This document shows positions 1 through 64,000 of a stretch of DNA of 64,000 nt, in pieces. The stretch is taken from contig CP126198.1 of the NCBI GenBank assembly GCA_030272155.1, positions 310,001-374,000 on the forward strand. Direction: 5' to 3'. Origin of the DNA: Tetradesmus obliquus (Eukaryota > Chlorophyta > Chlorophyceae > Sphaeropleales > Scenedesmaceae). Position numbers and translations under genes: made by a program. Numbering within the stretch: the stretch's first letter is position 1; each line of letters opens with the position of its first letter. The notes under the pieces are model-generated. The model searched no databases, was not told the DNA's origin, and saw only the letters and a program-made list of their open reading frames with translations.

Positions 1-1778
1 GTGCTGTTGTGTTAGCGGGGTGTTCGCAAGTCTGCAGTTGTACGTGGCACTGTCCCAACAACAGCTTACATCCATCCCGTGGAGTTGAGAGTGTCGTGCG
101 CCCTGCCTGTTACAAGATACACGTCCTACGCATCAGAAGCAGGCAAGCCTGCTTGAGCCTATGCTTTCCCTATGTGCGTATATCAGAGAAGGACATGGAC
201 TGCCGTGCCTGTTACGTGGGACAAGTAAAGGGTGTGTCCCACATGGCATTGCAATGCACTTTCCATGTGCCTTTCCAGAAGCCTGTTGCAACCAAATGGT
301 GATCACCATTGAGCGGTATACTGCCTGCTTGGATCCTTGGTGGTTTGTCGCAGGCACAGACCACTGCTGCATGGTCACACATGATCAGAAGCTGTGTGTG
401 TTTTGGTGACAGCCTCTATGCATTTGCTGCTTCCTGTGAGCTGTCTTCATCTTGTTACGCATCAAGCCATAGCATCAACGCCATCGGCCCAGCGCCCCAA
501 TGAAGCGGCAACAGGAAGGATGACTATACCGTCATGTTTGCATGTAATGCTGAGGTGTCACCTGCAGTTTGACCCTGTGGCACTGCAGCTTTCAGAAGGT
601 TGGAATCTGTGCGTGGTCCGTCCTGCTGTGAATTACTGAGCACTGCCAGTGCAGTGCTGGAGCCGTTCAGTGACCTGTGGGTTGAGTTGAGAGCGTGGCA
701 TGCGCGTGTCTGCGGCATGTTGATAGCCCACAGGTACCTGTCTGTCGGGTTGCATAATGATAATAGTCTTCTTGTAAGCCATACCTTGTCATCGGCATCG
801 GCAACCGCGCCCCGTACGGAGCGGAAACTAACAGTCGGGTTGCATCACGTGCTGCTTCCTGCTGCTGTTGTTCACACGGTGATGACATCTGCATTGAAGC
901 ATATCAGCAGTCCTTGTTGACATAGTGGTCACATAAAGCTGTGTTGCTGACCAGATGCTGCTTTGGAAAGAGTTGCAGGATGCACAGTTGCAATAGCACA
1001 ACGCAGCAGACAGCTTCCATGGCCGACGCATCAAACATTTGTGCTGCTGCCGTCTCTGTTTCTGTATTGTTTACTTTGCTTGCTGTGAGACATTTGTGTT
1101 TCTGTCTCAAACGGGTGCAATGCTGCATTGCCCGAGTTACTGGTCAGCAGGCAACAAGCTGTGCTTTTGTCATTCAGCTGTATGGTGATGGGGCAAAAGC
1201 TTGACCATACAGGTGTTCCCACCAGGCTATGTGTTGTTCTGTCCAAACCAAACTCATTGGCAGCAGTCTGCCATAGTAGAAGCACCGAGTGTTTTCAGGT
1301 CGTGTTACCTACCCAAAACTAAACCGAGCATGATTTCAGCTCTCCCTGTTCCACACACCATCAATCGCCACGACACAACAGGTTTGTACAGTGTTTTGAA
1401 ACTACAATCTGTTGGTTCCGCAAGCAAATCAGCACCTGACCTGGCAACACGAACACATGGTCCAAGCCACAGCCGAGAGTGCTGCCTAGCAAACAACAGG
1501 ATGTTTCAGGTGGTGTGTTGCAACCACCGTCACCACGCGGTATTTCTTCAATACCTGACAGACAGAGTCGTGCGGTTTGCACATCTATCGCTCAATCAAA
1601 CCCAACCACACGCAAGCTCGTCTTTCAGAGCAGCGCTTCGCAGCGCCTGACGTCCCCAGCCACAGCACAGCTGCAACACGGCTCCCCCAGGCTACTGCTG
1701 AATTCCACATGATTTGTAGTGCACGTTGCTGCAACAACAACAACGCTGCCAGCAAGCGATAAGCGCAGCAGTCAGTGC
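1..1778. other. Gene-free stretch before the secreted-protein gene
   Basis: No coding exon is supported here. Short open frames exist on both strands, but they lack recognisable motifs and their composition is that of stop-poor GC-rich DNA. The right end, about 1700-1778, must be the 3' untranslated region of the minus-strand gene ending at 1779. Positions 460-484 carry a 25-base string that recurs exactly at 42139-42163, so part of this stretch may be a dispersed repeat. Confidence 0.5.
460..484 (+). repeat. Dispersed 25-bp repeat, copy 1
   Basis: A 25-base string ending in ATCAACGCCAT is identical at 42139-42163 in the same orientation. Flanking bases on the left (a TGTTAC before the shared block) are also similar, so the homologous tract is at least about 34 bases. 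It lies outside any gene model in both places. It could be the edge of an unrecognised interspersed element. Confidence 0.7.
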
Positions 1779-4561
1779 TTACGCACGGCTGCCTGCAACC
1801 ACCTCGTACTTGGCAATCTTTGTCTGGAACTCATGGTCCAGCAGCATGCTCTTCAGCCTGTCCATGCTGGTGAAGGGGAACTTCACGGTAGCAGATGTAA
1901 CAGGGTAGGGGCAGCTCTGGGCGGGGGTGAGCGGGCACAGGTCGGTGCCTGGCACGATGCCAGCGTTGGCAAGGCCGGCAAGCATCTGGGCAACATCGAT
2001 GCCGGGGGCGGCGCACAGGATGGCGGTGGCAGTGATGGTGCTGTTGCCGCCGGGGTTCTGTGGGGCAGAAGAATGGGTGTGGTGCGGGGCAGGGCAGCAA
2101 AAAAAGCAGGGCAGGCGCGTCAGGAAAAGTTACAGGGCTTTGTGAAAGAGCTGGTACGGCTGCCACTTAAGAGAATGTAAATCTTGCTGCTTTTGCTGCA
2201 CAACACAAGCTGGTTGCACACAGACAAGAAGTACAGGCAAGCTGCAGCAAGACAGGCAGTACAGGCAACCTGCAGCAGTACAGGCAAGCAATAGGCAAGC
2301 TGCAGCAGTCCAGCATCACACAATTTGCAGCACACAGGCAAGCAATCAACAGGCCAGGCCAGGCACTCACGTCCTTGCAGGTGATGGCCTGGTCTCCTGG
2401 GGCGATGCCGATGAAGCCGATGAGGTCGGGGTACTTAGCCTGGAACCACTGGAACAGGCTGGTCAGGTTGGCCTTGAACTGGTCAAGAGGGATGTCGGCG
2501 CAGGTCACGCCCTGGGCAATCTCAAACACAATCTGGATGGGCACGCAGTTCTGGGGGATGGGAGCAAGGTACTTCTTGTTCCACTTGAACTTGTAGATGT
2601 CGTAGACCATGCCCTGCTTGTCGGCCTTTGCCTTGAAGCTGGCGAGGGGGTACACGTGCTTGAAGTAGTACTCGGGCACGAAGTCGCAGGCGTCGCAGCC
2701 GGTGTCGCAGCCGCAGCTGTCGGAGTACTTCTTGTACTGGTTGTAGTCCTTGTAGTAGTGGGTTGGCTTGCCGCCGTCAGCGCAGTCGGTGCAGTCGGCC
2801 TTGTAGTAGGCGTCGTAGTTCTTCCAACTGGCGCCGTAGGAGTTCTGGGCATAGCCGTACTTGGCGGGCGCGTTCTTGTACCAGTCGGTGTTGCCGTTGT
2901 TGGCCCACTCCGGGCGGCGGGGAGCCTCGTACACCTGGCACTTGCTGCAGGGGTGGAGGAGGGTGGGTGGGTGGGTGGGGGGGGCAGGGGAGCAGGGACA
3001 GCGCATCAGAATGTCAGTCAGCTGGCAAATGAAAGCAGCCAGGTTTGCAGGAAAGCACCGCTTCAGGTTGATCTGCAGCACACCTGCTTGTACACTGGCA
3101 GCGCTGCAAAGCTGCATCAAGCACCACATCCCCCAGCAGTCAAACTTGTGGCAGCATCTGACAAGCACACAGCAGCAGTCAAACTCGCGTTGACCAGCAT
3201 TGACCAGCGGTCAAAACTCACGTTGACCAGCCCCAGCCGTAGCCCTGCTTCTCGTAGTAGTCCAGGCCGGCGCCAGCGGGTGCGGCAGCAGCGTCAATCT
3301 CAGCGCCCACCTCCTCCAGCAGGTTGCGGCCCTTGTGCTCGCCCATGGTACCGGTGGCAGGCTCCTTGCTGTACTTGTAGCTCTGGTAGTCCTTGCCGTA
3401 GCTGTCGTAGTTGTCTGGGGTGTAGGTGAACTCGCCGGAGCCGCAGGTCAGGTTGCGGCCCAGGTCAGTGGAGAAGGTCACGCTGGTGTAGCCGTACCTG
3501 CAGGAGTAATAGAAAGAGAGATGGAGGGAAGGAGGCAGGCAGGCAGGGCTGCGTTAGCAAGTGGAATGGATTGAAACATGGTGTGTTTGGCAGGTCAGGC
3601 ATGCGCGCTGCACAAACAGGGAAACTGCAATGTGCACGGCGTTTACTGTGGATGCAGTTTTGGGGCAGCAATGCACAAATCAGACATGCCAGCCGTGCAG
3701 CTGCCAAGCTGTGAGCTGTCGAGCAGACTCAGGCAAGCAAGCAAGCACAGCAGGCTGGCCAGCAGCAGGCAGACTCACTTGCCACCCCTGCAGGCCTCAA
3801 CGCGGATGATCTGCTCAATGGGCTGCAGCACCAGGGAGGTGCAGCCAGCGGTGGTGGCGCAGGTCTGGCCGAACCAACCGCCAGGGGGCACAGTGCCGAA
3901 CACCTTGTAGCCGGTGGCCTCGTTCTTGTAGGCAATGCCCTGCAGCATGCCGCCGCCGCACTCGCCGCACTCGCTGGGGGCGTAGCAGTAGATCTCGGAG
4001 ATCCTGCCCTTGCCCTCCTTGCCATCCTGGTCCCAGCTCTGGCTGCCATCATCGCAGCCATCTGTGCAGCCGCAGTCGGGGCCTGTGCAGTCACCGCCAT
4101 CCTTGCTGTACCTGTCACCCTTGCCACCCCCTGCAGCAGAAGCAGCAGGATGGAGAAAAAGGCAGGCAGCAGACGGAGGTCAGCAGTGGGCAGGCAGGGT
4201 GGTGCAAGTGGCTGACCTGTACTGCTGAAGACCATCGCTCAAAAGCGCTAGACCGACGCATATACACGGCTGATTTATCATTTAAATGCTAATCGCAAAC
4301 ATTAATGAACATCGGCGATACGTAGCTGCTGTATTCACCGTCGCTGTTTCCAACTGCCGGCTCCACGGCTCCGCTGACCGGCCAACAATGCTGCTGCAGG
4401 AGTGTTCGTAAAGCAAGGAACACATTACAAGCATACTGAAATGCATATTCCCAGGCCTTGAAGGGTCTGCGGGACTTACTCTTGGTGGTGTCCTCTGGGT
4501 ACGCCATCACGCATGCTGTCAAGGCCCCGAGGGCCAGGAAAAGGCAAAGTAGCTTCGCCAT
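1779..4561 (-). CDS. Secreted tyrosine- and cysteine-rich protein, unknown function
   Basis: Five exons: 4561-4480, 4130-3779, 3497-3222, 2944-2371, 2057-1779. They join in frame to 520 residues. The start is the only Met followed by a classic signal peptide ([20 protein letters not shown]), so the product should enter the secretory pathway. Exon 2 is rich in Cys and Gly (CGCTDGC, CGECGGG). Exons 3 and 4 are exceptionally rich in Tyr ([24 protein letters not shown]), with further Cys ([10 protein letters not shown]). Three N-glycosylation sequons are visible (NLT, NLT, NST). No membrane anchor follows the signal. The C-terminal exons look like a folded domain, but I do not recognise the family. 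A cell-wall or extracellular-matrix role is inferred from secretion and composition only. All introns use GTGAGT-like or GTAAGT donors, and this gene shows almost no exon-echo repeats. Confidence 0.85.
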
Positions 4562-6040
4562 GGTTCTGCGTAGAAGAAAAGACAGGGGCAGGGGATCAGC
4601 AGCCCGACTCCATGGCTCGTACGTTTCTGTCCTGGAGTGGCACGCCCGAACTCGCTGCTGTGCTGCCAGCTGTCAGCGATGATTCCCTATTAGACATTAA
4701 ACCTGACGAATGGCATGTTTGCGCCTGCTTTCAGCCACGATGAGCCTCGTGAACGAAAGCGCTATGTTGCCAGTACAGTCGCATGTGGTCGTTGAGCTTA
4801 TATTCTGCTTTGCGTCTCACCTTATCGACGCGTATGACGCCTCTGTGTCCAAGTATGACCCAACACAGCCTGTGCAGCTCTATATGGGCCGGGATGGCAG
4901 TAACTGCACTCGGTTAGTTGCCCCCCGGGTTTAGGCCTTATGCGACATGATCGTGACCGGGAATACGTTTCTAAAAGTAGAAACATTATCACTGTATGTT
5001 TCTTATTATGAAACAAATGGCTGTGATCGCTGCGCGTTCTTGGTCTGACTACGAAGCACATCAAGTTCAGCAGCCGAGCGCGGATGATTGGCCATGCGTT
5101 GCCGTAATTTTTTTGAAATACTGCACTACCCCTACAAAATCTGCTTCAAACCAGACAGCAATCCAGCACCACATGTGCACAGCAGAACCGACCGTGGTGA
5201 CATGGCGAATACAAACAGCCTACGGCAGACAATGCTAGCAATCACCTTCTCGCAATAGGTGGATAAATCACGTTGCACCCAACCTATGGTATGCCAGCAG
5301 CTGACACTGGAGCACCAGCAGCACCAGCAAGCATGTCCAAAACACCTTGCAGCAACAGCAATGCTGTTGCAACAGCAGCTGATGTAGTCTCTGCCCAATA
5401 AGTGCATTACGTGTATGAATGGCAAGTGCATTCATTGCATAGCCCTTCATGCTGCTGTGCTAATTTAAATGCTGGTTTCCGAGGCAGGTCAAAACTGCTG
5501 TCAGTGTGGCAGCGCGTGGTAGAATAACAGCAGGCACAAACGACCAGCTGCACCCTGCACAGACATACATGACAACGCAAACAAGCAGACGCTGCCTGAA
5601 CTGCAGCGGCAACCTAAAATGCATTGCTAGCTAGCATCAGGCACAGCAGCACAATACAGGTCAACAGCTGGATTGCCAGCAATGCCATTGTCAGCGGCTG
5701 ACACTGAATACACCTTGAAGCATTCAGCGATGCATCTTCTGAGTGACACATCACGATGCAGCAACACTGCGCCAAACCAGCAATGCACACCATCAGTCTT
5801 AGAGATGCCACTTGCAGTTGCCAATTTGAAAAGCAACCAAGTCTTCGCACTGTAACAAACATGTGGCGCATGCACGCTAGCACCATTGGCAGCAGCTGCC
5901 ACCACAACCAGCAGCAGCTGCTGCACTGCTCTTGTCAAGCAGCATCGTGCTGCTATGATAGCTGCACAGCGCAGGGCATTACTGCTGATCAGCATTATTG
6001 CATGGCCCCCAGCCCCTGGCTCACAGCCTTGCACAAATGC

Positions 6041-6076
6041 TGGATGGTCGATGTAGTGCACTACATCCACCATCCA
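6041..6076. repeat. 36-bp near-perfect palindrome
   Basis: Two 18-base arms meet at GTGCAC. The left arm begins TGGATGGT and the right arm ends ACCATCCA, with one mismatched pair. It could form a hairpin or cruciform, or be the terminal part of a degenerate mobile element, because a dispersed repeat follows at 6083. Confidence 0.75.
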
Positions 6077-6082
6077 ACCACG

Positions 6083-6165
6083 TGGTTGCCCAATGAGCCT
6101 GTCATTAGCTGGAAAACGGGCTGTGTTCCCGTCGTGTAACATACAAATTCTGCTGCACGTGCCAT
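6083..6165 (-). repeat. Dispersed coding-like remnant, copy 1
   Basis: The minus strand here aligns over about 75 bases with the plus strand at 33655-33745. The best block is GGGAACACAGCCCGTTTT, shared exactly. In the matching frame both copies read a similar peptide (TTGTQPVFQLMT here, TKGTQPVFRAND in the other). That suggests descent from a once-coding repeat such as a transposon, but I do not recognise the protein. Both copies are too short and broken to be genes. Confidence 0.5.
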
Positions 6166-7170
6166 GCCAACAGCTGCATGCGCACCTCGCTTGCTGCAAA
6201 TGCTGCACTCCGCAGTGTCAAGCATTTCCGCACAACCCATAATAGCTATACTAGCTCTGCCTGGCGTTGCGCAAGGCACCCCTGTAAATGCATTGTCTGC
6301 AAGGGCACCAGCACACCACGCACAATCAGTGCCGTCAATCATAGCGCAATGACTGCTGTATGCAGCACCATGACTGCACACACACAGAGGGGCACAGCTC
6401 ACAACCTATACAACTACACAATATGTAAGATTGGCATTCCTACACACGGATGCCACTCAATGACTCGCCTGCTGCCCTCTCATCGCCGAGTGACAAAACG
6501 CAGCACTGCGTGGTGACATGATGATGGTGATGATTGCAGCATCGCATGATTGCAGCGCTGCATGTGAAGGAGGCCACATACACACACACTCCCGGTCCCA
6601 GCACTGCTGGCATGCAATTTGCTGAGCTGCACAGCATGTAACACCTGCTGCTGTGATCGAAACATGCGTCCTTTTACATGCCCTGCAGCAGCATCACATT
6701 GGCTGCGCGCTGCTCCCCATGCACATGCCTGGGCTTTACACACGCCGTAGAACACACGCCCGCACTACCAGCCGCCTAGCTTTGGCGCGCATGCACAGCT
6801 GTACACCAACTTGAAACTCTACAAGCCACAGCTGCCACAAATCACGCACACAAAGTAACGTCAGCCAGCGATGAACAACTGAGCGGCTATGCGCAACCAT
6901 AAACAGCACAGTTAACTAATTCACCACGCACGCCTAATCCCATGCACGCGCGGCAGTGCCACTGCCGCCAGCACCGCCTCACTCATCATCATCAAAACAC
7001 CAATAAAGCCATAGCAATGACGCCATCGGACCCGCCTCGCTGCCCCGTTGGCAGTTGCAACTTGCATATGCATGCGCATGCAAAATGCAATCTTACTGTC
7101 AACAGCTGTTCCCAGGCAAGCACAGCAATCCTGCTGCGGCCAGCGCCGCGCAGCAACTGCCTCATTCCGC

Positions 7171-7500
7171 GTTCACACACGTGTCTACCCCCAGCAGCTG
7201 CGCCAGCCCCTCATTGCTGCGCCCGAGCAGGAAGCAGCAACCGAGCTGGCACAGCAGTGTCACTGCCACCAGCACTGCCTCACTCACTGTGCGTTGACAC
7301 ACGTGCCCACCCCCAGCAGCTGCACCAGCCCCTCGTTGCGCTGCGCCCATGCAGGAAGCGGCGGCCGAGCTGACACAGCAGTGTCACTGCCACCAGCACT
7401 GCTTCAATCACTGCGCGTTGACACACGTGCCTACCCCCAGCAGCTGCACCAGTCCCTCATTGCTGTGCCCATGCAAAAAGCGGCGGCCGAGCTGGCTACA
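7171..7500 (-). repeat. Echoes of the RAD7-like C-terminal coding end, about 123-bp period
   Basis: Copies of the segment encoding the last residues of the RAD7-like protein (FLHGHSNEG and following) repeat downstream of its stop. Phase marks (GTTGACACAC-like) lie at 7171, 7293 and 7417, giving spacings of 122-124 bases. The copy at about 7408-7500 is the real exon end. The two others lie beyond the stop codon in the presumed 3' untranslated or flanking DNA. A weaker relic is seen near 6960-6990. Confidence 0.8.
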
Positions 7501-8524
7501 GCCATACACTTTCAGCACACTCAAGCGCTCACAGCTGTCCACCAGGTGACCCAGCGCCCCTTCTGAAAAGTTCCTACAGAAGCTCACATCCAGCTCACGC
7601 AAAACTTCACAGCAGCTGCGCGCGAGTTCCGCCAGCACGCGTGAACTCAGCTGGTGTAATCCGTTCACGCTGAGAACTGCCAGCGTGCCGCGCTGCACCG
7701 CCGGCAGCAGCGCGGCATCAGTCAGCTTGGCGCAGCGCCGCAGAGACAGCAGCCGCAGCTGCCGCGCAGCGCCCAGCACAGCCAACAGCCCATCATCGGT
7801 TACTGCTGTGCATTCATCAAGCACTAGCTCCTCTAGCAGCGAGGCCGCACCCTGCTGCTGCTGCTGCTGCTGCTGCTGGGGTTTGCCTGCGCGGCTGAGG
7901 GCGGCGAAGGCAATGAGCGCTGCGTCGTCCACTGCAGGGCAGCGAGCCAAGCTGAGGGCGCGTAGCTGCAGACAGCGCCCGGCAGCAGACACCACGGCGG
8001 CGTCGACCTGCGCCGGCAGCACAGCGCGAACAGACAAGGCAGGATGCGTTGCAGCACATGCCTTAAATAACCAGCGCAGCAAGTACAACAGCTGCTGTGG
8101 AAAACAGACGGCCCAATGCAGCATAGCATCGCCGAGAAAGCTGCAGCGCACCAAGCAAATGCCATAGCCAAGATATGCCCGCACATGCTTGCGCGGCAGC
8201 ACACGCAGTAGCAGCGAGCAACGGAAGAACCAACACACAGATATAGGCAGCAGGAGAGCATCCGCACCAGCTGCTGCAGCCAAACACACAGAGCGCGCGC
8301 TGCTGCTGCCACATCTGCTGCTGCACCACCCCTCATCCTCACGTCTGGTATGCCATCCAGCTTCAACCGCTGCAGGCTGGCCAGCTGCTGCAGCCACCGG
8401 CACAGAGCACGTGCTGCTGCTGCTGCTGCCTCATCTGCTGCTGCAGCACCCCTCACCTCCAATATGCCGTCCAGCTTCACTCGCTGCAGGCTGGCCAGCT
8501 GCTGCAGACACCGACACAGAGCAC

Positions 8525-8587
<63 letters not shown>

Positions 8588-11384
8588 AACCCTCACCTCT
8601 GGTATGCCATCCAGCTTCACGCGCTGCAGGCTGGCCAGCTGCTGCAGACACCGACACAGAGCACATGCTGCTGCTGCTGCTGCTGCTACTAATATACTGT
8701 CTCTCCCCGCTCACCTCTGGTATGCCGTCCAGCTTCACGCGCTGCAGGCTGGCCAGCTGCTGCAGCAGCCCCGCAATGGCAGCGCCAGGCAGGCCTCTGC
8801 AATCAGACAGATCCAGCACACACAGCTGCGGCGCTGCAGTAGGCAGCTTATGCAGAAAAGAGCCTGCAGCAGCAGCAGCAGCGGCGGCAACGGCGCGCAG
8901 GCAGCAGCACCGTCAAGTGTGCGTGTGGTTGCGCTGTGTGCTGCGCACGCATATCCACGCAACCGACACAGCAAGCGTGCTGCAACACCCCTGGCCCCAA
9001 ACTATGAAGCAGCAGCGCACCAAACTGCTCAGCAACAGCCCCTGCTGCACCACAACCCCTGCTGCACAACACGATGATGAATGCTTATGAACTCTTACAT
9101 GCAAACTGCATCTCACTGTCAACAACAAACCCTGTCCACCAAACACCCCTGCTGCACAACACGCACCTGTCAAGCGTGAAGGCAGAAGGCACCGCCAGCT
9201 CCTGCAAGCCTGGACCAGCCCAACTGCTTGCAACTGACTGTGATACTTCTGTCAACTACATGCAAGATGCAATCTCACTGTCAACAACACACACCTGTCA
9301 GCCGTGAGGCAGAAGGCACCGCCAGCTCCTGCAAGCCAGGAGCAGCCTGCAGCAGCTCCAGCAGCCCTGTATCATTCAGCTTGTATGCACCACCCAGCCG
9401 CAGCACGCGCAGCTGCTGCAGCGGCCCTGCGCCTGCTAGTGCAGCAGCAGCCTCATCGGTGAAGCCCCGCCCGCAGTTACCCAGCTCCAATCGCTCAATC
9501 CTGCAGCACTGCGGCGGTGGCTGCTGCTGCTGGTCATCCTTTTCCTGCAGGTCGTCCCTTTCCTGCAAGTTTTCCTGCAAGCGCTGAACCCCCTGCTGCT
9601 GCTTGGCTGCGGCTTCTCCCGCGTCTGCGTCTGCAGCTGCGCGGCTGCGGCCCACCACCAGCAGCTGCAGCAGCTGCAGCATGGCTGCAGGATCCAGCTG
9701 CACGCAGTCTGGCAGCACAAGCTCACTCGTGAAATCGCTGCCAAAGAGCTGCGCAACTTCCGGGGACAGTGCGCGCCGCGCACATACTGCTGATGCAAGC
9801 TGGCTGCGGATGGGGTCAGGGACGCCCCACAGGGACTCCACGGCGTCGATGTGCGTTACTAACAGGCGCAGCGCGATTTGAAATAGGGGAGGCACCTGAC
9901 AGCTGGGGCGCGGGCCGAGCGCAGGGTCCCTGGAGGGCGCCCACGCCACAACTGCATCTACAGGGCAGAAGTTGCACAGCAAGGCCAAATAGATTAGTGA
10001 GCCATCACTTGCAGGAAGCAATAATCTGGCACAGCGCAGCATGTTGTGCAGCGGCGATGAGTGTCAACCGCTGCACGCGAGCTGCGATTGCCCTGCAGCT
10101 GCACAACGCTGTCCAGTGACCAGCAGGCACTGCGCTGCAGGACAGGACAATGCAGTGCCTCGCTGTGCCTGTCTGTACAGCTACTTTACAAGCTGTGAAT
10201 CCAACAGGAAAACTAATGCTGCTGTGCATAACTTGAGCTGCCACAAGCTACAGGCTGCAGGAGTGCCGAGGGCCCCTTGCTGCGCCCAATGATGTTGCTC
10301 TGTCTGCTGCATCAACAATTGCTGCTACTGCTGCTACCATGGAGCTCACCTTCCTCCTGCTGCCCCTGCTGCAGCTGCTGCTGCTTGCGCTGCTCTGCTG
10401 CTGCCTGCCTCGCGTTGACCAGCTCCACTGCGCTACTCCACGGCCCCAGGCTGCGCGCCTGGTTTGGTGAGACGCATGACAGCCACGTGGCAGGAAGGTT
10501 GGCATGTGAGGTACAAGTGCAGCGAAAATCATTGAGGCGCGTGGCAGTGTTCGATGCTGCAGCGCGGCAAGCACTGTCGCCAGGGCACTTGCTGCAACCC
10601 AGTGTTCAACGCATGGACTGGCTCCAGCTATCAACTGCTGCTGCATACACTGCTTCTCAGCAGCTGTTATGCATAATCGTAATCAAAGCAGCAGTGAGGA
10701 AAGCAATTCTTGCTTTTCCTGCATGCGTTGTCGCTGGATCCTGCTGCGCTTCTGATTGCAGCGCTGTCGTCCATATGAACCACCATCCAGCAGTGCAACG
10801 GCAGATGGCGCAGCAGCGCAGCATGCCAGGGGTACATGCCGAGCGCACCTCATTCTTTCCAGTGTGCACGTTGCCCTCTGCATCGGCATCAGCATCTCCA
10901 AAGTTTGCAAAGTGTGCTGCGCGCCTGCGGCAGGAAGGCGACAGGGCAGTCGGTTGCAGTGGGCAGCGTTGAGAGGTGCAGAGACTGGTCATGGCTGCTC
11001 TTAGCAATCATCCATCAAAGTGTCAAAGTTACTGGTTTCAGGATGCTGCACAATGATGGTTGCAAGCTGAAGGAGGAACGCCCTTAGCAGCTGCATGGAC
11101 TTTAAGCCAAGGCCTAGGCAGGTGCTGTGCCAGCCACACCTGTCCTGTTGGTGACAACGACTCATGCGTAAACACATGCTGCAGATTTGCGTCATTGAGA
11201 GCGTATTCATCGATAATAGAGTACATCAGCAGCTGCTGCCACACCTGCGGGCGATGTCAGCCATTTGCTCCCTGCGGTCCACTGGCTGCTGCTGCTCCGC
11301 TGCTGCATGCTCCGCGCTAGCTTGCCCGTCCACATTTGGCTCGGGATCCTCTGACTCCGATCTTGCTCTCTTGCGGCGAGCCAT
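7408..11384 (-). CDS. RAD7: RAD7-like leucine-rich-repeat protein (nucleotide-excision-repair type)
   Basis: Six exons: 11384-11245, 10924-10849, 10458-10350, 9951-9295, 8863-8715, 8007-7408, joining in frame to 576 residues. The N terminus is basic and acidic (MARRKRARSESED), followed by a helix reading ADIARRRAAHFANF and by LGPWSSAVELVNAR. Both match the order of motifs in plant RAD7-like proteins. Exon 4 starts with WAPSRDP and contains an IDAVESLWGVPDPIRSQL-type block. The rest is leucine-rich repeats of the F-box/AMN1 kind (LDLSDC, LSLARCPAVDDAAL, LVLDECTAVTDDGL, LDVSFCRNFSEGAL), ending in FLHGHSN, a typical RAD7 tail. In yeast, Rad7 with Rad16 recognises UV damage in silent DNA and serves in a cullin ubiquitin ligase. 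The algal role is inferred from family. A Gln-rich spacer lies in the last exon. Echo repeats of exon ends 4, 5 and 6 follow each of those exons. Confidence 0.85.
8340..8770 (-). repeat. Donor-side echoes of RAD7-like exon 5 (three copies) with CTG tracts
   Basis: The true exon 5 ends at 8715 with a block encoding LASLQRVKLDGIPE followed by GTGAG. The same block and its GT donor recur with boundaries at 8597, 8457 and 8343, spacings of 118, 140 and 114 bases. The copies carry small changes (LDGILE, LKLDGIPD). A CTG triplet run of about 60 bases lies at 8526-8587 between copies. Each copy keeps a plausible donor and a CTGCAG that could act as an acceptor. Confidence 0.9.
9101..9345 (-). repeat. 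Donor-side echo of RAD7-like exon 4
   Basis: The real exon 4 ends at 9295 with a block encoding GLQELAVPSA, then a GT donor. A second copy with its own donor ends at 9167, 128 bases downstream in the direction of transcription. A shared string near ATGCAATCTCACTGTCAACA also recurs at about 9101, 9255 and, outside the gene, 7078. Confidence 0.8.
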
Positions 11385-14300
11385 GGCTGCTCCGCTTGTC
11401 TGCAGCGAGTGAGCAAATCTGCGAGCGCGCCTTGCAGTGCTGAGCAACACCACGGGCGATAGCGAAGCGATCAAAACGCTCAAACAGTTTATATGTGTGA
11501 GGGAACACTGTCCAAAACGATTCATGCCGGTCTGGGCAACCATTATTTACGCGCCTGCAGGCCCTAAGGGTTGTGCAGTGGGGTTCCCTCCAGTGCCGGT
11601 TGTAGTACCTGCGACAGTGCATCCTATGCATATTTGTCAGCTTAACCTCAATTTATTGCTGTTGTCACGTGCTGCTTGCCATCAGAGAAGCTTCAGCACT
11701 TGTAATTCCTGCACCATCCCCTGCATGCACTGCGCAGTGCCGGCCAGATATCACATGGCTGTTGGCCATGACATCAAGACCTTGAAGCTCACCCATCCTG
11801 TACAGGTTATTGCATACAAGTTGTTAGTGTTCTTGGCTGCGCATCATGTGTACGCCCTGCGCATGTCAGCATGGCTGTTCTCTGGTTGATGAAGCCCTTG
11901 GCAGGCTTTGCCAGGCAAGGCGTGTTTCAGGCTGTGGGCCGGCGCTGCATATGTGAGCAGCACTGGCGCAACTGAGCATGTGCAATGAGGCACAAAGTTA
12001 CAAATAGGACCCTTGCAGAGTAGGTGCTGCTGACCTCCATCTGCACCCGCATGCACGCAGTCTGCGCAGTACCATGCACAAAGATGTTTCTGGCCATGTA
12101 CAGCTCTGTGCAGAGTTGCCTGGTTACGTTGGGGCTGGAAAAGCACCTGAGGCAGGACACGACTGGTGTTCTGGCAAGTGCACCGCCATATCGCGTGCAC
12201 ATTAGTATCGCAGGCAGCAGTGTTCTGAGCAGCCTACCGACTGACCACACACAACTTTCAACAATCAGCCAAGCCCGCAGTACAGCGGGGGTGCCACACC
12301 CCAGCCTGGTCAGTAGCATCCCCGGACCATCTTCACAGAACTTCTGTGTGTCTGAGCAGTCTCACAGCCGTGCAAAATGCCCAGCAAAGTGCTGCTTGTG
12401 TGCTGCAGCACCAACAACCTGTTGAATAGCACCCGCTTATTCTTGTAACAGCTGCGTGGCCGCTGCCATGCAGCACAGGTGCAGATGCATCTGCAGATGG
12501 CTGGTGGCAGGGCCCCCTGCTCAGGGCTGTGCTGAGACGCTGTGCAGGGCGTTTCTGAAAGTGACCGCTGCACAGCACTTGGCCACTCAGCCTCACCATG
12601 TGCACTGCTGGTCAGCCTGAGGCAGATGGCAGCGCCAGCACAACACGCAGCACGCAGTGCGTGGTGCTGCAGCACAAGAGTCACGTTGTGTGCTGATCTC
12701 TGGACACGTGGTGTGCTGACGCCTCGACGCGTACATCAAGGTGTAGGGTTCTGTGCCTGAAAGGCTGTGTGTATGGTAGCTGACAGCCTGGCAAAAACAA
12801 AACAGCAGCCAGCCATCAGCAGCACCTGGACATTTGGTGCCGTGTTGGTTTGCAGCTGTCATGGGGCACCAGCAGCGTGAATAAGGTATTTTTGTTTGAG
12901 TCATGAATTGCAGCTCTCGCCTTGGTCTTCATGGTTGAAGTAGCAGTGCTGTTGCATGCACGTTGCAACTGCAGGGCTGTATATGCCTGCTGCTGCCAGC
13001 GTTGCTGGCAATTGCAAGGCAACAGCAGATACATATACTGTGTATACTATATACTGTGTTGGCTGAGGCACAGCTGTGTATGTGCAAGCACGGTGCAGCA
13101 TGCAGACCAGGCAGTAGATTTTGCCTGTGTATGCAACAACATGGCGCCGCCTGCATGCTGAACAAAAGGAAAGGTCGGCATCGCTTGCATGCCAAACAGG
13201 CCCACCGCCACCTGTGAAGCGTCACACGACCATGGTGTTAAGACGAGCCAATATGTGAGGCTCACACCAATCAGCGCTGACAACAACAGCTGCTGGTAGC
13301 AGCTGGTTTGCTGCGCTCACGGTTGGCATCACTGGAAGCTGCATGTGACTGCGGCAGGCCCTGCCGGGCACGGTGATACAAACTGATGCTGACAGCATGG
13401 CTATGATAGCAGCTGGATCAAACCAGTGCCAAAGTGTCAAGCATTGCAGCGAGCTTGTGTAAGTTCCCTGCCAGCCTCTCGGTTTGGCTCTGCCTGATGG
13501 ATCTTCTATCTCCTCATCGCGTAGATCCTGAGAATGTGGCATGACGCGTTTCCCCGCCTGCTTCAGACACAATATTGAACCAAGGTCGAGCGCGCCGGGT
13601 GGACTGCTGAGAGAGAGCCTGTCAGTAGCCAAAGCCCACAGTGCGCATGTGCATACTTGCGTTGCTCTAGCTAGGAGCCTTGTAGGCAAACTGGAGACGA
13701 GGATGCTGTTTTGTAACGTGCACAAGGTCCCACATCAGTCAGGCACCGCATTGCACGGTGTAACTTCTCCGGTGTGTGGGCATTGCGGGCACCAGTCCCA
13801 CAACTACGCCGCTGCTGACTCAGCTGCAAGTGCTAGCACGGCGGGCGCCAAGCTGGCGTGCCGTCACGCGTGCACATGCACTTTGTGTGTTTAGCCAGCG
13901 TGTTGGTCGTAGAAGATATACGTGCCTCCTTACCCCAGAAGTGGGCTCACTCAATTGTGCTGTGCTGACGAGCCAGTAGAATCGTCCTCTCTGGTGACAC
14001 AAAAAGTATGTGTGCCATCCAGAACAAGCCGTCAGGCAGTGGAGGCTGCTGCGCAAGGTTCCCAAGGCTTGTCAAATGGCAGCATACGACCTATGCGGTG
14101 GCAGAGCCAGGAGATGTGGGTGATCAACATCCTTGGCGTGTTTGTGCGGTTGCTGGGCAGTTTCTTGGATTGTTGATGCAGGTGTTGGGCGTATGTCACT
14201 GGTGAGGCGGCGCCTTCAATACTGGGCAATTGCAATCGACTAACGTGTTTGCATGTCGCCAGCTGATGGGATTTTGCTTCAGTGTAACCACTTCAAGAAG

Positions 14301-14683
14301 GGCAGATCACTGCACACTGTCAGCGGCACTGGAGCGCCAGCATGCTTCAAGCCGCACTTGGCAAGTTGCTGCGCAGGGCAAGTTGCTGCGCAGGCAAGCT
14401 TGAGGTGCATGCTTGTTGCTGCCATGATTTTGCGCACTGAAACGGTCATTCAAACCCTTCAAGCTCCAAATTTGATTATCAGCATTTCAATCAGCTGCAA
14501 TGTTTGAGCGCGTGCGGGTCTCATCACACCTGGACTCCAGCTGGACTCCAGCTGGAGTCACCTGCAGGTGACCTGAACCACGGACAAGTGACAAGCGCAT
14601 GGGGCAATTCAAGGCCAGCTGCAGCAGGAGGGCATCTTCAATGTACGGAGACATCCTCATTCACAACAAATAGAACATTCAAG
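11385..14683. other. Divergent intergenic region between the RAD7-like and DGAT2 genes
   Basis: Both flanking genes start outward from this 3.3-kb stretch, so it should hold two promoters. I see no exon with convincing motifs. A minus frame at 13222-13725 has a short acidic segment (DLRDEEIEDPSG) that could be coding, but nothing around it extends it. No clear tandem repeat or structural RNA was recognised. Confidence 0.45.
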
Positions 14684-15923
14684 ATGTCGAGTACGCTAAA
14701 CTTTCGCAGTTCAGGGGTGCAGTTGCTGCATTCTATTTGGGAGGCACCTAGCTTGGGCGCTCTGGCGCGCCAGAAGCTGCCGGTGGATCTGCGACAGCGC
14801 TTGCTGCTATGGGGATTCGGCCTGTCTGTCATTGGGCAGCTCTGGCTGTGGCCAATTTACCTGATTGCCATTACGCAGAGCTTGGCAATCGCAGTGGTGC
14901 TTGCGAGGTGGGCAGGTCTGCCACGTGCGGTTAGTTAAGTCGTTTGACTAACAGAAGTGTTTAAACGAGACAGCGAAACGACAGGCTCCTTCCCCTAGGC
15001 GTGCTGACGTATTCCTCCGAGAGCTGCGTGGGACGTTAAGCAGCCCGCAGCTTGTCTATAATCATCTGAATACAGCTAAAGGATTATTTTTGGTGTAATG
15101 AGTACGCATACACCACATATCTCGCATGAATCGTGCAGGCCAGCGGATGCCCTGCTGTTCCACCAACAACAGCAACAGCACCGGCCAAACAGCAAGCCAC
15201 TCGGAGTCAGCCCCTCGTTCGTGTTTCTAAATAGCCATAGGATGAAACTACGTTGCGACTTCGGCGGGAGGCTGACTATTGCATTCCTGTGTGTTTCCTG
15301 GTGCTGCAGCTACATGGTGTGGGTCCTGTGGGGCCCAGGCAAGCATGCAGCATGCAATGAAGCCCCCTACCACGCACCTTGGAGGCAGTGAGTAAAACAT
15401 TTAGCTCTTGCTACTTTTCTTTTCTGTGTCCACAACTGTGCGCAACATGCCAGGTCGCTGCATACGCTGCCCAGTACTGCATCTGAGAGAATGCACCATC
15501 ACAGGGCTCAGCAGGTGCTTTGGAAAGCATGCGCTGCGCTATCCACAGCATGCCGCAGTGCTCACGTGATATACCATGCCATCGTCCCTCACCACCCTCT
15601 GCACCTGCGCATGTATACTGCTGCTACCGCTGTCTTATTCCTCCCACTGCTCAACTCGGTCCTCAACCCTGGTGCATGTTTTCTGCTGCCGCTGCCCCAT
15701 CCCTCCCACTGCTTGATCATGCTGCCACGCTCAAACCTCACCAGTCTGCCGGTGTGGCACCTCATGGGCGACTACCTGAGTGCCCGCCTTATCAAAACTG
15801 CTGAGCTGGACCCCCAGGGCCGCTACCTGTTTGCAGCCTACCCTCATGGTATCAGCGCCATCAGCGGATGGACCTGCTTCGCAACAGAGGCAGCGGGATT
15901 CAGCAAGCTCTTCCCAGGTGCAT

Positions 15924-15956
<33 letters not shown>

Positions 15957-17673
15957 GGCAGCGGCAGCGGCAGCGGCAGATGTGGGCAGTTGTGCATTGC
16001 CATGCGTCCTTGCCTGCTTATGTGATGTTGTACCTTCCGCCAGCTGCATCAGTAAGCAGCCGCTGCAGCGTCAGTACACCTGCAGCATCCAGCGCCGCGC
16101 TCAGGGCAGGAAAAGTTCAAATGCTTGCATTGAAACCACCCGCCGCAGGCAGCTAGCTGGGTACCCTGTAACACGCGCGCTCAACCATCCTTCTGCGCTG
16201 CTTCCTCACATTCCCAACCCTGTAGGCATCCGGCCGTGGTGCATGACACTGGCCAGCAACTTCAAGTGCCCGGGCATCCGGGAGTACTGCCTGCTGTACG
16301 GCCTGCGCAGCTGTGAGCGGCGCAGCTGCATCAACATGCTGCGCAAGCCCGGCACGGCAATCGTGCTGTACCCAGGAGGTGCTGCTGAGGCGCTGCTGAC
16401 GGAGCAGGGCAAGTCCAACCTGGTGAGGCGGCGGGGGAGTTTGACTGTGTGTTTGACTGTGTGTTTGACTGCGTTTGACTGAGGTTGAGTTCAGCACAGC
16501 AGCCATTGTGCTATACCCTGGTGGGGCTGCAGAGGCGCTGCTGACGGAGCAGGGCAAGTACAACCTGGTGAGGCAGCGGGTTTCACTGTGTGATTGACTG
16601 TGTGTTGAACTGAGTTTGACTGAGTTTGACTTCAGTAAAGCAGCTGCATCAACATGCTGCGCAAGCCCGGCACAGCCATTGTGCTGTACCCAGGAGGCGC
16701 TGCAGAGGCCCTGCTGACGGAGCAGGGCAAGTACAACCTGGTGAGGCGGCGGCGGGGAGTTTGACTGCGTGTCGGACTGTATGTTTGACTGCGTGTTTGA
16801 CTGGGTTTGACTGGGTTTGACTTCAGTACACCAGCTGCACTGGTATCAGGGTTGGTGTGCTGCGGATGCTATACTGAGGACCCAGGCTGCCGCTGCTGCT
16901 GCTGCCGCATGGATGGGGCTGCTGGGGTGCCGATGCTGCTGCAGGTTGCTTTGCCAGCAGCCTGCTAGCTGATCACTCACTTGCACTCCAGCAGGACGAG
17001 GCTGCTGCATTGGCTTCAGCACCGCTGCCACACCTGACACTGCTGACGCCCGCTGCTGCCGCCAAGTTCACAGATCTTCAAGCTTCCCAATGGCTCTGCC
17101 TACCGCCTGCTGCTGGCCACACCTGCTGCTGCTGCTGCAGATCCTGAAGCGCCGCAAGGGCTTTGTGCGCATTGCGCTGCAGACCGGGGCCAGCCTGGTG
17201 CCCGTGTTTGGCTTTGGGGAGACAGACCTGTTTGAGACATACGTGCCTCCACCCAACAGCCTGCTGGCAAAGGCGCAGCGCTTCAGCCACAAGTGAGCAG
17301 CAGCAAGGGTTTTGCGCGTTAAACGCCGGCATGGTTGCAGTGTGTTAGTATTGCATTGTGGCTGCTGCCGTGCCTCCGCCCAACAGCCTGCCGGCCAAGG
17401 CGCAGCGCTTCAACCACAAGTGAGCGCTGCTGTGCTGCTGACCAGCAGAACATAGTCAGACACCGTCAAAAAGCCAAGCACAGTCAAACACACAATCAAA
17501 CACACAGGCGCAGCGCTTCAGCCACAAGTGAGTGGTGCTGTGCTTGAGCTTGAGCGCAGCGGAGGCTGTGAAGTGCCAGTACTGTAAACTTCTGATTGCA
17601 GCATGTCCACCGTATGGCGGTAGCTGAGCGTGAGCCAGCCTGGTGCCACTCACGCTTTAGATCGACGGCCCTC

Positions 17674-17704
<31 letters not shown>

Positions 17705-18382
17705 AGGTACTGGGGCACCAGCCAGCCTCTGTTCAAGGGCAGCGGCGTCTTTGCCGACTGGGGCCTGCTGCCCTTCAGGGCCCCGCTGACCACAGTGGTG
17801 GGTGCGCCCATCCCGGTGGCGGCCATGGACCCAAAGGCAGTGGCGCCTGCGGAGTTTGAGGCTGCGGTTGACGCGCTGCATGCCAAGTACTGCACAGGTG
17901 GGGCGCGGTGTGTGGTGAGATGCATCTTTTGGGGGTCCTTTGCTGTTTGTTTTGACAACTAACAGCGCTGCATGCCAGGTACGGCACAGGTGAGGAGCGC
18001 GGCGTGGTGCTGCAGGCGTGCATGTTCCAAGGCCCGTTGTGGTTCTGACAGGAGACAGCGATGCATGCCAGGTACGGCACAGATGCGGCACTGCGCAGTG
18101 CAATTTGGTGCAAAGGGCAGGCATTCCCTGGGTATCCTTGCTGTTTTGGACGCAGCCCTGCATGCATATGAATGATATGGGGTGAGTTTGAAGACTCAGC
18201 CCTGGTGTCCAACGGCAAACCCACTGCATGTGTGTGCTGCGCCACCTGAAAACTAAATACATATGTTGCCGTGCTGCTACTGCTGCTGCTGCTTGTGTGC
18301 TGCAGCGCTGCAGGAGCTGTTTGATGCCTGGAAGGACCGTCTGGCTCCCAACCGCAAAGGGGACATCACCATTGTGGGCTGA
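14684..18382 (+). CDS. DGAT2: Type-2 diacylglycerol acyltransferase (DGAT2 family)
   Basis: Six exons: 14684-14907, 15745-15917, 16226-16422, 17141-17292, 17707-17897, 18306-18382, joining in frame to 337 residues, a normal DGAT2 length. It should transfer an acyl group from acyl-CoA to diacylglycerol, making triacylglycerol at the ER or lipid droplet. Exon 1 encodes a hydrophobic hairpin (two adjacent membrane segments around residues 40-72). Exon 2 carries [13 protein letters not shown] near residue 107, which is the HPHG active-site motif with Tyr in place of the first His. Exon 3 has RRSC and [10 protein letters not shown], the GGxxE motif. Exons 4 and 5 have [19 protein letters not shown] and VVGAPIPV, all family signatures. 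A TGTAA signal lies 66 bases past the stop. The long intron 1 (837 bases) could hide a further exon, though the exon 1-2 junction is in frame. Introns 3, 4 and 5 each contain two echoes of the exon before them. Confidence 0.9.
15928..15980 (+). repeat. CAG/CAGCGG microsatellite in DGAT2 intron 2
   Basis: Uninterrupted CAG triplets from about 15928 pass into GGCAGC hexamers up to about 15980. The tract begins ten bases after the exon 2 donor. Confidence 0.9.
16325..16756 (+). repeat. Donor-side echoes of DGAT2 exon 3, including the GGxxE motif
   Basis: The real exon ends at 16422. Two further copies of its last 80-110 bases, each still encoding the [13 protein letters not shown] segment and ending in AACCTG plus a GTGAGG donor, end at 16567 and 16740, spacings of 145 and 173. 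TTTGACTG repeats separate the copies. Inclusion of either copy as an extra exon would not keep the frame with the acceptors I see. Confidence 0.9.
17362..17532 (+). repeat. Donor-side echoes of DGAT2 exon 4
   Basis: The exon 4 end (boundary 17292, encoding AKAQRFSHK) is repeated with boundaries at 17419 and 17527, each followed by GTGAG. Spacings are 127 and 108 bases. The first copy retains about 60 bases of exon sequence and the second about 22. Confidence 0.9.
17945..18083 (+). repeat. Donor-side echoes of DGAT2 exon 5
   Basis: The exon 5 end (boundary 17897) recurs at 17989 with a GTGAGG donor and at 18082, where the donor is lost (AGATGC). The spacing is 92-93 bases. Confidence 0.85.
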
Positions 18383-18447
18383 CCTCACACACAACGCGCA
18401 TTGCTTGCGCCTGCAGCAACAGGCGCTGAGGGGTGGTTTTGAGGGAG

Positions 18448-18452
18448 TGTAA
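18448..18452 (+). promoter_or_regulatory. Putative TGTAA polyadenylation signal of DGAT2
   Basis: TGTAA is the usual chlorophycean polyadenylation signal. This copy lies 66 bases after the DGAT2 stop codon. The assignment rests on motif and position only. Confidence 0.45.
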
Positions 18453-21410
18453 GTTAGTTGTCCATTATGTGTGATCGACGCTGCTGCAGTTGAGCTGCTG
18501 GGTCTGTCAACGGGTTCAGTATAAGGGAGACTTGTGTCACTGCAGGCTGGTTGCCAGCAGCAGCTAGTTGAGGCCAGTGGTGGGAGAGCATATGGCAGTG
18601 TGTGTGTGTTACTGCTAGGGCGGGTTGCTTGTGGGTTGCGGTAATTGCTCCTATCAGCTGACAAGTGTGTAGGGAGTTGATTGACGTTTGCAGCGTATGT
18701 GTGTGCTGTATTCAGGCGTCAGACTGGTATTGCAGCGTGCCCTGGCTGCTGCACTGCATGTTCAGGCGCTTTGAGTGCCTGACCGGCACAACGTCTTGGT
18801 TGTGCCGGAAGGGAGGGCTATCTTTGTTGCTGCATTCAGCAATGCCTGAAGAAGGCAGTAAGGAGTATCATTCGACCACTGCCAGTTGTTGTGGCACAGT
18901 GCGACCATTCACCTTCTGCTGCTGCTGCGGCAGATACAGATGCACAGGTTTCTTCAAAAGCAGCGTTGGGATTGCATTTGTCATCGTTGCGTGCTTGGTC
19001 TTGCATAAGGAGATGCACCTGCTGCATATATTGCTGCGAGGATGAGTTTAGCAGCCATGCAGTGCGCATTGTGCGCGCTGTGTAATATGTGCGGCTGCAT
19101 TGCGCCGTCTGGTCAGGCAGAGGTGTGTACAACATTCCTCCTGTTTTGCAGCATGCCCTATGTATGTGCATCATGATGAACATGGGTGCATCATCAGGGC
19201 TGTCAGTTGCTTGTCAGTTGCTTGCAAGTCGCTTGCAAGCACGGGCTGTAGAAGCAGGTGTGCATGCATCAGCGCCATTGCTTAATGCAGCAGCCAGGAT
19301 GGGTGTGTGTACAGTACGGGTGTACAGCATTGCGTTGTGTGTGTGCAAGGGTTGACAGCGTTAGTGCTTCAAATGCATGCAAGCAGGCTAGCGACAGTGT
19401 GTGTCAGTGGTTTGCTCGCAACATCATTTGCCCCATCTACATGCAGCATGTACAACACCCACAAGATTGTGTTGCATTGCTACTGTGTGGTGTTGGGCGC
19501 TTATGGTTGCTTACTGTTCACTCACATGTCACTAAAGCAGAGTGTTTTCTTGTGAGCTCTGTGATTTAGGTTGGCGGGTATGTGGGTGCGCTCTATAGAT
19601 TGGCGGGGATATGGGTACGCTCGAGCTTGCTTGCACCTACGCTGGCATGTGCACCAACAGTTGACAACATGAAATGCCATGGATGGCGCCGCATTGCCAT
19701 GCTCACAGAAGCAGAAGCACGCAGCCTACACCATTGTACTACTGCTATGTCATTGCTTTGCTGCATAGCCTTGCCGCATCGCTTTTCTGCGCTGTCTGCA
19801 GTGTGGAGCACCTTCTGCCCGTTGCAACAGCCCTCTTGTATCATACCACCCCCGCTCCTTGGTGTGTTGTGCAGATTGTGCCACACAGTCACTGTAGAGG
19901 GTTGAAGTTGATCTGCTTGGCAGTTGGTGTTGTTTGCAAAAGTTGGTATCAGCATGTTGACGAGTTGAAACCAGGGCGAGCGTTCGCTCCAGCTGCCGGC
20001 GCCTTGCAGCGGTTTGCTGCAGTGTGCCACTTGCGGTGGGGTTGCTGCGGCTGCTGAAGTTGCGCTGTTGCTGTTTGTTCACCTCGCGACTCTCAATGCA
20101 GCAGCGCGGCAGTGGCATCAACTGCTGAGAAGTGACTGCAATGATGCTACAGCTAGATTGCCACTGACTGCTGTCACATGTCTGCCAACAGGCCATTGTT
20201 TTCCGCCTAACAGGTTGTGTTGAATGCTGCGGTTGGCAGTTCTGCAGGCGCCAGTTGAGCTGGTGTCCAGTGTGAGGTGGGTGTGTACCGTGTGGCACCT
20301 GAACAGCATCACCATGCACTGGCAGCGGCATAATGCCAGGCGCAGCCTGCTGACATGGCGTTGATTCTCAGCATAGGCTATGGCTTCATAGGTAGCATGA
20401 TGACGATGTTTCATTGCTGGCATGATGTTGCGCAGCTTGCATTTTGTGTCTGCTGCGCTGCCAGAGCTTGCGCAGTGTGCTGTACACAGCGGTGGGGCAT
20501 TGCAGCCGACTGCACGCGCTGCATGCTGCAGGGGTCTGCTGCCTGCTTTGCCTATGGCTCTGTTGGTAACATGCTGACAAAGATCAAGCTACGGGCATTT
20601 GAAAGCCGCAATGCGGTGCATTGACACACCAGGATACTTCCATGCTTTCATGCTATATGCAAACTTTCTGTGAACACCGCCCATGGCCTCCTTGCTGGCA
20701 CGCTGCTCATTCGGCGGAGTGCAACGGTTTGATGGTGCACACTCCCATCCTTCAAGCGGTGCGGTAAAACATTAGACTGCCTCCACTTCACCACCATTGT
20801 ACCAAACAGCAGGCCTGGCACTGCAGCTAAGGCGGCTCAGCCAAACAGTCCATCATCATACCGGTAATGTTACACAGACGGCATCGCTGTGATTCATACG
20901 CCCTGCCAAAGCAACAGGGCGCGCTGCTCCACAGCGCTTGCAAGCACCCACAGTGATTAGCATAAACAGTCGCTGAGTAACATATGGTACCATGATAGTA
21001 AGCAATGCATCTAGCAGCCAGCAAAATATACATTGCATAACAGCCTCCCACCTCTGTTGTCAGCAACGAGACACAGCACCGCGGCTGATGTGTGTCAGTC
21101 ACAATACGGTAATGTCAATATATGAGCAGCATAACATGCAGGACAAGTGCCAAAGATGTTGCCGCTGCAACTGCCAATGTCTGTTGCTTGCACGGCGCCA
21201 CACAGTGTGCACCTGTGCACAAGCACAGCAAACAAACTTGCATTCAGCAGCTCAATCCCACTGAAGGACAGCCCAAACACAACAACGCAAACTCTCTGCC
21301 AGCAACAAGGCCTGGGTGCCTTGGAATACACATACTAAGCAAGATATGCAGTAATGCACACAAGATATGTAACTAGCTGAGATAAACCATTTGCAAGCAG
21401 CACCTGCGAC

Positions 21411-21663
21411 CATGTCGGCACAAGGCAGTGTAGCGCCGCCGCCTAACGTGACGCTTGCACTTCCGGACCACGCCTGGTTTGGCAGCAGCATATACCTGAC
21501 ACCCGCGGAGAAGCCTGCGCTTAGCTTCTACCAACCTGTCAGCAGCACAGCACCCATTGGGCACTTGCATTGCGCGGCACACAACCCTGATGTGTCGGAA
21601 TCCGAGGGCCTCGTCAGCAGTATTGCTATCCTGCTTGCATGCATCCACATGCAACCCTTCTAA
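21411..21663 (+). CDS. Hypothetical small open frame, Pro-rich start
   Basis: An 83-residue frame starts MSAQGSVAPPPNVTLALPDH and has a less repetitive composition than its surroundings. It has no recognised domain, no signal peptide and no obvious splice partners. It could be a single-exon microprotein, one exon of an unrecognised gene, or chance. Confidence 0.2.
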
Positions 21664-24584
21664 GAACAACCAAGTAGGATGTATCGCTAGCCTTCTTGCA
21701 AGCATCCCATTGACATTGCAACCATTCAGTCAACGGTAGTGCCTGGAAAACCAGGCATGCAGGCATGCTCTCCAACCTAAAGTAGCATTGCATAGCTCTC
21801 TTATGCAGCAACATGTGCAGCGGCTTCAAGCCCTGCTTTGCTGGCATGCCCTCATCGCATGGCTCTTTTCACGTGCCACAACACACAGGCGACTGTAGCT
21901 ACGCTGAGTGTGCAGCGCTGCGCAGTTCACAACACCTGCAGCGCACAGCAAATCAGGTGCACAGTGTAACAGGAGCCGCCACGCAGCCTCCTCCACAGGC
22001 ACCCACGCGCACCGCGCGGGATGCGCGCACACGCAAAGCGCAAAACGCACCCATTGCCGCTAGCCCAGGCAGCGCTACTGTGCTTGGCAGCGCATGCAAG
22101 CTTTGATTGGATAATATGCAAACAGCATAGGCTGTTGAGGTGCTCAGATCCCTAGTGCGCAGTATCACACCACAGGAGAAGCAGCGCCTGCTGCTGCCAG
22201 AAACCTGTAGCAGCCAGACACAAAACAGCCAGTCGGTGAAGGTGGGCAGCTCCGACCACAGCTGCACAAAGTAGTGCCTGCTTCTTGTACCACGTGCCAC
22301 AAGTGCAGGCAAACAAGCAACAATGCTGCAAAACATGCAAGAGTAGCACTTCACGCACAAATAATATGGTTCATGCACAGCTGTATCCGATGAAGCCTAG
22401 ATGCCCCGAGAAGCTCACGCGCAACACACGCCCCTCCCCTGGAATCAAAATTTATGCTTGACTGTGCATCAAGTGTGTGCACTCCTGAGAAGTGCATACG
22501 CTGCATGCCTGCTGCATGCAGCACCGTACAGTGCAGCTGTGCTGCCGTATCCACACCGCCCCCGCCAAGCGCAAACTAAAGCCAGCCGTTCACAGCTGTT
22601 CAGCGTTTCGCAACCAGAGTACGTGCCAAGGCCCAACACCTTCTGAAGCACGCTAGCTTTCAAGCCTAGAGGCCGCCAATCAGCTGCGCTGTTTCAACAT
22701 TGATGACAACACTATGTGATCATTCACAACACGTGCGATTGAAGATTTGACAGACAGAACACCTCACGCGCCTTGCCATGCAACTGCTCTGAGAGGAAAC
22801 AGCATGGCTGCTGCAATGCCTATTAAAACTGACACTTGCACTGTTCTTCACGCAGAGGACAGCAATCAGCAGCATTGCAGGGTTTATTAAAACAAAAAGT
22901 ATATGATTCATTGCTGGGCCAACGCAAAGCTTCCGCATGCAGCTGCGTCAGCACACCTGCCAAGTCAAGCACACATGCCTGACGCATGCGGTAGCACAAG
23001 CGCATCCGACACATTGCACCGCAGAGCACCTGTGGCAGCAGCAGCCGTCAAAGCTGGACCCACCTAGCAACGACTGTGTCTGGCTTGAGTGTGCACAAAC
23101 TACAGGATATGCACCAGTCAATAAATCCTCCAACAAGTCCGGCCGTTAATGTGCATACTGATAGACATAGATAGTTAGCCCGTACCGCAAGTTTCAAGTG
23201 ACTGTCGCGCAACACTGTAAAGAGTACCATCACACCGATCCGCAATCAGCGCAACGGCCAAATTCATTCAGCTGCCGCGCAGGTATGCCACCAGTACGAA
23301 GCATGGCAGATGCGTTGTCAAGCACACAACATGGCGCACACGCGCCTAGGGTTTGCGCATGCACGCTGCTTGCCAATCCTGTTACTCCATGTACATTCAA
23401 GCCACAAGCGCTGATGTCAGCCCATTGGTGCGAAGCTCTCAGCCACTAGGCGTTGCATTCTGCCTGGCTTGCGGTCTCTGAAACACATACATGCATTGCT
23501 TCAGCAGCAACAGCCACAGCGTCAACCCCTTGTGCTGTGTCAACAGAGCTCTGGCGCAACCGCATCAAGTACAACGCCTTGCACATCTAACACTGGCCGC
23601 ACCCCAGCCAACTCAGATACACATTCAGATATACACCGCACACACTGGAGGCTTTGCGCCAGGCGACGGCAAGTCCCATCCACAATCTTTTTCACACACA
23701 ATAGTGAGGTAAATTGTATCTTCCTTCAAACACACTGCACACACATGATGTAACAGAGTTTGAGCGATGAGGTAAGGTCAGTGCAGCGGCGGCCATGGCG
23801 CACGATCTTGCATAGCAACTGCATACCCGGCAACTAGGCAGGCAGCAACACAAATGCACGCATCCAAGCAGAGCAGCAACCGCCAGGCTCTCCCCAACAC
23901 GCACTCCCCGTCGCAATCATAGGCGCTTCGGTTGTGCAGCCAACGCAGGGGCGCCCACCGCGCAACCCCAAGACAACCCCATGCCTGCATCATTGCATCT
24001 GTAACACTGCATGCATGCGCACATCACAGCAGCTTATCCAGCCCCCAAGCAACACCTGCGCATGCCAAGGACCGTGGTGGCTGTCAGCCCCCAGCATGTA
24101 TAGCATGCAGGCCAGCACAGTAAATGCAAACAAGGGCACACACATGTATTCGTGTCGACCCTTGTAGTACCCCTGCATAGGCGCGTCATCTTCACCACAA
24201 AGTAACAGCAGCCTGCGGCCACAAACAGACATGTGCATGCTGCAGTTATAAACGCATGCCGCGCTGCGCGCAAACTCAAGTGCCGAGCCGTCGATTAGCC
24301 CACAACCATGTCCCACAAACGCACTGCTGCCATGCCGGTGCACGCAGCATGTTGTACACGCATGCCGCGCTGCGCGCAAGTTTCAGCGCCAAACCAATCC
24401 ATCAGCCTTCAACCAAGACCCACGAACGCACTGCTGCCACAAAGGTACACCAAGCACGCGCACAACAGCAGCAGCTGCGGCAATCCCACGCCCTGGCACA
24501 GCAGGCGCAACAGTCATTCTGCGACGGAAAAAAAACCGGCATGCACAACTGCCGGCTCCTGCCTGCATCGCAGCCAGGCTGTGT

Positions 24585-24850
24585 CAGCACCTGAAACTCA
24601 GTGCTTCCCAGGCTCAAGCAGCCGGCTGCATGCATTTATGCACAGCCTCGCACCTGCGCTCAGCGCCTGTCAGGCTCCAGCACACATACCCCCCCCTCCC
24701 CCGCAACACCTCGGCTGCACGCAGCAGCAACGCATCACACACAACCCTGGCAAGCAGCATTGCTGTTTCAGGCCTACAACAGCCTCGAAGCCTCACAACT
24801 GACCTCAGTGCTTGCCAGGCTCAAGCAGCCGGCTGAATGCACTGGACAGC
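24585..24850 (-). repeat. Echo of the SBP-box gene's 3' coding end
   Basis: The block around the stop codon (encoding SRLLEPGKH) is repeated about 200 bases further downstream, near 24595-24630, with matching CTCAGTGCTT and CCAGGCTCAAGCAGCCGGCT strings. Like the RAD7-like case, it extends the echo pattern past a stop codon. Confidence 0.75.
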
Positions 24851-27800
24851 AGGCCCAGCAGCAGCAGCCCCGCCACCAGCGCAGCCAGCAGCTGCAGCGG
24901 CACGCCTGCCACTGCCGGCTGCTGCGTGTCATCTTGCGCTGCTGCTGCTGCCGCAGCTTGCTGCTGCTCCTTGCTGCTGCCGGCAGCTGGCTGCATCACG
25001 CCGTCAAAGGCGCGTGCTGCTGCTGCTGCATCTTCAGCTGGCAGCGCCATGTGCGCAGGGCTGTGGTGCTGGTGCCACTGGCGGTTGAACGAGGTCAGCG
25101 GCAGCTGGCAGACCGGGCACAGCTGCTGCTCGGCGTCACCGGGAGGACCGCCCCGCACATACGGCTGGAACGGCAAAACAGGCGCGCGCAGCAATGACAG
25201 CAAGGGCAAGGTTTAGTCCGGAGATTTTCTTTGTGTGGAAGCAAACGACGCAGCACAAGTGAGCAGCTGGCTGCTAGGCCTTGCGCAGGGAGGAAACAGC
25301 ACCAGCGATATACTGTCGAGCGTGTGGCAAAAGAAGTACACGCACATGCGCGTGCACAGAGCGAGCGCAGCACTGCATGCCACAGATTGATGTTCTGCGT
25401 GGCAACCAAGCGCACAACGCCACTCTGTTGCGCTCACCTTGGGCTTCAGCTGCTCCTCCTGCTGCCCTGCCAGCTCAGCACCAGCACTAACCACCCCGCT
25501 ACCCGCTGCCAGCTCAGCAGCACCGCCCAGCTCATTGCCCCCTGCCAGCTCAGCAGCAGCACAGGGCCCCCCTGCCAGCTCAGCAGCAACCCTCCCCCCC
25601 GCCAGCTCAGCAGCAGCACAAACTTGTCACTACCCCCACCGCCTGGGCCTCACCTTTGGCTTCAGCTGCTCCTCCTGCTGCCCCGCCAGCTCAGCAGCAG
25701 CACCAGCCGCCGCCTGGCCCCCTGCCAGCTCAGCAGCCTCAGCAGCAGCCTCCTCCAGAAGCTCCCAGCCAGCAGCACCAGGCACCTTGGCAGCAACAGC
25801 AGCATTCAGCACCACACGGCCCACGGTAGCCGCCAGCACAGCGGGAGTGAGGCCGCAGCAGCGCAGCGAGGCGTCCGGCAGCAGCACCGGCGCGGGTGCT
25901 GCAGCAGCGGCAGGGACGTGCGCTGCGCTGCCTGGCAGTGCTGTTGAGCTGCGCTGCTGCTGCTGCTGCTGCCAGCTGGCGTCCGCAGCTGCTGCTGCGG
26001 AGGGGCCAGCGCCAGCGCTGCTGCTGCCTGCTGGGTTGGCGGGTGATGCAAGGATCTTGCCAAACCAGGCAGCTGCTGCTGCGGGCGAGACGTCTGCACA
26101 AAGAGACAGGCGGCAGAGCAGCAAGCAGGGCCTGGTGTCAGTAAGTGCTGCAGACGTTGCAGCAGCACTTAAGTGGGTCAGTGGCCGGCGACAGCGCAAC
26201 CTCCCATGCACTTCACACAGCACCTGGCAGCAAGCGGCGCAGTTTTAAGGCACGCACTCAGCATGCACCAACATACAATGTGAGCCAGGACAGCAGAGCA
26301 GCTGACGTCCCAGCAATCAGCCACAGCGGAGCCATTCTGAATACGCCATGCCGGGCCCGGCAGGCCACTGCCGTCAGCACTGCTGCCAACCAACAGGGTG
26401 CTGCTGCATCCTTCTGATGCGCATGCCTTTGTCGATGTCAGCGCGCCGCACACCTGACATGCGCACAGAGCAGACGCACCGCCAGCGCGCACACATTCTT
26501 CAAGCCGTAAACAAGCAGGCACCGCAGCAGCACCCGGGCCCCTCACCTGTCAGCTGTCTGCACTGCCCCGCCTCCCAGCCATCACACACACCGCCCGCGC
26601 GCAAGCAAGCATAAAGCCGTGAACAAGCAGGCATCACAGCTGCACCCGTAGGCCCCCTCACTTGTTAGCATGTCTGCCGCTGCGCCCGACTCTCCAGCAA
26701 GCACAGACAGGTGCAGAGCGCTCAGCCCAGGCAGTGCCCCATGGCCAGCTGGCGCTGCCGTCACATGCTGCAGCCAGTTCAAGCCCGTTGCGCGGCCCCA
26801 GTCCAGCAGCCACGCCACCTGCACGATGCCGCACGAAACAAGTGCGTGAGATGCGCACAGCGACCACGCATGCTCACCCACGCGCGCGCGTGCGCACGCG
26901 CATTCACCCTCGATGAGCACGCGCGCGCACACAGTGTTATTCAAGCGGCAAAGGGGGTGCAGCACGCACGTGTGCCTGCAGGGTCATATGCCTGCTTGTC
27001 AGCTGCCAAGCATGTGGCGGCGTAGGAGGTCGTTCTACACGCGCATGTCACTCCCTAGGCAAGCACAGCTTGTCAGCTGTATGGCCGTGCAATGCGCTGC
27101 ATTCCGCTGTCCTGCTCAGCCTTCCAACACGCTGCTGCAGCTCACCTCACCATGCATTGAACACAGGACCATAATCAACACTACCAGCCAGGCCAAGGCT
27201 GAGCCCAGCCCCCACCAGCCGGCATACCAACTGCCACTCACCACGCGCGCATCCTGTGAGGCCACCGCCAGGTGCAGCAGGCTCGGCTGCACACCCCGCC
27301 ACTCGCCACCCAAGCACTCCCCGGCAGCAGCAGCAGCAGCAGCCAGCAGCTGCTCAGGATCCTGCAAGCCAAGCCCTGCCACTGGCATCAGTGCCGCTGC
27401 TGTTGCAGCGCAGCCCGCCTTCACTGCAGTTGCCAGCAGCCGCTGCGCCGCGCGCACCAGCAGCACCACCTCGCTGCTGGAGTAGTGCTGCAGCTGCCGC
27501 GCAGCAAAGCGGCAGCAGCTGCAGCTGCCGTCGGCGCAGCAGCACCCGCAGCTGCAGCTGCCGCTGCTGCGGCCATGCTGTGCTGCTGCTGCTGCGCTGA
27601 CGTGGCGCTCATATGCCTGCAGCAGCGCAGCCCTGAGCTCCAGCACCAGCCCAAGCTCCCACAGCAAAGCTTGCAGCTGCTGCTCACTGTCAGCGGCCTC
27701 ACCAGCGCCGGAGTCTGCTGCTGCTGCTGCTGCTGGTGGCGGTTGTGCATCGGCTGCCGTGTTGACCTCGGCCACTAGCCGAGCGTCTTGCGCAACAAGC

Positions 27801-29300
27801 ACCACCTGCAGGCAGCACAAGCAACATGATGATGATGATGCGGCAGGACGGCGGCGCGTCAGGTGACAAGTGCAAACGTGATACACAGGCAGCTGCACGC
27901 CACACACACACACACACATCACACACATCACACAGCAGCTACTCACAAAGCATCCCTGTTTTGCAAGTGCAGCACATCGTCTTTGTTGACCTGCCATGTG
28001 CTGCCCAATTATAAAGCAGCGCATGCATTGCACGCTGCAAGCAACAACCAAACACACAGCAGCCTTGTCAGCTGCACCCAGCAACAGCCACTCACCACTG
28101 AGGCGCTTGCGCCGCTGCTGCTGCAGGTCACCTCAAGCCGCAGCGGCCCCTGCCGCGGCTGCTCAGCGAGCTTGCACCACACCAACACAGACCGCCCAGC
28201 TGCTGCTCCTGCTGTCCCTGCTGCTGCTGCTGCTGCTGGCCTGGCATCATCCCTCGTGTTAGAGAGCCTAGCTCCCAGCCAGCTGCTCCAGCTGCCACCG
28301 CTGCTGCTGCCATCTGCAGCAGATGGCAGCGCGCCGCATGCCTCAACGCTGATGCTGTCCTCATCTAGATCGTAGTACTGCCCACCACCCCTGGCAGTAA
28401 GCTGCAGGCGCTCCCCCTCAGCCAAGCCATGCACGCTAACAGCCAGCCAGGCCCCCTGCCACTCCGATTGACACATTGCAGGACGGCTGGCGAGCACAAC
28501 GCAGGGCGCAGCTGCGGCAGCAGCAGCCACCTCATTCTCCTGCTGCTGCTGCTGCTGAGCTGGCGCGCGTTTGGCAAAGGTAGCGCCAAGCTGCACAAGC
28601 ACCTCCTGCCCCGCGAACCAGCCGCTGCTGCTGCTGCTGCTGCACAGCCGCTGCAGCGCGCCCGCAGCATCCCCACTCCCTTGCGCCTCAATCCCACTTC
28701 CACTGCTGGCACTGGCATAGTCCAGTGTAAGCAGCGAGCAGCCGGGCCGCAGGAAAGCCTCCGGCATGCTTCCATTCACCACTGCAGCAATCAGCTGCTC
28801 CCTTACATCCTCCGGAAGCTCACACGGCTGGCATCCCATCAGCTTCAAGCTCAGGCTGTTGAGCTGCAGCAGTGCCGCATGCGGCAGCCAGTCGCTGCAC
28901 TGCTGCATCAGCTGCAGCGCGCGCGCCATGACTGGCCGGCTGGACTCGCCCGCTGCTGCCGCCACCATCAGCATGCTGCGGATGTGGCTGGCGGCGGCTG
29001 CGCGCTGCGCGCTTGTCAGCTGCCCCGCAAGCGGATTACTGCTGGAAGAAGCAGCAGCTGCTGCTGCGTCGGCGCTGCCGACAGGGGCCGATACTGCTGC
29101 TGCGGGGCTGACAGCTGCTTCAAGCGGGCTGTGCATCCTGCTCACAGGCGCTGAAGCCTGGCTTAACTGCTGCTGCTGCTGCTGCTGTGCTAGCCCTTGC
29201 AGTGGTCCCATCCCCCCGCCTCCCAGCTGCGCAGCGCCCGCCGAGTAGGCATACTGCTGGCCAGGCAAGCTTGCAGCGTATGCCGCTGCAGCGCAACTGG

Positions 29301-29334
<34 letters not shown>

Positions 29335-32202
29335 GCCAGCAGGTGCCCAGCCGCTTCCAGGTGAGCCAGCAGCGCTGCTGGACAAGCCCTGCCAGCCCGT
29401 TGGCTGCATTGCAGGCGCCTGCTGCGACAGCAGCGGCTGGGATGACATTGCTGCCGGCATCTGCTGCCGCTTCTGCTGCTGCTGTGGCTGCGATTGCATG
29501 CTGGGCTGCAGCAGCGATTGGATGCTGGGTTGCCGCAGCGGCAGCCTCAAGTCAGCAGCAATGCTGTTCAGCAGGCTGTCAGGCACAGGCAGCGACAGCA
29601 GCTGATGCCCGCGCTGCACCGAGCACGCCGTCTCAAATGCTGTGTAGCTATATGTGGGCACTCCTGCCTGGCAGGGCCCTGCTTCTGCTGCTGCTGCTGC
29701 TACCCCAGCTGTTGATGCTGGCGATGCTGATGCAGCGCGCACATCACCAGGGAAGGCGCCGCTGCTGTGTGTGGCATTTGAAGTGGAGGTGCTGTTGCTG
29801 CCTTGGCGCCAGTTCACGGCATCTGCGGCTGCTGCTGGCTGCTGCTGCTGCCACTGCTGCTGCTGCATCAGATTTGGCTGCGGCTGCTGTGCTGCCAGCT
29901 GCTGCATGAGTAAATTCGCTGCATCAACTGCGGGGTCTTGTGCAATGCTGTACATGCCAGCAGCAACATCCACAGCTGCGCCAGCAGGAGCCAGCATTGA
30001 TTGTGGTGCAGCAGCAGGGTTGCCAGCAGCAGCGAGCCCAGTTGTGTTGACTGCAGCTGCTGCTGCTGCTGCTGGCTGTCCTGCAGGCCACAGATCGTCA
30101 AGCAGCTCCTGCAGCATTGCTGCATCATCAGTGCACCCCTCCAAGGGCTGCGAAGCAACTGCTGCCGGATCCACAGCCGCCAACGCTGCGCCAGCAGTCT
30201 GCTGCTGCTGCTGCAGCCGCTGCTGCTGCAGCCGCTGCTGCTGCAGCCGCTGCTGCTGCAGTTGCTGCTGCTGTTGAACTGCCAGCAGGGACTGCTGCAG
30301 GAGGCTCTCCCGCTGCGGGGAGTAGCTGCCAATGCAGACCTGCTGGCTGCCTGCTGCTGTGTCAGGCAGCAAGCCAGCCATAGGTGGCACGGCCACCTGC
30401 GCAGCTGCTGCTGCTGCTGCGCAAGGCGCTGCATGCGCGGAAGCAGCAGCACACATGCTTGCTGTTGCTGAAGGCTGTGGGGAGCCTGAGGCTGCCTGAG
30501 CGACTGCAGCAGCTTGCTGCTGCTGCAGCATCAGCTGCTGCTGCACCTGCTGCAAGCGCTGCAGCTGTGCCGGCTGCAATTCTGCAGTGAACCCGCTGCC
30601 GCTACCCCACGCCGACACCAGTTGCTGCTGCTGCGGTGCCAGCTGCACGCCAGCTGGTACGTCCCCGCTGATGCCGCTGCTGGTTGCTGCCTGCTGCAGC
30701 ATCCAGTTGCTGCTGGCTTGCTGATGGATGAAGCTCTCAGTGCTGGACGTCTTGTGTGGGCTGAGGCGCTGCAGGCTGTGCAGGCGCAGGTGTTTCTTCA
30801 GCTGCTGCAGCTGCCCAGGCTCCTGCTGCTGCTGCTGCTGCTCTGCTGTCAGGCTAGCATCTGCTGCCAGGCTAGCAGCCGCCGGCCCTGCTGCCGCCAC
30901 GGCTGCTGCATCGCCCGGTGCCAGGCCCTGCAAGCCCGTATAACAACCTGGCTGCGCTGGCGCAGACACAGCCGGCGCATAAGGACTGCTGTACTCCGGC
31001 ATTGGCACTGAAGCCGCAACCGCAGCTGCTGCTGCTGCTGTGTCTTCGCCCGAGCTCTGCGGCGGGCTGCTGCGCTGCTTTGCTGGCCTGCCGCGGCAGC
31101 CCGGCCGTCTTGCAGGAGCCACAGTGGCTGCTGCTGAGGCCGTGACGCTAGTCTGCTCCTTGCTGATGGGGGCCGCGCGGCGGCGCAGCGCGTTGTGCCG
31201 CTGCAGCTGCTGCCTGCGGCGGTGCACAAAACAGCAAGGGCATGCGCGGCGGGGAGTGCTGGGGGGATGATGGCATTCGGGTGCTGTCAGGTTGTGTTGC
31301 AACTACTTGCAGGAGACACAGCGGCACACACTGCACTCGACTTGCACAAGCGCACAGCAGCAGGATGCATCGTCGCCGCTATAATCTTCAACACCCCACA
31401 ACACGACTGCTGCTGCCACAAGGGGTGTTTCCTGCAAGCAGCGCGTGGCGCGCTGCTGCTGCAGCGCCGCACCTGCAGCTGTGCCGTGCGCCGTCAAACT
31501 GCGACAGCTCGTGGAACTTGCCGCACTGCTGGCAGAAGCGAGAGGCCACTCCATGCAGCTCCAAAGCATCCACCTGGTGGCAGGGGGGCAGCAAGAGTCA
31601 GCGCCGATGAGCAGAGGTTGCTGAGTTTGTGATACATGGAAGCGCGCAGGTACTGCGCTCGCGGCGCAGCGCGCCTTGCAGGACGGTGTGCAATGCTGGC
31701 GATCCTGAGTGAGGGTGCGGCACAGCGGTTCCTGCGAATGCTCAGACACCAGCCGAGGTGGTATGAGTTGGGATGCTTGTTGGGCTGTTGAATAGTCCTT
31801 CTTGCTGCTGCTCCTGCTGCTGCTGGGGTTGTTTCTTCCGCAGCTCACCTTGGCATGCTGGGGGCAGACGCGGTAGCGCTGATGGTACTCCTTGGTTCCC
31901 TCCAGGCTCACGCCACAGCCTGGCACCTGGCATACCAATTCTCCTGTGTTACGTTTGACTTTGCTTGCTTTGACTGTGCTTGCTGCTGTCGCTGCTGCAG
32001 CTGCTACAGCAGCGGCACGTGCGGAGCGCCTGCCAGATGTGGCCTCTGCTGCGGCTGCCGAGCTGGCTGACCTCAGAGCTTGCATGGAATGTGCATCCCA
32101 TTTGTACTCTGAAGCCTCCCATTCCATGTGGCTGTTGGCCTCTGCCAGGGGACTGCTGCTGTGCACTACTGCAGGCTCGGTCCTGGCACTGTCGTCAGCC
32201 AT
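24805..32202 (-). CDS. Large SBP-box transcription factor, CRR1/SPL7-like, with Cys-rich cluster and C-terminal membrane segment
   Basis: Seven exons: 32202-31849, 31573-31473, 31213-28096, 27805-27242, 26818-26662, 26093-25654, 25164-24805, in frame to 1697 residues. The SBP DNA-binding domain spans about residues 91-168 across three exons. It shows both zinc sites (CQVPGC...CPQH and CQQC..FH...SC) and the basic nuclear signal NALRRR. A 1039-residue exon follows, mostly poly-Gln, poly-Ala and poly-Ser. Its end holds LRPGCSLLTLDY and GWFAGQEVLVQLG, the conserved block of large SPL proteins. Exon 4 has a cluster of eight Cys in 15 residues (about 1275-1289) and LLHLAVASQ. Exon 5 has LSALHLSVLAGE, both ankyrin-like. 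The last exon has CPVC...WHQHH and a hydrophobic helix at about 1665-1687. Chlamydomonas CRR1 and plant SPL7, which control copper deficiency, share SBP plus ankyrin, and CRR1 has a Cys-rich segment. Copper function is inferred. An in-frame Met at 32235 is an alternative start. Confidence 0.85.
25430..25625 (-). repeat. Echo of SBP-box gene exon 6 donor end and AGCTCAGCAG repeats
   Basis: The exon 6 end encoding QQEEQLKPK (boundary 25654) recurs with boundary 25438 and a GTGAGC donor. Between them lie several diverged copies of a CTGCCAGCTCAGCAGCAGCAC unit, also derived from the same exon end. Confidence 0.8.
26520..26705 (-). repeat. Diverged echo of SBP-box gene exon 5 donor end
   Basis: A block around 26538-26580 resembles the real exon 5 end at 26650-26700, with GTGAGGGGCC after the boundary and similar GCACCCG flanks. 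The spacing is about 107 bases. This copy is more diverged than most echoes. Confidence 0.55.
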
Positions 32203-34073
32203 GCCTGCAGTCGCAAACGTGAAGCCTATAAGCAAACATCAATCATGTATGGTTCATTGCACAGTCACATCAAAACCGGCAACAACACGACGAGCTGCCA
32301 GCTCCTCGGCTGCTCATGGTTCAGTGCGTTTGTCAGCTAGCTGCTTCTCAAGCGTCCAACAAAAAACACTTGCAGCTCTGCAGCTGGGCAGGGCTGTGCA
32401 AAGCGCTGACCGGGATGAGGAGCACAGAGCACACTAACCGCAAGTGTCCGATCATTGGCTGCCATATACCTGATCTTTTGTCAGAAACTGCATCTCCGCG
32501 CCGATGCCATGGGGGCTGAGCAGCAATAGGCCTGGGCCGATGCACGTGGCTCTACTTGCTCAAATAGTTGTCCACCAACATGCGCGCATTGAACAATAAT
32601 CTTGCAGAGAACATACGGTTTACCATGGTGTCGCGCCTGGCAGGCAAGTGTGCTACAGCAGATGTCACCCTGGGTCAGGTTCAGGAGACATTTTATAGTA
32701 CTGCTGGCATCTGGGCTGGCCTGCTTGGAGCAGCTCAACGTACTTCCACCATCAATCTTTGAATCTTGATAGCTGTCCATCATTTAGGAGGCTTCGTCAG
32801 GCTAGCATTGCAACCAGCATTAGTGCCAGCACCTCTGCAGCGGTACGTTCCCCTGCAGGTCACCAGGTGCACAAATTAGTGTGCAATTGCAGTTCCAACG
32901 CCGGTCACAACGCACAGTCAACAACATTCGTAAAAGCGTGACGGTGTGAGTGGAGCCAGCTGCATGCACAGCGGTGCCTGAGCGCTGCCAATGTTGGTGC
33001 ACCAGCACTGTCTTGTACTGCTGGAATTCACGGACTTGTGCGGGTGGCTTCGGCCGCCCAATCAACGGAGAATCAGTTAGGTATTATTACTATCAGCCTC
33101 CTGAGCGGACTAGCGGCCCGCTGGGCTAGTGCGTGAGGCAGGTTCCAGCCCTGAGATGTGCACCTGTCATGTACTGCAGTCGATGGCTTGGCATCAGCCT
33201 GCCAGCACCAATTGCAAGGCACTCCTTAACCTCACATGACGGAGGTGTGCAATGGGCACGTGCAGTGCACACGAACAAAGTTGGACTCAGTTGCCGCTGG
33301 CACTGTAGACATGCAGTGAACACTTGTAGCACACTTGCATGCAGACAATGACCAGACTGAGACTGCCCTTTGAAGCGCACTAGGATAGTCACTTCTGACG
33401 AGACAACATGTTGCTTGCCTGGATTGGGCTTTGCCTGTGTAGTCACACAGATCCGCATGTAATCAGCAGTGGCCGGGCATAGAATGCAGTCACAGTAGAA
33501 GGTAACCAATGTGCATGCTGGTTTTGTGTGGGTGGCGAAAACCCAGATCCGCAGACGGCATGCTTGCTGGGTCATCTATTTCCATCTCTGATGACAGCAA
33601 CTAGCATTGAGACACATCCCATACTTGAAGAGGTCGCTAGCAGCACAGCCTGAGCATAAGCATGTGGTTGCCATCATGGTAGCACGATGTGTGCGGTACA
33701 CAAAGGGAACACAGCCCGTTTTTCGAGCCAATGACATCGCCTTCAAAGCCACGCAACGATGCCGTCATCAACATGTCACTCTACAAGCCATACGGCTTGA
33801 TGGGTACCATGATGATGATTATGAAGCCGTACTGTCAGCCCCAAACCCCACAGGGCACCCCGTACTGCCCACTATCATATGATCAGAGGAGTCTTCCGCA
33901 CGCTCTCGTGTCATGGACAGGAGAAGCCTGACTTATGGGCAGGTGCACCGCCACATGCACGCTGCACGTCCAGTAGGTGCTACAACAAGCAGCATAGCTA
34001 CGCCGGCCAAGCTGCATTTGATGTGCAGCAGTGTGCGCTGCATGTCGATTGGGGCCGCAAGCCGCAAGCCGTG
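32203..34073. other. Intergenic region upstream of the SBP-box gene
   Basis: This contains the promoter side of the SBP-box gene and lies beyond the 3' end of the TMEM216-like gene. No exon is supported. A second copy of the coding-like dispersed remnant lies at 33655-33745. Confidence 0.45.
33655..33745 (+). repeat. Dispersed coding-like remnant, copy 2
   Basis: Homologous to the minus strand at 6083-6165, sharing GGGAACACAGCCCGTTTT exactly. The frame reads a peptide with TKGTQPVFR. Downstream, another frame continues for about 40 codons (KPYGLMGTMMMI) without an assignable domain. It may be a relic of an interspersed element. Confidence 0.5.
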
Positions 34074-34078
34074 TTACA
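34074..34078 (-). promoter_or_regulatory. Putative TGTAA polyadenylation signal of the TMEM216-like gene
   Basis: TGTAA on the minus strand, about 185 bases past the proposed stop at 34262. It supports the longer version of that gene model, on motif and position only. Confidence 0.3.
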
Positions 34079-34261
34079 AAATTCAGCCTGGACGCCGAGT
34101 GACACATCGATGCCGACCCAACAGCGTTTCAGCTGAGCCTGAGCAGGACAAAGGGTGCAGATACATCAAGTATGATGCTGCAGCATGATGCATGGCAGAC
34201 CCTGCATGTGCCCTGCCAGGGTCGAGGTGTGGCCTGCGAGGCGGCTGCTGTCCCAGCCCCC

Positions 34262-37076
34262 TCACAGCTGCTGGCTGCCACCATATCTGTGCTGCTGCTG
34301 CAGCGCGTACTCAAACAGGTAGTACTGCTTCCTCTGGGCCCTGCGGGCGCAATCAAGGACAGAGGTGGTCAGAGCGCAACAATGCAGGGAAGCAAGTGTG
34401 AGGAGTAGCTTGTCATCGACATGGTTGGCAGACACATTGCTTGCAAGAACTCTGCAGAGTGAGCGAAAGCATGTGTCTAGGCAGAGGCAGCCTGACAGTT
34501 GTATTCTTTGCAGTGGTTCAGGTGTGATTGCAGGTACAGACTTTCCACTGCACGCCTGCATCAATTGCAGCTTGAGCGCCTCTGTCAAGACTGGCAGCAG
34601 TCTTCACTTTGTGGCAGCACCATCCACCTCAGGCATAACTAGGTGTTGTGCATAGAACAGGCTGCGCTGCTGATGTGCAACAACGCTGAGCTGAGCTGCA
34701 GCTGTAGCTGTGGCTGCGGCACGGGGTCAGCAAGCCGCAAGTTTCACACTATGTCGGTGGCACCAGTGACATCAACACGACCTTTCACTTGTGTCGAATC
34801 TACAGAAGAGCCGACATGCCACTCAGCACCCACCTGAACATGTGCAGGATCTGCAGTGTCGGTGCAAGGCAGCAACAGCAGACACCAAGGTCGTCAGCTT
34901 ATCGGCAGGATCAAGAGCAACCTGCTTCCAGTGCGCATGTTGAACTTGGATTGCCAGCACTGCAATGCATCAGCTGCGGCTGATTGCACCAGCATGCTAG
35001 CCCTGCTGCTGCTCAGGCATAGGGAGGCAAGCACATGGAGGCTTCTGAAATCAGCCTTGCACGGCACTGGCACACCAGCGGCAAGCTGTACTCAGCTGCA
35101 ACCTATTTCAGCCACTCACTGCATACACTGTGACGAACAGCTCCAGGTGAATGATGGCAGCCATGGCCACTTGCAGCGCCTGGTCAAACGGCTTCAGGTC
35201 CTGCAATGCAGGCAGCGGTTGCATGGGTGGTGCAGGGGGGTGAGCTGACAGCCTGCCAGATGAGATGCTTTGCGGCGATATAGCAGCACCTCCGCATATA
35301 GCAGCTCAACGCTGTTTGCGCTGTTAAGCACTGCCCTTGGCACCCGAGAACAGCAAGCTGCGCTATGCACTCAAAAGTCGAGCTACTTTGGGTCACCACT
35401 GACACAAGCAGAGGTAGTGGCAGCAGCGCCAATAACAAATGCCATCGCTGGTTGGCACAGCAATAACCAGCGACAGCATACCACGGGCTGATACATTTTG
35501 ACAGTGTTTGCTGAGCAGCGGTGGCTTTGAGCATTGCCATGCGTCTCTCGCACATGAAAAGTACTGCTGAACTTGTGCCCTGTCGCAAAGCACTCACATA
35601 GGCCGCCAGCATGAGGTAGTAGCAGACAGCCGTCTGGGGCACCAGCGTAAGCACAGCAAAGATGACCAGCCAGGGCACCTGCAGGGCACAAGGCAAGGCA
35701 GGACATCATGCGTATAAGATGCCCGCGCTCTAGCTGAAGGCATCTGCCAAAAGTGGCTTGCTGTGCAGGCCTCGGTCACACTGGCAGGTGCCAGACGTGG
35801 CAGTGCACTCATCTGCAGGGGCTGCCCACTGCCACAATGAACGCGCACCACACACATGTGCTCTCCATGTTCCAGCTGCTTTTTAGTTGTGTAAGCCAAA
35901 GCACACAAACCCGCCCACCGCGCGCAGAATAGCTGGCTTTGCGCCATGCATTGTTGCAGCGGTCACAGCTTTTGCTGGGGCCTGCTGCACAAGCTGCCGC
36001 ATGACCCGCAGCTGCATAGCAAGCGCTGCTGTTTGTCCTGAGGCGGCTGCGCTTTGCTGCCCCATATTTCAAGAACCAGCTGTTGCAGGACTGCTCGCCG
36101 GGCACAGCAGCGCTGAGCATCTGGACCAAGACACCCCTGTTTGACATTAGCCGTGGATATAATTCTACACATCTGATGTCATGGTGGGGTGTCTCGGTTC
36201 CTATGATGCTCAGCGCTGCTGTGCTTGGTGATCAGTCCTGCAGCTGCCGGCCATGCATGTATGCCTTATGCCTCGGGGTATCAGCCACCTGCAGGCTGCA
36301 TCATGCTGCGTGCTGCTGTCTGGTAAGCTGCTTTGCCACACCAGTGCCACTGCTGTACTGATGCTTTCCTTAGCTTTATTCACAGCGCACTGCCGGCAGC
36401 TGCCGCAACACATACCACCACAGCTGCTCACTAGGCAGCGCAAAGCCGCTGGCGAGCAATACTGCAGGGCCGCTCACGTTTTCCTGCAAGTTGCCGTACC
36501 AGCCTGCCGCCAGCCGCACAGGCTCCGCCAACATCCAGAATATGCACAGCACGGTGCGTGCGATGTCGGGATCAACTAGCGTAAAGCCTTTGCCGTACTG
36601 CACAATGTTGAGCAGCAGGAGCAGCAGCAGCAGCAGCATAGCGGAACCGGATCTTGCAGCACGTGCGGTGGTTGAGCTTCTAAAGCGGGCTGACGGCACG
36701 CAGGATGCATCACCCCAGTTTACCAGGCTGACTGCTGACTCTATAGCAGGGCATACTAAGCAAGGCAAATAAGTACTTCTGCCTCTCCTGGCTAACGCAG
36801 CTGTGGAGCAATCGACATTCATCCAAGGTGCCTAGCGAGAAGCGGCCCATAGTGCATGCGCAAGCATCCTGTTTAGCGCAGTATTCCAAGCGTCTGCATG
36901 CGCCCCAGTTGCTTAAGCAGCAGAGCACCGCAAGCGCCACCAGTCCTGCGAATGACACGCCATGCTTTGCAGTGCTGTTGCGCTATCCTGCGCACCTTGA
37001 TGTGCACGCGCACTCCCACTGCAATGATCCATGCTGCTGACCAGAACAGGTTGTAGTACAGCAGCTGCTGCAGCAT
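34262..37076 (-). CDS. TMEM216/TMEM17-family transition-zone membrane protein
   Basis: Clear exons: 37076-36996, 36597-36478, 35678-35598, 35200-35120, each in phase 0. A probable last exon is 34340-34262. The protein starts MLQQLLYYNLFWSAAWIIAV and has four hydrophobic segments. The signature is AGWYGNLQEN followed by a hydrophobic stretch ending YYLMLAAY, matching the GNL...YYLLL pattern of TMEM216 and TMEM17. These proteins sit in the ciliary transition-zone MKS module and gate entry of membrane proteins into cilia. Two points are unresolved. Upstream codons are open, so the start could lie in an earlier exon. The join from 35120 to 34340 is out of frame by my reading, so a small exon may be missing. 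Alternatively the frame stops at 35108 without using the GTGAGT donor, giving 124 residues. No exon echoes were seen. Confidence 0.7.
36077..36246. repeat. Inverted repeat in TMEM216-like intron 2
   Basis: The arm at 36077-36120 and the arm at 36206-36246 are near-complementary over 41-44 bases. CACAGCAGCGCTGAGCAT is identical and there is one 3-base gap. The 85-base spacer makes a hairpin or a small inverted-repeat element possible. The exon echoes elsewhere in the window are direct repeats. Confidence 0.75.
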
Positions 37077-38151
37077 GAGGCTGGAGCATATCTCCCTGCC
37101 TGTTGCAGCCGCAGGAACAAACCATGTTCAGCTTGCAGGACAGCTGTTTGCAGGCATAATTTGTCGTGCTTGTGTTGCCGGCTGCATGTGGTGCATGTGA
37201 TGTGTGGCACGCATGTACTACAGACTAGTAGTCTGCTGACATGGTGCTGGTCCTGTTGCACGCCAACACTGCAGAAGCTAAGCTTTTGACATGGTGTGGT
37301 GAAGGTTGAGATGCAGGGTTGAGCAACTTCCTCTTTTGCTGAACAAGCAACTTACTAGACAGCGCCCTTAGGCGCGACGCCAGTGCAGACCCTGAACGCC
37401 GCATCTCAGCTCATGGACAGGAGCTTGTGCTGTGCAGCTGCTTGGGCTGCATATCCGGTTCTTTGAAGCACTAAGAGCTTTGGTGCGTTGATAAACCCGC
37501 CTATAATGCTGTTGAATCGTTCACAGCAGGTGAGTATCAGCTTTCACTGCTTCCAGTCTCTTGGGTGACCAGCACACCAAGGTGGGAACGATGTTGCTGA
37601 TCCAGTGCAACTGCAGCAGTCTCGTTACAGCAGATAGTATACTCTGCAAGAGATTTTGAACGTCTTAGATGTCAAGCAAGGCGTAGGTGACGTAGCAGCA
37701 GCGAGAGTTGCTCAGGTCAAGTGATGGCAGTCAGTCAGTCAGTGCTTGTGTTTGTCTTGCTAGGTGTACACACGCCGGGTTGCCAGCGATAGATGATGCA
37801 GAACTTATCGTATGTATGAAAATACCTTATCAGGGGTTTTACAGGTCGAACAGTTCAAGGATTGTTACGAACGGCGTGTTACTCGGCACATGTCGAAGTG
37901 CATACAGCAGGTTGTTCAGATCCCATGGTTCCGGCGCTATCGATGATCTAAAGCATGCTACTGTTTATTGGGATTGTTAAAGGGCTTGCTTCACGTGAGC
38001 TGTACACCAAGGCTCTGTTGTTGACGTTCACACTGTCTCTACTCCCTCAACACCACGCAGACCAGCCAGCCTTCTGTTGCTTTTGCTGATACATCAATTC
38101 TTACTTGTGTGGCTCTCAGGCCAGTCGGTGTCTGCACTGGTAGTTCAGCAA
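37077..38151. other. Divergent intergenic region
   Basis: It lies between the starts of the TMEM216-like gene (minus) and the twin-CX9C gene (plus), so it should hold both promoters. A plus frame at 37708-37980 shows no motif. No repeats of note were seen. Confidence 0.45.
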
Positions 38152-40396
38152 ATGACAGCAGCAGCAGGGGCAGCAGCAGCAGCAGCACCCCCACCAGAGC
38201 AGCCTGCAGCAGGTACTCAACCACCAATGCACTCTTGTGTCCATTGCGTGAACAACTATCAATGTTTGGAGCAACTGTCAGTGCAGCAGCTGCTGCTACA
38301 GCCAGTCGATTAAATTCCCAGGCTGCCTAACTGCAGTGCATGCTGTTGCTACTGGCAGCGCTCAGCAGCAGTATGATGCGCTGCTTGTCATGCGCCCTTC
38401 GCAACAGTACCAGTGACCCAGGCATCGCATAAAACAATTTAGCTTGGGTGCTTGCTTTCCTGTGCGCTCTGCACTGTTGACCCGGCTTCTCTTGCGCTTC
38501 CTTCTTGCTCCTGTTCTGCAGCAGGAGCAGACAAAGCAGCAGCAGCAGCGCCGCCAGCAGTTGTACACGATGAGGACAAGTGGCTCATCAACAAGCCAGT
38601 GGAGCGCCGCAGCGAAGCATTGAATGAGGAGTACAATGACTGCTTTGTGCGCTTCTGGACATGGGTCTCCTGCGGCGGCCCTGCAGCGCGCATGCGGCAG
38701 CTGTATGTCAACGGCCGGCTGAGCCGCTGCTGGGACGAGTACACGCGGTTTAAGAACTGCATGATCGGCAAGCTGAACCCTGATCAGGTGGGTGCAGGGT
38801 GCATATGAGTAGCAAAGCAGCAGCAGGGTAGTGCGTGTGGGTGGGTACGTGTTGGAGTATGGTTTCATGCACAAGTTGCGTGTGTGGCAGAGCCGAGCCG
38901 AGCATGTGGCGCTGGCCGTGTGCCTCAAGCAGCAGTGGTATGCCGTCGATTGTGAAAAGCGCGACAGCACGAGAATATGCTTGCGCATGCGCCTGCCTGC
39001 AAACCAGGGGCAGGCACGCTGCAGTTGGCGCTGTGTTTTACGCGCGCTTGGTACTACATCTGCTTACGCAACGACCAGTCAGCGCCTTGAAGTAGCTGCC
39101 AGCGATGTCCATGTGAGCTTGCCTTAGCTGCGTTGTGAGTTTGCGTTGCGCTGGAGTCTTGCGCGGGTGTTGGGCGCAGCCTGCATGCACAGCGCATTCT
39201 GAGTAAGCTCCTGCATGAGGCTTCAGCGGCATTGCGTGTGTGCACGTGTGCGTGTTGACGTGCTTGCATGCTTGCTTACGTGTTGGCGTGCTTGCATGCA
39301 CGTTGCGGGCAGGCGGGCGCGTGGGGCCAGGCGTGCTGGAGGTTGTGTGTGTGCGCACGTTGTTGCATGCCTCGTGATGGCTGGCGTGCTTGTGTGGGTG
39401 TGTGTTGTTGCTTGCCGTGGGCGCGTGTGTGTGCGCCGTGCATGTGAGCATGCGTGCATGAGGCACGGGCGTGTGGGTGTGCGTCGTTGTGTGCCGTGCG
39501 TGCGCGTGTGCGCCATGCATGCGTGCATGGTTGCATGCTTGATGTGCGGGTGGGCAGGTGTGCGGGCCCCAAGCGTCCGTGGATGCGCGGTTGTGCAGGC
39601 GCGCGAGTTCGACATGTGTGCGTGCATGCGCGAGTGTGGGCGCGCTTGCGCCAAGCGCGCATGCGTGCAAGGGTGTGCAGGCGTGCCTGCGCCATGTGTG
39701 CGTGCGTGAGTACTTTGGCGCGCATGTGTCATGCGCGCGTGCATGCACGAGGGTGCGGGTTTATCTGCTTGCATCATGTATGCATGGTTGCGTCCATGGT
39801 GGCGTGCGTGCTTGCGTGAGCTGTGCGGGCGGGTGCGCGCGCGGCATACGTGTCAGCAGGCGACAGTGTGTGCATACAAGGTTGTGCGTTGCCGCATGCG
39901 GGTGCATGGGGTGCGGACGCACTCGTGCCATGCGCGCACGTGTTTGCAGCAGCGTGTGTGTTTATGCGCATCGTGCGTGTGGATTGCGCGCGTTGTGTGG
40001 GCATGCGTGCAGCGCGGAGAGGGCCGGGTGCGTTGGTGTGCGTTGCTGCATGGTGTCAGCGTGTGGCGCCGCCCTCAGCTATGCGGTCCAGATGCGCTTG
40101 CAGTTTGCGCTTGCTTTGTTGGTGCAGCGCACGCACATCTAGTTGTGTGCGCGCACCACTTAGGCAGGCTGGGTGCGCAGGCAGTTATGTTGTGCTGCAG
40201 ATGTGTCCTTGAGCTTGTGAGGTGCTGCATGGATATGCATCCGGGCGCGCACACGCACATACGCACCGATGACACAGGCGTGCCACTTGGGTGCGCTAGC
40301 TGTTTGTGCGCGCATGTCAAAATGCCTCACATCTGCTATGCGCGCCTCTTCATGCTTGCTCGACCGCTGTCCCACACCCGCTTCCGCTTGCGCTGC

Positions 40397-40433
<37 letters not shown>

Positions 40434-40606
40434 AGGTCATCACAGTGCTTCCAGGGCCGCACCCCGTGTGGCACATACGCAGCAAAAAGGACGCAGCAGC
40501 GTTCTGGCGCCAGCACTATGCGCACCTAGGAGCAGCAGCAACCAGCAGGGAGGAGCCGCAGGGAGGGCTGCGGCCAGATGTGACGCAGCCAGCAGGCAGC
40601 AGCTGA
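38152..40606 (+). CDS. Twin-CX9C protein of the DUF3128 (C22orf39/PANTS-like) family
   Basis: Three exons, 38152-38212, 38522-38787 and 40436-40606, join in frame to 165 residues. The first 30 or so residues are Ala/Pro-rich. The core has two CX9C pairs at residues 61-71 (CFVRFWTWVSC) and 90-100 (CWDEYTRFKNC), the pattern of proteins oxidised by Mia40 in the mitochondrial intermembrane space. Exon 3 carries HPVWHIRSKKDAAAFWRQHY, like the W..R...P.W tail of the small eukaryotic family containing human C22orf39. Mitochondrial location is inferred from the Cys spacing, since there is no classical presequence. The function is unknown in algae. The start is the Met that gives a phase-1 junction with exon 2. 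Intron 2 is 1.65 kb and has an unusual alternating sequence. Confidence 0.75.
39220..40150 (+). repeat. Long alternating purine-pyrimidine (TG/CG-rich) tract in an intron
   Basis: For about 900 bases the plus strand is dominated by GTGTGTGCGCACG- and GCATGCGTGC-type strings with very few A-tracts. It is a degenerate (TG/CG)n sequence. All six frames stay open for long distances, giving spurious Cys/Val/Arg or Thr/His/Ala frames. Such sequence is prone to left-handed Z-DNA. Confidence 0.8.
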
Positions 40607-40619
40607 TGTCAGCCGGCGC

Positions 40620-40790
40620 GCGCGTTTGACCAGCCGGCACCCCGGTTTGACCAGCCAGCGCTGGGGTTTGACCAGCTGGCGCCCGGCGTCGACCAGCTGG
40701 CATTCTTGTTTACTAGCAGGCGCTCGGGTACGACCAGCTAGCACTCACGTTCGACTAGCGCCTGCATTCAACCAGCAAGCGCACACCCTC
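40620..40790 (+). repeat. Degenerate repeat of about 21-22 bp with GTTTGACCAGC core
   Basis: About seven units begin GTTTGACCAGC, GTCGACCAGC or GTACGACCAGC and then have GGC-rich spacers. The array starts just after the twin-CX9C stop codon, so it probably lies in the 3' untranslated region or immediate flank. Confidence 0.8.
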
Positions 40791-40794
40791 TGCT

Positions 40795-40985
40795 TGCAGC
40801 AGTCTCTGCAACAGCGTCACAGCAGCAGCGCTGTGCAGGCCTGCAGGAGGCTGTGCCAGCGTTACAGCAGCAGCGCTGTGCAGGCCTGCAGGAGGCTGTG
40901 CCAGCGTTACAGCAGCAGCGCTGTGCACCCCTGCAGCAGTGTGTGCAAGCATTATAGCGGCAGTGCTGCGCAGGCCTGTCAGCAA
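40795..40985 (+). repeat. Four 45-bp tandem repeats
   Basis: Units starting GTCACAGCAGCAGCGCTG lie at 40816, 40861, 40906 and about 40951, an exact 45-base period. The middle copies are almost identical and the last is diverged. A 45-base period leaves all frames open, so the array could be translated in principle. No start or flank supports a gene. Confidence 0.85.
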
Positions 40986-41424
40986 TTGAGTGAAGGCGTT
41001 GATGCATAGCATGCGCGAAGCAGTAACAAGGTAAAGGTGGTGGGGTTGCAGCCAACCCTATGCCTGTCCACGCTCATTGTTTACGAGCCAGTGTCACTGT
41101 GTACAGGCATGCTGTACTTTTTGTGTTGCAGTGCTGCATCGCATGTGCTGCGGTTGGCTTGCGTCCGACAACAGCAGCAGCAGCGTATGCAGAACGGGCC
41201 CATGGGTCAGTGCACCTGTGGTTGTGCCTCCTGCTTTTCCAGGGTGCGTTGCTGTACAGTCCAAGCACCTCTCCATGCCGGCAATTGCCGCGGCAAGGTG
41301 TCATATCATCGTGTACCAGCTGCTGTTGTACATATGTGCCTGCTGCTGTGCTTGAGTCGGCGCTGTTAACGGCGCAGCTGAATGGCTGCAGCTGCGCACC
41401 AGCGGTGTGGCGCATCAGCAGCGC

Positions 41425-41460
41425 GTGCACATATGCATCTTGCTTGATGCATATGTGCAC
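41425..41460. repeat. Perfect 15-bp inverted repeat with 6-base loop
   Basis: GTGCACATATGCATC, loop TTGCTT, then the exact reverse complement. The arms match without a mismatch. This could be an RNA hairpin, a protein-binding palindrome or a transposon end. It has no T-tract or gene next to it to choose among these. Confidence 0.85.
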
Positions 41461-42138
41461 CTTGCCAAGGTTTTGGGGGCGCGGCTGAACCGAACAGCAC
41501 CGGCTGTGCATAAGGATGGGCATGTTCTGCAGGTTGGCTGTTGATGTTGATGCACGGCAGTGGGCGTGTACGCTATCTTGTGAGATGTGCTATACATGCT
41601 TTGAGTGGTATTCTGCAGGTTTGTCCATTGTGTCAGTACAGAGTTGTGTATACACTACAGAGTATTAGGATTGAATGCGTTTGGCGTGTACTTGCTCAGC
41701 TGACAGTAGGCTTGATGTGTAACAAACGGATCCCGCGAGCTTTGACACCAGCTGGTGCACCTGCAGGTGCAGTGCAGCTGCGCACCTGCGTCACCGCAAC
41801 GTTGCTTGCTTTACCAAGGGAGGGACCAGCAGCTCCGGTGGTTTGAGGGCGCACGCTGCTGCTGCTGCTGCTGCTGCTGCTGTGTGCAACTGCCTTCCTG
41901 GAAGAATCCTCTGCAGCGGGCCGGACAGGCTGGCAGCTGCTGTGCCAGCGCTAGCGCTGTATATGCTGCATGCACGCTGCTGCCAGCAAAAGCATGGACC
42001 TGTTGCCACCGCAGCAACGTTGCTTGAAGGATGCCCCATCTGCATGCGGAAGCGTGATCGCGGTTGCCGTACGCCACCGTTGTACAGTGGTGTGCAACTG
42101 GTCACAAACGCGGCTGGCAACATCATCATCATGTTACC

Positions 42139-42163
42139 CATCAAGCCATAGCATCAACGCCAT
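42139..42163 (+). repeat. Dispersed 25-bp repeat, copy 2
   Basis: Identical to 460-484. The left flank CATCATGTTACC is close to CATCTTGTTACG of copy 1. A second, shorter ATAAATGCGGCTGGCAACA-type echo follows at 42161-42181, suggesting local duplication. Confidence 0.7.
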
Positions 42164-43456
42164 AAATGCGGCTGGCAACAAAGTTGCAGTGCTGCGCATT
42201 TCTCGTTCTCTCAGCTGTACCAAGAAAGCTTTGACATGCTCACTGCCCTGCAGCGAAAAAAGGATCACACCAGCTTCTAATGCTAAGCAATCAACCCCTG
42301 GGCCGCTGGCGGTGCTGCTGTGCACGCTGCTGTGGCCTGATCTGCAAGCGCCCCCCCCGCAGCAGCACGCGGGCACCGCCATGCAGGGCCGCATGAACTC
42401 ATTACGCAATTAAACCGCGGAGCGCTGGCCAGCAAGCATTGCCATGCACATGCACATGCGGTACCATGCCGTACGTTTTCAGAAAACCCCGTGCACAAGC
42501 AGCTGCCTATAGCTAGCATCAACTTCAGCACAGCAGCTGGTATATAAAGCCCACAAAACGCATGCAAGGTGTCACACTAGGTCAGCTGGCAGCTCTGCCA
42601 CCTGCAGCCAAAGCTGTAAACCCTTTGGCCCGCCAACCAGCCAGATCAATCCACCCAGCAACCGTTGCAATAGCAGATCAAGTGCTACAGCACACGCCCC
42701 CAGAGAGCCTTTATCAGCGCAAAGACAATCTGTGGCTGTAGCAAATACACAACACTATTACACAGAACCCTGCTGTCCAACATCAAGCTAGCACGCAGTC
42801 AGCAATCAGCTCAAGCATTTATCAACGTGAGCCGCACCGCACAATGCATGTGCGCAGATCATTTTGTTTTTTGCTACTGCTGATTGCATCACATGCATGC
42901 ATGCATGCCAAGTTCTCACACACTGCGCCGTGTGTTCACAGAGATGAACTCCCCGGCAACCATGCAGTATAAAGTAGTCAGGCAGGCAACAACAGCAGGA
43001 TCTTTGCCGCGCAGGTGATGTATGACCTGTATACAGGTGTTGCTGCCGGCGGTGTGCAGCCGCAGAAACATACAGTCCATGAGCGGCCAAGCGCTGACTA
43101 CAAGTCCAAGCAAACAGGTACGCATGCTTCGCAGTGGCGTGCTAGCACCCGCTGCAGTAACATGTACAGAATGACAGAGCCAGTGCGCGGCCATACACCG
43201 GCCACTGAGCACAGCACGCACCAGCATGGCGCCCCGCCTGTGGGGTGACACGCTGACACGGCTGCACAACAGACTGAGGATCACGCAAATATCAACGAGC
43301 AGTGACCAAGGAGCAGGCTCACGTGAAATGATATGCTGTTGCACACGAGGTTGATACAACATACCAGTCTATGCACGCACACGCAACCAAAGCATCGGCC
43401 ATCCGCCAGCAAGCATCTTTTCTTGCCGCAAACACTACACTGCACAGGCTGGAACC

Positions 43457-43461
43457 TTACA
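43457..43461 (-). promoter_or_regulatory. Putative TGTAA polyadenylation signal of the permease gene
   Basis: TGTAA on the minus strand, 88 bases past the permease stop codon. Called on motif and position only. Confidence 0.4.
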
Positions 43462-43548
43462 TGCTTGGCTGCCAGCAGCATGGCTACGATGCACTCAAAA
43501 GATAACCCCAAAAGAGTGAGCTTGTTCAGCTTCCAGGAGTTAGACACC

Positions 43549-46500
43549 TCACTGCTGCAGCATTTGCTGAGCTGGCTTTGCAGGCTGCCCTATGCCAGAC
43601 TCCGCCTCCCCCAACAGCAGCTGCCGCTCAAACGCAACGACGTCAAACGAAGGCCCATTAAACCTCTTTTTCGCGCCGATTCCGGGCACCCAGTACCACG
43701 CGCTCGCCAGCAGCAGCACCGCCCCGAGCGTTACGGGCGCCGAATTGAAGTTGTCGCCCGTGACCGGGTATTCCGTCGGCAAGCTGAACACGATGAGCGA
43801 GAAAATCCACCACAACGTGGAAATAACACCTAGCGGGTAAGCCCAGCAGCCGAGCTTGAAGAGGCCTGGCAGGAACAGGCGGCGCCCGCAGGTGATGCGT
43901 AGTGTGGCGGGGCCTGCAGCGGAAAGCAGCGCAGGAACCGGCAGCGGCAGGCGCACGGCACCGTGAGTATACGCAGGTGGAGTTGCGTATTACAAGCAGA
44001 GGCAAGCAGGAGCATGCATGGCTCTACAGCTTGTCGTAACTGGTGGATGGCGCGAGGCACATGGCTGGTGACTAGTGACTAGTGCCTGGCGATTAGTGAC
44101 TGGCGGCTAGTGACTGGTGACTAGTGCCTGGCGGCTAGTGCCTGGCGGCTAGTGACTGGCGACTAGTGCCTGACGACTAGTGACTGGCGGCTAGTGACTG
44201 GTGATTAGTGCCTGGCAACTAATGAGTAGTGCCTGGCGACTAGTGACTGGTGACTATCTACTGGCAACAGAGGTGAGGCACGTGACTGACATGCTGCCAT
44301 GTATCGCTGCTGCGGCAATGCCACTGCACTAAAGCGCTGCTGCCTCACCCGCATACCGCACAAACTAATGACTACTGCCTGGTGACTAGTGAGGGAGGCG
44401 ATCACATGACTGGCAAGTTCTCTAGTACCAAAAAGCGCAATGGTTGACGTGGCGCTGGCGCTGCCTCACCCGCATACAGCATGAAGAGCGCAATGGTTGA
44501 CAGCGACAGCAGCGACTCAAACGCCACGCTGCTGCCGAGCATGGGTAGGCCCAGCAGTATCGCAATGCCTGTGGCACCCCACACTGCATTCTGCGGCGTG
44601 CGTGTGCGATGGTTGAAGGAGCCCCACCAGTCGGCGCAGGGCACCAGCCCGTCCCTGCCATACGAAAACAGGATCCTGCAAGCACGAGGGGGGGGGGGAG
44701 TGGCGATGCAAGCAGGACATGGCGGAAAAGGGCGAGGTACGTGTGTTGTAAAGCAGTCGCCACAAAAACACAGCAATCACTGCGTTGCTGATTGTCCCCG
44801 GTGCGCGGTGCGCATATGCTGCCAGTATGCAAGGCCACCATTGTGCCACCCATCAAGCAGCAGAGACAGCAGCGCTACCTTGCCCAGGAAACCCAACTGG
44901 CCTGATCCCGACTACCCGCGCACCTGGCTGCACATGTGAGGCTGCTCATGGAGCAGGTGTACACTCCCACCAGAGGGAACAGCGCAAACAACACGATACC
45001 GCCGAGAGGGCTGCCGGTGCGCTGCAGGAACACATCGTACATGATCTGCAGCAGCGCAGCGCAGCAGGTGGTGCACACAGATCCGAGACAGTGCACATCA
45101 GCATGATCTGTAGTGCACGCGGGCATATCTACACATGGCAGGAGCACATCATACAAGGTTTGCAGCAGCGCAGCGCAGCAGGTGGTGCACACAGGTTCAG
45201 GGACAGATCCACTTGATCTGGACCACAGGTGCATCTGCACACATCGTATATCTGCACACGGCAGGAGCACGTCATACGTGGTTTGCAGCACAGCTGGTGG
45301 TGCTCACACAGATTAAAACGGCGCGACAACAGCAGTGAGATGCAGACAAACCAATGCTGCCAGCAACAGCAGCAGCAACCAACCAGCCAGGATGCAGCTC
45401 ATAAATGCGCCAAATGCAATGCTAGCAAATTTGTAAGAGAAAGCGAGATACATGTAATGCACCAGGCACATTGAGGCGAGTCCGGCAAGCGGACGTCATA
45501 TCTTGCAGCTGCTGTCTCACCTGAGCCATTGCATAGCCCCCGCTTGGTGAATCTGGGTCAATGGCTCCCTCCAGGCTCTGCAGGCACAAGTGCCATGTGC
45601 ACAGCCAGGCAGCCAGGCAGCCAGGCAGCAAGGCAGCCAGGCAGCCAGGCAGGCAGGCAGGCAGCCAGACAGGCAGGCACATGTGACACAGGCACAGGCA
45701 GGCAGAAAGGCAGGCAGGCAGGCAGGCAGGCAGGCAGCATGCATCAGATCTGCACAAGAGTCGACGGCTGTAAGGGACGCAGCTGATGTTAGCAATGGTA
45801 CGAACCATCAACATATACGGGCAGGCAGGAGCACTTGAGTCACCCTGCGATCCTCAAAGCCGCTGCTTCTTGTGTAGCTGCTGATACATGCCCCACGCCA
45901 CACAGGCATGCTGCGCGGCACAGGCATGCAGCACCACACAGGCATGCGTGCGTGCGGCTTGCATCAGCAGGTACACAAGAAGCAGCGGTTGTGAGGGACG
46001 CAGGGTGACGCAAGCACTCCTGCACACGATACTGCAGGTTGCCCGCAGCTGCAAACGCCGCTGCGCGCGCCCAACGACACTCCCGCCCCTGCAGCGCCTG
46101 CGACCAGCTACCTAGGCACCAAGTGCTTGCGCACTGTATGTGCGCAACAGCTCGTATTTCAACTGAGCTGGTGCCGCTGTTGCCGCTGTTGCCTGCAGAC
46201 AGCGCTGGCAGGCATGGTGCACTGCCGCCACGTTGAAAACTGGCTAGCATATTCATCCTGCTGAGAGCTGTGCATGAGGCCGCTCACCATCCCTTCAGCT
46301 GCCACTGAACTGCAAGTGTCATACACTGCTGCAAAGTTCTGATGATGGTACACAAAGCCAGCCATACAACAACCCCCCCGCCCCCCGCTGCGCTGCAGCT
46401 CACCGGCTGCTCAACCATTCAATGAAAACCTCTCTGCGCTGCATCTCACCGGCATGCTGAAGAGCAGGCTGAGGATGAGCCCCAGCCCAAACACAAACAT

Positions 46501-49500
46501 GGCCACGCAGCCCATCAGGATGGCCCGGGGCTGGCTGCGGGTGGCCTTCTGAGTCTCCTCAGCCATGTACTCAGCACTGTCTAGGCCTGTGAAGGCCCAG
46601 GCCGGCAGCAGCAGGCCCAGGCAGACGACGTAGCTGCATATACAAGCAGGCAGGTAGGAAGACAGGCAGGCAGCAGCAGGTATGTTGATGAGACAGCAGC
46701 GTATGCGCTCTGCGCTGTCTAGGCCTTTGAAGGCCCAGGCGGGCAGCAGCAGGCCCAGGCACACGACGTAGCTGCGGCAGGAAATCACAGGCAGAACAGC
46801 AGCCTCAGCAGCAACAACAGAGCAGTACAAGTAGCTGCATATTCAGGCAGGCAGCAGCAGGTTTGTTGGTGTCTCCTCAGCCATGTATTCAGCGCTGTCC
46901 AGGCCTGTGAAGGCCCAGGCCGGCAGCAGCAGGCCCAGGCACACAACGTAGCTGCGGCAGGAAAGCCAGGCAAATGGCAGGCAGGCAAACAGCAATGGCA
47001 ATGCAGCAAACATTACTTGGGCGGTGAGGCGGTGCCCTGTTGGTTTGCGCAGGTCAAGCGCCTGGCAGTACAGCCGTATCTGAGGCATAATTTCATGACA
47101 AGTTATGCCCCGGGGAAAGGTAAGAGATCGTGCTACTGTGGTTCTTGCTGCCGCTCATAGTAAAGGCAGCCACCTTCACAAACAGGCAGCCGCACCCAGA
47201 AACTGTCATTACTGCAGCGCAAGCCAGCGCTGTCAGCAGGGTATGTAAGAGCCCACGCTGCGTCACTCACACTGGGTTGGTGATGCCTGCTGACTCAGCC
47301 TGTGCCGCCTCAAAGTGCCAGTCACTTGCACATCAAGACATTTGAATACAGAAGCTGTAAGAATATGGGTTGTGACAGCGCTGGTGCTGCGTCACTCACA
47401 CTGGGTTGGTGATGCCTGCCGCCTCAGCCTGTGCTGTCTCAAAGTGCCCAAACACGTAGCTGGCTGGCTGGTAAGAGGTGGCCATGGCGGGAAGCACGAT
47501 GGTCAGCACCACCGCACCAACCAGGTTCCATACACCGGCAAACTCCTGCGGCAATGCAGAAGGGACAGCAGCAGCAGGGAATGAATTGCCGCAGGAGTCA
47601 CGCAAAGCCGGCGGCACACTCGTGAGCACCACTGCAGCAACCAGGTTGCATATGCCAGCAAATTCCTGCAGCAACGAGGAATAAAAAGGAAAGCAGCAGG
47701 AGTGATGTACGGCCGGCAGCACGATGGTCAGCACCACCGCACCAACCAGGTTCCATATGCCGGCAAACTCCTGCAGCAACGAGGCATGCACAGCAGCAGC
47801 AACAGTTATGCACGACAGGCAGCACGATGGTCAGCACCACCGCACCAACCAGGTTCCATATGCCGGCAAACTCCTGCGGCAACGGAGAATGGACAGCAGC
47901 AGCAGCAGCAGCAGCAAGAGTTATGCGCAGCCGGCAGCACGATGGTCAGCACACCGCATGAGCCAGGCTCCATATGCCCGCAAACTCCATGCGGCGTGAC
48001 TTTGAGTGCTGCAAAGCTTGATCTTGCGAACAAGACAATTCATCTAAGCAGCTGGCATGCACCCATGCATACATGCTCAGGGCGCTGCTGCATGGCGTGG
48101 CAGCCCGTGGGAAGGATGTGTACAGCGCAGTACTCTGCAGCTGCTTTTCTGTTGCATATGGGATGCAGAAGGCACCAGCGCAGCAGCTGCATCAAACCAC
48201 ATCTCACGTTCATGCTTATGTTGACCTTGTGCTGGTGCGCACAGCGCCGCTGTTACATATGGCATGCAGAAGGCGCCAGCGCAGCAGCTGCATCAAACCA
48301 CCACTCACGTTCATGCGTATGTTGACCTTGTGCTGGTACGCAAAGCGCCGCTGGTGTGCTGTTACATATGGCATGCAGAAGGCGCCAGCGCAGCAGCTGC
48401 ATCAAACCACCACTCACGTTCATGCGTATGTTGACCTTGTTGCTGGTGCGCACAGCGCCGCTGCTTTGCTGCTGCTGCTTTGCTGCTGCTGCTTTGCTGT
48501 TGCTGCTTTGTTGCTGCTGCTTTGCTTCTGCTGCTTTGCTGCTGTGCAGGATGCTGAGGGCGCAGGCAGAGCAGCTGCATCAAACCACCACTCACGTTCA
48601 TGCGTATGTTGACCTTGTGCTGGTACGCAAAGCGCCGCTGCTGTGCTGTTACATATGGGATGCATAAGGCGCCAGCGCAGCAGCGGCATCACCCCACCAC
48701 TCACGTTCATGCGTATGTTGACCTTACCGCTGGTGCGCACAGCGCCGCTGCTTCGCTGCTGCTGCTTTGCTGCTGTGCAGGATGCGGAGCGCACAGGCAG
48801 AGCAGCGGCATCACACCACCACTCACGTTCATGCGTATGTTGACCTTGTCTCCAAGCGAGTTGGCAGCAGTGGCAGCAAGGCACCAGGCCACGTATATGC
48901 CATACATCTGACCTGCGACAGCAGCAATCCCGCACCGTGCAAAGCGCTGTCAGCAGATGCTGCACATATAATGAACGGAACCACCCACACACAACCTGCA
49001 AGTAGTGATTTACTCTCTAGTCGAACTGCCAGCACCACAGCGCCCAGTGAGCTGCAGAAAGACCTTACCGCCACAAGCAGCAGCAACTGACAGTGCAATG
49101 GTGGACAGAGATAGGATGTGGCCGGATGCGTCACCTTTGGAGCACTGCCACAGCAGCCAGTGTGCACGAGCTGCAGGACATTCAAACTGCTACCAGCAGC
49201 AGCAACTTACAGGGCAATGGCACAGCCGGCTGTGTCACCTTAAGAGAACCCCGGGGCTCTGTGCCGTTGTATGCTGCCACCATGTTGACCAGGGTGATGG
49301 TCACGCCACACAAGATATCATAAGAGCGCACAACCCGACATGCATCCTCACGGAGCAGTCCTCCTACAGTCAATGCTGCCTATGTTGCAGCGCCGCAGCA
49401 CCAAAGCACGTAGGCTGCAGGAAATTATCACAGCACCCAGCAGCAGCAGATGAAGCGCAACAGCAGGGCATGGCCGTCTGATTTTACCTTTGGAGAACTC

Positions 49501-50779
49501 TGGGGGCTCTGTGCCATTGTAGGCAGCCACCATGTCGACCAGCGTGATAGTCAGGTCGGCCATCAGCGCCGTTTGCGCCGCGTTGCCGCTCAGCTGCGCA
49601 ACCAGGTTCAGCCACCCTGCAGCACCACCAGCACATGTGTACAACATGCAACGGTCTTGTTGCGCGGGCACGCATAGCATTGTATTGTGCGCACAGCATA
49701 CAATGTGGCAGTGGCGTGCGGCAGCGGCATGCTGCATCACATTGGGAGTGTGCTTGCTGATGCCCGTGCCAAGCAGACTTGCCCCGCAGCCAGGCAGCAG
49801 CGCATGCCTCCTGCAGTGCACAGCCTGTCCTTTGAGAGGATAAATACATATGAGGAGTGCCTTTATCCTCTTTGAGAGGATGTATGCATATGAGGAATGC
49901 AGGATAAATGCATAACTGCGCGGCTCACCTGCCACCCAGGAAGCAAAGTGTGCATACTTGGCGCCCACTAGGCGGTACGTCCAGCTGCAGCAGCAGGCAC
50001 AGCAGGCAAGGCAGACTGTCAGGCCCGGCCCAGCAGGCATGACTGCAATGGCTTGCTTGGTGATCAAGGTAGCGCCACTGACCAGACGGGCTGCTGCCAG
50101 CTGCTGTGTACCTGGTTTGCTGCGCCTGTGGCTATGATGTGGCGTGCGCGTTCACGCCTGCGCAGCGGCACTCACTAGTACATGCCCCCGCAGGTGGTGA
50201 AACCTTTACACGCTGCTGAGCTATGCGCGCTGCTGTGATTCAAGCCTGGTGTACTCAACGCCTGCGCAGCGCAGCGCCACTCACTAGTACATGCTGCCTG
50301 ACGTGGATTATATGCTGCTGAGCAATGATTGGTGCTGTTTTTATTGATGCCTGCGCTGCTCCACTCACTAGTACATGCCCCCCGAGGTGGTGTATGCGCT
50401 GCTGAGCTCTGCCATGTTGAGCGCCACACACATCACAATGGCTGACACAACCACCCAGCCCCACACCGCCACCTGCACCAAGGCAGCAGAAGCAGCAACA
50501 GGTGATGCAGCAGCAGCAGCAGCAGCAGCAGTGCAATGTATGATGTAGAGAGTAGTGCTGGCCTGTGGTAGCAGAACTGGCTCGGCTCCGTCAGCCACCC
50601 GCACAGCACTGCTGCTGGCAGCAGCAAGCGTTACACAAAACAGTCAGCTGCAGCACAGCCAGGCGCAGCACCTGCTGCATGTTGCTGCCGCTGGCTGCTA
50701 CCATCACAGCCGAAGCATTGCCTGCTCATCAAGTGGCTTGAGCGACAAATTGACGGCGCATGCACCTGCGCTGCGGCTG

Positions 50780-50813
<34 letters not shown>

Positions 50814-52274
50814 GCATGCTGGTTGGTCAGGCATGCGGCGGGCCCCAGCTGCCACGCTGCACTCACCACGGGGCCTCCAAAGATCAAGGCGACGTCAAAT
50901 GAGGCTGCGGCAGGCAGGCAAGCAAGTTAAAAGGTGTCAGAAGGCTGGCGCAGAGTGCCGCACAGTGGCCGAGAATGGCAGCGGCAGCTGGGTTGCATCC
51001 TGTTGCTGTTGACATCGTCAGCATCAGCTGCACTTGAGCGCTGTGTGGAACATAACAGGCAGTGATGTTGCCAAGACCTGTTGCTGGCCCTTGCATGCAC
51101 TGAGCAGTTGTATCACTCATCTCTGCCTACTCTGCAGGCCCATCCTGGGTTGCTGCCACCTGTCATGGCAGAGGCAGCCATGCGGCAGGCACAGCTACCG
51201 CTGCCTACCAAACAGCCGGGCTTGAACAATCAGGCCTGCCTCAGCGCAGGGACTATTGATTGCGCCACTCGCCCGCTAACTGATGATGCTGGTGGGATGC
51301 AGGGCTGACTGCAAGCAGCTAGCAGGCCCTGAGGGGATTGCATACAACCGCCACCAAGAGCAGACATTCAGGCCTCAGCTCAAGCACTGACAGCTGCGCT
51401 GCATGCTCACCGATGACGCTGGTGATGATGCAGGGCCGACTGCCAAGCATATTTGGCGCAGGCACTGACAGCTGCCCTGCCCACTCACCGGTGATGCTGG
51501 TGAGGATGCTCATGGAGCTCATCCACAGTTGCACAACAGCCGGGCTTACCAACCAGGCCTGCCTCAGCGCAAGGACTGATAGCTAAGCCGCTCGCCCACT
51601 CACCGTTGATGCTGGTGCGGATGCAGGGCCGACTGCCAAGCAGCTAGCAGGGAGTTGCACACAACCGCCACTATCAAGAGTAACAATCTCGGCCTCAGCG
51701 CAAGCACTGACAGCTGCGCTGCGCACTCACTGATGATGCTGGTGAGGATGCAGGGCCGACTGCCAAGCAGCTAGCAAGAGTGAACATTTAGGCCTCAACG
51801 CAAGGACTGACAATCGCCTAAAAAGCCGTCGCGCCACTCACCAATGATGCTGGTGAGGATGCTCATGGAGCTCATCACGATCATGGCTGTGGAGAAGCCC
51901 GTCCATGCCCTGCACAGCAACACCCAGCGCAGCGCAGCAACGCAGCGCAGCGCAGCGGTAGCACGGCTAGCTCAGCACAGCTGTATTAACCAACAGCGCT
52001 GTTAACTTGGTTTCACTGTCATAAAGAGCCTTGGCAACGATAATGCCTGTCTGCAGCCAGCGGGCTGTTTACTGATGGAACATCAGTGCTTGAATATTTC
52101 AGCAGCAAACTGCAGCACATGCAGCAACAGCACTGTGACGCAACCGCCACTTCCAGCAGCAGCAGCAGCAACAAACCCTGACCTGTCCAGGACTGGAGTG
52201 ATGCCCAGGGACCGCAGTTTTGCATCGTCGTCCTCTACCAGGACCTGTGCATCGATGTCTTTCCTAGCGTCCAT
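43549..52274 (-). CDS. Amino-acid permease, APC superfamily (BAT1/GABA-permease type)
   Basis: Thirteen exons: 52274-52183, 51909-51842, 50904-50867, 50472-50369, 49984-49929, 49616-49488, 48912-48827, 47545-47400, 46633-46450, 45577-45521, 45045-44924, 44675-44470, 43913-43549, all in frame, 550 residues. The start MDARKDIDAQ leads into DDAKLRSLGI, the usual cytosolic entry of BAT1-like carriers. Family marks then come in order: AWTGFSTAMIVMSSMSILTS, FGGPVVAVWGW, NMAELSSAYTTSGGMYYW (helix 2-3), ASYVFGHFET, AWAFTGLDSAEYMAEET (helix 6 and the TGxDxxxxxxEE block), ILFSYGRDGLVP, and a last exon with FLPGLFKLG and FSLPTEYPVT. Such proteins move amino acids or GABA across plasma or organelle membranes, and the substrate cannot be read from the sequence. 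Seven exon ends are echoed in the introns. The gene is 8.7 kb long for a 1.65-kb coding sequence. Confidence 0.9.
44050..44280 (-). repeat. Minisatellite of about 20 bp in permease intron 12
   Basis: About ten degenerate copies of GTGACTAGTGCCTGGCGACTA-like units. CTAG recurs throughout. The array sits within the intron between the last two exons. Confidence 0.85.
45100..45310 (-). repeat. Acceptor-side echoes of permease exon 11 (two copies)
   Basis: The exon 11 start (45045, after CTGCTGCAG, encoding YDVFLQ) is echoed at about 45140-45170 and 45265-45290. Both copies read TATGATGTGCTCCTGC-like sequence and are preceded by CAG-type acceptors. The spacing is about 120 bases. Confidence 0.85.
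45598..45740 (-). repeat. CAGGCAGG/CAGCCAGG simple repeat in permease intron 9
   Basis: A low-complexity array of GCCAGGCA and GGCAGGCA units. The frames through it give spurious Cys/Leu/Pro or Gly/Arg/Gln proteins. Confidence 0.9.
46690..46960 (-). repeat. Acceptor-side echoes of permease exon 9 (two copies)
   Basis: The exon 9 start (46633) encodes YVVCLGLLLPAWAFTGLDSAE. Copies of this 5' half with their own CCGCAG acceptors begin near 46770 and 46950. The outer copy extends to AEYMAEET and the inner one ends earlier. Only the copy at 46633 continues to a donor, which is why it is taken as the exon. Confidence 0.9.
47560..48010 (-). repeat. Acceptor-side echoes of permease exon 8 (four copies)
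   Basis: The exon 8 start (47545, after CCGCAG) encodes EFAGVWNLVGAVVLTIVLPA. Four more copies lie upstream at about 47600-47670, 47708-47775, 47820-47880 and 47930-47990. Most are preceded by CTGCAG or CCGCAG and some have frame-preserving changes (EFAGICNLVAAVVL). Only the 47545 copy continues into ASYVFGHFET. Confidence 0.92.
48200..48730 (-). repeat. Donor-side echoes of permease exon 7 (five copies)
   Basis: The exon 7 end (boundary 48827) encodes KVNIRMN and is followed by GTGAGTGG. The block and its donor recur with boundaries at 48705, 48596, 48418, 48309 and 48208, spacings of 122, 109, 178, 109 and 101 bases. The extra length of the third interval is a GCTGCTTT-type expansion. Confidence 0.93.
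49225..49320 (-). repeat. Echo of permease exon 6
   Basis: A copy encoding TLVNMVAAYNGTEP lies downstream of the true exon 6 (TLVDMVAAYNGTEP, boundary 49488). A second, weaker echo of the last few codons lies at about 49125-49145. Confidence 0.85.
50165..50330 (-). repeat. Donor-side echoes of permease exon 4 (two copies)
   Basis: The exon 4 end, ACTAGTACATGC on the plus strand (boundary 50369), recurs near 50284 and 50173 with the same GTGAGTG donor. Exon sequence of 40-55 bases is conserved in each. Confidence 0.88.
51270..51760 (-). repeat. Donor-side echoes of permease exon 2 (five copies)
   Basis: The end of exon 2 (boundary 51842, encoding SILTSII) with its GTGAGTGG donor is repeated near 51730, 51603, 51488, 51410 and 51283. 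The 51488 copy retains the longest exon segment (ATGAGCATCCTCACCAGC). The oldest-looking copy, 51283, has lost the donor. Confidence 0.88.
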
Positions 52275-52912
52275 CTCGGCCTTCTGCTGCTGCAGCAGTT
52301 TGTTGCTGTCGGATGACTGCTATGGAAACGCTGCGAGACCAGCCCAGCACTTTCAGGTGCAATGATTCAACGTGAAGCGGGTTTGCTAGAGTCTGCTAGT
52401 TCGGGGCGCGCTGATTGCAGCAGTAGCCGAGCGTTGCCATTTGCAGCATGCCTGATGTGAGTCGCCAATCCAGCATACACCGGACCGCTGTGATGTGTTG
52501 GACAGTTTTCACCGCTGCAGCCTGCCGCAGGACTGACAACTCGCCTTGTCGCGTGTGTCACTGCAGCCCCATCCCATGACCACAGTTGGTACTTCACATG
52601 AAGTGACTGTGAACTCCCTGTCTATGCAGCCAGACCAAGAAGAGACGACCAGAAGGCACGGGTTCGAGGCAACACGAGCTCTTTTCTGGCAGCCAGCAGC
52701 TGAATGTTCTGCCTCCCAGTCACACCCCACAGCCATGCTGGCAATGTTGACATGGTGTTCCCCACCAGCGTAAGTTGCATGAACCTGTACATAGCTGTCA
52801 CGGCCAGCACCATACGGCACTTGCATAACATACGCAGCCAGAGCAGCACCCTTAACGTGCTTCACAGTGCCGCGAGCTCCAGCCATAGCAGCCACAGCAT
52901 ACCAGCATCCGC
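52275..52912. other. Permease upstream / IST1-like downstream region
   Basis: This 638-base gap holds the permease promoter side and the 3' flank of the IST1-like gene, both on the minus strand. No exon or repeat is evident. Confidence 0.5.
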
Positions 52913-53255
52913 TCACGCCTTCTTCAGAGCCTCAAAGCGCTTCTGCAGCTCATCATACTCACTGCTAGCGCCGCTGCTCGGCGCAGCACTCGCGCCGCTG
53001 TGCGGCACACCAGGAAGCCCAGCCAGGTCCCCTGTGCTGCTGCCAGCCTGCCCGCTGCCACTGCCAGGTGCTGCAGCTGGTGCTGCCTCTTCGTCCCGCA
53101 CAGGCGGCGCTACAGGCGGCGGCACAGCAGGCCCAGCAGACGCAGGCGCAGCACCACCGCCTGCTGCTGCTGCTGCTGCTGAGGGTTTAGGTGGAGGGCC
53201 TTGCGCCGCATCATATGCCCGCTGGATCTCCTCAGCAGTCGGCATACGGAAGCCC

Positions 53256-53288
<33 letters not shown>

Positions 53289-56200
53289 GGCAGCGGCTGC
53301 ATCTGCACCGGCCCGCCAGCAGGCGGTCCAGACGCGCCAGCTGCTGCGGCCTGCTGCTGCGCTGCAGTAGACAGCCAGCCATCAGGAGGTCCACCAGCTG
53401 CTGCTGGCCCTGCTGCCGGCACACTCATCCCACCACCACCACCACCATTATTACCAGCCCCATTATTGCCATTACCTCTGTTGCTGCCAGGTGGGGGGCT
53501 GCCAGGGGCCTGTGGGGCCCTGCCAGCCATCCGCGCTGCTGCTTCCGCAGCGCTGCGAGCCTGCTGCGCAGCAGCCACAGCCGCCGCTGCTGCTGCAGCG
53601 ACATCCGCGTAACCCCCAGTGCCAGCGGAGGAAGAGCTGGGCTGCACCTGCTCACTGCCGCTGCTGGCTGCTGCTGGTGGTGCTGCTGCTGCAGGTGGCG
53701 GCGCTGCTGCTGCTGCTGGAGGCTGCCCGTAGCCTACCGGCGGGATGTATCCTGAGTGGATCTGCTGCTGCTGCTGCTGCTGCGCCTGGCTGCTGCTGGC
53801 TGCGGGGATGCATGGCAGCGGCACACCAGTGCCGCCGCCAGGGGGGTCCTTGGGCAGTATGTCCTGCTGCGCCCTGTACATGTCCCACTCCACGCCATAC
53901 TCCTGCAACAGCAGGAAGGATTTGCAACCAGTGCCAAACTGAGGAGGCATCGGCGATGCAGCTAGGGACGCAATCGTGCTCAGCATTGCAAATGCAAGGC
54001 AACAGTGCGACGCATGCTCTTGCGGCAGCACACGGGGGATGCAGTCAGGCATGCGCACGGAGGTGCCAACAGCCATGCGCACGGGCTGCAACAAGGATGC
54101 ATACAGTCGAACAAGGGAGCATGTGTGTCCCAGCTTGAGACAGCATGTGCCGCACATGCTGCTGGCACAGCGTTCCACAACATTGCTCTCGTTTGGCACC
54201 CACAATCGTGCTGTTGACAGCCCACAATGCCGACACCGGCACTCTCGCGCAGGTGACTACACAAACTGCATATGTGGAACACCACACTGCTGCACGCACC
54301 TGCGCAATCTCGCTGAGCGTCTGCAGCTTCAGCGCAGGCTCCAGCACACCATGCGCTGCCATTTGCTGCTGGCACAACGCCGCACACACCCAAGCATCTT
54401 TCACATAAAAAACAACACCACGATACACGCGCGCGACCACTGCCTCCATGCGCATAACCACCACACAGCTGCCGCGCACCTGTGCAATCTCGCTGAGCGT
54501 CTCCAGCTTGAGTGCCGGCTCAGGGGGCTCTATGGTGAGGCAGCGCTGCACACCTACACAGACCCTCGTCCTTCCAACAACACCAACCATAGCAACAGCC
54601 CTGCTCTCATGCAGGCAACTGCTGCCCGCCTGTTTGGCACACCACGCCGCTGCACACACCTGCGCCTGTGCTGCCCGCCTGTGGCACTGCGGCTACAGCG
54701 CACCTGTGCAATCTCGCTGAGTGTCTCCAGCTTGAGCGCAGGCTCAGGGGGCTCAATGGTGAGGCAGCGCTGCAGGTTGTCGTTGACCATCCAGCGGCGG
54801 CAGCTGACATCAGAACACGCCTCGCTCACATACTCCTGTTGAATGAGATGCGGCAGGTGCGGCACATACAGGCAGCAGCAGCAGCGGACAAAAATGGGGG
54901 TGCGGTTGTCTTGAGGTCCATGAAGCTGCAGCCGTGTAGCAGTGCAGCAGCGGTCAGTGCTTGCTGCAGGCCCACCATTCCTCAGCGCGGACGGCGCATC
55001 GCCCTCGCCCTCCGCCCAGCTGCAGCGCGAAAGAAAAGGCACGGCTAGCGCACGCACAAGAATCAATCACCCACGCCACAGCTTGTTGCGCTTTTGCACA
55101 GAATATCTGCGCCTGCTCAACAGCTGAGGTGAAACAGCACCAACAGACAGCTGCGGCTGCAGGCCATTGCAGTGCTGCATTCCACGCGCACGCCACCTTG
55201 TCTACTTCTGCGCTCAGGCACCTGCCGCTGCACACCAGCTGATCACAGCAACCCCTGGCAGCCTGCTGCTGCTGGCCGCACCTTGCCGTAGTTCTGCGCA
55301 AACACGTATACTTACGCAACAGCTGAAAGGCAACGCACGCATCTTCACATCCAGATCCACATCCACATCCAGATCCACATCCACATCCACATCCACAGCA
55401 CCATCACCATCATGCTGGCCACACCTTGCCGTTTTTCTGCGCAAACATCTTGTGCAGCACGCAAGTGTCTGCACCTATACACCAGATGATCACAGCAACC
55501 CCTGGCAGCCTGCTGCTGCTGGCCCCACCTTGCCGTTCTTCTGCGCGAACAACTGCGCTCATACAGCATCTACAAGAAAACGCGCGTATCTTCAAACCCA
55601 CATCCACATCCACATAATCCACAACATCATCATGCTGCGCACCTTGCCGTACTTCTGTGCAAACATCTGTGCTTTACAAAACAGCTGAATAGCGCAGGAA
55701 GCCTGCTGCTCTCACCTTGCCGTACTCATGCGCAGACACCTGCGCTCATGCACATCGAAGCAGGACATAACAAGACAACATGAACAACAGCTGAGCAAGA
55801 CAAGGCAGCCTGCCGCTGCCAGTCTCACCTTGCCGTACTTCTGCGCGAACATCTTGTGCAGCGTGGTCAGCTCAGGCAGGTCAGGCACGCGGCTGGCCGC
55901 ATACAGCACGCTGGACAGCGCCTGGTCGGGGACAGCAGCAGCGGCAGCAGCAGCAGGACAAGAGCAGTAGTGTGATGGATGAAAAGACTGCCAATCTGCT
56001 GCTGTAGATTGTTCGCACAATGCAGCTGTGTGGCTGTTGCGGCCAAGCAAGCAGCCTTCTCCTGTGTTGGCAGCAGCTGCTGCGCATACGTGCTGTGCAT
56101 ATGCAGTCCTGCACATGGCACGCGCGCGCAACCACAGGCCGAAATGCACTGCTGCGCGTGCGGCTAAGCGCACATCATATGCATGGCACCCAGCTACACA

Positions 56201-57050
56201 TCATTGCTATAGTGCGCCTTGCCAGCCAGCTGCCTGCCGCGCTTCCTCGCGTGCGCCCGCGCTGTGTGGTGGGAGGTGATGGGCTTTGCGCTTGCGCTGA
56301 CCAACAAGCCCAGCTGTGCTGTCACGCATGCACAGCCTGGTAGGAAGCACGGCTGCTGCATGCTGGCGCGCGCAGCTGCAGCTGCTTCATAGTAAATCAC
56401 ATGCCTGCCAGAACCTCTCCGGGCTGCATGCCATGCCAGCTAGCCCGTACTCGACTGCCGCAGCCCATTCAACACAGCCTGCTGCTGCACAGGTACGCCT
56501 AACTCCCTTCAACCCCGCTCCCCTGCCCCACCTTGATCATGTCCCAGGGGATCTCCTTGCTGTTGGCCACCAGGCTGGAGCGCACAGCGCAACAATGGCT
56601 GCTGCACGCTCACGCGCAAAGCTGCAGGTACTTGACAGTGACTCAAATGCCTCGAATCCTTCTCCCACCCACCTCGATCATGTCCCGAAGGATCTCTTTG
56701 CTATTGGCCACCAGGCTGGAGCACACCATTCCCAATAATGGCTGCTGCACGCTCACGCGCAAAGCTGCAGGCGCTTGACGGTGAATCAGACGCCTCTAAT
56801 CCGCTTACCCACCCACCTCAATCATGTCCCAGGGGATCCCCTTGCCGTTGGCCACCAGGCTGAAGTGCCCAGTGTTAAAAACAGTTGCTCCATGCTTGCA
56901 CGCAAAACTGCAGGTGCTTTACAGTGAATCAGATGCTTTGAATCCGTCTCCCACCCACCTCAATCATGTCCCGCGGGATCTCCTTGCTGTTAGCCACCAG
57001 GCTGGAGCGCACCGCCAGCAGCTCAAGGTACAGCTCCAGGATCTCGTACG

Positions 57051-57083
<33 letters not shown>

Positions 57084-57155
57084 CATCAATCAGAAAGCCA
57101 TGCCAAGCAGCTCAAGGTACAGCTCCAGGATCTCACACGCTGTGCAGCAGCGTGG

Positions 57156-57193
<38 letters not shown>

Positions 57194-57255
57194 CATGAGC
57201 GTATCAGTCACAGTGCCCCACAGCTGCTCCAGGTACAGCTCCCGGATCTCAAACA

Positions 57256-57289
<34 letters not shown>

Positions 57290-58571
57290 CGCATAGGTCA
57301 ACGTGGCACAAAGCAGCTCCAGGTACAGCTCCAGGATCTCATACGCTGGCAGCAGCAGCAGCAGCAGCAACAGCGCAGGCGCGCGTCAATCACAGTAGCA
57401 CACAGCAGCTCCAGGTACAGCTTCAGGATCTCATATGCTGAGCAGGGCAGGCGGCAGCAACGGCAGCGGCAGCAGCAGCAGCAGCGCAGGCGTCAATCAC
57501 AGTAGCCCACAGCAGCTACAGGTGCAGCTCCCGGATCTCGTACACTGGCCAGCATCAGCAGTGAAACAGCAGCAGCAGCAGCAGCATTGCCCACCTGTGA
57601 GGGTGAAGGCCTCGCGTACGACCGCCTCCACCAGCAGTGCAGCAGCAGCAGCGGCAGAGTGACCAAGCACATCAATGCCCACCTGTGAGGGTGAAGGCCT
57701 CGCGGATGACTGCCTCCACGCGGATGCGCGCATAGTCCTGCTTGCCGGCGCGCAGCAGCTCAGCAATGTCCTTGCGGTACTGCTTCATCTGCGGCAGCAA
57801 GCAGCAGGCAGCGGCACCAGCACATGATGTGCATGGTGCGTGTTTGACTCCAGTGCCTGTATCTTGCGTCTGCATTTTTTGTGCTAGCTGGAAAAGCAAG
57901 CAGGACTTTGTAGAGAGCACATGCCCAACGACGGGTGGTTGCGCCAGCAGTTGCAATGTATGCAAGATGCAGATTCCTGCAGAATTGTGCACTGAGACAC
58001 AATGTGGAGCTGCTGTGGCAGACAAAACCTGGTTCAAATTTGTTGCTGTGCTGTGCCTTACAACAGACGCATTTTTTGCCGAGGCCCAGTGCCACACTGC
58101 ACAACACACGGCAGTGCCTTCATGTGCACTCTTGTAATGATACTGCTGCCCTTGGACGGGGTTACTGCTGCCAGTACAGTACTGCTACACTTGCAACCAT
58201 GCAAGCAGGTGCTGTCTGCTGCTGGAAGCTGCTGCTGCTTGCTGGTGCCTCAAGAGCGCAATGCTTTCAGCTCAACCCAGCGCGTACAAACCATGTTTTA
58301 ATCAACACCTGATGATGATCAGATGCCTAAACACTGCTCGGAGGTCTCCGGCACAGAAGTCCCACTACCAAGGCGTTTGCCAACCAACTCACGTGCATGT
58401 TCCGCTTGTTCTTCAGCAGCTTGATCCTCCCCAAACATAGACGACATGTTGTTTCGCTGCATCAAGGCAGAAGCAGGCCGATCAAGCGCTGCACAAGGCA
58501 AGGGCTCCAACTCACACACAGTCAAGGCTCACGCACCACTTCGCCGAGTTGAACTTGAGAGCTCCTAACAT
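52913..58571 (-). CDS. IST1: IST1-like ESCRT-III regulator
   Basis: Seven exons: 58571-58537, 58456-58393, 57788-57683, 57050-56959, 55921-55829, 54835-54704, 53902-52913, all in frame, 503 residues. The start MLGALKFNSAKC and the following GRIKLLKNKRNMHMKQYRKD match the first helix of IST1 proteins. Then come YARIRVEAVIREAFTLT, EILELYLELL, SKEIPRDMIEA, VPDLPELTTLHKMFAQKYGK and a VNDNLQRCLTIEPP segment, so the IST1 domain fills residues 1 to about 174. IST1 binds Did2/CHMP1 and Vps4 on endosomes and adjusts ESCRT-III disassembly in vesicle sorting and abscission. The remaining 330 residues are disordered Pro/Ala/Gln/Gly-rich sequence ending in a short charged helix (YDELQKRFEALKKA). That could be a Vps4-binding MIM-like tail, which is inference. 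Four of the six introns carry echoes, and exon 4 is echoed on both sides. Confidence 0.9.
54290..54560 (-). repeat. Donor-side echoes of IST1-like exon 6 (two copies)
   Basis: The exon end encoding LKLETLSEIAQ (boundary 54704) recurs with boundaries near 54482 and 54302 and GTGCG-type donors. The first copy retains about 60 bases of exon and the second about 50. Confidence 0.9.
55270..55745 (-). repeat. Donor-side echoes of IST1-like exon 5 (five copies)
   Basis: The exon end encoding MFAQKYGK (boundary 55829) with its GTG donor recurs near 55715, 55640, 55530, 55427 and 55281. The copies keep 25-45 bases of exon sequence with a few changes. ATCCACATCCAC simple repeats are interleaved at about 55340-55400. 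Confidence 0.9.
56520..56880 (-). repeat. Donor-side echoes of IST1-like exon 4 (three copies)
   Basis: The exon end encoding LVANSKEIPRDMIE (boundary 56959) is repeated near 56818, 56673 and 56533 with GTGGG-type donors. Each copy preserves 55-60 bases, and the codons are still readable with few substitutions. Confidence 0.92.
57100..57550 (-). repeat. Acceptor-side echoes of IST1-like exon 4 (five copies)
   Basis: The exon start (57050, encoding AYEILELYLELL) with its CTGCTGCCAG acceptor recurs near 57135, 57250, 57345, 57435 and 57540. Each is preceded by a CTG tract of variable length, so the array alternates exon-start echo and triplet tract. Confidence 0.92.
57586..57640 (-). repeat. 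Donor-side echo of IST1-like exon 3
   Basis: The exon end encoding VREAFTLT (boundary 57683) is repeated once with boundary near 57593 and a GTGGGC donor. Confidence 0.88.
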
Positions 58572-58901
58572 AATGATATGATCTGGTTACAGCTGTCACA
58601 GCGCTCGAGCAAACAAAATGTAGCGGGTGTATAGAGCAGCACAGCCAGTCCCAACCTTCCTACTGTCACAGCTGGGTCAGAGACACAATCTGGTGAGCAT
58701 GCACAACTAGATGCAAAAAACCATCTGCATGGTATAATTGCACACAAGTACAGCTATGCCTGTACAGTGCAGCACACCATCAGCCAGTGACAGAGTGACA
58801 AAACCGCTCCAGGAACCCTACTCATAACACAGTGTTACTAGTTGCGCATTGGCTAAAGGCGTCCGGTGACACACAAGCTACATTACTGGCAATTCCTGCT
58901 G
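58572..58901. other. Short IST1-like upstream / GST downstream region
   Basis: Only 330 bases separate the IST1-like start codon from the GST-like stop codon, both minus strand. It must hold the GST 3' end and the IST1-like promoter. No clear TATA or polyadenylation motif was seen. Confidence 0.45.
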
Positions 58902-60097
58902 CTACTGCTGTCCGTCTGCTGCTCCCTGGCGCTGGTCGATCCAGTCTTGGCCCCACATGAGGCTGTGCCTGTTGTTGCTGCCCAGGTAGACCTTGATGCC
59001 TGCAGGACCAACAACAGCCAGGCAGGGACAAGGGCAGGCAGCAGTGTGAAAAAAGATGCACACAAACAGACAACGGACACTGTGAGTCGGTCTGCGTTCT
59101 AATCAGCATTGCGACATGGGAGGCGCAGCTGCAACAATCGCTTGCAGGAAGACTAAACTGGCAACGGGCTACGCCCGGCAAGCACAAGCCAACAGGTGGG
59201 TTGCAGCACCGACGTACCATTACAGCTGCTGCCAGTGTATGCTGCTTGTGTTTGGTCAACCTCACGCAGGAGCACTTGTCTCCCTGACTTAGCAGTGGCT
59301 GCTACCCATGCTGCGTGCGTATTGCATGCTGCATTGCAAGGTGATAGTTCCACAGTTCTACGCATGCCCATTGCGTGCTGCGTCCTCACCTGTCTGCCCC
59401 ATGACCCGCCGCCAGTGCAGGTGCAGGTGCGGGAAGGTAGACTTCACCTGTGCCTCAAAGTGCACCAGGTTCAGGTCAACCTGCAGGGCAGGCAATCAGG
59501 CAGCAATCATCACTGAAACAAGAGCCCATCACCACTGCTGGCAGCAGCTGGGACTAAAAGGGACAACAGCCCCGAGCATGCTTAGAGCTATGGATCTGCT
59601 GGCAGTGCCGGCATGGGTGGATATCTGTATCTGGCTGCACGCTGTCCAGCACACATGTGCATTGCAAAATCTTTGCTGCCAGAACTGGTCAGAGTGCGCA
59701 GCTGCTATGCCTGTTGATCATGCACGCAGCAAACACACATACAAGACATCGGCATAAACTTCTCTCAATGCAGCCACAGAGCAGCAGCAGCAGCAGCAGC
59801 AGCGCACCAGATCAGCCACAGCGATGTCTGCAATGCTCAGCCGCTCCCCCACAAACCACAGCCGGCCATCAGCAGCCCCATCATCACTCAGCAAGCTTGC
59901 GCCCTCATCACTGCCATCATCCACCACTTCACCACCACATGCAGCGCAGCTGGCAGCAGCACCGGATGCTGTTGCTGCTCCAGCTGGCTGGCTGCTGCTG
60001 CTGTGTTTGTCGTCGCCCTGCATGCCTGACCCTGCTGGTGCATCTGCCCCTGGCGGCCCTGCCAGCAGCCGCTCAAGGCAGGCAAGCCCAGGGCCCT

Positions 60098-60128
<31 letters not shown>

Positions 60129-61185
60129 GTGGGATGCGGCTACCTAATGAGGGTGAGGCAGTTGGAGTTTGCTGCAGGCACGCCCTGAACCCCTCCCACC
60201 AGCAGCAGCAGCAGCAGCAACAGCAACAGCCTGTCTGCTGCAGATTCTGAACACTTCCAGTGCCTGCCAGCAACAATTCACACAGCGCCAAGCGCTACAG
60301 CTGCTACCCATCCACTGCATTTTACTATCACCTGCCCCAGCGCACTCTGCACCAGTTGCGTCCAGCTGCCTGTGCCCTCACTGCTGCTGCCACTGCTGCT
60401 GCCACTGCTGCTGTTTTACGCCCATCATCACCTGGGCCAATGCATTCTGCACAAGTTGTGTCCTGCTACACTGCCTGTGCACTGCTGCTGCCACGCGCTC
60501 ACCGGCTCTGTGCTTGCCAGCAGCTCTGCCTCTGCTGCTGCCACTGCTGCTGCCACTGCTGCTGCCACTGCTGCTGCCACTGCTGCTGCCACTGCTGCTG
60601 CCACTCCTGCTGCCACTGCTGCTGCCACGCGCTCACCGGCTCTGTGCTTGCCAGCAGCTCAGCCTCTGGTGCCAGCACTGATGATGTGTAGCGCTGCACA
60701 GCGCCAGGCTCCATCTTCGACACGACCCACACATTCTGCACGGCGCGCGTAGCATGGCAAACAGGAGATTCAACAGCAACACAGTGTGATTGTGTGCCTG
60801 GTGCAGTGGTCTGGTCAAGGCCTGGTAGTGTCCTTCCAGGTCTGGTCTGCTGCAGGGCAGCATGTGCTTTGCACTAAGCATGCTGCAGCAAGCGGCTGCA
60901 GAGTCAGGCAGCATGCAGTGGTCTCCACAGTCTGACAAGATGATTCAACTGGCCTCCGCAAGCGTTTCCGCGCTGCTCTGTGCACATACACCCGGGGATG
61001 CTTGCTGTGTGTTTAGAGTGTCTCTTCAGGGTGTATGGTCACGGCATCACACAGTGTGCATCCACAGTAGCCGGTCAACGCAAACGCCACTTCGCACCTT
61101 GAGCTTCTCCCGCAGCTCGCTGACAGCATCCAGCACCATGTCGATGGCAGCACTGTCTTCCAGGTCGCCAGAGCCGTACAGCTCT

Positions 61186-61216
<31 letters not shown>

Positions 61217-62783
61217 CAGATGGCGTGGGCTGTCAGCAATGCACTGGCATGTGCAGCTCACGCACAAGCTGCTGCTGCTGCTGTTTGGGCAGCGCTGAGC
61301 TCCACCATGCCGCGCGCAGAGCCTCAAAATGTTGTGTTGCATGCATTGGCGGCTAAGGGGCCTGTAGATTGCGTGCACTACAAACCGGGCCTGGTGCAGC
61401 AGGCGATGCCAGCTGTTAGCGGGCGCCACTCACTGTATTTCCGCCCAAGGTGACGCAGGATGGCCTGAACAAGGTGCCAGGTGGCCGGCAGCAGGCGGCA
61501 GCAACACAAGAGCGGTATTGATTTCGTGTCCAGAACGCATTTTGCTGGCAGACAGTGGTAACATGCCAACGGCTGGGTGTAGGATGTGTCACAACTGCTG
61601 CAAGCGGTATGGTTGCCGCGGGGCGTCCGCAGCGCCAGCTGTTGCCTGCATGCACTTGCACAGCCCTGTGCAGCGTTGCAAGCTGCTGTGCTGCCCGGCC
61701 AGCAATCCAAGCGCCATAGCAGCGCCAGCGTACTATGCTGGTAGCAGCAAGCCTCAACAAAAACTCACACATGCCAGCATGACAAGCACCAGAGCTCAGA
61801 GTCGTGATGGTAGCTACAGATCGTGGCAGACACACCCAAGTCTGCCGCCGCTCACCATGGACTGCACCAGGTTGATCTGTGCCATCAACAAGAGCCAGCA
61901 TGCCAGGCAGTAAGTAAGGCTATGCTCATGTCAGCAGAGCACCAATCACTGCAAACTCACCATGGACTGCACCAGGTGCCAAATCCGTAAGGCAAGGGAT
62001 GCATAGATGTTTCTACTTGTCACCAGCCTGCGGGCGCTCAAAACATAAAACGCTCACCATGGACTGCACCAAGTCGATTTTTGCGTTGACCTCGTCCACG
62101 AAGCGAGGCATCTGCCGAAAAGGGAAGCTGTCCAGATCGCGCCGCACCAGCGCGTGCAGCGGCTCAACGGGCGGCTCAAACCAGGGCTGCTGCATCAGTG
62201 CTAGCACCAGCCTGGCAGCAGCAGCAGCAGCAGCAGCGTTGCATTTTTTGCATTTTTGCATGGCAATTGAGTGCGATCATGGGTGTGATCCTGTGCAAAT
62301 TGTTGTTCTGCTAGCCAGGTAGCCCAGCAGGGAGTAAGAAAGCACAACAGGGACTTTGCAGATCCATTCTGCATACTTGCAGGCAGCGCATACCAGAACA
62401 GCTGTGCAACTGCACACTCAGAGTTGTGCAGCAGCACTGCTGTTTGAAACTGTATCAGGCAGTCCACCTTCATCACTAGGTTCATGACACAGAGCTAGGT
62501 GAAGGCAACATCAATATGCTGTGTGTGGCGTTGCACAATTTCACCTGATGGGCTCAGCGCGGCCCCGCACAGGGTAGTAGTGCAGCACTGGCACGTTGCT
62601 GGTGGCTGGTGTCGCACAAATCAACCAGCACAGCAGGCGGTTAGCAGCCCTGTCCCTGTTGCTCTCGTAGTTAGTGATGCTGGAGGTGATATAAGCAAAA
62701 ACTTCACCCAAGTGATGTAGAGCATAGGGCACAAAACTGGTGCCAGCGTGCAATGCACGCTCAGCGTCCAATGCTTGCTGCAC
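58902..62783 (-). CDS. Glutathione S-transferase-like protein (sigma/mu-like N-terminal domain)
   Basis: Exons: 62783-62545 (tentative), 62211-62058, 61464-61434, 61183-61098, 60735-60637, 60095-59808, 59480-59390, 58999-58902. Exons 2-8 join in frame. The thioredoxin-like domain begins VPVLHYYPVRGRAEPIR, with a Tyr at the usual catalytic position and the RGRAEPIR glutathione-site block. It continues PFRQMPRFVDE (the cis-Pro loop) and DLVQSMAILRHLGRKY, with the QS that grips the glutathione glutamate. The C-terminal domain has WFVGERLSIADIAVADL, the conserved N-capping region. Exon 6 carries an insertion of about 60 Gly/Ala/Ser/Asp-rich residues before that block, unusual in the family. In exon 1 the only in-frame Met lies 64 codons before the domain. 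A short separate first exon is likelier, so the start is unsure. Expected role: conjugating or reducing electrophiles with glutathione in the cytosol. Confidence 0.78.
60485..60630 (-). repeat. Echo of GST-like exon 5 and CTGCTGCCA microsatellite
   Basis: One copy of the exon 5 end (boundary 60637, encoding LLASTEP, then GTGAGC) lies at about 60490-60525. Between them is a (CTGCTGCCA)n array, about ten units of 9 bases. CTGCCACTG units also occur at 60380-60415. Confidence 0.88.
61850..61990 (-). repeat. Donor-side echoes of GST-like exon 2 (two copies)
   Basis: The exon end encoding DLVQSM (boundary 62058) with GTGAG recurs near 61961 and 61857. The outer copy keeps about 30 exon bases. Confidence 0.88.
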
Positions 62784-63396
62784 CGCAAGGCTTGCGTATT
62801 TTACTCAGCAGGTGCAGCGCTGCTTCTACTAGCGCGCCCTGCAGCTACTCACCAGCAGAGAAGGCACCTTCCTGTGCTACCCAGTGCTCCTCTGGTGGGT
62901 GTGGCTCAGTCATGCTTGAAAGAGCTCTTCCTGGTACTGGCACAGAGAGTTCACACAGTCTCGAGATAGCACGCAGTACGCAGCCTGTTCGGCACTGGAA
63001 CTTAGAAAAAGCAAATCAGTCGATCGTGTCCTTTACAAGCTTGATGTGCTTGTTGGCTGATCGCACACCTGCAAGGTACTGCCCTTGTCGTCACAAGAGG
63101 CAATCACAGCACTGCTTTAGCGGGCCGTAAGGCGTACAAACAATAACAGTAAAAGGTTTAAAGCGGGTCACTGGCTATCGCACAGCTGGAAGAAGAAGTA
63201 ACAGCCCCAGGGTCTGTGCTTTAGTGATGCGCTCACAAACGAGGCAGTGACGGTGATGGGGCAGCGATCTGGTGATTCTAAAGTGGCAGGGACATTTTAG
63301 CAGCGCGCGACTGTAGTGGGTTGCCCCATCACCCGGGGCTGACAAGTTGTCGATCGACAGAGTTGTTCTGGCAGTTCTAGGCAGAAGCTCGTCGCC

Positions 63397-63464
63397 ATGC
63401 AGCTCGTCAGCAATGCCCTGGCGCAGGAGTGCGCCATGGGTGGGCTGATGATGGCCTACTTCAT
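63397..63464 (+). CDS. Possible first exon of a gene running off the window
   Basis: An ATG in a good context (GTCGCCATGC) opens a 22-codon segment (MQLVSNALAQECAMGGLMM and on) with low-complexity-free composition. It ends in a GTGCGT donor, phase 2. No continuation was found before 64000, and I do not recognise the protein. If unspliced, the frame stops after 51 codons at 63552. Divergent placement to the GST-like gene would give the two a shared promoter region (62784-63396). Confidence 0.3.
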
Positions 63465-64000
63465 GTGCGTGGGTTGGCTGGGCAGCAGAGGCACCTGCAG
63501 TGCAGTGCTGCAGCTTGGCAAGCAGCTACTGCAGCTTACAGGCTTAGGCTAAGACAAAAGCATACCTAGTTGCTGTCTGGCACGGCAGAGGGCCTCATCT
63601 TGCCGGCCCAGCCTGCATCTTGCAGCAGCAACAGCGACAACAGTGCTGTAGCAGCAGCACCTGCAGACAGCTGCCTTTGTGTGCGCAGCAGTCTGTGGAT
63701 TTGCAAGCAGCAAACTATGAACAAGGCCAGTGGTACATTTGTTGTATACTTCAGCATAATGCTTCAGCGTTGCTAGTCGAGTTGTGGCAGTGCTGCTGTG
63801 TCCTTACATATCAGCAGAGGTGGTGCTTCACCAGTTGACAATGCGCAGCATGCAGTAGCAAGGAACAGCCACGAGCATGCTACAGCACCGAGCCTTGCAG
63901 TTATGCCAGATAGTGACCAGCATCAAATACTTTGCCGCAGACCTCGCAGCTTGCAGGAGGGGAGCAGCAGCACGCAGCAGCCCACAGTAATTCACCATTC

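What the first reader, a model, noticed from the sequence alone, without database searches (positions are those of the whole stretch)
7171..62211. Introns built from tandem echoes of the adjacent exon ends and their splice sites
Six genes (RAD7-like, DGAT2, SBP-box, permease, IST1-like, GST-like) carry diverged direct repeats of 20-110 exon bases plus the splice site, at about 90-220 bp spacing, next to the exon they copy. Donor-side echoes lie after the exon and acceptor-side echoes before it. I count roughly fifty. Three other genes in the window have none or almost none, so it is not a trivial composition effect. It could record intron lengthening by repeated slippage or template switching across splice junctions, or supply decoy splice sites. 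I know of no established name for it.
Basis: partly seen in the sequence, partly recalled or inferred. Interest (0 to 1): 0.93.

Follow-up and report, generated by a model that had tools for sequence, protein, structure and literature searches.

The report
Introns lengthened by exon-end duplications
In what looks like a green alga's genome, many introns hold one or more decayed tandem copies of the neighbouring exon end with its splice site, about 120 bases apart, which seems to be one way these introns grow.

Summary
In six regions (314 kb, one genome) direct repeats under 3 kb apart outnumber inverted ones 405 to 3. With an ab initio gene finder I wrote, 46 of 255 tested splice junctions and 36 of 128 introns carry an exon-anchored echo. 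The nearest echo lies 88-163 bp away in 35 of 46 cases (mean 123, SD 19), 186-266 bp in the other 11. Introns with echoes are longer (median 561 against 335 bp; 298 after subtracting echo units). Five of the six named genes are supported; the GST-like gene is not, and "RAD7" is only LRR-like.

Best reading: recurrent short tandem duplications straddling splice junctions are tolerated because the exon-proximal copy is still spliced; the side rule follows from geometry. Low-complexity artefact is rejected; dispersed introners are unlikely.

Either the copies descend from diverged coding alleles or echoes are partly constrained. Unresolved: no RNA, long reads or relatives were available.

The parts
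8267..8740 (-). LRR-like gene: array, period about 114-118, donor-like sites at 8342, 8456, 8596, 8714
7151..7502 (-). LRR-like gene: array, period about 119-124; no shared splice signal found
9156..9347 (-). LRR-like gene: donor of exon 9295-9664 and its downstream echo 9156-9220 (offset 128)
16322..16839 (+). DGAT2: array with donor-like sites at 16423, 16568, 16741
   Evidence: Pfam DAGAT
17242..17544 (+). DGAT2: donor 17293 with echoes 17369-17425 and 17503-17532
17873..18088 (+). DGAT2: donor 17898 with echo 17965-17999 (offset 92)
25433..25737 (-). Repeat pair (offset 216) with shared donor-like sites at 25437 and 25653, in the supposed SBP-box gene
   Evidence: SBP domain itself at 31306-32238
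26471..26709 (-). Repeat pair (offset 112) with shared donor-like sites at 26546 and 26661, supposed SBP-box gene
46450..46980 (-). Permease: exon 46450-46633 and two acceptor echoes upstream (46708-46775, 46871-46955)
   Evidence: Pfam AA_permease_2
47257..47448 (-). Permease: donor of exon 47400-47545 and its echo 47259-47319 (offset 129)
47486..47995 (-). Permease: acceptor of the same exon with four upstream echoes, the farthest without AG
   Evidence: read by eye
48135..48849 (-). Permease: donor KVNIRMN|GTGAGT, exon copy plus five downstream echoes, period about 101-122 (one unit 178)
   Evidence: read by eye
51211..51876 (-). Permease: array with four donor-like sites (51488, 51603, 51730, 51841)
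54280..54835 (-). IST1: donor of exon 54704-54835 with echoes 54468-54550 and 54295-54341
   Evidence: Pfam Ist1
55229..55921 (-). IST1: donor of exon 55829-55921 with three echoes
56351..57015 (-). IST1: donor of predicted exon 56955-57110 with three echoes
57016..57583 (-). IST1: acceptor of predicted exon 56955-57110 with upstream echoes, mixed with GCA repeats
57585..57788 (-). IST1: donor of exon 57683-57788 with echo 57585-57631 (offset 88)

Best explanation
The genome undergoes frequent local tandem duplications of roughly 90-160 bp. When one straddles a splice junction it copies the exon end, the splice site and some intron. The copy still attached to the rest of the exon goes on being spliced, so the protein is unchanged, and the outer copy becomes an intronic echo. 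Echoes add about 120 bp each, can be re-amplified into arrays and decay, so introns grow from their ends; duplications inside exons are mostly removed by selection. Shown here: the tandem anatomy, spacing, sidedness and association with intron length. Inferred: the duplication mechanism (slippage, or repair synthesis followed by end joining), the selective filter, and that splicing ignores the echoes.
For: Direct:inverted 405:3 over 314 kb. 46 of 255 junctions and 36 of 128 introns with strict echoes; nearest offsets 88-163 in 35 of 46 and 186-266 in 11 of 46. Side rule 53 correct against 11 wrong over 248 junction windows. Echo introns 561 against 335 bp (p = 2e-6), 298 bp after subtraction. 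Whole-unit arrays by eye. Echoes carry frameshifts: 16 of 21 indels.
Against: In 16 of 30 simple pairs the spacer shows no detectable similarity to where plain tandem duplication would put its copy, although exon parts are mostly 81-97% identical. Exon-echo differences are too synonymous for a neutral echo. Echo AG conservation exceeds chance. Echo-subtracted lengths come out shorter than echo-free introns (p = 0.009) and 2 of 36 are negative. Gene models are predictions without RNA support.
Confidence: 0.75

Rival explanations
1. Exchange between diverged alleles is involved: a repair or crossover event out of register by about 120 bp joins the exon end and intron start of one allele to the exon end and intron of another (or later recombination separates the two). 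Exon-echo differences are then mostly older, synonymous allelic differences, and spacers are diverged allelic introns. This refines the best explanation and does not exclude it.
For: Single-echo junctions 46 synonymous to 28 non-synonymous, bound 41%. Polarised: exon-derived 19 syn/6 non, nearest-echo-derived 19/18, i.e. equal synonymous clocks but an echo constrained for part of its path. Weak spacer similarity in 14 of 30. Stops and frameshifts show echoes are broken now.
Against: No allele or strain data. Needs large allelic divergence (synonymous, order of 0.1, my estimate). Closest echo-echo pairs too few to test (3 syn, 3 non). Parsimony polarisation can be wrong if duplication order is misjudged.
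Confidence: 0.4
2. Echoes are functional: alternative splice sites or exon pieces kept by selection.
For: Synonymous excess; stops 3 against 11.6 expected from random substitutions; echo AG intact 31 of 31 (p = 7e-4).
Against: 16 of 21 indels shift frame; echo GT 40 of 48 intact, no excess; the copies are exon ends starting in mid-exon in the cases read; stops are not rarer than expected among the non-synonymous changes present (my ratio).
Confidence: 0.12
3. Assembly artefact: fragments of a second, diverged haplotype placed in tandem.
For: Exon-echo differences look allelic, and some spacers are unrelated.
Against: Arrays of several near-identical units, e.g. the Clp protease exon plus four echoes; frameshifts in echoes, though these could be read errors; a preferred offset near 123 bp; no N in the five regions checked.
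Confidence: 0.1
4. Introners or another dispersed element family.
For: Repeated insertion-like copies inside introns; one of four echo-bearing queries also had four short matches on C6 (34-85 bases, 79-88%), in a CTGCCTGC-rich tract, not followed up.
Against: Three of four echo-bearing queries match only their own locus; copies are of the local exon, not of a shared element. The search skips very common words, so absence is not proof.
Confidence: 0.02
5. Generic CTG/CAG low complexity.
For: CTG-rich acceptors and many CAG repeats; antisense control finds shared splice-like signals in 21 of 77 pairs against 42 of 77 sense.
Against: Low complexity masked; swap null 99th percentile 18; copies carry exon-specific codons.
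Confidence: 0.01

Closest known systems
Tandem genomic duplication crossing an intron-exon boundary (potato RdRp, PMC4974935; abstract and introduction read)
   Same: A tandem duplication spans an existing intron-exon boundary and copies splice signals.
   Different: There one event created a new intron in one gene; here junction echoes are found at 46 of 255 junctions, often in arrays, and extend introns rather than demonstrably creating new ones.
Rogers model of intron gain by AGGT-containing exon duplication (described in the introduction of PMC4974935, with ATP2A1 as example)
   Same: Short tandem copies of exon sequence end up in an intron without changing the protein.
   Different: There the exon segment is internal and a new intron arises; here an existing splice site lies inside the copied unit. 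AGGT in the copies was not counted.
Internal gene duplication (Gao & Lynch 2009, cited in PMC4974935; the paper itself not seen)
   Same: Local duplication within genes, sometimes with intron parts.
   Different: I could not compare sizes or frequencies.
Introners (PMC9860276, seen only as a search listing)
   Same: Repeated growth of intron sequence across many genes.
   Different: Introners are dispersed copies of one element; here each copy is of the local exon end.
Mutually exclusive exons (recalled)
   Same: Tandem similar exon sequence in one gene.
   Different: Echoes read here are exon ends with one splice site, some with frameshifts.

Membership tests
Tandem genomic duplication crossing an intron-exon boundary | Direct, nearby copies that include exon bases and the adjoining splice site | tested here: met
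Tandem genomic duplication crossing an intron-exon boundary | Whole unit duplicated head to tail, spacer included | tested here: inconclusive
   Clear in some arrays; 14 of 30 simple pairs show spacer similarity at p<0.05
Intron gain by tandem duplication (Rogers model) | A new intron at a position that lacked one in relatives | not testable with these tools
   No related genomes are held for this one
Intron gain by tandem duplication (Rogers model) | AGGT in the duplicated exon segment supplying both splice sites | not tested
   Considered; seen by eye in one array only
Introners | Same element dispersed at many loci | tested here: not met
   3 of 4 queries single-locus; the fourth has only short matches elsewhere
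Mutually exclusive exons | Complete exon copies with both splice sites and intact frame | tested here: inconclusive
   Search windows held at most 100 exon bases; cases read start in mid-exon; 16 of 21 indels shift frame
Mutually exclusive exons | Use in mRNA | not testable with these tools
   No RNA data

The most novel reading that the evidence does not exclude
A genome-wide intron-growth process with a preferred spacing near 120 bp acts across splice junctions, and each echo preserves an allele-level, mostly synonymous snapshot of its exon because it arises by out-of-register repair between diverged alleles. Introns would then keep a datable archive of old exon alleles and a stock of spare splice sites.
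Probability: 0.3. Interest if true: 0.88.

Novelty: new variant of a known kind. Interest (0 to 1): 0.7.

Why it matters
How introns change length is rarely traceable to single events. Here about 19% of predicted intron bases (12,414 of 66,205) can be assigned to one event type with a direction and a unit size. The mean intron of T. obliquus, the likely species, is 462 bp against 230-302 bp in the four other algae of the same table in PMC5966456, which such a process could help explain. Echoes also offer ready splice sites for new isoforms, and their synonymous signature asks how the copies are made. With strain genomes and RNA all of this is directly testable.

Tried and rejected
Self-trained HMM gene finding: one search drifted into CAG repeats and, 22 models were dominated by long repeat-rich ORFs; all were dropped. 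The version used takes amino-acid composition tables recalled from general knowledge, masks period-3 repeats and uses softened splice matrices. Exon borders are predictions and some are wrong.

My idea that similarity always stops abruptly at the splice site was tempered: with gapped alignment many echoes extend 40-60 nt into the intron, and a nested duplication explains one abrupt case.

The divergence-binned counts (pairs of 4% or less: exon-echo 14 syn/2 non, echo-echo 1 syn/8 non), the unpolarised total (232/116) and (echo-unique 71 syn, 77 non, 4 stop; exon-unique 26/5) count some changes several times or mix lineages; I rely. The permissive echo search (238 hits at 110 junctions) admitted noise and was replaced by the strict one.

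Junction targeting is not claimed. By my hand count, 22 of 42 simple pairs touch a predicted exon, 3 are intron-only and 17 lie in unassigned DNA. Window scans show either-side echoes at 32% of 90 donors, 24% of 86 acceptors, 26% of 657 intron-interior, 17% of 222 exon-interior and 9.5% of 1469 unassigned windows, so junctions do not exceed intron interior.

Paired nicks as a source of tandem duplications in plants were searched without a relevant listing; that idea is recalled only. The novelty statement rests on listings (open-licence PMC only), of which I opened two papers (PMC5966456 passages; PMC4974935 abstract and introduction).

Full report
Setting. The window lies in a 104.7 Mb genome of 17 contigs, G+C about 0.57-0.58 in the regions read. 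The values given for Tetradesmus obliquus in PMC5966456 (GC 57%, mean intron 462 bp; passages seen) fit. The species is inferred; no name was given and no relatives are held.

Observation. Direct repeats less than 3 kb apart outnumber inverted ones 77:1 in the window and 38:1, 109:0, 75:0 and 96:1 in four control regions; a region fetched later as a check gives 10:0. The window's repeats form 27 arrays. By eye the permease gene shows the pattern on four junctions: a donor KVNIRMN|GTGAGT followed by five echoes, four acceptor echoes before EFAGVWNLVGAVVLTIV (the farthest without AG), one donor echo, and two acceptor echoes before SYVVCLGLLLPAWAF.

Gene models. No annotation or RNA was available, so I wrote an HMM gene finder after three self-trained versions failed. 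Pfam supports AA_permease_2, DAGAT, Ist1, GST_C, Transmemb_17, PANTS-like and, in a control region, a Clp protease, and SBP; LRR hits were below the curated cut-off, and the 1097-aa ORF 28012-31302 gave none. The finder misses exons and sometimes calls echoes as exons; 17 of 207 exons were removed as echoes over all six regions. Predicted genes with under 150 coding bases were dropped.

Side rule. Against a swap null (99th percentile 18, maximum 31), donors have downstream echoes in 24 of 90 and upstream in 6 of 90; acceptors upstream in 19 of 86 and downstream in 5 of 86. Check region: 6 of 36 against 0 of 36, and 4 of 36 against 0 of 36. Together 53 right against 11 wrong (p = 5e-8). This is expected from geometry once junction-spanning duplications are tolerated.

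Frequency and spacing. With stricter alignment (exon part of 24 bases or more) 46 of 255 junctions and 36 of 128 introns have an echo (1 of 256 junctions skipped as low complexity). Echo introns by region: C5 10 of 24, C1 8 of 16, window 8 of 28, C2 6 of 36, C3 2 of 17, C12 2 of 7. Nearest offsets: 35 within 88-163 (mean 123, SD 19) and 11 within 186-266, about twice that. By its settings the search could have seen offsets down to about 54. TRF rows show a matching gap: 15 rows with period 46-90, 36 with 91-150 (overlapping rows may describe one array). Repeats in unassigned DNA have similar offsets.

Length. Introns with echoes have median 561 bp, those without 335 bp (p = 2e-6). Subtracting echo units gives 298 bp, slightly shorter than echo-free introns (p = 0.009), with 2 of 36 values negative, so the subtraction overshoots somewhat. 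Echo units make 12,414 of 66,205 intron bases.

Splice signals. Of 77 window repeat pairs on an assumed gene strand, 42 share a sense splice-like signal and 21 an antisense one, so the PWM signal alone is a weak argument. Among strict echoes AG is intact in 31 of 31 scored acceptors (3 of 34 not scorable) and GT in 40 of 48 scored donors (4 of 52 not scorable); the first exceeds chance (p = 7e-4), the second does not. Echoes of one array are not independent.

Divergence. In 78 strict echoes at 39 junctions (five regions) 447 of 4651 exon-part bases differ, 60% at third positions; in-frame stops 3 against 11.6 expected from random substitutions; 16 of 21 indels shift the frame. Some changes are counted more than once there. 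At junctions with exactly one echo there are 46 synonymous and 28 non-synonymous single-change codons; a spectrum from 133 non-coding repeat pairs predicts 26% synonymous if random, and at most 41% if a constrained exon and a neutral echo diverge for equal times (p = 2e-4). Polarised with a second echo: exon-derived 19 syn/6 non, nearest-echo-derived 19/18, the latter against 26%, p = 8e-4. Closest echo-echo pairs give 3/3, too few to decide. The check region alone gives 14/7 exon-echo. So the echo lineage seems to have been coding for part of its path although many echoes are broken now. Time spent as an exon of another allele before duplication explains this; so would partial function.

Spacers. 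Of 30 simple two-copy pairs with a spacer of 40 bp or more, 14 spacers resemble the expected flank at p<0.05 on either side (about 3 expected), 6 at p<0.01. Some duplications were clearly whole units, one was blurred by a nested duplication; in others a different intron follows each copy, as allelic divergence would give.

Alternatives. Three of four echo-bearing queries match only their own locus; the fourth also has four short matches on C6 in a CTGCCTGC-rich tract, not followed up. Assembly artefact is unlikely but not excluded.

Literature. PMC4974935 (abstract and introduction) reviews intron gain by tandem duplication and reports one duplication crossing an intron-exon boundary. No listing describes a genome-wide pattern of this kind; only open-licence papers were searched.

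Verdict. A real, genome-wide variant of a known event type, with an unexpected spacing and an unexplained synonymous signature.

Noticed in passing
window 8526-8587, 30199-30273, 53257-53287 and control regions: The genome is rich in CTG/CAG microsatellites, and predicted acceptors end in TGCAG|G after CTG-rich tracts rather than a plain pyrimidine tract.
   Followed up: no
window 44062-44264: A 14-bp (42-bp higher-order) minisatellite, consensus GTGACTGGCGACTA, just upstream of the last large permease exon.
   Followed up: no
window 45602-45737: A CAGG tetranucleotide array of about 35 copies.
   Followed up: no
C2 2.00-2.05 Mb (L022-L026) against the other regions: Direct-repeat density varies tenfold between regions: 10 to 109 per 50 kb.
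   Followed up: partly
G000:C6:5390831-5391091: Four short matches to the permease echo region, probably the CTGCCTGC tract, possibly a paralogue with its own echoes.
   Followed up: no
window 56955-57110: The predicted IST1 exon start lies in a long CTG run read as poly-leucine, so the true acceptor is uncertain.
   Followed up: no
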